From contig NZ_JAMXRZ010000045.1 in NCBI RefSeq assembly GCF_024124375.1, positions 1 to 32,220 on the forward strand: a stretch of DNA of 32,220 nucleotides, in the 5' to 3' direction. The stretch is from Klenkia sp. PcliD-1-E (lineage in GTDB: Bacteria; Actinomycetota; Actinomycetes; Mycobacteriales; Geodermatophilaceae). Positions 1 through 32,220 of this stretch are shown here, one piece after another. The translations under genes and the position numbers were made by a program. The notes under the pieces are model-generated. The model did not search any database. It worked only from the letters and a program-made list of their open reading frames with translations, and was not told the DNA's origin. Position 1 is the stretch's first letter. Each line of letters starts with the position of its first letter.

Positions 1-1189
1 GCCGGATCCCCGGGCCCAGCGTGCCGCCGTGCGCGGTCACCCACGCGCCGTGCGCCGCCCACGCCTGCGCACCCTGCGCGGCCCGGAACGCGGCGAACCA
101 CGCCTCGTGCTCGTCCCCGGCGGTGAGCCGCGTGGTGCGCACCGGCAGCCCGGACGCCGCGGCCACCGCCCGCACCAGGTCGGCCACCGCCGGGGCGGCC
201 AGCTCCAGCAGGTCCTCGGCCAGCAGCAGCTCGGTGACCGGTCGTGCCGCCGGCAGCAGGACCTGCGCGGTGCGGTGCAGCAGCCCGGCGTCGCGGGTCA
301 GCCAGCCCACGACGTCGAACCCGGGTGCCAGCGGTGCGACGCCCTCCAGCGGGAGCGCGCCGTGCGTGGGCCGCAGACCGTGCAGCCCGCACCACGACGC
401 CGGTACCCGGATCGACCCAGCGGTGTCGGTGCCCAGCCCCAGGTCGGCCTGGCCGCGGGCGACGGCGCTGGCCGGCCCGCTGGTCGAGCCGCCGACGACC
501 AGACCCGCGCCCCAGGGGTTGGCCGGGCTGCCGGTGTGCACGTTGGTGCCCGAGATGCTGTAGGCCAGCTCGTCGGTGGTGGCGATGCCCCGCACGTGCG
601 CGCCGGCCGCCAGCAGCGCGGCCAGCACCGGGGCGTGCGCGGGCTCGGTGCGGGCCGTCGCCAGCTTCACCGGGTTGCCCTGGCCCACCCGCTGACCGGC
701 CACCGCGACCAGGTCCTTGACCGCCACCGCGACGCCGTCCAGCGGGCCGCTGCCGGTGGGCGCGACCAGCGGGGAGCCGAGCACCCGCCAGGTCGCCGGG
801 TCGGTGACCGGTTCGAGCGGCTGCGGGCCGGCGCTGACGTGCGCGACCCGGACCTGCCAACCGGCCGGCCCGCGCTCCCACACCTGGGTCTGCAGCCCGC
901 GGGTGCCGTCGGGCCGCCGGGTCTCCGCGACCGCCGTCGCCAGGTCCGGGGTGTGCTCGACGACGTGCAGTGCGACGACGTCCCGGGCCGGTGCGCCCCC
1001 GCGGCCGCGGCGGTAGTCGCTGATCGCGGCGTGGGAGACCAGGACGCCGGCGGCGTCGGCCCGCAGGGTGTCCTCGCCGGGGGCGAACAGCGCGTCGAGC
1101 TCGGCCAGGTCGTCGGCGGCCAGGGCCGCCTCGTACCGGGCGACGGCGGCCCGGACCTCCTGCTCGACGCCCGCCCGGGTGCTGGTCAC
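1..1189 (-). CDS. AtzH-like domain fused to amidase-signature hydrolase (3' end off window)
   Basis: Amidase-signature hydrolase with an extra N-terminal domain; the C-terminus lies beyond the left edge. Residues about 1-125 look like the AtzH/HpxZ (DUF3225, SnoaL-fold) domain. From about residue 145 the amidase core begins, with a complete Ser-cisSer-Lys triad: K158 in VAVKDLV, S235 in GGSTSGPA and S259 in GTDTAGSIR. Stand-alone AtzH hydrolyses 1,3-dicarboxyurea next to the amidase AtzE in cyanuric acid catabolism, so the fusion suggests removal of ureido or biuret-like nitrogen at the end of a pathway. That role is inference. The GTG start overlaps the cupin stop by four bases (GTGA), so it is the last visible gene of the creatininase operon and probably translationally coupled. 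Confidence 0.85.
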   Translation of the reverse strand, partial: MTSTRAGVEQEVRAAVARYEAALAADDLAELDALFAPGEDTLRADAAGVLVSHAAISDYRRGRGGAPARDVVALHVVEHTPDLATAVAETRRPDGTRGLQTQVWERGPAGWQVRVAHVSAGPQPLEPVTDPATWRVLGSPLVAPTGSGPLDGVAVAVKDLVAVAGQRVGQGNPVKLATARTEPAHAPVLAALLAAGAHVRGIATTDELAYSISGTNVHTGSPANPWGAGLVVGGSTSGPASAVARGQADLGLGTDTAGSIRVPASWCGLHGLRPTHGALPLEGVAPLAPGFDVVGWLTRDAGLLHRTAQVLLPAARPVTELLLAEDLLELAAPAVADLVRAVAAASGLPVRTTRLTAGDEHEAWFAAFRAAQGAQAWAAHGAWVTAHGGTLGPGIR

Positions 1190-1623
1190 GCCGCGGTGAG
1201 AGCGGCGCCGAGCACGGCGGCGTCGTCGGCGTCCAGGAAGGCTTCCGGGCCGCTGCGGATCAGGTCGGCGAAGCCGCCGTCGTTCTCCATCACGGTGATC
1301 GTGTAGAGCCGCTCGGTGGCCGAGGTGTTGACGATGTGGTGCACCGACGTCGCCGGCAGCACGACGACGTCGCCCGGGCCGAGGTCGGCGACGTGCTGGT
1401 CGCTGTGCGCCCGGGCGGTGCCGCGCAGCACCACGAAGGTCTCGGTGGAGGCCTCGTGCGAGTTGTCCGGCTGCGCACCGCCGGGCTCCCAGATCTCCAG
1501 CACCACGGTGGTCGAGGACCCGTCGGCCGGGCCGGACAGCACGGCCAGCCGCACGGTGCGGTTCTCGCCGATGTAGTGCGGGGTGATGTCGGACAGCGAC
1601 TTCACGACGGGGGCGGTGGCCAT
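1186..1623 (-). CDS. Small single-domain cupin protein
   Basis: A 145-residue single cupin barrel. Cupin motif 1 is around residues 55-69 (SHEAS..ETFVVLRGTA) and motif 2 around 82-99 (LGPGDVVVLPATSVHHIVN). H56, E61 and H95/H96 are candidate metal ligands. The ATG has AGGAG about seven bases upstream, overlapping the TAG stop of the isochorismatase-like gene, so the two are tightly spaced. Its stop overlaps the start of the AtzH-amidase gene. Substrate cannot be read from sequence. Small cupins in catabolic operons can be isomerases, dioxygenases or ligand-binding proteins. Membership in the amidohydrolase operon is the only functional clue. Confidence 0.8.
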   Translation of the reverse strand: MATAPVVKSLSDITPHYIGENRTVRLAVLSGPADGSSTTVVLEIWEPGGAQPDNSHEASTETFVVLRGTARAHSDQHVADLGPGDVVVLPATSVHHIVNTSATERLYTITVMENDGGFADLIRSGPEAFLDADDAAVLGAALTAA

Positions 1624-1632
1624 GGGGTGCTC

Positions 1633-2373
1633 CTACGGTGCGAGGCCGGCGCGCAGGTCGGCCGAGGTGGTGGTGAACCCGAAGCACTGGCGCACGTTGT
1701 AGAGCGTGGCCTGGGTGCAGAAGTCCGGGGACGTGGTGCCGCACAGGTCCTCGACCAGGACGACGTCGTAGCCCAGGTTCGCCGCGTCGACGAGGGTGGC
1801 GTAGACGCACTGGTCGGTGTTGACCCCGGCGAACAGCAGGGTGTCCACCCGCAGGTTGCGCAGCACCGAGTCCAGTGGGGTGTCGGGGAACCCGCTCATC
1901 CGTTGCTTGGCGACGTGCAGGTCCTCGGGTTCGACGGTGAGCTCGTCGACCAGGCCGGCCGACCACGACCCCAGCTCCAGCACCCGCGAGCCGCCGGGCA
2001 GCGGGTCGCCGATGCCGGTGGAGGCGCCGTCGGGGTCGTAGACGTGCCGGACGCCCGGGGGCAGGTTGGCCCGGTCGGGCCGGTTGCCCCAGGTCACCCA
2101 GACGACGGGGACGCCGGCCGCGCGCAGCTCCGGCAGCACCGCGGCCAGGGCCCCGACCGGCGCCGCGGCTCCGGAGACGTCGACGCCGATGGAGGCCAGC
2201 CAGCCGTCGGGGTGGCAGAAGTCGTTCTGCAGGTCGACCGCGACCAGCGCGGTGCGGGCCAGGTCGAGGGTCAGCCGCTGGGGCAGCGCCGCGACCTCGA
2301 CCGGCCGGGGTTCCAGGCCGGGTCGGCGCAGGTCGACGTGCTCGCGCGACAGCGTCCAGGTGTTGCGGGTCAA
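1633..2373 (-). CDS. Isochorismatase-family cysteine amidohydrolase (biuret/ureidoacrylate hydrolase-like)
   Basis: A 246-residue cysteine hydrolase. The family triad is present: D47 (VAVDLQNDF), K156 (HVAKQRMSGF) and C189 (GVNTDQCVYATL). About 40 residues precede the core, and the stretch around GNRPDRANLPPGVRH resembles biuret hydrolase (BiuH), triuret hydrolase and RutB-type ureidoacrylate hydrolases, which split ureido amides. It could act on another carbamoyl amide. The start is taken as TTG at 2373, which overlaps the SDR stop in a TTGA arrangement matching the GTGA overlaps elsewhere. No ATG or GTG occurs in frame before the conserved core. It sits between the SDR and the cupin in one operon. 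Confidence 0.85.
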   Translation of the reverse strand: MTRNTWTLSREHVDLRRPGLEPRPVEVAALPQRLTLDLARTALVAVDLQNDFCHPDGWLASIGVDVSGAAAPVGALAAVLPELRAAGVPVVWVTWGNRPDRANLPPGVRHVYDPDGASTGIGDPLPGGSRVLELGSWSAGLVDELTVEPEDLHVAKQRMSGFPDTPLDSVLRNLRVDTLLFAGVNTDQCVYATLVDAANLGYDVVLVEDLCGTTSPDFCTQATLYNVRQCFGFTTTSADLRAGLAP

Positions 2374-3125
2374 TGCGTGACCATCCCGCCGGCGACGTTG
2401 AGCGCCTCGCCGGTCAGGTAGTCCGAGTCGCTGCTGGCCAGGAAGAGCGCGGCCCGGGCGACGTCCTCGGGCTGGCCGAGCCGGCCCAGCGGCGACTTCG
2501 CCGACCAGCAGGCGACGTCGGCGTCGGTGCGGGTGCCCGCGCCCATCTCGGTGAGCACGTACCCCGGGCACAGGCAGGTCGCGGTGATGCCCAGCGGGCC
2601 CAGCTCCTCCGCGGCGGCCCGGGTCAGCCCGATGACGGCCGCCTTGGACGCCGCGTAGTGCGCCTGGCCCGCGCCGCCGGCCTTGCCGCCCATCGAGGCG
2701 GTGTTGACCACCTTGCCCACGACGTCGCCCGGGAACGCCGGCGCGCGCTCGGCCACCATCGCGGTGACGGCGACCTGGGTGGTCACCAGCATCGCGCGGA
2801 CGTTGACCGCGAACACCTCGTCCCACTCGGCGGGCTCGATGTCCAGCAGCGGGGCGAAGCGCAGGATGCCGGCGTTGTTGACTAGCACGTCGACCCCGCC
2901 GAGCGCGTCGACCGCGGCCTGCGCGGCGGTGCGGGTGGCGGCGACGTCGGCCAGGTCGACCTCCACGGCGTGCCCGCCCACCTCGGCGGCGAGCTTCCCG
3001 GCCTCCTCGGCCAGCACGTCCAGGACCGCCACCTCGGCACCCTCCGCGGCGAAGGTGCGCACCATCGCGGCGCCGATGCCGCGCGCCCCACCGGTGACGA
3101 CGACGCGCTTGCCGGCGAGCCTCAC
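2370..3125 (-). CDS. SDR-family oxidoreductase
   Basis: A 251-residue classical short-chain dehydrogenase. It has the nucleotide-binding motif TGGARGIG (11-18), NNAG (83-86), catalytic S144 and YxxxK (Y157, K161). D36 at the end of the second strand favours NAD(H). Full length, with no extra domain. The GTG start overlaps the creatininase-like stop by four bases, and its own stop overlaps the start of the isochorismatase-like gene, so it is internal to a tightly coupled operon. It probably oxidises a carbinol or reduces a carbonyl intermediate in the same pathway; the substrate is unknown. Confidence 0.9.
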   Translation of the reverse strand: MRLAGKRVVVTGGARGIGAAMVRTFAAEGAEVAVLDVLAEEAGKLAAEVGGHAVEVDLADVAATRTAAQAAVDALGGVDVLVNNAGILRFAPLLDIEPAEWDEVFAVNVRAMLVTTQVAVTAMVAERAPAFPGDVVGKVVNTASMGGKAGGAGQAHYAASKAAVIGLTRAAAEELGPLGITATCLCPGYVLTEMGAGTRTDADVACWSAKSPLGRLGQPEDVARAALFLASSDSDYLTGEALNVAGGMVTH

Positions 3126-3901
3126 GCCCGCGGGCCGGGGTCGAACCGGGCGACCTCGGCGAACGCCTCGCCCAGGTAGGTCAGCATCGCCTCGGCCTTC
3201 TCCTTGCCGTGCTCGGCCGTCGCGGTGCTGGCGTCGCCGATCACGCCGTCGGGGCCGAAGTCGTCCGACGTCCAGCCGAAGCTCACCGACCCGCCGAAGC
3301 GCACGTGCCGGTACTCCGTCAGCTGCTCCGGGACCCAGCGCTGCGCCTGCTCCATGTCCACCAGCTCCGGGCGCAGGTGCAGCATCAGCGAGGTCTCCTC
3401 GTGCCCGCCGTGGATGCCCAGGCCCAGCTCGCCCTCCGGGCTCTTCCCGCCGTGGTCGGCCGGGAGGGAGGGGTGCATCGTGAAGGTGCGCAGGCCATAG
3501 GCGATCCGCAGGTCGCGGGCGGCCACCTGCAGCAGCGCGGAGTTGCCGCCGTGCCCGTTGAGGAACGCCAGCCGGCGGGCCGGGGTCTTGGTGATCGAGG
3601 CGCCCAGGTCGTGCAGCACGCTCATCAACGTCTGCGCCGAGAGCCAGAAGGTGCCGCAGCTCCAGTGGTGCTCGTTGCTCTTGGTGTAGGCCAGCGGCGG
3701 CAGCAGCCACAGGTCCAGCTCCTCGCCGAACTCCGCGACCGCCCGCTCGGCCATGCTCTGCGCGGTGATCAGGTCGGTGGCGACCGGCAGGTGCGGTCCG
3801 TGCTGCTCGATCGCGCCGGTCGGCAGGACCAGCACCGAGTCCGGGCCGAGGGCGTCGGCGATGGCGGGGGCGGAGAGCTCGGTGAGCAGTCGGGCGGTCA
3901 C
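3122..3901 (-). CDS. Creatininase-family amidohydrolase
   Basis: A 259-residue creatininase-family hydrolase. Metal ligand motifs are E32 and H34 in LPTGAIEQHGPHLP, D43, H117 in NGHGGN, and the E168/E169 region in HGGHEETS. Family members open lactams or cyclic ureides (creatininase) or act as deformylases and peptidases (ArfB, MftE). In this amidohydrolase-rich operon a cyclic amide or ureide hydrolase is the natural inference. No mycofactocin genes are present, which argues against MftE. It is the first gene of the leftward operon. The GTG start lies eight bases after a TAGCGT -10-like hexamer, suggesting a leaderless message. Confidence 0.88.
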   Translation of the reverse strand: MTARLLTELSAPAIADALGPDSVLVLPTGAIEQHGPHLPVATDLITAQSMAERAVAEFGEELDLWLLPPLAYTKSNEHHWSCGTFWLSAQTLMSVLHDLGASITKTPARRLAFLNGHGGNSALLQVAARDLRIAYGLRTFTMHPSLPADHGGKSPEGELGLGIHGGHEETSLMLHLRPELVDMEQAQRWVPEQLTEYRHVRFGGSVSFGWTSDDFGPDGVIGDASTATAEHGKEKAEAMLTYLGEAFAEVARFDPGPRA

Positions 3902-3921
3902 GGTCCCGGACGCTAGGACCG
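3901..3921 (-). promoter_or_regulatory. Candidate leaderless promoter with overlapping inverted repeat
   Basis: On the minus strand TAGCGT (3915-3910) ends eight bases before the GTG of the creatininase-like gene, as in leaderless actinobacterial promoters. The hexamer lies between perfect 6-bp inverted arms, CGGTCC (3901-3906) and GGACCG (3916-3921), so a bound repressor would cover the -10 box. Assignment is by pattern only. Confidence 0.4.
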
Positions 3922-3995
3922 CGTCGTTGCGGCGCGGTGACGGTCGCGTTCCAGCCGACACCTGCCCGGAACACACAGCTGCCAGGGTCGGTCCC

Positions 3996-5279
3996 GTGAT
4001 GGACGTGACCGGAGCCGTGGCCGTGCTGGGGTCGACCTCCCGGGAGGTCTCGTGCGGCGACGACGGGCGCGTCGCCGGGTTCGCCGCGGCCGGCGGCGAG
4101 GTGCTGGACGCCACCGGCTGCGTGGTGACGCCGGGGCTGGTGAACGCCCACCACCACCTGCTGCAGACCGCCTTCCGCACGCTGCCGGGCACCCGCGGTG
4201 TCCCGATGGCGCAGTGGCTGCCGACCATGGCCGCGGCCTACGGGGCGGTCGGCGTCGACCCCGAGCTGGCGCACGCCGCGGCGTCCGCGGGTCTGGCCGA
4301 GGCGTTGCTGTGCGGGGTGACCACGGTCGCCGACCACCACCTGACCTGGCCCCCCACCGACCTGGACGTCGGCATCGCCCACGGCGTGGCCGCTGCGGCC
4401 ACCCAGCTCGGCGCCCGGCTGGTCTTCGTCCGCGGCTCGGCCCGCGACGACCCGGGCACCGCGGCCGCCTCCGCCGACGCCATCGCGGGCGCGCTGGTAC
4501 CCCACGGCGGCGTGACCTCGGACGGCATGCTGCAGGTGGCCGTGGGCCCGGCCGGGGTGCACAGCGACGGCCCGGACACCTTCCGGTTGATGGCCGAGGT
4601 GGCTGCCGCCCGCGGTCTGCGCCGCCGGACCCAGGCCAACGAGCAGGTCGACGTCGACGTCGCGGCCGCCCGGTACGGACGCCGTCCCCTGGAGCTGCTC
4701 GACGACTGGGGCTGGCTGGCCCCCGACGTCACGCTGGCCCACCTGTGCGGGGTCACCGACGCGGAGGTCGCGCGGTTGGCCGCGGCCGGGGTGAGCGCGA
4801 CGCACGCGCCGGGCTGCGACCTGCCGATGGGGTGGGGCATCGCGCCGGTGGCTGCGCTGGCCGACGCCGGGGTGCCGGTGGGCCTGGGCACCAGCGGCGG
4901 TGGGTCCAACGACGCCGGGCACCTGCTGGCCGACGCCCGGCTGGCGATGCAGGTGGCGCCGCTGGTCGGCCGGGCCCTGTCCGCGGAGGAGCTGCTGGGG
5001 TTCGCCACCCGCGGGTCGGCCGACGGGCTGGGCCGGCCCGACCTGGGCCGGCTGGAGGTCGGTGCGCGGGCCGACCTGGTCTGCTGGGACGTCACCGGGG
5101 TCGCCGACGTCGGGGTGGCCGACCCGGTCGCGGGGCTGCTCTGGGCCTCCCCCGGGCGGCGTCCCAAGCACGTGGTGGTCGGTGGCCGGGTCGTCGTGCG
5201 CGACGGCCGCCTGGTCACCCGCGACGAGACCGACGTGGCCGACGACCTGCGCCACCTGCTCGGCGCCCGCCGCCGATGA
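3996..5279 (+). CDS. Amidohydrolase-superfamily protein, 8-oxoguanine deaminase-like, with altered metal site
   Basis: About 426 residues, divergent from the creatininase operon. The fold is clear: PGLVNAHHHLLQTAFR carries the HxH pair (numbering from the ATG at 3999, H51/H53), LAHLC carries H248, and GCDLPMGWGIAPVAAL matches the 8-oxoguanine deaminase/triazine hydrolase group. Two ligands normally invariant there are changed. The strand-5 motif HTHLAE reads RTQANE, giving Q212 for His. The strand-8 motif GVDGSASND reads GTSGGGSND, giving S299 for Asp. Ordinary zinc-hydrolase chemistry is therefore doubtful; a changed reaction, metal-free activity or a decayed function are all possible. GTG at 3996 follows CAGGGT by seven bases; ATG at 3999 is the alternative start. 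Confidence 0.85.
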   Translation: MMDVTGAVAVLGSTSREVSCGDDGRVAGFAAAGGEVLDATGCVVTPGLVNAHHHLLQTAFRTLPGTRGVPMAQWLPTMAAAYGAVGVDPELAHAAASAGLAEALLCGVTTVADHHLTWPPTDLDVGIAHGVAAAATQLGARLVFVRGSARDDPGTAAASADAIAGALVPHGGVTSDGMLQVAVGPAGVHSDGPDTFRLMAEVAAARGLRRRTQANEQVDVDVAAARYGRRPLELLDDWGWLAPDVTLAHLCGVTDAEVARLAAAGVSATHAPGCDLPMGWGIAPVAALADAGVPVGLGTSGGGSNDAGHLLADARLAMQVAPLVGRALSAEELLGFATRGSADGLGRPDLGRLEVGARADLVCWDVTGVADVGVADPVAGLLWASPGRRPKHVVVGGRVVVRDGRLVTRDETDVADDLRHLLGARRR

Positions 5280-5291
5280 CCGGGCCGGCAG

Positions 5292-6275
5292 TCAGCCGAC
5301 GGGCTCGGCGTAGCTGTTGACCAGCACGTACTCCTTCATGAACTGCTCCTGCCAGTCGTAGGCGGTGATCGGCAGGTAGCGGGGGCCCTCCGCGCCGATC
5401 ATCGTCTCCACGGGGGCGACGACCTGGTCGATGTTGGGCAGGAAGAACATCGCGATCGACTGCCTCTCCGCGGTCGGGTCCGGGCCGGCGACCACCCGGT
5501 GCACGGTGGCCGGGAAGCGGCCGTTGGTCCACCGCGACATCAGGTGCCCGATGTTGATCACGAAGGCGTCCTCCCGCAGCGGCACGGTGACCCACCCGCC
5601 AGCGGCGTCGCGCACCTGCAGGCCCTCGTAGCTGCCGCGCTGGTGCAGCACGGTCAGCCCGCCGGAGTCGGCGTGCGGGTTGAGCACCACCTCCTCGACG
5701 TAGTCGTCGTCCACCGGCTGCGGCGGGTACAGGTTGACGCTGAACAGCGTGACGTCCTTGCTGAACGGCTCGGCGAAGAAGTCCCGCGGCAGGCCCATGG
5801 CCAGGGCGAACAGCCCCATCAGGGTGCGGGCGAGCGATCTCGTCGCCGCGTCGTAGGCCTTCCACGTCGTGCGGAAGCCGGGCAGCTGCTCAGGCCACAC
5901 GTTGGGCACGAAGTAGTCGGGGTGCCCGCCCACCGCGTCGTCGGCCTCGGCGGCGGCGAGGTCGTCGTAGGTCAGGAACTGCAGCGCCCGGTTGAGCACG
6001 CGGCCGCGCTCGTCGATCTCCTCGAACAGCCCGCGCGAGCTCGCCCGCGGCCGGACCAGCGCCCGCCGCTCCGCCTCGGGCATCGTCGCGATCTGGTCCA
6101 TAGCGGCGTAGGCGGCATCGAGGACCGCGGGGTCGACCCGGTGGCCGGTCACCTGCAGGAAGCCGACCTCGGTGAGGGCGTGCCGGAGCTGCGCGACGCA
6201 GCCGGCCAAGGCCGCGGGGTCGTCCCCGAAGGCCGGGGACACGTCGACGACGGGGATGCTGGGGATGCTGGACAC
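5292..6275 (-). CDS. Isopenicillin N synthase-like Fe(II)/2-oxoglutarate oxygenase
   Basis: A 327-residue non-heme iron oxygenase of the IPNS/2OG-FeII family. The facial triad is H201 and D203 (NPHADSGGLTVL) and H259 (ATVHRV). R271-x-S273 (RQSIAMFF) is the usual 2-oxoglutarate-binding pair. The DIOX_N-type region covers residues 8-120. The GTG start is preceded by GAGGAAGG nine bases upstream. It ends only 12 bases from the convergent amidohydrolase-like gene, with no obvious hairpin between them. In this setting hydroxylation or oxidative N- or O-dealkylation of the pathway substrate is plausible but not shown by sequence. Confidence 0.9.
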   Translation of the reverse strand: MSSIPSIPVVDVSPAFGDDPAALAGCVAQLRHALTEVGFLQVTGHRVDPAVLDAAYAAMDQIATMPEAERRALVRPRASSRGLFEEIDERGRVLNRALQFLTYDDLAAAEADDAVGGHPDYFVPNVWPEQLPGFRTTWKAYDAATRSLARTLMGLFALAMGLPRDFFAEPFSKDVTLFSVNLYPPQPVDDDYVEEVVLNPHADSGGLTVLHQRGSYEGLQVRDAAGGWVTVPLREDAFVINIGHLMSRWTNGRFPATVHRVVAGPDPTAERQSIAMFFLPNIDQVVAPVETMIGAEGPRYLPITAYDWQEQFMKEYVLVNSYAEPVG

Positions 6276-6432
6276 GGTGGCGTGCCTTCCTCGTACCCGG
6301 CGACAGGGTGGCCGCTGCGGGGAGTGCGCCGATCCTCACGGCACCCGGCGGCCGGCGTCCAGGCCCGTGCGCAGACGTAACCGGGACGTCACGCCGAGCA
6401 CACGGTGGCCGCCCAGCAGGTCCTCCCGGCCG

Positions 6433-6641
6433 ATGTCGTGCCCTGCCCACACCACCGGGGCAAGGTGGCCCTGCCCCCGCCGGGTGGGCAGGTGGACCCT
6501 GCCCCCGCCGGGTGGGCAGGTGGACCCTGCCCCCGCCGGGTGGGCAGGTGGACCCTGCCCCCGCCGGGTGGGCAGGTGGACTCTGCCTGCGCCGGGTGGG
6601 CAGGTGGACCTTGCCCCCGCTGGGTGGGCAGGGCACGACAT
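6433..6641. repeat. 28-bp hairpin tandem array bounded by 18-bp inverted repeats
   Basis: Units start at 6443, 6471, 6499, 6527, 6555, 6583 and 6611. The three units from 6471 to 6554 are identical, the fourth and fifth (6555-6610) nearly so, and the outer two diverge. Each central unit contains CCTGCCC and GGGCAGG around a 9-base loop, so each can fold as a hairpin. The whole block starts with ATGTCGTGCCCTGCCCAC (6433-6450) and ends with its exact reverse complement (6624-6641). There are no unique spacers. The function is unknown; it lies between two divergent promoters. Confidence 0.9.
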
Positions 6642-6735
6642 GGGGCGAGAAGGGTTCCCCACCGGGCGACGGAAGGGGTCCACGGTTCGGCGTCGCGGGC
6701 AACACGGTCGTGACGACGGGGACACGACGCCGCGG

Positions 6736-6741
6736 CAGGGT
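6736..6741 (+). promoter_or_regulatory. Candidate leaderless -10 element
   Basis: CAGGGT ends six bases before the ATG of the FAD-enzyme gene, and no ribosome-binding site is visible there. The same hexamer stands seven bases before the GTG at 3996. The spacing fits leaderless transcription, but no convincing -35 is seen. Confidence 0.25.
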
Positions 6742-6747
6742 GCCCGC

Positions 6748-8307
6748 ATGACGGCGGTGCTGGTGGTCGGGGGCGGGCACAACGGGCTGGTCTGCGCGGC
6801 CTACCTCGCCCGCGCCGGCCACGACGTCACCGTCCTGGAGGCCGCCGCCGACACCGGCGGGTGCGCGGCCACGGTCGACGCGCTGGGCGCCCGGGTGAAC
6901 ATCTGCAACTGCGACCACACGATGGTCCGCACCACCGCGATCGCCGACGAGCTCGACCTCGCCGGGCACGGCCTGCGCTACCTCGACGTCGACCCGCAGG
7001 CCCTGCACGTGGGCTGGGACGACGCCGCGGGCCCGGCCTTCGTGCAGTTCAAGGACGTCGACCGCACCCTGGACGCGCTGGCCCGTACCCACCCGACGCA
7101 GGTCGCGGGCTACCGCCGCTACCTCGCCGACGCCACCCCCGTCGCCCGGCTGCTCACCGAGTTGACCTCGACCCCGCCCACCCCCGGCCGGGTGCTGCGG
7201 ACGCTGGCCGACCGGCGGGCCACCGCGCTCCCCCGCCTGCTGGACTGGTCGCGGCGCAGCGTGGGTGACGTGCTGGGCCGCTACCTCACCGACCCCTTCC
7301 TGGTGGCCGGCGCCTTCACCACGGGCCCCGCCGTGTGGGGCGTGGCGCCGTCCACCCCCGGCACCGGTCTCGGCGCGGTCGGCATCGCGATGCGGCACCT
7401 GGTGGGCATCGGCCGGCCCGTGGGCGGGTCGGGCGCCCTCCCCGTGGCGCTGCGCTCGGCGCTGGAGGCCGCCGGCGGCCGGGTCCGCACCGGTGCCCGC
7501 GTCGTGCGGGTCCTCGCCGAGGGCGGCGCGACCCGCGGGGTGCTGCTGGACACCGGCGAGGAGGTCCCGGCCGACGTCGTGGTCAGCTCGGTCGACCCGC
7601 GGACGACGGTCGTGGACTGGCTGGGCCCGCACCCGCCGGCCGGCGCCGAGGCCATGGTCACCCGGTGGCGGGCCCGCACCACCCCCGACGGCTACGAGTC
7701 CAAGCTGGACGCCGTCGTCGCCGCCCTCCCGGTCTTCCCGCAGGTGCAGCGGCTGCAGGAGCTGGTCGGCCCCTTCGACCAGCACGCCCCCACGGTCACG
7801 ATCGCCCCGGGCACCGCCGCGCTCGAGCGCGCGCACGCCGCCCTCGCCCGGCACGAGGTCGCCGCGCGGCCGATGGCCCTGGTCGGCACGCCCTCGGCGC
7901 TGGACCCCTCGATGCGGGTCGGCACCGACCACGTGCTGTCGCTGGAGGTGCTCTGGACGCCGTACGCCGTCCCAGGCGGCTGGGCAGCCTCGGCCGAGCC
8001 GCAGCGCTGGCTGGACCTGCTCGCCGCGCAGGTCGGTCCAGGCTTCGCGGCCGGCGTCCGGCGCTGGCGGGTGGTCACGCCGGAGGACTACGAGCGCGAC
8101 CTCGGCATGCCGCGCGGGTGGGCGCCGTCCTTCTCCGGTGGGCCGCTGGCCGCGCTGGTCGGCCGGGACCGCGAGCTGACCCGGTACGCGACGCCGGTGC
8201 GCGGGCTGTACCTGACCGGCGCGGGCACCTTCCCCGGCGCGGGGGTGTGGGGTGCGGCCGGGCGCAACGCCGCCGCCGTCGTCCGTGCGGACCTGGAACG
8301 GCGCTGA
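6748..8307 (+). CDS. FAD/NAD(P)-dependent oxidoreductase, phytoene desaturase/PYROXD2-like
   Basis: A 519-residue flavoprotein of the phytoene-desaturase/amine-oxidase-like fold. The N-terminal dinucleotide-binding motif is VVGGGHNGLVCAAYLARAGHDVTVLEA in content (GGGHNG at residues 8-13, acidic end of strand two at E31). The C-terminus has the typical GLYLTGAGTFPGAGVWGAAGRNAA-type FAD contact (positions about 490-510). No carotenoid genes are nearby, and the family includes many oxidoreductases of unknown substrate, so it more likely oxidises or desaturates a C-N or C-C bond of the pathway compound. It is the first gene of the rightward run; 86 bases separate it from the Rieske gene. Confidence 0.85.
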   Translation: MTAVLVVGGGHNGLVCAAYLARAGHDVTVLEAAADTGGCAATVDALGARVNICNCDHTMVRTTAIADELDLAGHGLRYLDVDPQALHVGWDDAAGPAFVQFKDVDRTLDALARTHPTQVAGYRRYLADATPVARLLTELTSTPPTPGRVLRTLADRRATALPRLLDWSRRSVGDVLGRYLTDPFLVAGAFTTGPAVWGVAPSTPGTGLGAVGIAMRHLVGIGRPVGGSGALPVALRSALEAAGGRVRTGARVVRVLAEGGATRGVLLDTGEEVPADVVVSSVDPRTTVVDWLGPHPPAGAEAMVTRWRARTTPDGYESKLDAVVAALPVFPQVQRLQELVGPFDQHAPTVTIAPGTAALERAHAALARHEVAARPMALVGTPSALDPSMRVGTDHVLSLEVLWTPYAVPGGWAASAEPQRWLDLLAAQVGPGFAAGVRRWRVVTPEDYERDLGMPRGWAPSFSGGPLAALVGRDRELTRYATPVRGLYLTGAGTFPGAGVWGAAGRNAAAVVRADLERR

Positions 8308-8393
8308 AACCGGGCCGCAACGACCGCCGGGCAGCGTGCACGCGGGGCCGCGCGAACGGCGCGAGCGGCCCGCCGCCACCCCCGGGAACCACC

Positions 8394-9476
8394 ATGACCG
8401 CCCTGCAGGAGCCCCGCACCACCCGCCATGCCGGACCCGAGACCCTGGTCCTGTCCGAGCACCCCGTCTTCCGCCGGTTCTGGTACGCCGTGTGCGCGGT
8501 GGACGACGTCCGCACCGACGTCGAGCCCGGTCGGCGCGGCGCCGCCCCGCTGCACCGGAAGGTGCTGGGCACCGACCTGGTCCTCTGGCGGCCCGATCCG
8601 TCCGGCCCGGTCAGCGTCGCGCACGACCGCTGCGCGCACCGCGACGCGCCGCTGTCGATGGGCTGGGTCGCCGACTGCCACCTGGTCTGCCCCTACCACG
8701 GGTGGGAGTGGGACGCCGACGGCCTGACCCAGCGCATCCCGCAGTTCCCCGACTCCCCGCACCCCACGAAGTCAGGGTTGACGATGGTGCGCAGCCAGGA
8801 GCGCTACGGCCTGGTCTGGGTGTGCCTGGCCACCGACGCCGAGGGCGGGCCGGTCGCCGACGTGCCCGCGGTCGAGGAGTGGGACGACCCGGCCTGGCGG
8901 CAGGTCCCCGAGGGCTCGTGGGACTTCGACTGCACCGCCATGCACCTGGTCGAGAACAACATCGACCCCGGCCACGTCGCCTTCGTGCACATGAACAGCT
9001 TCGGCAACCCCGACAACCCCGAGCTCACCGACCAGAACGTGCAGCGCACGCCCTACGGGCTGATCACCTGGACCGACGTCCCGGTCGAGGGCCGGCCCGG
9101 TGAGGACGGCGCGACGGTGCGGCACACCTGGAGCCAGGTGCACCTGCCCTTCTTCATGCACCTGCTCATCCGCTACCCCGACGGCCTGGGCCACGTGATG
9201 CTCAAGGCCATCACGCCGGTCGACGACACCCACTGCACCATCCACCAGGTCGTGCTGCGCACCGACACCGAGGCCGACCGCCCCGCCGCCGACATCCGCG
9301 CCTTCGACCACCAGGTGGAGCTGGAGGACAAGGCCCTGCTGGACCGGCTGCCCGACGAGTTCCCGCTCGCCCAGCACCTCAACGCGCACGCCAAGGCCGA
9401 CAAGAACAGCCTGCTGCTGCGCCGCCTGTACACCGAGCTGGTCACCGGCCAGTGGACCCCCGGAGGACCCGCGTGA
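8394..9476 (+). CDS. Rieske non-heme iron oxygenase, oxygenase subunit (phthalate dioxygenase-like)
   Basis: A 360-residue aromatic-ring-hydroxylating or demethylating oxygenase. The Rieske [2Fe-2S] ligands are C80, H82, C99 and H102 in a CxH-x16-CxxH pattern. The mononuclear iron site is ENNIDPGHVAFVH (D191, H194, H199), with an acidic ligand probably near the LPDEFPL segment. The monocomponent type fits the phthalate-dioxygenase/O- and N-demethylase group (vanillate demethylase-like). It needs a reductase, and the flavoprotein at 19000-19953 is the obvious partner. The ATG is preceded by GGGAA. The stop overlaps the next amidohydrolase start by four bases (GTGA). Confidence 0.93.
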   Translation: MTALQEPRTTRHAGPETLVLSEHPVFRRFWYAVCAVDDVRTDVEPGRRGAAPLHRKVLGTDLVLWRPDPSGPVSVAHDRCAHRDAPLSMGWVADCHLVCPYHGWEWDADGLTQRIPQFPDSPHPTKSGLTMVRSQERYGLVWVCLATDAEGGPVADVPAVEEWDDPAWRQVPEGSWDFDCTAMHLVENNIDPGHVAFVHMNSFGNPDNPELTDQNVQRTPYGLITWTDVPVEGRPGEDGATVRHTWSQVHLPFFMHLLIRYPDGLGHVMLKAITPVDDTHCTIHQVVLRTDTEADRPAADIRAFDHQVELEDKALLDRLPDEFPLAQHLNAHAKADKNSLLLRRLYTELVTGQWTPGGPA

Positions 9477-10837
9477 CCACCAAGCTGCTCGTGCACGGCG
9501 CCACCCTGCTCACCGTCGACCCGCAGCGGCCCGACCCGTTCACCGGCTGGTTCGCCGTCGGCGACGACGGCCGGATCACCGCCGTCGAGGCAGGCGACCC
9601 CACCCCGGAGCAGCGGGCGGGCGCGGTGCAGACGCTGGACGCCACCGGCACGATCGTCGGGCCCGGCTTCGTCAGCGCGCACAGCCACCTGTTCACCTCC
9701 GGCAGCCGTGGCCTGGGCATGGACGAGACGCTGTACGGCTGGATCGAGGCCATGCTCCGCTACGTCATGCCGGCCACGCCCGAGGACATGTACTGGTGCA
9801 CCCGGCACGGCGCGCAGGACTTCCTGCGCAACGGCATCACCACCGCCTACGACTTCACCGACGGCGGCCTGCAGTTCGACAAGACCGTCGCCAGCTTCGG
9901 GGACCGGGTGCCGCCCGTCGAGCGCCAGGACGCCCAGCTGCGGGCCAAGACCGACGCCGGGCTGCGCAGCCTGCACTCGGTGATGCTCGCCCAGGGCGAC
10001 GTCCCCCGGGCCGACGCGCTGGCCCACGTCGAGGACACGGTGAAGGCCGCGGCCGATGCCGACCCGTCGCTGCTGCTGGGCGTGGCGATCAGCGGGGCGG
10101 TCCAGTGGGCCCCGACGCCGGACACCGCGGCGCTGGAGACCGAGGTGATGCGCCGGTACGGGCTGGTCAACCAGGCCCACTTCCTGGAGACCGCCGAGAT
10201 GCTGGAGCTGCAGCGGTCGAAGTTCGCCTGGTACGTCGACGCCGGCGCGCTGTCGCCGGAGCTGGTGTTCGGGCACTTCATCCAGACGACGCCCGAGATC
10301 ATCGCCACCGCCGCGGCGGCCGGGTGCGCGATGAGCTGGCAGCCGATGAGCAACGGCCGGCTGGCCAGCGGGGTGGCGTCGATCCCGGAGATGCGCGCCG
10401 CCGGCATGCGGGTCGGGATGGGCCTGGACGACCAGTCCTGCACCGACGTCGCCGACCCGTGGAACAACATGCGCACCGGCATCGCGCTGCTGCGCGCGCA
10501 GTACAAGGACCCGATGGCCGCCCCCGTCGGCGACGTGCTGATGATGCACACCCGCGGCGGCGCCGAGGCCCTGGGCGTCGACGACCGGGTGGGCTCGCTG
10601 CGGGTCGGCCGGTACGCGGACTTCTGCGTGGTCGACCCCCGCCGTCCCGACACCGGACCGGTGTGGGACGCCGTCGGCACCTACGTGCTGGCCTGCTCGC
10701 TGCGCAACCTGCGGTCGGTGTGGGTCGGCGGGGAGGCCGTCGCGCACGGCGCGGACCTGGTCGACCCGCAGGCCGGCGAGGTGGAGTCGCAGGTGCACGA
10801 GCGGCTGGCCCGGATCGCCGCGGACCTGGGCGGGTGA
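9473..10837 (+). CDS. ATZ/TRZ-type amidohydrolase (deaminase or N-heterocycle hydrolase)
   Basis: A 454-residue amidohydrolase-superfamily enzyme with an intact metal site: H70 and H72 (SAHSHLF), H236 (VNQAHFLET), H268 (LVFGHFIQ) and D319 (GMGLDDQS). The family removes amino, chloro or alkylamino groups from triazines, purines, pterins or pyrimidines, or opens rings, so it is a candidate deaminase or ring hydrolase acting after Rieske oxidation. It contrasts with the 3996-5279 paralogue, which has lost two ligands. Both ends overlap neighbours by four bases, placing it firmly in one translationally coupled operon with the Rieske and acetamidase-like genes. Confidence 0.9.
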   Translation: MTTKLLVHGATLLTVDPQRPDPFTGWFAVGDDGRITAVEAGDPTPEQRAGAVQTLDATGTIVGPGFVSAHSHLFTSGSRGLGMDETLYGWIEAMLRYVMPATPEDMYWCTRHGAQDFLRNGITTAYDFTDGGLQFDKTVASFGDRVPPVERQDAQLRAKTDAGLRSLHSVMLAQGDVPRADALAHVEDTVKAAADADPSLLLGVAISGAVQWAPTPDTAALETEVMRRYGLVNQAHFLETAEMLELQRSKFAWYVDAGALSPELVFGHFIQTTPEIIATAAAAGCAMSWQPMSNGRLASGVASIPEMRAAGMRVGMGLDDQSCTDVADPWNNMRTGIALLRAQYKDPMAAPVGDVLMMHTRGGAEALGVDDRVGSLRVGRYADFCVVDPRRPDTGPVWDAVGTYVLACSLRNLRSVWVGGEAVAHGADLVDPQAGEVESQVHERLARIAADLGG

Positions 10838-11913
10838 GGGTCCTCCAGCCCGGGGAGGGGCCGGTCGCCGGCGACGTGCACCTGCCGGCGTCGCCGGAGC
10901 ACGTGCTGTGGGGCCGGCTGCCGTGCGCGGCCGACGAGCCGGTGCTGGAGGTGCAGCCGGGCACCGCGGTCACGTTCGACACGATCAGCCACGAGGGCAT
11001 CCTGGAGGACCAGGGCCGCGACCCGGCGGCGTTCTTCGGCGCCCACGGGGTGACCGAGGTGCTCGCCGACGCCGTCGCGCTGGCCGCCAGCGACCACCCG
11101 CACCGCTTCGGCGTCGACGGCCCGCACGTGGTCAGCCGTCCGGTGGCCGTCGCCGGCGCGCAGGTCGGCGACCTGCTGGCCATGACGCTGCTGGACGCGA
11201 CGCCGCGGGTGCCCTACGGGGTCATATCCAACCGGCACGGCAAGGGCGTGCTGGTCGGCGAGCACCCGCTCGGGGGCGCGCCGGTGTTCAGCGCGTTCGC
11301 CACGGTCAGCGAGGACGGCGCCCACGGCCTGCTGCCGCTCACCCCGGGTGCCGAGCCGACGGTGGCCTTCCCGCTGCGGCCCTTCCTCGGCGTCATGGGG
11401 GTGGCGGTGGCCGGCCCTGAGCGGCCGCACTCGGTGCCGCCGGGCCCGCACGGCGGCAACGTCGACATCGCCCTGCTCACGGCGGGATCCACGCTGTACC
11501 TGCCGGTGCAGGCCGACGGTGGGCTCGCCTACGTCGGCGACCCGCACGTCGCGCAGGGGGACGGCGAGGTGTCGCTGACCGCCATGGAGGCCAGCCTGCG
11601 GGCCACGGTGCGGCTGGACGTCGTCGCGCGGGAGGACGCGGTGGCCCGGTTCGGCAAGCTGGCCGGGCCGCTGGTGGAGACGACGGAGTTCCTGGTGCCC
11701 ACCGGCATGGACCCCGACCTCGACCTGGCCGTGGCCGACTGCGTGCGGGCGGCGATCGCGCTGCTGCAGGCCCGGTTCGGGATGGACCGGTCGCTGGCCT
11801 ACGCCTACCTGTCGGCGGCCACCGACTTCCGGATCAGCCAGGTCGTGGACGTGGTCAAGGGCGTCCACGCCACGATCAGGAAGTCGGACTTCACCAGCCG
11901 GGCGGGCGCCTGA
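10834..11913 (+). CDS. Acetamidase/formamidase family protein
   Basis: A 359-residue FmdA/AmdA-family amidohydrolase. Typical segments are the early TFDTISHEGI region, the GVISNRHGKGVL region, and PGPHGGNVDIALLTAGSTLYLPV in the second half, followed by the family's C-terminal AYAYLSAATDFRISQVVD-like helix. The family hydrolyses formamide, acetamide and short-chain amides to ammonia and acid. Here it could release ammonia from a small amide left by ring cleavage. The GTG start overlaps the preceding stop (GTGA). The last 23 bases overlap, tail to tail, the 3' end of the convergent amidase gene, so no separate terminator fits. Confidence 0.92.
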   Translation: MRVLQPGEGPVAGDVHLPASPEHVLWGRLPCAADEPVLEVQPGTAVTFDTISHEGILEDQGRDPAAFFGAHGVTEVLADAVALAASDHPHRFGVDGPHVVSRPVAVAGAQVGDLLAMTLLDATPRVPYGVISNRHGKGVLVGEHPLGGAPVFSAFATVSEDGAHGLLPLTPGAEPTVAFPLRPFLGVMGVAVAGPERPHSVPPGPHGGNVDIALLTAGSTLYLPVQADGGLAYVGDPHVAQGDGEVSLTAMEASLRATVRLDVVAREDAVARFGKLAGPLVETTEFLVPTGMDPDLDLAVADCVRAAIALLQARFGMDRSLAYAYLSAATDFRISQVVDVVKGVHATIRKSDFTSRAGA

Positions 11914-13303
11914 ACCTGACCAGCCCGGCCTGCTCGGCCAGGCAGGCCACGGCCAGCGGGGTGCGGTCCTCCAGGTAGGGGCCCAGCAGCTGGGCACCGA
12001 CAGGCAGGCCGCTGACCGCACCGGGCCCCAGCGGGACGACGGTGGCCGGGAGCCGGCCCAGGCTGGACAGCCGCGCCCAGTCGCAGACCGAGTCGATCGG
12101 CACCTCGCGGCCTGCGACCTCCACGGTCTCCGGGGCGGTCATCGCGGCCGTGTAGGTGGTGGCCACCCGCGAGACCGCCGGGCACAGGACGACGTCGACG
12201 CCGGCGAACACCTCCGCCCAGCGGGCGGTGGCCGCCCGCTGGGCCTCCAGGTCGTGCAGCGCCGCCCACACCGACTGGTGGTAGCGGTCGTCGGCGTCGG
12301 CGAGGTCCTCGGCGGTGAAGCCGTGCACGATCTCCGCCGACTGCAGCCGCAGGTACAGCGCCAGGTCCGCGCTCCCGCCCACGGGAGGGTGCGCGAGCTC
12401 GGCGACGTGGGCGCCCTCCCCGGCCAGCGCGTCGGCGAAGCCGCGGATCGCCGTCGCCACCTCGGGGTCGACCGGGGCGGCCGGGTCGTCGAGCCACACC
12501 CCGACCCGCAGGCCCGCGAGCGAGGCCACCCGGGCCGGGGGCAGCCGCAGCTGCCAGCCCACCGACTCCAGGCCCTCGGCGCCGACGAGCACCTCGGTGA
12601 ACGCGGCGGTGTCGGCGGCGGAGCGGGCGAACGGGCCGATCGAGCTGACCATCGGCTCCAGCAGGCCGCCGTCCGGCCAGGGCATGTTCCCCAGCTTGGA
12701 CACCGCGCCGTTGCTGGGCCGATGGCCGAACAACCCGCACCACGCCGCCGGGACGCGCAGCGACCCGGCCAGGTCGCTGCCCAGGTCGGCGACACCCAGG
12801 CCGGCCGCGACGGCGGCCGACGACCCACCGCTGGACCCGCCGCTGGAGCGGGTGGGGTCCCACGGGTTGGTCGTGGCACCGAAGAGGGCGTTCTCGCTGT
12901 GCATGCTGGCCAGCCACACCGGCACGTTGGTCTTGCCCAGGACCACGCACCCGGCCTCCCGCAGCCGCCGGACGGCGGGGGCGTCGACGGTGGCCAGCCG
13001 GCGGTCGTCCGGGCGGCCGTGCGAGCTGGGCAGGCCGGCCGCGTCGACGGAGTCCTTCACGGTGATCGGCAGCCCCGCCAGCGGCCCCAGTGGCCGGCCG
13101 GCGACGCGGTCGGCGTCCAGCGCGCGGGCCGCGGCGACCGCGCCCTCGGCGTCCACGGCGACGAGGGCGTTCAGCGCCGCCCCCGGGCCGGCGATCCGGT
13201 CCAGGTGCGCGCGGGTGAGCTCCTCGGCGGACACCTCGCCGGCCGCCAGGGCGGCCAGCATGGTGGTGCCGTCGACGAGGGTGTCCAGCGCCGTCGAGGT
13301 CAC
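11891..13303 (-). CDS. Amidase-signature family amidase
   Basis: A 470-residue amidase with the complete Ser-cisSer-Lys triad: K83 (ITVKDSVD), S157 (GGSSGGSSAAVAAG) and S181 (SDLAGSLRVPA). It has standard single-domain length and, unlike the amidase at the left edge, no AtzH extension. The substrate is not predictable. The GTG start overlaps the TGA of the truncated flavin-monooxygenase remnant by four bases, so its translation probably depends on that short frame. The tail overlaps the convergent acetamidase-like gene. Confidence 0.92.
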   Translation of the reverse strand: MTSTALDTLVDGTTMLAALAAGEVSAEELTRAHLDRIAGPGAALNALVAVDAEGAVAAARALDADRVAGRPLGPLAGLPITVKDSVDAAGLPSSHGRPDDRRLATVDAPAVRRLREAGCVVLGKTNVPVWLASMHSENALFGATTNPWDPTRSSGGSSGGSSAAVAAGLGVADLGSDLAGSLRVPAAWCGLFGHRPSNGAVSKLGNMPWPDGGLLEPMVSSIGPFARSAADTAAFTEVLVGAEGLESVGWQLRLPPARVASLAGLRVGVWLDDPAAPVDPEVATAIRGFADALAGEGAHVAELAHPPVGGSADLALYLRLQSAEIVHGFTAEDLADADDRYHQSVWAALHDLEAQRAATARWAEVFAGVDVVLCPAVSRVATTYTAAMTAPETVEVAGREVPIDSVCDWARLSSLGRLPATVVPLGPGAVSGLPVGAQLLGPYLEDRTPLAVACLAEQAGLVRFRRPPGW

Positions 13304-13545
13304 GCCGGGCCCGTCATGGCCACACCCTGGTTGCCGACGACCTCGTAGCCCTCGTGCTGGAAGTGGTGCTCGGTCCACCACATCGTGTCGTAGCCCAGCC
13401 GGTCACCGACCTCGGCGAGCGCGACGAGGTCCTCGTACGCCGCGGCGACGTCCGCCCGCCCGTAGCGCCGCTCGGTGGCCGGCGGACCGTCGAGGCCGGC
13501 GTCGGGCATCGCGACCGCGCCGAGCAGGTTGGTGTCGATCCGCAT
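13300..13545 (-). pseudogene. Truncated luciferase-like (LLM) flavin monooxygenase, N-terminal remnant
   Basis: An 81-residue frame starting MRIDTNLLGA and containing the LLM-family segment LGYDTMWWTEHHF with the following EGYEVVGNQG. Family members are about 330-400 residues, so only the first quarter is present; after about residue 77 the frame ends with four residues and a TGA. That TGA overlaps the amidase start in a GTGA arrangement, so the remnant may survive as a coupling leader. An internal deletion that kept the original stop would explain the geometry. The ATG follows CACGAT by six bases. A functional mini-protein is possible but unlikely. Confidence 0.7.
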
Positions 13546-13599
13546 GGCTGCATCGTGCGAGCCCGAGGTTTCCCCGGTGTTCCGGTCGCGCAACGCGTC

Positions 13600-13633
13600 G
13601 GCGCCCGCCACCCCGGGTGGGGTGACGGGCGCC
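13600..13633 (-). terminator. Hairpin downstream of the ABC binding-protein gene
   Basis: Arms GGCGCCCG (13600-13607) and CGGGCGCC (13626-13633) pair fully. Inside a 2x2 mismatch, ACCCC (13610-13614) pairs with GGGGT (13619-13623) around a 4-base loop. It starts 15 bases past the stop of the binding-protein gene. There is no T-tract, as is common for terminators in GC-rich actinobacteria. Confidence 0.55.
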
Positions 13634-13648
13634 GTCGGGTGGAGCGGG

Positions 13649-14824
13649 TCAGCTGGAGGGCACCGAGATGGAGTCGTCGATGAACTCGTTGGTGACGAGG
13701 TCGTCGGCGGTCAGGCCCTCCTTCGGCGGGGTGCCCTGGTCGGTGAAGATCGGCGTGGTCTGCTCGATGAGCGTGTCGACGCGGTCGGTGTCGAAGTTGC
13801 CGTGCACGTCGTCGGGGCCGTTGCCCACCAGGCCTAGCTCCTTCTGGGTCTCCACCGAGTAGTCAGCGACGCCCTGCGAGTACACCCAGCCGGTGTCGTA
13901 CTGCTGCACCAGGTCCAGGATGATGTCGTTCACCCGCGCCGGGTCCTCGAGGTAGTCCACGTCGGCCTGCTGCATGAGCGGGACGAGCGCGGTGAGGCAG
14001 CTCGACATCGAGTCCAGGTCACCGGAGCGGATCGAGATCGAGGACTGGTAGGGCTGGAAGCCGGCGTCGTAGACGAGCTGGTACTTCACGTCCTTGCCCC
14101 AGGCCTCGACCTCGTTCTTGTAGATGTAGGGCTCGGCGGAGGCGAAGCCCTGCTGCGCGACCTCGCCGGCCGCCGCGACGAAGCCCGACGGGGTGCCGTC
14201 GTAGGAGCCGTCGATCTGGTCGGGGTTCAGGATCCCGGCGCCGGTCAGGTAGGCCATGTAGGCCGAACCCTCGAAGTACCGCACGGTGATGTCGTCGCGG
14301 CCCAGGTCGGCGATCGACTCGACGTCCGGGTGGGTCGCGGGGTCCCACATGATCATGGTGGGCGACTTCTCCAGGGGGGCCAGCACCGCGGTGGTGGGCT
14401 GGGTGTCCGACAGCTGGATGGCCTCGTCGGTGGCGATGTAGCCCAGGTCGATGTCGGTGTCGGCGTACATCTGCGAGGTCACCGTCTGGAACCCGATGGC
14501 CGGGCCGCCGGCGCGGATCTCCAGGGTGACGCCGGTGGAGTCCCCGTTGCTGTCGATGAGCGTGCCCGTCACCGACTTGCTGCCGGCGTCGACCACGTAG
14601 TCGTCGCCGAGGGACTCGTAGAGGCCCCCGTGCTCGGACTCGGGGTTCCAGTCGGTCTGCACCACGATGTTGCTGGGGCAGCCCGCGGCGGCGAGGTCGT
14701 TGCTGCCGACGTCGCCGGAGGGGCCGGCGGCCGCCGAGCCGCCGTCGTCGCTGCCGCAGGCCGCGAGGGAGAGCGCCAGCACGGCGGTGGCCGCGAGGGC
14801 CGTCGTGGAACGGGTGATGCGCAC
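13649..14824 (-). CDS. ABC transporter substrate-binding lipoprotein (NMT1/THI5-like)
   Basis: A 391-residue secreted lipoprotein. It has a basic N-terminus, a hydrophobic stretch and lipobox LAAC with C23. The mature start NIVVQTDWNPESEHGGLY-like region matches NitT/TauT or NMT1/THI5-type binding proteins, which capture sulfonates, nitrate, thiamine pyrimidines and other N-heterocycles. With the neighbouring permease and ATPase it completes an importer. Three deaminase- or hydrolase-like proteins nearby suggest the ligand is the N-heterocycle degraded here, which is inference. GTG at 14824 has AGGAG five bases upstream. A 122-base gap with a GC-rich hairpin separates it from the permease gene. 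Confidence 0.9.
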   Translation of the reverse strand: MRITRSTTALAATAVLALSLAACGSDDGGSAAAGPSGDVGSNDLAAAGCPSNIVVQTDWNPESEHGGLYESLGDDYVVDAGSKSVTGTLIDSNGDSTGVTLEIRAGGPAIGFQTVTSQMYADTDIDLGYIATDEAIQLSDTQPTTAVLAPLEKSPTMIMWDPATHPDVESIADLGRDDITVRYFEGSAYMAYLTGAGILNPDQIDGSYDGTPSGFVAAAGEVAQQGFASAEPYIYKNEVEAWGKDVKYQLVYDAGFQPYQSSISIRSGDLDSMSSCLTALVPLMQQADVDYLEDPARVNDIILDLVQQYDTGWVYSQGVADYSVETQKELGLVGNGPDDVHGNFDTDRVDTLIEQTTPIFTDQGTPPKEGLTADDLVTNEFIDDSISVPSS

Positions 14825-14877
14825 ACGTGCTCCTGGGGATGGGTCGGGCCGGCACCTCGGGTTCGGGGTGACGGTGA

Positions 14878-14905
14878 CCGGGGCGGACGGCGACGGACGC
14901 CCCGG
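14878..14905 (-). other. Intercistronic hairpin between permease and binding-protein genes
   Basis: CCGGGGCG (14878-14885) and CGCCCCGG (14898-14905) form a perfect 8-bp stem with a 12-base loop. It sits in the only long gap inside the transporter operon. Such structures can stabilise or separately terminate transcripts so that binding protein and membrane parts reach different levels; the role here is unproven. Confidence 0.35.
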
Positions 14906-14946
14906 GTGGTGCGGACTGGGGAGGCGGCAGGGCTGGCCGAGGGGGC

Positions 14947-15861
14947 TCAGCGGTCGCGGGACTGGTCGTACCAGCTGCCGACGACGAGCTTGGACAGCCA
15001 GCCGAAGAGGAAGAACACCGCGAAGCCGAGCGCGGCGGTGACCACGATCGTGAAGAACAGCGGGGCGCCCTGCAGGCGGGAGCTGAAGTTCGACAGCAGG
15101 ATGCCCAGCCCCGGTTCGCCCTGCTTGAAGAACAGGTCGCCGACGATCGCGCCGACCACGGACAGGCCGGCGGAGATGCGGAACCCGGCGAAGATGGCCG
15201 GCAGCGCCGCGGGCAGCTGCAGCTTGACCAGCCGGGTGAACCGACCGGCCTTGTGCAGGGTGAACAGCTCGTGGTGCCCGCGGTCCACCGACTGGATGCC
15301 GAACAGCGTGTTCGACACGATGGGGAACAGCGCGATCATCACGCAGACGATGACCCGGGACGGGAAGCCGAAGCCGAACCAGAACCCGATCAGCGGGACC
15401 AGGGCCAGGATCGGGATGCACTGCAGCGCGACGGCGTAGGGGTACAGCGAGCTCTCGACCGCCTTGCTCTGGCTCATCGCGATCGCCCACAGCATGCCGA
15501 TCACGATCGCGATCGCCAGGCCGGTGAACGTGACCACGATCGAGCGGCCCAGCGCCGGCCACACCTTCTCGGTGATGGTCGGGTCCAGCAGCGCATCGGT
15601 GATGAGGGTGTGCGGAGCCGGCATGAGGAAGCGCCGGCCGGGGTCCAGCACCAGGTAGGTGATGGCGTACCAGACCCCGATGAGGGCGGCGAACACCACG
15701 ACCGGCAGGGCCAGGTTCATCGCCTTCTTCCCGCGGCGGCGCCGGACGGCGCGCGGGGGTGCCGCGCTGTCGGCGACCGCCTCGGCGGTGGGGCTCTCGA
15801 GGGTGGTGGTCACGGCGGTCTCCTCGGAGGGGCTGGTCTGGCCGGGCAGGGTGGCGGTCAC
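14947..15861 (-). CDS. ABC transporter permease, NitT/TauT (SsuC) family
   Basis: A 304-residue BPD-type inner-membrane permease. A long polar N-terminus of about 50 residues ends in a basic RRRRGKK cluster, followed by about six hydrophobic helices starting with LALPVVVFAALIGVWYAI. The cytoplasmic EAA-like loop lies around HELFTLHKAGRFTRLVKLQLPAALP. The start is taken as GTG at 15861, overlapping the ATPase stop by four bases. Together with the ATPase and lipoprotein it forms a complete importer of the nitrate/sulfonate/N-heterocycle group. Confidence 0.92.
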   Translation of the reverse strand: MTATLPGQTSPSEETAVTTTLESPTAEAVADSAAPPRAVRRRRGKKAMNLALPVVVFAALIGVWYAITYLVLDPGRRFLMPAPHTLITDALLDPTITEKVWPALGRSIVVTFTGLAIAIVIGMLWAIAMSQSKAVESSLYPYAVALQCIPILALVPLIGFWFGFGFPSRVIVCVMIALFPIVSNTLFGIQSVDRGHHELFTLHKAGRFTRLVKLQLPAALPAIFAGFRISAGLSVVGAIVGDLFFKQGEPGLGILLSNFSSRLQGAPLFFTIVVTAALGFAVFFLFGWLSKLVVGSWYDQSRDR

Positions 15862-16631
15862 GAGTGGCCCTCGCGCAGCGCGTGCGAGACCTCGCCGGCG
15901 AGCGCGGCGAACTCGGGGGTGAACCGGAGGTCCGGCGTCCGGTCGGGGCCGAAGGGCACCTCGAAGGACTGCACGATGTGGCCCGGCCGGCCGCTCATCA
16001 CCAGCACCCGGGTCGACATGTAGACCGCCTCGGACACCGAGTGCGTGATGAACAGCGCGCCGAAGCCCTTGGCCACGAACAGCCGGATGAGCTCGTCGTT
16101 GAGGCGCTCGCGGGTGATCTCGTCCAGCGCGCCGAAGGGCTCGTCGAAGAGGAACAGGTCGGGGTCCAGGGTCAGCGAGCGGGCCAGCGAGGCGCGCATC
16201 TTCATCCCGCCGGACAGCGCCCGCGGCAGCTTCTTCTCGTGCCCGCGCAGGCCGACCAGCTCGATGGCGTCCATCGCCGCCTGGTTGGTGGCGGTCGCGC
16301 TCATGCCGTGCAGCTCGGCGAGCAGCTCGACGTTCTTCTTCACGCTGCGCCAGGGCAGCAGGGTGGCGTCCTGGAAGACGTAGCCGATGCGCTGGGCGTC
16401 GACCCGGGCGGTGCCGGCGCTGGCGGCGTCCAGGCCCGAGGCGATGCGCAGCAGGGTGGACTTGCCGCAGCCCGAGGGCCCGACGACGGTGACGAACTCG
16501 CCGCGGTCGATGGTCAGGTCGACGCCCTCGAGCGCGACGGTGCCGTCGGGGAACTGGCGGGCGACGTCGGTGAACTCCAGGACCCGGGTCCCGGTGGCCA
16601 GCGACGGGGCGGCGGGCGCGGGAGCGCTCAC
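15858..16631 (-). CDS. ABC transporter ATP-binding protein, NitT/TauT (SsuB) family
   Basis: A 257-residue ABC ATPase. Walker A is GPSGCGKST (51-59), the Q-loop is YVFQDATLLPW, the signature is LSGGM (139-143), Walker B is LFLFDEP (about 159-165), and the switch His lies in FITHSVSEA. It energises the adjacent importer. An in-frame GTG at 16637 overlaps GGAGG (16641-16637) and cannot use it. GTG at 16631 lies five bases after that site, so 16631 is chosen. It is the first gene of the transporter operon, behind a 141-base gap that contains a hairpin and a 12-bp palindrome. Confidence 0.93.
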   Translation of the reverse strand: MSAPAPAAPSLATGTRVLEFTDVARQFPDGTVALEGVDLTIDRGEFVTVVGPSGCGKSTLLRIASGLDAASAGTARVDAQRIGYVFQDATLLPWRSVKKNVELLAELHGMSATATNQAAMDAIELVGLRGHEKKLPRALSGGMKMRASLARSLTLDPDLFLFDEPFGALDEITRERLNDELIRLFVAKGFGALFITHSVSEAVYMSTRVLVMSGRPGHIVQSFEVPFGPDRTPDLRFTPEFAALAGEVSHALREGHS

Positions 16632-16669
16632 GGTCACCTCCGGTGCGTCTGCGGGGGTCCGGCCCGGGT

Positions 16670-16681
16670 GGGACCGGTCCC
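16670..16681. promoter_or_regulatory. 12-bp perfect palindrome upstream of the ABC operon
   Basis: GGGACCGGTCCC is a perfect dyad about 40 bases before the ATPase start. It is a candidate operator for the transporter operon. GC-rich palindromes arise by chance at this composition, so support is weak. Confidence 0.3.
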
Positions 16682-16707
16682 GTCGCCCGGCGGCTCACCG
16701 GGCGACG
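16681..16707 (-). terminator. Hairpin between deaminase-like and transporter genes
   Basis: CGTCGCCCGG (16681-16690) pairs perfectly with CCGGGCGACG (16698-16707) around a 7-base loop. It lies about 66 bases past the stop of the cytosine-deaminase-like gene and before the ATPase gene. It could end the upstream transcript or attenuate read-through. No T-tract follows. Confidence 0.4.
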
Positions 16708-16772
16708 CAGTCACGATGGGCGCGGACTGTTTCGCCTGCGTGTGCCATCGGTGAACGCAGCCGACCGGTTCA

Positions 16773-18008
16773 TCACGACTGGGCCACGGCCCTCCCCCGG
16801 AACTCCCGCTGCACCTGCGTGCTCGCGACCACCCGGCCGCGGGAGACCACGACCCGGTCGGTGCCGGCGCCGGCGACCGCGGCGTCCAGGCTCTCGGCCC
16901 GGACGGCGAGGAACTCGGCCACCGACCCGACCGTCGCCCCGGGCACCGGCAGGCCCATGCAGCGCCGCGCGCCGGCGCTGACGGCGTCCCACGCCTCGCG
17001 GGTGGACAGGTGCCCGGAGGTGACCAGCAGGGACGCCGCCTCGCAGGCGTCGGCCCGGCCCATCGGGTTGAACGGGTCGCGCAGGTTGTCCCCGCCGGCG
17101 CCGAGCACGGCCCCGGCGTCCAGCAGCGCCCGGACGGCGGTCAGCCCGCGGGGCGTGGCGACGGTGGACCCGCGTCCCTGCAGGTAGAGGTTGGTCTGCG
17201 GCAGGGCGACGACGCCGACGCCGGCTGCGGCGACCTCGGCGGCGGTGGCCCGGGCGACCTCCAGGGGGTGCACGCCCAGGGAGACGCAGTGGCTGGCGGT
17301 GGCGCCGTGGCCGAACCCGGTGGCCCGCACCCGCTGCGCCAGGTGCAGCAGACCCTGGGCGGTGGGGTCCAGCGTCTCGTCGGTGTGCAGGTCCAGCGGG
17401 AGCCCGCGGCGCTGCGCGGCGCCGAAGGAGAGGTCCAGGCCGGCCGTGCGGTCGGGCCACATGTGCGGGGCGCCGCCGACCAGGTCGATGCCCAGCTCGC
17501 AGGCCTCCTCCAGCAGCCGGGCGTTGGTCTCGGCCTCCCCCGGTGACCACGGGGCGCTGCACAGCGCCACGACCTGGACGTCGACCAGGCCGGCGAGGGC
17601 GTCGCGGACCTGCAGCAGCGCCCGGACGTGCCGCAACCCGGTGTGCGCCCCCAGGTCGGCGTGCGTGCGGATCGCGGTGGTGCCGTTCGCCAGGTACTCG
17701 TGCGCGGCGCGGGTGGCCCGCTCGACCAAGTCCTCGTGGGTGAACCCCGCGGAGATGGCCCGGATCGCCTCGATGGCCCCGGCCAGGTCGCCGGTGCGGT
17801 TGGGTGCGCGGTGGCTGGTCAGCGCCTTGTCCAGGTGGGCGTGCGGCTCGGCGGGGGCGGGCAGCAGGTGCCACCCGGCCAGGTCCAGCACCTCGTCGTC
17901 CGGCCCGGGGGTCAGCGCCGGGGCGACCTGGGCGACCAGGCCGTCGGCGCAGCGCACGTCGACGACGTCGCCGTCCAGGGTGGTGACCGAGCGCAGCAGC
18001 AGGCTCAC
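16773..18008 (-). CDS. Cytosine deaminase-like amidohydrolase
   Basis: A 411-residue amidohydrolase of the CodA/TRZ-like group with an intact site: H56 and H58 with D60-K61 (EPHAHLDKA), H208 and catalytic-type E211 (DLHTDETLD), H240 (ASHCVSLG) and D307 (GGDNLRDPFNPMG). Known members deaminate cytosine, isoguanine, creatinine or triazine-type rings and open cyclic ureides. The GTG start overlaps the MetF-like stop by four bases, making it third in a coupled trio with the reductase and the folate-type protein. A gap with a hairpin separates it from the transporter genes. Deamination of a demethylated heterocycle is a reasonable guess. Confidence 0.9.
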   Translation of the reverse strand: MSLLLRSVTTLDGDVVDVRCADGLVAQVAPALTPGPDDEVLDLAGWHLLPAPAEPHAHLDKALTSHRAPNRTGDLAGAIEAIRAISAGFTHEDLVERATRAAHEYLANGTTAIRTHADLGAHTGLRHVRALLQVRDALAGLVDVQVVALCSAPWSPGEAETNARLLEEACELGIDLVGGAPHMWPDRTAGLDLSFGAAQRRGLPLDLHTDETLDPTAQGLLHLAQRVRATGFGHGATASHCVSLGVHPLEVARATAAEVAAAGVGVVALPQTNLYLQGRGSTVATPRGLTAVRALLDAGAVLGAGGDNLRDPFNPMGRADACEAASLLVTSGHLSTREAWDAVSAGARRCMGLPVPGATVGSVAEFLAVRAESLDAAVAGAGTDRVVVSRGRVVASTQVQREFRGRAVAQS

Positions 18009-19003
18009 GACAGTTCTCTCCCGATCTCCGCCAAAGCCGCGGCGGTGGAGGGTTCGGTGCCGGGTGCGGCCACCCCGGACAGGTCGACCCCGCGCACCCC
18101 GGGGACGGCGAGGTAGGCCTGCGCCAGCGCGACGGCCGCGGCGATCCCGGCCCGGCGGGGGTCGCGGGCGGACTCGATGCCGGCCAGGTAGCCCCCGGGC
18201 AGCCGCAGACCGGTGAACCGGCGCAGCTGCGCGACCGAGCCAGGGTCGGTGGCCACCGCGACGCAGGCGACGAACGGCACGTCGGCCCCGGCGTCGGTGG
18301 CCGCGGCGACGAAGTCGGCCAGCTCGGCCGGGCCGCCGGCGTGGTCGACGAAGCAGACCTCGGCGCCGGCCCGCACCTTCTCCACCAGCCGGTGCGGGCG
18401 CCGGTCGGCGGGCGGGCCGTGCGGGGTCTCCCCCACCGAGACCAGCAGCCCGGCGGCGCGGGCGCCGGCGGCCAGCTGCGTGGAGTCCAGGTCGAACACC
18501 GGCTGGGCGTCGGGCCGGTCCCCCGTGGCGGTGTGGTCGCCGGTGACGCAGTGCACGGCGCCCACACCGAGGTCGGCCAGCGCGGCCAGCTCGCCCTCCA
18601 GCGCGACGCGGTTGCGGTCCCGGCAGTTCAGCCCCTGCCAGACCGGGACGCCGCGGGCCTGCACCAGCGCGGCGCGGTAGGCCGGCGGGAACTGCACCCG
18701 GGCAGCGGCGTGGTCGCCGAGCAGGACGGCGTCCACCCGGCCGGCGACGAGGTCGGCGCAGCGCTCGAGCGACCCGCGGGACAGCGCGACGGCCGGCAGG
18801 TCGGCCACCACCACCGGCCGCTGCCGCATGAGCGCGAGCAGCCGGGGCTCGCCCCCGGCGCGGGTCACCGGCTCGCCCGGCCAGCGCACGGTGGGCAGGG
18901 GCAGGAAGGCACACGGGTCGGGGGCGACCTCGCAGCTGCCGTCCTCGGCGACCCCGCCGCACGGCCCGTAGGTCATCGCCTTGGGGCAGGCGGGTGCGCT
19001 CAC
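18005..19003 (-). CDS. Methylenetetrahydrofolate reductase-like protein with N-terminal MTHFR_C/MetV-type Cys motif
   Basis: 332 residues in two parts. Residues 6-31 hold a four-Cys segment (C6, C15, C24, C31; CPKAMTYGPCGG then CEV) typical of the MTHFR_C/MetV zinc-type domain of acetogens and some actinobacteria. The rest is a MetF-like TIM barrel, with NCRDRNRVALEGEL (126-139), the CVTGDH loop (152-157) and FDLDSTQL (170-177). Where MetF has its catalytic Glu in an AELTPP-like motif, this protein seems to read VADLPA (D68). It probably handles a folate C1 unit, for example methyl or methylene carbon released from the substrate. Both ends overlap neighbours by four bases. True MTHFR activity is uncertain. 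Confidence 0.8.
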   Translation of the reverse strand: MSAPACPKAMTYGPCGGVAEDGSCEVAPDPCAFLPLPTVRWPGEPVTRAGGEPRLLALMRQRPVVVADLPAVALSRGSLERCADLVAGRVDAVLLGDHAAARVQFPPAYRAALVQARGVPVWQGLNCRDRNRVALEGELAALADLGVGAVHCVTGDHTATGDRPDAQPVFDLDSTQLAAGARAAGLLVSVGETPHGPPADRRPHRLVEKVRAGAEVCFVDHAGGPAELADFVAAATDAGADVPFVACVAVATDPGSVAQLRRFTGLRLPGGYLAGIESARDPRRAGIAAAVALAQAYLAVPGVRGVDLSGVAAPGTEPSTAAALAEIGRELS

Positions 19004-19953
19004 AGGTCGAGCACGAGGCGTGGGCCGGCGGCACGGGAGACGCAGACCATCATCACGGTGCCGTCGGCCTGCTCCCCGGGGCTGAGCACGGAGTCCCGGT
19101 GCTCCACCTCGCCCTCCAGGACGGGGGTCTCGCAGGTGCCGCAGGTGCCCACCCGGCACGAGCTCAGCACGTCCACCCCGGCCCCGGCGACGGCGGCCAG
19201 CACCGACTGGCCGGGCTCGACGACGACGGTGCCGCCGGTGAGCGCCAGCTCGACCTCGAACGGGTCCGGCCAGACCGGGGCGCCGAACTCCTTGGCCTCG
19301 AACCGCTCCACGTGCAGCGTGCCCGCCCAGCCCTCGGCGGCGGACTCCAGGGCGTCGAGCAGCTTCGCCGGGCCGCAGGCGAAGACCGCGGTGTCGGCGT
19401 CGACGTCGAGCGCGGCGACGTCGAGCCGGTCGCCCTCGTCGCCGACGTGCAGCCGCACCCGCCCGGGGTGGGCGGCCAGCAGCTCCGCGGCGAAGGCCAT
19501 CCGGGCCCGGGAGCGCCCGGCGTACTCCAGCGTCCAGTCCGCGCCGGCCGCGTCCGCAGCGGCGAGCATCGCGCGCAGCGGCGTGATGCCGATGCCGCCG
19601 GCGACGAAGAGGTAGCGGGTGCCCGGGGTGACCTCGAACGGGAAGTGGTTGCGCGGCCCGCGCACCCGCAGCCGCTGGCCGACCTCGACGTCGTCGTGCA
19701 GCGCCCGGGAGCCCCCGCCGTCGGCCTCGCGCAGCACCGCGACCCGCCAGGTGGCGCGGTCGGCGACGTCCCCGCACAGCGAGTACTGCCGCTCCAGCCC
19801 GGGCCGCACCACCAGGTCCAGGTGCGATCCGGGCGTCCAGGCGGGCAGGTCGCGGCCGTTGTGCGACACCAGGTCCAGGGCCAGCACGCCGTCGGCGAGC
19901 GGCGTGCGGCCGGCGACCACGAGGTCGCGTTCGACGTCGGAGAAGAAGCTCAC
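19000..19953 (-). CDS. Phthalate dioxygenase reductase-type ferredoxin-flavin oxidoreductase
   Basis: About 317 residues in the PDR/VanB order. First comes a flavin domain with RQYSLCGD, then an NAD domain with FVAGGIGITPLRAM and FACGPAKLLDAL. A C-terminal plant-type [2Fe-2S] domain follows, with SCRVGTCGTC and a distal Cys in MMVCVSRA. It passes electrons from NAD(P)H to a Rieske oxygenase; the only oxygenase visible is at 8394-9476, in the opposite operon. GTG at 19953 is preceded by AGGA with seven bases spacing and is preferred; GTG at 19968 adds five residues. It is first in the leftward trio and its stop overlaps the MetF-like start. Confidence 0.92.
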   Translation of the reverse strand: MSFFSDVERDLVVAGRTPLADGVLALDLVSHNGRDLPAWTPGSHLDLVVRPGLERQYSLCGDVADRATWRVAVLREADGGGSRALHDDVEVGQRLRVRGPRNHFPFEVTPGTRYLFVAGGIGITPLRAMLAAADAAGADWTLEYAGRSRARMAFAAELLAAHPGRVRLHVGDEGDRLDVAALDVDADTAVFACGPAKLLDALESAAEGWAGTLHVERFEAKEFGAPVWPDPFEVELALTGGTVVVEPGQSVLAAVAGAGVDVLSSCRVGTCGTCETPVLEGEVEHRDSVLSPGEQADGTVMMVCVSRAAGPRLVLDL

Positions 19954-20002
19954 CGGCCGATCCTGCACACCCGCACCGCCCCGGGTGCAGATGACGCAGA
20001 AG

Positions 20003-20020
20003 GGTCACACGGATGTAACC
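20003..20020. promoter_or_regulatory. Candidate operator in the divergent reductase/oxidase promoter
   Basis: GGTCACA and TGTAACC form an inverted repeat with one mismatch around a 4-base centre. It lies in the roughly 75-90 base gap between the divergent reductase and FAD-oxidase genes, the most AT-rich stretch nearby. One bound regulator could control both directions. The regulator family is not assigned. Confidence 0.4.
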
Positions 20021-20042
20021 GCCGTCCGGGCACCATCGGGCC

Positions 20043-21377
20043 GTGACGACGACGGCCGCCCCTCCCGCCCTGTCCGCGCTCGAGGCAGAGCTGACCGACC
20101 TGCTCGGCCAGCGCAACGTCAGCAGCGAGCTGCGGGTGCGCGAACGCGTGTCGGTCGACGGCGCCCGGATGAGCCCGATCATCAGCGAGCTGCTGCCCCT
20201 CGGCGTCGCCGACCTGGTCGCCTTCCCCACCACCGCCGAGCTGGCCGGCCAGGCCGTGGCCGCCGCCGTCCGGCTGGGCGTGCCGGTCACCCCGCGCGGC
20301 AAGGGCACCGGCAACTACGGCCAGGGCATCCCCATGGCCGGCGGCCTGGTGCTCGACCTGTCCCGGGCCCGCGCCGTCGTCGAGGTGACCGACGGCCTGC
20401 TCACCGCCGAGGCGGGGACGCCGATGGTGACCTGCGAGCGCGCCGCGCAGGCGACGGGCCAGCAGCTGTGGATGTACCCCTCGACGGTGCAGAGCTCCCT
20501 CGGCGGGTTCCTCGCCGGCGGGTCGGGCGGCACCGGCAGCATCGTGCACGGCACCAACGACGCCGGGTTCGTCGCGGCGCTGGACGTGGTGCACGCCGAC
20601 GGCTCCGGCGAGCTGGTGCACGTCGAGGGCGAGGAGGCCCAGGCCTACGTGCACAACTACGGGACGGCGGGGATCATCGTCCGCGCCACCGTGCGGCTGG
20701 AGCCGCTGCAGGAGTGGGTCGGCTTCTACGCCAGCTGCCCGGACTTCCGCACCGCGCAGGCGGCGATGGTGGCGCTGGGGAGGCTCGAGCCGACCCCGCG
20801 GCTGGTGTCGGCCGACACCCCGGAGATCACCGCCGCGCTGCCGGAGGATCCGGCGTTCCCGGCCGGGCGGGCCAGCGTGCGGGGCATCCTCGAGGCCTCC
20901 ACCGTCGAGGCTGCGCGCGCGGTGGTCGAGGCGACCGGCGGGCGGGTCGAGGACGTCCGCGAGGGCCCGCAGGTGCCGCTCTCGCTGAGCGTGCTCAGCT
21001 ACAACCACCCCATCGAGTGGCTGCAGAAGAGCGCGCCGGGCGTGTACTTCCACCTCGAGGTGGGCGGCCAGGCCCTGGTGGACCGGGTGGACGAGGTGCA
21101 CCAGGTGTTCGAGGGCGCACTGCTGCACAACGAGGTCGGGCACTCCGGGCCGATCGGCATGCTCGCCGGGGTCTACCGCAGCCCCGAGCAGGTGCGCGAG
21201 GGCATCGCGGCGCTGGAGGCCCTCGGCGTCGGCGTGCACGACCCGCACCAGTGGAACGTGGACTTCCAGCTCCAGCGCACGGTCGAGACCGCCCGCCGCA
21301 CCGACCCCCGCGGCCTGCTCAACCCCGGCAAGCTCAACCCCGACTACGGCGGCCCGGTCAAGGGCGCCCTGCGGTGA
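20043..21377 (+). CDS. FAD-linked oxidase (PCMH-type FAD-binding domain)
   Basis: A 444-residue VAO/PCMH-family flavoprotein. The FAD-binding domain shows PRGKGTGNYGQGIPMAGGLVLDL-type content near residues 80-105 and GGFLAGGSGGTGSIVHG near 160-175. The C-terminus ends with the family signature DPRGLLNPGKL. Substrates in the family include 2-hydroxyacids, alcohols and amines. It is divergent from the reductase gene across a candidate operator, so it may belong to the same regulon. GTG at 20043 follows CACCAT by six bases, hinting at a leaderless start. Its stop overlaps the PdxH-like start (GTGA). Confidence 0.88.
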   Translation: MTTTAAPPALSALEAELTDLLGQRNVSSELRVRERVSVDGARMSPIISELLPLGVADLVAFPTTAELAGQAVAAAVRLGVPVTPRGKGTGNYGQGIPMAGGLVLDLSRARAVVEVTDGLLTAEAGTPMVTCERAAQATGQQLWMYPSTVQSSLGGFLAGGSGGTGSIVHGTNDAGFVAALDVVHADGSGELVHVEGEEAQAYVHNYGTAGIIVRATVRLEPLQEWVGFYASCPDFRTAQAAMVALGRLEPTPRLVSADTPEITAALPEDPAFPAGRASVRGILEASTVEAARAVVEATGGRVEDVREGPQVPLSLSVLSYNHPIEWLQKSAPGVYFHLEVGGQALVDRVDEVHQVFEGALLHNEVGHSGPIGMLAGVYRSPEQVREGIAALEALGVGVHDPHQWNVDFQLQRTVETARRTDPRGLLNPGKLNPDYGGPVKGALR

Positions 21378-21964
21378 TCGACCTGCAGGGCGACGCCGAC
21401 CCCGGCGACGACCCCTGGGTCCTGGTGGAGGACTGGCTGCCCGCCGACGACGACCCCGACCGGCCGCAGGCGGTGCTGGCCACCGTCGGCACCGACGGCT
21501 GCCCGAACGCGCGCACCGTGCTGGTCAGCGCGGTCGACCGGTCGGGGTTCGCCGTCCACACGCACCGGGACAGCCGCAAGGTCGCCGAGCTGGCCGCCGT
21601 CCCCCGGGCCGCGATGGTGGTGACCTGGCCCGGCTTCACCCGTCAGCTGGTGGTGCGCGGGGACGTCGTCGCCGACGCCGCGGACTCGGCTGCGCGGGTG
21701 TGGTCGGCGCGGTCGGAGCACCTGCGCCGGCTGGCGTGGCTGAACGACGACGTGCTGGCCGGGCGTGACCGGGCCGGCCGGGTCGCGGGCTGGGCCGCCG
21801 ACGTCCCCGTGCAGGCCGGGTCGGCACCGGCGCCGTCGTGGACGGGGTTCCGGGTGATGCCGCAGGAGCTGACCTTCTGGGCCGGCGGGGCGGACACCGC
21901 GAGCCGGCGCCTGCAGTACCGGCGCGTCGGCGAGGGGTGGACCCGCCGCTGGCTGGCGGGCTGA
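21374..21964 (+). CDS. Pyridoxamine 5'-phosphate oxidase-like FMN-binding protein
   Basis: A 196-residue split-barrel flavoprotein of the PNPOx family. Key segments are ARTVLVSAVD then GFAVHTHRDSRKVAEL (FMN contacts), AAMVVTWPGFTRQLVVRG, and a C-terminal RRLQYRR..W..RWL match to the PdxH C-terminal dimerisation region. It is slightly shorter than standard PdxH (about 210-220), and its N-terminus lacks the usual start, so it may be a PdxH-like paralogue rather than the housekeeping enzyme. The GTG overlaps the FAD-oxidase stop by four bases. The pairing suggests a joint role; a PLP- or flavin-linked step is speculation. Confidence 0.8.
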   Translation: MIDLQGDADPGDDPWVLVEDWLPADDDPDRPQAVLATVGTDGCPNARTVLVSAVDRSGFAVHTHRDSRKVAELAAVPRAAMVVTWPGFTRQLVVRGDVVADAADSAARVWSARSEHLRRLAWLNDDVLAGRDRAGRVAGWAADVPVQAGSAPAPSWTGFRVMPQELTFWAGGADTASRRLQYRRVGEGWTRRWLAG

Positions 21965-21982
21965 CCCGGTCGGCGCAACCCG

Positions 21983-21988
21983 TAGCGT
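21983..21988 (+). promoter_or_regulatory. Candidate leaderless -10 element (TAGCGT)
   Basis: TAGCGT ends seven bases before the carboxylesterase GTG, and there is no ribosome-binding site. The same hexamer with eight-base spacing precedes the creatininase-like and LRR genes. Confidence 0.4.
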
Positions 21989-21995
21989 CGCGGCG

Positions 21996-23306
21996 GTGCA
22001 GACCGACGAGCTGGTGACGGTCGAGACCGGGGCCGGGGTGTTCCGGGCCCTCCGGGAGGGCGACCTGGTCCGGGCGACCGGCATCCGGTACGCCCGCGCC
22101 GAGCGGTTCCGGGCCCCGGTCGCCGAGCCGGTGCCCCACGAGCCGGTCGACGCCACCCGCCTCGCACCGGCCTGCCCGCAGAACCCCACCCCGCTGCTGG
22201 ACGACCTGCTCGTCGACCCGATGGGCGAGCTGGTGGTGGACGAGGACTGCCTGCGGCTGTCGGTCACCGCACCCCTCGACGCGCACGGGGCACCGGTCAT
22301 GGTGTTCCTGCACGGCGGGTCCTACCGCGCCGGCGCCGGGGACTCCCCCGTGTTCGACCCGCGGCCGCTGGTCCGGGAGCAGGGCGTGGTGCTGGTCGCG
22401 GTCACCTACCGGCTGGGCCTGCTCGGCTACCTGGGTGGCAGCCCGCGGCAGGCCAACCTCGGCCTGCTCGACCAGCTGGCGGCGCTGCGCTGGGTGCAGC
22501 GGGCGGTCGCCGGGTTCGGCGGCGACCCCGCGACCGTCACCGTCTTCGGCCACTCCGCCGGCGGGGACGCCGTTGCCCACCTGATGGCCGCGGACGGCGC
22601 CCGCGGCCTGTTCCGGCGGGCGGTCGTGCAGAGCGCGCCGCTGGGCATCAGCCGTGGGCGGGCCCGGATGTCGGCGGCCATGGACGCCGCCGCCGGCGAC
22701 CTCGACGCCGGCACCCCGCTGGAGGAGCTGCTGGCCGCAGAGACCCGGGTGGAGGCCGCCGCCGCGCCGTTCGGGCTGGTCGCCGCCATGCCGTTCGGCA
22801 CCCGGTACGGCCACCCGCCGCTGCCGGCCGAGGACGACGTCGAGGACGCGTGGGCGGCCGCGGCGCCGCGCGTGGACCTGCTGGTCGGCAGCACCGCCCG
22901 CGAGGTGGCGCTGTTCCTGCCGGGCCTGCCGGAGCGGTTCGCCGTCGTCCGCCGGGTGCCGGTGCTCACCCGGGCCGCGGTCGCGCTGGCCAGCTGGGTG
23001 GTCTACGGCCGGGCGGTCCGGTCGCTGGCCCGGCGGCACGCACGGGCCGGCGGCCGGGCGGCGACCTACCGGCTGGACTGGGGTGCACCCGGGTCGCCGC
23101 TGCGGGCCGCGCACTGCACCGACCTGCCCCTGCTGTTCGGCTCGGCGACGGCCTGGCGGGGTGCGCCGCTGCTGGCCGGCGTGCCCTGGACCGAGGTCGA
23201 GCAACGGGGTGCGCAGCTGCGGGCGCTGTGGGCCGGGTTCGCGCGCACCGGCACCGTGCCGCAGGTCGACGTGCCCGGCTTCATCCGCACCCGCCGGTTG
23301 CGGTGA
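21996..23306 (+). CDS. Carboxylesterase (type B family)
   Basis: A 436-residue alpha/beta hydrolase of the carboxylesterase type B family. The oxyanion motif is HGGSY (106-110), the nucleophile elbow is GHSAGGD (S187), and EDCLRLSV near residue 83 is characteristic. It is shorter than typical type B enzymes (about 500), mainly in the middle and C-terminal part. The catalytic His is probably in RAAHCTDLPLLF. A GTG start close behind TAGCGT suggests a leaderless transcript. No signal peptide is seen, so it is cytoplasmic. The substrate is unknown, and a link to the catabolic island is not established. Confidence 0.9.
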   Translation: MQTDELVTVETGAGVFRALREGDLVRATGIRYARAERFRAPVAEPVPHEPVDATRLAPACPQNPTPLLDDLLVDPMGELVVDEDCLRLSVTAPLDAHGAPVMVFLHGGSYRAGAGDSPVFDPRPLVREQGVVLVAVTYRLGLLGYLGGSPRQANLGLLDQLAALRWVQRAVAGFGGDPATVTVFGHSAGGDAVAHLMAADGARGLFRRAVVQSAPLGISRGRARMSAAMDAAAGDLDAGTPLEELLAAETRVEAAAAPFGLVAAMPFGTRYGHPPLPAEDDVEDAWAAAAPRVDLLVGSTAREVALFLPGLPERFAVVRRVPVLTRAAVALASWVVYGRAVRSLARRHARAGGRAATYRLDWGAPGSPLRAAHCTDLPLLFGSATAWRGAPLLAGVPWTEVEQRGAQLRALWAGFARTGTVPQVDVPGFIRTRRLR

Positions 23307-23364
23307 CCGTGCACCTCCCCGAGGGTTGAACGCGCAACCACATCCACGACCCCGGGAGGTCCGC

Positions 23365-23964
23365 GTGACCAACATCGCCGTCGTCTACTACTCCGCGACC
23401 GGCAACACCCACCAGCTCGCGCAGGCGGTCGCCGAGGGGGCGCAGGAGGCCGGCGCCGACGTCCGGCTGCGCCGCGTCCCCGAGACCGCCCCCGACGCCG
23501 CGATCGACAGCAACCCCGCCTGGCGGGCGCACCTCGACCAGGTCTCCGACGTCGAAATCGCCACCCCCGACGACCTGGCCTGGGCCGACGGCTACGCCTT
23601 CGGCACCCCGACCCGCTTCGGGACGCCGTCCGCCCAGCTCAAGGGGTTCATCGACACCCTCGGCGGCCTCTGGGCCAACGGCACCCTCGCGAACAAGGGC
23701 GCCACCGCCTTCACCAGCGCGCAGAACACCCACGGCGGCAACGAGTCGACGATCCTGACGCTGTTCAACGTCTTCTCGCACTTCGGCGCCGTCATCGTCC
23801 CGCCGGGCTACACCGACCCGCTGCTGTTCGCCGCCGGCGGCAACCCCTACGGCGCCTCGGTGCCCTCCTCGGGCAACGCCGCCGCGGCCAGCGACGAGGC
23901 GCTCACCGCCGCCCGCTACCAGGGCAGGCGGCTCGCGGAGATGACCGCGAAGATCCGCGGCTGA
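23365..23964 (+). CDS. WrbA-like flavodoxin-fold NAD(P)H:quinone oxidoreductase
   Basis: A 199-residue flavodoxin-fold protein of family length. The phosphate-binding loop is YYSATGNTHQLAQAVAEG at the N-terminus. GTPTRFGTPSAQLKGFID and TSAQNTHGGNESTIL are the FMN and active-site segments typical of WrbA/NQO type IV. It reduces quinones by two electrons, avoiding semiquinone radicals. The GTG has GGGAGG five bases upstream. The gene ends six bases before a strong hairpin terminator. It appears monocistronic. Confidence 0.92.
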   Translation: MTNIAVVYYSATGNTHQLAQAVAEGAQEAGADVRLRRVPETAPDAAIDSNPAWRAHLDQVSDVEIATPDDLAWADGYAFGTPTRFGTPSAQLKGFIDTLGGLWANGTLANKGATAFTSAQNTHGGNESTILTLFNVFSHFGAVIVPPGYTDPLLFAAGGNPYGASVPSSGNAAAASDEALTAARYQGRRLAEMTAKIRG

Positions 23965-23969
23965 CGCCC

Positions 23970-23999
23970 GGGGACGGCGGGCGCCGGCCCGCCGTCCCC
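23970..23999. terminator. Strong bidirectional hairpin terminator
   Basis: A perfect 13-bp stem, GGGGACGGCGGGC (23970-23982) with its reverse complement (23987-23999), and a 4-base loop. It lies between the convergent WrbA-like gene (ends 23964) and helicase gene (ends 24018), so it can serve both strands. Confidence 0.8.
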
Positions 24000-24017
24000 C
24001 GCCCGGGCGTGCTCGGC

Positions 24018-26138
24018 TCAGGCGTCCCCGGTCCGCAGCGCGTCCACCAGCAGCGCGACCAGCGCCTCGAGCTGGACGTCGCCGGTGGCCGCGACCTCCT
24101 CGTCCGAGCCGTCCAGCGCGCGGGCGGCGAGCCCGGCCTTGGAGCCGATGAGCTCGGCGATCCGGGAGTCGATGGTCTGCGCGGCGATGATCCGCCACGC
24201 GGTCACCGGCTCGGTCTGCCCGATCCGGTGGCTGCGGTCGATCGCCTGCGTCTGCTCGGCGTCGGTCCAGGACAGCTCGGCCAGGACGACGTTCGAGGCG
24301 ACCTGCAGGTTCAGCCCGACGCCGGCCGCGGTGAGCGAGCAGACGGCGACCTGCACCCCCGGGTCGTCCACGAAGGCGTCGACCTCCTTCTGCCGGACCG
24401 AGGGCGTCTGGTCGCCGCGGATGGAGGAGAACCGCACACCGGCCTTCTCGAAGGAGGCCTCGGCGGCGTCCATGACCGCGATGTGCTTGGCGAAGAAGAC
24501 GACCTTCCCGGCGCTGCGGGCCAGCTGCGCGGCGTAGTCGGCGGCCAGCTCGGCCTTGGCCAGGCCGATCCGCCGCATCATCGAGAACACGTTCTCGCCG
24601 GTCTGCCGGGTCATCGCGTCCTTGAGCTCGCTCTTGGCCACCCGGCGCACCAGGTCCATGTCCAGCTCGTCGTCGACGACGTCGCGGTAGGACAGGGCCG
24701 AGCGGTACTGCGCGACCATCCGCTGCGCCAGCTCGCGCTCGGCGGCCCGGATGGAGCGGCCCACGGCGCCGTCCAGCTCGACCGGCAGGTCGGCGATGCG
24801 GCGGGCGGGGATGTCGGCGGCGACGTCGACCTTGCGGCGGCGGACGATCCCCATGTCGATGACGCACCGGCGCGCGGCCTCGTAGAACTCCCGGTCGGCC
24901 GGCACGTAGCCGGTGGCCTCCAGGCACTCGGTCAGCTGGGCCAGCGGCTTGGTCTCGTCCACCCAGCCCAGGAAGCGCCAGATGGCCCGGAAGTCGTCGA
25001 CGTCGTTGATCAGCGGGGTACCGGTCAGCGCCATGAGCAGCGGCTTGGCGGTGCGCACCCGCAGGCCCGCGGAGAGCGCCAGCACGTGCTGGGAGCGCTG
25101 CGAGGTGACGTTCTTGATGAAGTGCGCCTCGTCGACGACCATCCCGCGGAACCCGAACTCCCCCAGCCACCCGCGGTGCCGGTCGAGGACCTCGTAGTTG
25201 ACGACGACGATGTCGGCGAACCCGTCGACGCCGTCGCCGTCGCCCTGCACGACGGTGGCCGGCCGGTGCGGGGTCCACAGCGCCGCCTCACGGGCCCAGT
25301 TGGTCTTCACCACGTTGGGGACGACGACCAGCAGCGGGTAGGCCTGCGCGGCCTCGGCGGCCAGCAGGGCCTGCGCGGTCTTGCCCAGGCCGGGCTCGTC
25401 GGCGAGCAGGAAGCTGCGGTGGCCCTCGGCGACGGCGGCCACCAGCTGGCCCTGGTGCGGCATGAGCTCCAGGCCGGCCGGGGTGAACCGCTGCGTCGGG
25501 AACGGCAGCGACATGCAGGCCGGGGCCCCGCCACCGGCCCGCTCGAAGGAGGCCAGCAGCGGACCCATCAGCTCCCACCCGGCCAGCCGACCCGGGCGCG
25601 GGCCGCGCTGGGCGGCACCGGCGTCGTAGTCGGGGGCGAGGAAAGGGTTGGCCAGCTGCCGGGCCGCCACCGACTGGGGGACGACGCGGCGGGTGACCTC
25701 GACCGGGGCGGCGGCGACCGGCTCGGGCTCGGTCTCCTCCTCCACCTCCACGCCGAGGTCGAGCTTCATCTGCTTGGCGATGCGGCGGGCGGCCTCCGAC
25801 GGCACGGCCTCGTCGGCCAGCAGGGCCAGCAGCCCGGCGTCGCGGACGGCCGTGGTGGCCATGATCGTGGCCAGGCCCTCCAGCCGCTTGAGCTGCTCGG
25901 TGCGGTGGCCGTCGCTGACCGCGGCCGTGCGCACCCGCGCGCGCTCCTCGCGCAGCAGCAGGGCGACGGCCTGGAAAGTGGCGCGCACGGTCGGGGTGAC
26001 CCGGTTCCGCTTGGCCGCGGCCTCCACGTCGCGGACGGCACGGGCCAGCTCGGCGACCAGGTCGCCGTTGCGTGGCCGGTGCCCACCACGACCCGCGGTG
26101 CGGCGAGCGCCGTCACGACGCTGGCCTGCTCGAGCCAC
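24018..26138 (-). CDS. SNF2/DEAD-like helicase, possibly frameshifted at its 5' end
   Basis: A 706-residue superfamily 2 helicase. Walker A is LADEPGLGKT (about 245-254), motif II DEAH (336-339), motif III-like LTGTPLIN (371-378) and the C-terminal motif VI DRSHRIGQT. It is an ATP-driven DNA translocase of the SNF2 group. The annotated GTG has GGAGG six bases upstream. Yet from 26138 to about 26072 the codon-position GC signature fits another frame (third positions about 96% GC against about 62%). That frame reads EWLEQASVVTALAAPRVVVGTGH and would join RNGDLVAEL if one C were missing near 26072. The true N-terminus is therefore uncertain. Confidence 0.85.
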   Translation of the reverse strand: MARAGQRRDGARRTAGRGGHRPRNGDLVAELARAVRDVEAAAKRNRVTPTVRATFQAVALLLREERARVRTAAVSDGHRTEQLKRLEGLATIMATTAVRDAGLLALLADEAVPSEAARRIAKQMKLDLGVEVEEETEPEPVAAAPVEVTRRVVPQSVAARQLANPFLAPDYDAGAAQRGPRPGRLAGWELMGPLLASFERAGGGAPACMSLPFPTQRFTPAGLELMPHQGQLVAAVAEGHRSFLLADEPGLGKTAQALLAAEAAQAYPLLVVVPNVVKTNWAREAALWTPHRPATVVQGDGDGVDGFADIVVVNYEVLDRHRGWLGEFGFRGMVVDEAHFIKNVTSQRSQHVLALSAGLRVRTAKPLLMALTGTPLINDVDDFRAIWRFLGWVDETKPLAQLTECLEATGYVPADREFYEAARRCVIDMGIVRRRKVDVAADIPARRIADLPVELDGAVGRSIRAAERELAQRMVAQYRSALSYRDVVDDELDMDLVRRVAKSELKDAMTRQTGENVFSMMRRIGLAKAELAADYAAQLARSAGKVVFFAKHIAVMDAAEASFEKAGVRFSSIRGDQTPSVRQKEVDAFVDDPGVQVAVCSLTAAGVGLNLQVASNVVLAELSWTDAEQTQAIDRSHRIGQTEPVTAWRIIAAQTIDSRIAELIGSKAGLAARALDGSDEEVAATGDVQLEALVALLVDALRTGDA

Positions 26139-26188
26139 TCGCTACCTCCAAGAAGCGTGCTGTGCTGCGCCGCCGTGCCGTTGCGCAC
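26072..26188 (-). other. Alternative-frame 5' coding segment of the helicase gene (putative frameshift)
   Basis: This frame opens at GTG 26188 and reads through SEWLEQASVVTALAAPRVV to VGTGH. Position-wise GC (about 83/57/96%) is textbook coding for this genome. The overlapping helicase frame over the same bases gives about 92/79/62%. Adding one C in CCACGCAA near 26072 fuses the two frames. It could be a real mutation or a sequencing error. The good ribosome-binding site for GTG 26138 is the counter-argument. Confidence 0.5.
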
Positions 26189-26231
26189 GGCGGCGCGCCC
26201 TGCGGGGACGGCGGCGTGACCGGCGATCCGG

Positions 26232-26290
26232 TCAGGCGAGCCCGTTCACCGAGACCCCGGCGGCGCGCAGTTCGTCGACGCCGGTCAGGC
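26232..26290 (-). other. Alternative-frame 3' tail of the LRR lipoprotein gene (putative frameshift)
   Basis: After the annotated TGA (26285-26287) another frame continues RLTGVDELRAAGVSVNGLA to a stop at 26232. Seventeen of 18 codons end in G or C, and the sequence looks like a final leucine-rich repeat (L..L..L...GV). Adding one C in ACCGCC at about 26290 would join GT to RLTGV. The upstream reading frame ends after only five non-repeat residues. Confidence 0.55.
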
Positions 26291-27115
26291 GGTGCCGTCG
26301 GTCTCGTCCAGCCCCAGGTTGATCAGGGTACCCACCTGCAGCAGCGGCCGGAGGTCGGTCACCGGGTTGGCGCCCAGCTGCAGCTCCTGCAGCAGCGGCG
26401 CCGGGGCCAGACCGGTGACGTCGGCCACCTGGTTGCCGAACAGGTCCAGGACCAGCAGCGTCGGCACGGTGCCCAGCGGCGAGGGGTCCACGACGGCGTT
26501 GCGGGACAGCCGCACGGTGTCCAGGTTCGCCAGCCCGGCCAGCGGCGACACGTCGACGACCTGGTTCGAGGACACGTCCAGCTCGGCCAGCCCGTCGTGC
26601 CCGGCGAGCGGGGAGAGGTCGGTCACCTGCGCGGCCGCGACGCCCAGCGTGCGCAGCGTCGTGGTCCCCGCCAGCGGTGAGAGGTCCGCGACCGGGTTCT
26701 GCGAGAGCCCGAGGTCGAACAGCGGCAGGCCGGCCAGCGGGGACAGGTCGGACACCTCGTTGTCGGTGAGGGTCAGCGTGCCCAGCCGGGTCCCGGCCAG
26801 CGGGGACAGGTCGCTGACGGCGTTGCGCGGGACGTCGAGGACGGTGAGCCCGGTCAGCTGGTCGACACCGGCCAGCGAGCCGATCACCCCGGCCGGGGAC
26901 TGCCCGCCGTCGCAGTGCAGCTCGGTGACCGCGGCCAGCGTCTGCGGGGTGACCGGCGAGGAGCTCGAGGGCAGCCCGGCGGCGTCGACGACGCAGTCGG
27001 CGAGCACCGGGTCGGGGACCACCTCGAGCAGCGGGCGGCCACCGCCGAGCTCGCCGGTCCCGCAGCCGGCCACCGCCAGCAGGAGGACCACCAGGACGGA
27101 ACCGACCCCACGCAC
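26285..27115 (-). CDS. Leucine-rich-repeat lipoprotein (internalin-like repeats)
   Basis: A 276-residue exported lipoprotein with lipobox VAGC (C18) after a short hydrophobic leader. From about residue 85 it carries eight to nine 21-22 residue repeats of the LRR type, most with the core VxDLSPLAG and an L..L.L..N face, as in internalin-type repeats. No LPXTG, GW or enzymatic domain is present, so it is likely a surface protein for binding or scaffolding. GTG at 27115 is eight bases after TAGCGT, suggesting a leaderless start. The 3' end may be frameshifted (see 26232-26290). It is divergent from a lipoprotein hydrolase. Confidence 0.85.
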   Translation of the reverse strand: MRGVGSVLVVLLLAVAGCGTGELGGGRPLLEVVPDPVLADCVVDAAGLPSSSSPVTPQTLAAVTELHCDGGQSPAGVIGSLAGVDQLTGLTVLDVPRNAVSDLSPLAGTRLGTLTLTDNEVSDLSPLAGLPLFDLGLSQNPVADLSPLAGTTTLRTLGVAAAQVTDLSPLAGHDGLAELDVSSNQVVDVSPLAGLANLDTVRLSRNAVVDPSPLGTVPTLLVLDLFGNQVADVTGLAPAPLLQELQLGANPVTDLRPLLQVGTLINLGLDETDGTA

Positions 27116-27123
27116 GACCGGGG

Positions 27124-27129
27124 ACGCTA
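27124..27129 (-). promoter_or_regulatory. Candidate leaderless -10 element (TAGCGT) for the LRR gene
   Basis: On the minus strand TAGCGT ends eight bases before GTG 27115. It lies in the short divergent gap to the alpha/beta hydrolase gene. Confidence 0.35.
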
Positions 27130-27176
27130 GCCGGACCGGGGCCGTCCGGGTGCGTGCCGCGCTGCGAACGCTCCCC

Positions 27177-27965
27177 GTGCACCTGTCCCGACGCACCCTG
27201 CTGCAGCTGACCGCCTGGGGCACACTCGGCGCGGTGACCGCCGGCTGCTCGACGCCCCCCGCCCCTGGTTCCCGCACCGCCTACGGCGACGACCCCAGCC
27301 AGTGGGCCGAGCTCTACCGGCCCGAGGGCACCCCGCGCGGGGTCGTGGTGGTCATCCACGGCGGGTTCTGGCGGGCGCAGTACGACGCCTCGCTCGGCGC
27401 CCCGCTGGCCCGGGCGCTGGCGGACGAGGGCTGGGCGGCCTGGAACCTGGAGTACCGCCGGGTCGGCGACGGCGGCGGGGTGCCGGCCACGCTGGACGAC
27501 GTCGCCGCGGGCATCGACGCCCTCGCCACCACCGACCTGGACCTCTCGACCGTGCTGGCGCTGGGCCACTCCGCGGGCGGGCACCTCGCGGTGTGGGCCG
27601 CGGGGCGCCAGGACGCGCGGGTGCCGCTGACCGGCGCGGTGTCCCAGGCCGGCGTGCTGGACCTGCGGGGCGCGGAGGCGCAGGACCTGGGCGCCGGCGC
27701 GGTGCAGGCCTTCGTCGGCGGCCCGGTGACCGCCGCGGTGGACCCGCTGCAGCAGGTGCCCCTCGCCGTCCCGGTGCGGTGCGTGCACGGCCGGGCCGAC
27801 ACCAACGTGCCGCTGTCGCAGTCGGTGACCTACGTGGACGCCGCCACCGCCGCGGGTGCCGACGCCACGCTGACCGAGGTCGACGGCGACCACTTCGTGC
27901 TCATCGACACCTCGTCCCCGGTCTGGCGCACCCAGCTCGACCTGCTGGCCGCCCTCGCCGCCTGA
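27177..27965 (+). CDS. Exported lipoprotein alpha/beta hydrolase (esterase/lipase-like)
   Basis: 262 residues. The N-terminus LSRRTLLQLTAWGTLGAVTAGC combines a twin-arginine-like SRRTLL with lipobox TAGC (C24), so a Tat-exported lipoprotein is likely. The mature domain has oxyanion HGGFW (61-65), nucleophile GHSAGG (S132) and catalytic His in DGDHFVLID. It belongs to the BD-FAE/kynurenine-formamidase-like group of small hydrolases (annotated as alpha/beta hydrolase or esterase). GTG at 27177 is chosen because it places the RR motif close to the start; GTG 27150 is an alternative. It is divergent from the LRR lipoprotein; a shared envelope role is only a guess. Confidence 0.85.
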   Translation: MHLSRRTLLQLTAWGTLGAVTAGCSTPPAPGSRTAYGDDPSQWAELYRPEGTPRGVVVVIHGGFWRAQYDASLGAPLARALADEGWAAWNLEYRRVGDGGGVPATLDDVAAGIDALATTDLDLSTVLALGHSAGGHLAVWAAGRQDARVPLTGAVSQAGVLDLRGAEAQDLGAGAVQAFVGGPVTAAVDPLQQVPLAVPVRCVHGRADTNVPLSQSVTYVDAATAAGADATLTEVDGDHFVLIDTSSPVWRTQLDLLAALAA

Positions 27966-27996
27966 CCCGCCCGCCCGACGCGCCGCCCGGGCCGGG

Positions 27997-28059
27997 CCCG
28001 ATGTCGGGGAACCCGGGGCCCGTGCCCCGTCGCGGACCCCGATGTCGGGGAACCCGGGG
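27997..28059. repeat. Two direct copies of a 22-bp palindromic motif
   Basis: The same 22 bases occur at 27997-28018 and 28038-28059, a 41-bp period. Each contains CCCGATGTCGGG (6-bp dyad arms about TG, extended in the second copy to CCCCGA/TCGGGG) followed by GAACCCGGGG. They lie between the hydrolase gene and the 125-residue protein gene. They could be operators, a transcript-end structure or a dispersed genomic repeat. Confidence 0.75.
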
Positions 28060-28202
28060 TCAGCGCGGGGCCGCGACGCCGACCGTTCCCGGAGCGGGGA
28101 CGGCGAGCAGGCACGTCGGCGTCCGACGCGGCGGGACCCTGGGTCGGACCGGGCGCGGCACCCTGGCCGAAGGTTGTCGGGGGTGACCAGCACACTGCGC
28201 CC

Positions 28203-28580
28203 GTGCCCGCCTTCTTCCTGCCCCGCGCCGAGGACCCCGACCAGGCCGAGCGGCTGTTCGAGGCACTGGCCGAGTTCGCCGCGTGCGAGCCGGCCCCGCG
28301 CGGCGACCGGGTCGCCTCCATCACCTTCGAGGCCGACGGCGTGGTCTGGACGGCGACGGTCGGCGAGGAGCTGCGCGGCACCCGCACCACCCGGCAGATG
28401 AGGAGGGGCGAGCTGCTGGAGCACACCGTCGAGCTGACGTCGGCCACCCGGGTCCTGGCCGTCTACCCGGGCCGACCCTGCACGGTGGTCACCGACGCCG
28501 CACCCATCACGGGCGCGGCGTCGGAGTGGGCGAACCCGTTCACGGCCGAGCCGACCGGCGTCGTCCTCTTCGATCAGTAG
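28203..28580 (+). CDS. Conserved-looking protein of unknown function (125 aa)
   Basis: I do not recognise a family. It is a soluble, acidic 125-residue protein starting VPAFFLPRAEDPDQAERLFEAL. It has a mixed alpha/beta pattern, a central ADGVVWTATVGEELRG segment, and ends in EPTGVVLFDQ. Codon-position GC is normal for a real gene. GTG at 28203 follows CACACT by six bases with no ribosome-binding site, suggesting a leaderless start. Its last seven bases overlap the 3' end of the convergent YggT gene. No function is proposed. Confidence 0.75.
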   Translation: MPAFFLPRAEDPDQAERLFEALAEFAACEPAPRGDRVASITFEADGVVWTATVGEELRGTRTTRQMRRGELLEHTVELTSATRVLAVYPGRPCTVVTDAAPITGAASEWANPFTAEPTGVVLFDQ

Positions 28581-28843
28581 GACAGCAGCACCGACCGCAG
28601 GACGACGACGGCCAGGAAGACGACCGTGAACGCCAGGTCGATGCCCATCCCGCCCAGCCGCAGCGGGGGAAGCACGCGGCGCACCGGGGCGATCACCGGC
28701 TCGGTGAGGCCGTGGGTGAACCGGCGGACGCCGCCGATGCGCGCCCCGCCGGCCGAGGACAGGACGCCGACCCAGTCGACCACCACACGGGCGACCAGGA
28801 CCAGCTCGACCAGCAGCAGCACGGTGGCCAGCAACGCGATCAC
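28574..28843 (-). CDS. YggT family membrane protein
   Basis: An 89-residue integral membrane protein. Two hydrophobic helices (residues about 2-24 and 68-88) flank a loop with the family-type sequence LTEPVIAPVRRVLPP and GGMGIDLAFTV. In actinobacteria YggT usually lies in the ftsZ-sepF-wag31 region; no such genes are visible here, so this may be a second copy or a displaced one. GTG at 28843 has GAGGAG five bases upstream. Confidence 0.88.
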   Translation of the reverse strand: MIALLATVLLLVELVLVARVVVDWVGVLSSAGGARIGGVRRFTHGLTEPVIAPVRRVLPPLRLGGMGIDLAFTVVFLAVVVLRSVLLSY

Positions 28844-29013
28844 GGCATCTCCTCGGGGGGGTTCCTGCCGTCGATGATCACGGTCCCGACCATGGACCGG
28901 CTGTGCGCCACCTGCGGGTTCGCTGCGCCTGTTTCAGGCCCCCTCGGCGATGGGGAGGCCACTGCGGCCTGGAGACCACGGGCGCAGCAGCCGCACGCGA
29001 CCGAGGAGGACCC

Positions 29014-30204
29014 ATGAAGGCAGTGACCTGGCACGGCAAGGGCGACGTCCGGGTGGACGAGGTCCCCGACCCCGTCATCCAGCAGCCCACCGACGCGATC
29101 ATCCGCGTCACCACCACCAACATCTGCGGCTCGGACCTGCACCTGGTCGAGCCGTTGGCCCCGTTCATGAGCGTCGGCGACATCATGGGCCACGAGACGA
29201 TGGGCGAGGTCGTGGAGGTCGGCGGCGAGACCGGCGACCTCCGCGTCGGCGACCGGGTCTCCATCCCCTTCCAGATCTCCTGCGGGCACTGCTGGATGTG
29301 CGACCGCGGGCTCTACACCCAGTGCGAGACCACCCAGGTGCGCGACCAGGGGTCGGGGGCCGCGCTGTTCGGCTACTCGACGATGTACGGCTCGGTGCCC
29401 GGCGGGCAGGCCGAGTTCCTGCGGGTGCCGCAGGCGCAGTTCACCCACGTCAAGCTGCCCGAGGGCCCGGCCGACGACCGGTTCGCCTACCTCTCGGACA
29501 TCCTGCCCACCGCGTGGCAGGGCGTGGAGTACGCGCACGTGCCCGACGGCGGCACCCTCGTCGTGCTGGGTCTGGGCCCGGTCGGCGACTTCGCCGCCCG
29601 CATCGGGCTGCACAAGGGGTACCGCGTCATCGGCGTGGACCTGGTGCCCGACCGCATCGAGCGCGCCCGCTCCCGCGGTGTCGAGGTGGTCGACCTGCGC
29701 GAGCACGAGGACGACCTCGGCGACGCCATCCGCGACATGACCGACGGGCGCGGCCCGGACTCCGTGCTCGACGCGGTGGGCCTGGAGGCGCACGGCTCCC
29801 CCGCCACCACCTTCGTGCAGAAGGCGGCCGGGCTGCTGCCGGACGTCATCGCCGCCCCGCTGCAGAAGACCGCCGGCGTCGACCGGCTCGCCGCGCTCTA
29901 CTCGGCGATCGACATCGTGCGACGCGGGGGCACCATCTCGCTGTCCGGGGTCTACGGCGGCGCCGCCGACCCCATCCCGATGCTGACCCTGTTCGACAAG
30001 CAGATCCAGCTCACGATGGGCCAGTGCAACGTGAAGAAGTGGGTCCCGGAGATCATGCCGCTGCTCACCGACGACGACCCGCTCGGCGTGGACACCTTCG
30101 CCTCGCACCGGCTGCCCATCGACCAGGCCCCCGAGGCGTACACGAACTTCCGCGCCAAGGAGGAGGGCTGGCAGAAGGTCCTGCTCAAGCCGGCCGGCGT
30201 CTGA
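29014..30204 (+). CDS. Zinc-dependent alcohol dehydrogenase, glutathione-independent formaldehyde dehydrogenase-like
   Basis: A 396-residue medium-chain dehydrogenase. Catalytic zinc ligands are C38 (NICGSD), H60 and E61 (GHET). The structural zinc Cys set is C90, C93, C96 and C104 ([16 protein letters not shown]). The Rossmann motif [13 protein letters not shown] is followed by acidic VDL, favouring NAD. The long insertion after residue 220 and overall length match the FdhA-like group (formaldehyde dismutase/dehydrogenase) rather than simple ADHs. If the Rieske system demethylates, formaldehyde oxidation would fit, but the gene is about 10 kb away and the link is speculative. GAGGAGG precedes the ATG. 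Confidence 0.88.
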
Positions 30205-30211
30205 GCGGTCG

Positions 30212-30217
30212 TACCGT
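30212..30217 (+). promoter_or_regulatory. Candidate leaderless -10 element (TACCGT) for selO
   Basis: TACCGT ends seven bases before GTG 30225, fitting TANNNT leaderless promoters and favouring 30225 over the in-frame GTG at 30219. Confidence 0.4.
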
Positions 30218-30224
30218 CGTGGGG

Positions 30225-31652
30225 GTGAGCAGCACGCAGACCGCCGTCCGCCTCGGGCACCGCTTCGCCGACGCCCTGCCCGAGCTGGCGGTGCCGTGGC
30301 AGGCCGACGAGGCCCCCGCGCCGCGGCTGCTCGCCCTCGACGACGAGCTGGCCACCTCGCTCGGGCTCGACCCGGCGTGGCTGCGGACGCCGTCCGGCCT
30401 GGGGTTCCTCACCGGGACCGCGGTGCCCGACGGCGCCCGGCCGGTCGCGCAGGGGTACGCCGGCCACCAGTTCGGCGGCTACTCACCGCGCCTGGGCGAC
30501 GGCCGCGCGCTGCTGCTCGGCGAGCTGGGCGAGGTCGACCTGCACCTCAAGGGGTCCGGGCGCACCCCCTGGTCCCGCGGCGGCGACGGGCTGGCGGTGG
30601 TGGGCCCGATGCTGCGCGAGTTCGTGGTGAGCACCGCCATGCATGCCCTCGGCATCCCGACCACCCGGTCGCTGGCCGTCGTCGGCACCGGTCGCACCGT
30701 GCAGCGCGAGACCGGCCAGCCCGGCGCGGTCCTGGCCCGGACGGCGGCCAGCCACCTGCGGGTGGGTTCCTTCCAGCTGGTCCGGGCCACCGACGACACC
30801 GCGCTGCTGCGGCGGCTGCTCGACCACGCCATCGCCCGGCACGCCCCGGCGGCCGCGGACGCCGAGGTGCCGGCGTTGGCGCTGTACGAGCACGTGGTCG
30901 CCGCGCAGGCGCAGCTGGTCGCGCAGTGGATGCTCGTCGGGTTCGTGCACGGCGTGATGAACACCGACAACATGGCGATCTCCGGCGAGACCATCGACTA
31001 CGGCCCCTGCGCCTTCCTCGACGCGCACGACGCCGACACCGTGTTCAGCTCGATCGACTCCGGCGGCCGCTACCGCTACGGCAACCAGCCGCTGGCCGCG
31101 CAGTGGAACCTGGCCCGGTTCGCCGAGGCGCTGCTGCCGCTGGTGCACGACGACGTCGACACCGCCATCCCGCAAGCCGTCGCCGTGCTGGAGACCTTCC
31201 TGCCCCGGTACGAGGCCGCCTGGACCGCGGGCATGCGCGCCAAGCTCGGCCTGGGCGCCGACACCGAACCCGCGCTGGTCACCGACCTGCAGGCGCTGCT
31301 GCAGGCCAACCACCCCGACCACACCGGCTTCTTCCGGGCGCTGGGCCGCGCCGCGCGGGGGGACGCCGAGCCGGCCCGGCAGCTGGTGCTGGACCTGGCC
31401 GGGTTCGACGCCTGGGCCGGCCGCTGGCTGGCCGCCGGCCCGGACGCCGACGCCATGGACCGGGTCAACCCGGTCTACGTACCCCGCAACCACGTCGTGG
31501 AGGACGCCCTCGCCGCCGCGACCGCCGGCGACCTGGCCCCGGTGCACGAGCTGGTCGAGGTGCTGCGGTCCCCCTACGTGGAGCGGCCGGGCCGGGAGCG
31601 CTACAGCACCCCCGGCCCGGCCGCTGCGTACGTCACGTACTGCGGCACGTAG
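30225..31652 (+). CDS. selO: SelO-family protein adenylyltransferase (YdiU/UPF0061), Cys form
   Basis: A 475-residue SelO pseudokinase. Diagnostic segments are [60 protein letters not shown] and [21 protein letters not shown] (metal-binding N and D). The family transfers AMP from ATP to protein hydroxyls and links to redox stress. The C-terminus is YCGT, a Cys where animal homologues carry selenocysteine. Length is normal and all motifs are intact. A start at GTG 30225 fits the TACCGT element. It lies 20 bases after the dehydrogenase gene. Confidence 0.95.
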
Positions 31653-31730
31653 GTCAGGAACCGGCCTCGTCCCGGGGCCCGCGGCGCACGCAGCGTGTCG
31701 TGGGGAGGACGAGGTCCCCTTGGTGACCGC

Positions 31731-32220
31731 TCAGCGGTAGTTGACGTGCACGTGGTCGTAGTGGTTCGCGGTCGTGCCGCCGCGGTCCTCCATCATCACC
31801 CACGACCCGTTGGCCGAGGACAGCATCCGCTGGTTCCAGATCAGGTACTCCACGCCCAGCTCGGCCCAGTGCGCGCGGTGGTAGGCCACGATCGCGTCAC
31901 CGAGGGCCTCATCGGTCATGACCATGTAGTCCAGCGCGTTGCCCGAGGGGTGGCCCGACGGGTCGGTGGCGCTGGGCCGGGTGCCGCCCAGGGTGATCGA
32001 ACCCGCGCCCGGCACGTTGCTGACCACGGCGTCGGCGGCGGCCTGCACCCGCGAGGAGACCGGGCCGGCGCTGTTGGAGATCCGCGCGGTGCCCGCGACG
32101 GCGGCGGTGGACCCGGACGCCGACCCTGCCGACGACGCCGCCGAGGACTCGGCAGCGGCGGCCTCCGCAGCCTGCGCGGCGGCGGCCTCTGCTGCGGCGG
32201 CCTCGGCAGCAGCGGCCTCG
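31731..32220 (-). CDS. C-terminal part of Ala-rich secreted protein with ARB-07466-like domain (5' end off window)
   Basis: The frame is open to the right edge, so the start lies outside. The right end encodes an Ala/Glu-rich EAAAA-type repeat (about 32155-32220), probably helical or coiled-coil. A Ser/Gly/Ala linker follows, then a globular C-terminal domain of about 105 residues. That domain has GHPSGNALDYMV, EYLIWNQRMLS and NHYDHVHVNYR, matching the ARB-07466-like/peptidase-M15-like domain seen in actinobacterial coiled-coil cell-wall proteins. H in GHPSGNALD and the DHVH pair are candidate metal ligands. A peptidoglycan-related envelope role is inferred. Confidence 0.8.
   Translation of the reverse strand, partial: EAAAAEAAAAEAAAAQAAEAAAAESSAASSAGSASGSTAAVAGTARISNSAGPVSSRVQAAADAVVSNVPGAGSITLGGTRPSATDPSGHPSGNALDYMVMTDEALGDAIVAYHRAHWAELGVEYLIWNQRMLSSANGSWVMMEDRGGTTANHYDHVHVNYR

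What the first reader, a model, noticed from the sequence alone, without database searches (positions are those of the whole stretch)
1..19968. Large uncharacterised N-heterocycle degradation island
About 20 kb carries two amidase-signature enzymes (one fused to AtzH), an isochorismatase-type amidohydrolase, a creatininase-family enzyme, an acetamidase/formamidase, three amidohydrolase-superfamily proteins, a Rieske oxygenase with reductase, a 2OG-type oxygenase, two other flavoenzyme or SDR oxidoreductases, a MetF-like protein and a NitT/TauT importer. The domains are seen directly. That they form one pathway is inferred from operon overlaps and shared theme. I recognise no known cluster (purine, Rut pyrimidine, hydantoin, atrazine, caffeine) with this set. 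The AtzH- and BiuH-like parts point to a ureido or biuret-type terminal intermediate.
Basis: partly seen in the sequence, partly recalled or inferred. Interest (0 to 1): 0.78.

Follow-up and report, generated by a model that had tools for sequence, protein, structure and literature searches.

The report
Conserved pterin-type heterocycle degradation gene island
A 22-kb block of genes in a soil-type actinobacterium looks like one uptake-and-breakdown pathway for a ring-shaped nitrogen compound, possibly a folate or pterin fragment, and its core recurs as a linked set in many other actinobacteria.

Summary
The island is one linked unit, syntenic in other Klenkia genomes. Of 64 untruncated loci chosen by their TrzN-like amidohydrolase (g6), 47 also hold the cytosine-deaminase-like amidohydrolase, the three ABC importer genes, the FAD oxidase and the creatininase, over 25 genus labels. 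In an unselected phylum sample, all 9 other genomes with the creatininase (E<=1e-50) carry the deaminase on the same contig within 6 kb.

The FAD oxidase g20 is nearest to PDB 6v42, a "flavin oxygenase ... involved in folate catabolism". A 66% relative of 6v42 in Rhizobium sits in an operon with matching partners plus a Mo-hydroxylase. The binding protein folds most like formylaminopyrimidine/thiamin-binding proteins. I infer a modular folate/pterin-type catabolic pathway, confidence 0.5; the substrate is unproven.

Extra amide-hydrolase and oxygenase genes are largely Klenkia additions, though several recur beside the core elsewhere. g6 has two TrzN metal-site residues replaced in 79 of 79 sequences.

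The parts
2..1189 (-). g1 AtzH-like + amidase-signature fusion, cut by contig end
   Evidence: Pfam PF11533 78 bits, PF01425 147 bits; 519 aa in G001, best NCBIfam PRK08310 amidase 341 of 391
1186..1623 (-). g2 cupin
   Evidence: Cupin_2 47 bits
1633..2373 (-). g3 isochorismatase-type hydrolase (RutB/BiuH-like, below both cut-offs)
   Evidence: PF00857 134 bits; RutB 130/378, BiuH 116/370
2370..3125 (-). g4 SDR; at 23 of 80 g6 loci
   Evidence: PF13561 189 bits
3122..3901 (-). g5 creatininase family, core
   Evidence: PF02633 223 bits
3996..5279 (+). g6 TrzN-related amidohydrolase with two replaced metal-site residues, core
5292..6275 (-). g7 2OG-Fe(II) oxygenase
   Evidence: PF03171 74 bits
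6748..8307 (+). g8 FAD oxidoreductase (CrtO/amine-oxidase-like)
   Evidence: 46-52% relatives in 6 of 8 g5/g17 loci of another class
8394..9476 (+). g9 Rieske oxygenase (VanA_C type)
   Evidence: PF00355 66 bits, PF19112 56 bits
9473..10837 (+). g10 COG0402-type amidohydrolase; at 16 of 80 g6 loci
10834..11913 (+). g11 acetamidase/formamidase family
   Evidence: PF03069 108 bits
11891..13303 (-). g12 amidase (urethanase UMG-SP-like)
   Evidence: PF01425 279 bits; 9sk0 209 bits
13300..13545 (-). g13 luciferase-like monooxygenase remnant: in-frame loss of 309 codons
13649..14824 (-). g14 substrate-binding protein, core
   Evidence: no Pfam or NCBIfam; AlphaFold model pLDDT 91.3, top fold 3ix1
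14947..15861 (-). g15 ABC permease, core
   Evidence: PF00528 90 bits
15858..16631 (-). g16 ABC ATPase, core
   Evidence: PF00005 92 bits
16773..18008 (-). g17 cytosine-deaminase-like amidohydrolase, core
   Evidence: PF07969 70 bits; 1k6w 134 bits
18005..19003 (-). g18 MTHFR-like protein with N-terminal Cys motif; GTG start overlaps the stop of g19
   Evidence: PF02219 29 bits; profile finds MTHFRs first in the PDB, best E 1.3e-10; start and Cys motif
19000..19953 (-). g19 FAD/2Fe-2S reductase, core
   Evidence: Fer2 46 bits; 63 of 80 g6 loci
   Evidence: PF01243 49 bits, PF10590 38 bits; 35 of 80 g6 loci

Best explanation
The island is a modular import-and-mineralisation pathway for a folate/pterin-type compound (a 2-amino-4-oxo-pyrimidine ring fused to pyrazine, free or as part of a folate). 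Shown: gene content, conserved linkage of the core, and fold/sequence relations. Inferred steps: (1) g14-16 import the compound; (2) where present, the MTHFR-like g18 removes or rearranges the one-carbon group of a reduced folate; (3) g17, perhaps with g10 and g6, deaminates the ring at C2 to a lumazine-type compound; (4) the ring is hydroxylated, by an adjacent Mo-hydroxylase in part of the Microbacteriaceae and in Rhizobium, and perhaps by g7, g8 or g9 in Klenkia; (5) the flavoenzyme g20, with g21 and g19 as redox partners, oxygenates and opens the ring; (6) the creatininase-type g5 hydrolyses a cyclic amide or formamide; (7) g1, g3, g11 and g12 release ammonia from the amide, ureido and formamide fragments. 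That the core genes form one pathway is about 0.9 likely; that the substrate is folate/pterin-type is about 0.5.
For: Synteny in other Klenkia genomes. Core recurrence: of 64 untruncated g6-bearing loci g17 is in 59, g16 59, g15 58, g14 57, g5 52, g20 49, and these six together in 47, over 25 genus labels. Unselected sample: of 395 other phylum genomes 9 have g5 at E<=1e-50 and all 9 have g17 (E<=1.4e-76) on the same contig within 6 kb. g20: top PDB relative by sequence (149 bits against at most 41 for the rest) and by fold (E 1.7e-33, TM 0.85/0.82, against 2.1e-25 for the next entry) is 6v42, titled 'flavin oxygenase with cofactor bound involved in folate catabolism'. The part of 6v42 printed is 66% identical to a Rhizobium brockwellii protein whose neighbours are creatininase, SBP/ATPase/permease, cytosine deaminase, NAD(P)H oxidoreductase, RidA, XdhC and a Mo-hydroxylase; g5, g14-g17 and g20 match that stretch at 24-45% identity and three other proteobacterial plasmid loci at 22-60%. 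g14 folds most like formylaminopyrimidine- and thiamin-binding proteins and Thi5. g18 matches MTHFRs. XdhC or Mo-hydroxylase genes lie near 38 of 80 g6 loci.
Against: g20 is only about 29% identical to 6v42, and 6v42's function rests on a PDB title: no paper was found. No orthology of g17 to the cloned pterin deaminases could be tested; the amidohydrolase of the related Comamonadaceae operon does not begin like the cloned Variovorax gene. No carboxypeptidase G or p-aminobenzoate gene was recognised in the window. The SBP fold matches are moderate (TM 0.59 on the query side), the best are pyrimidine/thiamin binders and TauA follows at rank 4; no pterin binder is among the 50 shown. g6, g18, g19 and g21 have no match in the Rhizobium stretches. 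In another class the g5/g17 pair occurs without a g20 match at E<=1e-50. Five Curtobacterium loci and G372 carry uricase, so the neighbourhood may be about purines. The own genome has no close Mo-hydroxylase: best 38% to that of G372. g18 is at only 9 of 80 g6 loci.
Confidence: 0.5

Rival explanations
1. Purine-type pathway: the core degrades an unusual or alkylated purine (for example a methylated guanine or an N6-substituted adenine/cytokinin) to a product that enters xanthine dehydrogenase and uricase.
For: XdhC/Mo-hydroxylase near 38 of 80 g6 loci; uricase near 5 and in G372, with racemase and purine-type permease; g6 is closest to the TrzN/8-oxoguanine deaminase group; Rieske and MTHFR-like genes would fit demethylation; maize cytokinin oxidase is among the fold matches of g20 (rank 38).
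Against: Uricase was found only at Curtobacterium loci among the 80; g20 is much closer to 6v42 than to cytokinin oxidase; no uricase or allantoin-pathway domain was reported for the window genes scanned.
Confidence: 0.22
2. Pyrimidine or thiamin-fragment pathway: the imported ligand is a monocyclic aminopyrimidine (thiamin pyrimidine or similar), deaminated by g17 and opened by g20/g5.
For: g14 top folds are formylaminopyrimidine- and thiamin-binding proteins and Thi5; g17 is closest to cytosine deaminase; g3 is RutB-like.
Against: TM only 0.59 on the query side; Mo-hydroxylase neighbours and the folate title of 6v42 point to a bicyclic ring; no thiaminase domain was reported for the window genes scanned.
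Confidence: 0.15
3. Xenobiotic s-triazine-like pathway assembled from TrzN-, AtzB/C-, AtzE/H- and BiuH-like parts.
For: g6 is 36% identical to TrzN of pTC1; AtzC (N-isopropylammelide hydrolase) among g17 hits; AtzH/E-like g1 and BiuH-like g3.
Against: The core is conserved as a set over 25 genus labels, which suits a natural substrate; the triazine-family scores lie below cut-off; no cyanuric acid hydrolase domain was reported; a metal ligand of TrzN (role recalled) is replaced in g6.
Confidence: 0.04
4. Two or more unrelated catabolic modules that happen to adjoin in Klenkia: the conserved core, plus an amide/ureido module (g1-g3, g11, g12) and an oxygenase module (g7-g9).
For: g7, g9 and g12 passed the thresholds only at Klenkia loci among the 80; g1 and g11 also at one Curtobacterium, g3 at one Agreia.
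Against: g8 and g13 relatives lie in g5/g17 loci of another class (6 and 4 of 8); g1+g11 and g2+g3 recur beside the core in other genera; neighbouring genes such as g4-g5 and g9-g10-g11 overlap.
Confidence: 0.2

Closest known systems
Rhizobium operon holding 6v42-like FAD oxygenases (R. brockwellii CC275e L131; R. etli CIAT 652 pC L128)
   Same: creatininase, cytosine-deaminase-like hydrolase, NitT-type ABC importer and FAD oxygenase; L131 also has XdhC and a Mo-hydroxylase, as near 38 of 80 actinobacterial g6 loci
   Different: no match to g6, g18, g19 or g21; LysR regulators, a RidA-type gene, an NAD(P)H oxidoreductase and (L128) urea amidolyase instead; identities to the window core 24-45%
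PDB 6v42/6v43 flavin oxygenase (folate catabolism by its title)
   Same: fold and sequence family; clearly the best match of g20
   Different: about 29% identity; its reaction is not known to me from any paper (one search found none)
Variovorax sp. F1 carboxypeptidase G + pterin deaminase route (PMC9513972; parts 1 and 2 of 5 read)
   Same: folate degradation that includes ring deamination by an enzyme grouped with cyclic-amidine hydrolases
   Different: two separately identified enzymes giving deaminopteroic acid; no importer, oxygenase or creatininase described in the parts read
TrzN triazine hydrolase (pTC1)
   Same: 36% identity to g6 over 422 aligned positions
   Different: H238 and T325 of TrzN are Q213 and S300 in g6
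Rut pyrimidine pathway
   Same: RutB-like hydrolase, a luciferase-like gene and a flavin enzyme
   Different: RutB model far below cut-off; the luciferase-like gene is a remnant here

Membership tests
6v42-type (folate-catabolism) flavin oxygenase | nearest solved relative by sequence and by fold | tested here: met
   g20: 149 bits; Foldseek E 1.7e-33, TM 0.85/0.82
6v42-type (folate-catabolism) flavin oxygenase | gene neighbourhood with creatininase, cytosine deaminase and NitT importer, as around the 66% relative of 6v42 | tested here: met
6v42-type (folate-catabolism) flavin oxygenase | oxygenation of a folate-derived substrate | not testable with these tools
   needs enzymology
pterin deaminase (Arad3529, Variovorax PDA) | metal-binding residues of cytosine-deaminase-type hydrolases | tested here: met
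   H56, H58, H208, H240, D307 invariant in 17 of 17 g17 sequences aligned (the window's and 16 chosen of 67 near-full-length ones); their roles are recalled
pterin deaminase (Arad3529, Variovorax PDA) | orthology to a characterised pterin deaminase | not tested
TrzN / 8-oxoguanine deaminase | curated score | tested here: not met
   g6 264.8 of 532 bits for PRK08203
TrzN / 8-oxoguanine deaminase | metal-site residues H238 and T325 (TrzN numbering; roles recalled) | tested here: not met
   Q and S in 79 of 79 sequences
Methylenetetrahydrofolate reductase | Pfam MTHFR gathering score (24 bits) | tested here: met
   g18 29 bits, weak; profile finds MTHFRs first in the PDB, E 1.3e-10
Methylenetetrahydrofolate reductase | reduction of methylene-THF | not testable with these tools
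   needs enzymology
Creatininase (creatinine amidohydrolase) | curated equivalog score | tested here: not met
   g5 101 of 235; MftE 128 of 172; Pfam family met, 223 bits
Rut pyrimidine pathway | RutB equivalog score | tested here: not met
   g3 130 of 378
Biuret/s-triazine (BiuH, AtzE) | equivalog or subfamily scores | tested here: not met
   BiuH 116 of 370 for g3; AtzE models 131 of 461 and 128 of 426 for the cut g1, 127 and 128 for its full-length relative in G001
Oxalurate catabolism (HpxZ) | equivalog score | tested here: not met
   g1 73 of 135; full-length relative 75

The most novel reading that the evidence does not exclude
A complete pathway in soil- and plant-associated actinobacteria that imports natural reduced folates or pterins, strips the one-carbon unit with an MTHFR-like enzyme working in catabolism, and mineralises the pteridine ring through a flavin oxygenase, a creatininase-type ring opener and a TrzN-related hydrolase with a rebuilt metal site. 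It could supply genes for classical pteridine-breakdown activities that, as far as I recall, have none assigned.
Probability: 0.27. Interest if true: 0.78.

Novelty: new variant of a known kind. Interest (0 to 1): 0.6.

Why it matters
The environmental fate of folate and pterins is poorly known; a 2022 paper says the mechanisms are not fully understood (PMC9513972). A conserved gene set with candidate importer, deaminase, oxygenase and ring-opener makes the question directly testable. It also gives a natural relative of the herbicide-degrading enzyme TrzN and a non-canonical MTHFR-like family in a catabolic setting.

Tried and rejected
Cytokinin degradation by g20: rejected as the first choice, because plant cytokinin oxidase is far down the fold list (rank 38) and FAD_binding_4 is the only Pfam domain reported for g20. 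s-Triazine pathway: see rivals. Rut pathway: RutB score far below cut-off and the luciferase-like gene is a remnant. Creatinine degradation: creatininase equivalog not met and no hydantoinase domain reported for the window genes scanned.

Literature: nine searches of the open library gave one paper that bears directly on bacterial folate/pterin breakdown, PMC9513972 (parts 1 and 2 of 5 read, plus a term search). PMC13259868 was only searched for four terms. All other papers were seen as search listings. Statements that no paper on 6v42 or on such an operon was found rest on these searches of openly licensed papers alone.

Linking g17 to the cloned Variovorax pterin deaminase failed: its sequence is not held, and the Comamonadaceae operon protein starts differently from the paper's primer as I translate it. 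The RidA-type gene near both is therefore weak evidence.

NCBIfam was run on 20 of the 32 gene models and Pfam on 30.

Calls that failed and were put right: file name, redone; strand, redone; report format. The finer structure comparison library was not available.
Full report
What is there. The 32,220-base window is the whole of contig C202 of a 4.51-Mb draft genome. Same-genus genomes G001 and G007 hold contigs with the same lengths as Klenkia brasiliensis and Klenkia terrae records, so the host is taken to be a Klenkia (Geodermatophilaceae; family recalled). A home-made gene finder trained on the window gave 32 models.

One unit, not a chance gathering. A close g18 match (81% identity or more) is present in 7 of 8 other same-genus genomes examined; G003 has no match at E<=0.001. 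Gene order is kept across g1-g21 in G001, with the same order in the fetched parts of G002, G004, G006 and G007; g7 and g13 were not found in G004 and G006. Within the flanks held (up to 10 kb), counts of 80 loci are: g17 70, g16 69, g15 68, g14 67, a HTH-cupin regulator 64, g19 63, g5 59, g20 57, XdhC 37, g21 35, Mo-hydroxylase 24, g4 23, g10 16, MobA-like 15, g18 9, uricase 5 (identity thresholds set per gene in that script). The HTH-cupin, XdhC, Mo-hydroxylase, MobA and uricase references come from G372. Of the 64 loci at least 21 kb long, 47 have g17, g16, g15, g14, g20 and g5 together, over 25 genus labels; 2 (a Rhodococcus and a Microbacteriaceae MAG) have none of g14-g17.

That scan was selected on g6, so I also used an even sample of 396 genomes of the phylum, own genome included. 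g6 (E<=1e-80) and g20 (E<=1e-50) are found only in the own genome and G372. The creatininase g5 (E<=1e-50) is in 9 others, and all 9 also have g17 (E<=1.4e-76) on the same contig within 6 kb. Ten further genomes have weaker g17 matches (E 8e-56 to 1e-50) without g5 at that cut-off. Eight of the nine are outside the own class; their loci carry g14-like genes (7 of 8), g8-like genes (6 of 8, 46-52%), g13-like luciferase-type genes (4 of 8, 44-46%) and Mo-hydroxylase-like genes (3 of 8, 30-35%). So parts that look like Klenkia additions among the 80 loci have links to the same core elsewhere. Likewise g1 and g11 recur beside the core at one Curtobacterium locus, g2 and g3 at one Agreia locus, and g10 at 16 of 80 loci. 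g7, g9 and g12 passed the thresholds only at Klenkia loci.

What it acts on. The flavoenzyme g20 has one outstanding relative among solved structures: 6v42/6v43, 149 bits against 41 or less for the others. The AlphaFold model (pLDDT 92.5) finds the same entry first (E 1.7e-33, TM 0.85/0.82, 29% identity), titled 'Crystal structure of the flavin oxygenase with cofactor bound involved in folate catabolism'. The stretch of 6v42 printed is 66% identical to a Rhizobium brockwellii protein. That gene lies in a run XdhC, PaoC, xanthine-dehydrogenase subunit M, PaoA, creatininase, LysR, SBP, ATPase, permease, cytosine deaminase, FAD oxidase, NAD(P)H oxidoreductase, RidA, much like the actinobacterial core where it has Mo-hydroxylase neighbours. 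Window g5, g14, g15, g16, g17 and g20 match this stretch at 37, 24, 32, 45, 32 and 31% identity; g6, g18, g19 and g21 do not match it. The same six match loci of Rhizobium etli pC, Nitratireductor OM-1 and a Comamonadaceae plasmid at 22-60%. The binding protein g14, with no Pfam family, folds most like formylaminopyrimidine-binding 3ix1, thiamin-bound 4nmy and Thi5 (TM 0.59 on the query side, 0.75 on the target side for the first), with TauA at rank 4. g18 is MTHFR-like: 29 bits in Pfam, and its profile finds MTHFRs first in the PDB. These lines together favour a folate/pterin-type substrate. None proves it: the 6v42 function is a title without a paper that I could find, g17 could not be compared with the two cloned pterin deaminases, and the core also adjoins uricase in five Curtobacterium loci and G372.

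Active sites. g17 keeps the residues expected for a cytosine-deaminase-type metal site in the 17 sequences aligned (roles recalled). g6 is 36% identical to TrzN of pTC1; TrzN H238 and T325 correspond to Q213 and S300 in 79 of 79 sequences, while H52, H54, E216 and H249 are kept in all 79. Either g6 binds its metal in a new way or it has lost it; its conservation argues for function.

Mechanism. Import (g14-16), deamination (g17, perhaps g10 and g6), hydroxylation (Mo-hydroxylase elsewhere; in Klenkia perhaps g7, g8 or g9, since the best match in the own genome to the G372 Mo-hydroxylase is only 38%), flavin-dependent oxygenation (g20 with g19/g21), hydrolytic opening (g5) and release of ammonia from fragments (g1, g3, g11, g12). 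Every step after gene identity is inference. Rivals are a purine-type substrate, a monocyclic pyrimidine/thiamin fragment, a triazine-type xenobiotic, and several modules side by side.

Verdict. Its claim of no known relative is too strong, because the core resembles the operon around 6v42-like enzymes. As a substrate assignment, folate/pterin is the best current guess at about one in two.

Noticed in passing
window 13300-13545: The luciferase-like monooxygenase gene is an 81-aa remnant with an in-frame loss of 309 codons relative to its 390-aa relative in G001; a real deletion or an assembly collapse. No relative was found in the islands of G004 and G006.
   Followed up: partly
window 3996-5279: TrzN-related amidohydrolase with Q and S in place of two TrzN metal-site residues, invariant in 79 of 79 sequences.
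   Followed up: partly
L037:3571-7044: A paralogue of the MTHFR-like gene (51% identity) is followed by a methyltransferase and a circularly permuted ATP-grasp gene, a different setting for this family.
   Followed up: no
L021:14217-18808: In G001 (taken as Klenkia brasiliensis) about 5.5 kb lies between the g21 and g22 orthologues, with a DUF7507/DUF7927 repeat protein and two CNNM-type genes, absent from this window.
   Followed up: no
plasmid collection, matches: Relatives of the FAD oxidase and of the deaminase occur on Klebsiella (4 records) and Pantoea (5 records) plasmids, so the operon type may travel on plasmids; their neighbourhoods were not read.
   Followed up: no
own genome contigs C211, C236, C215, C227, C111, C197: Six contigs hold xanthine-dehydrogenase-type Mo-hydroxylase matches, none close to the one beside the core in G372 (best 38%).
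   Followed up: no
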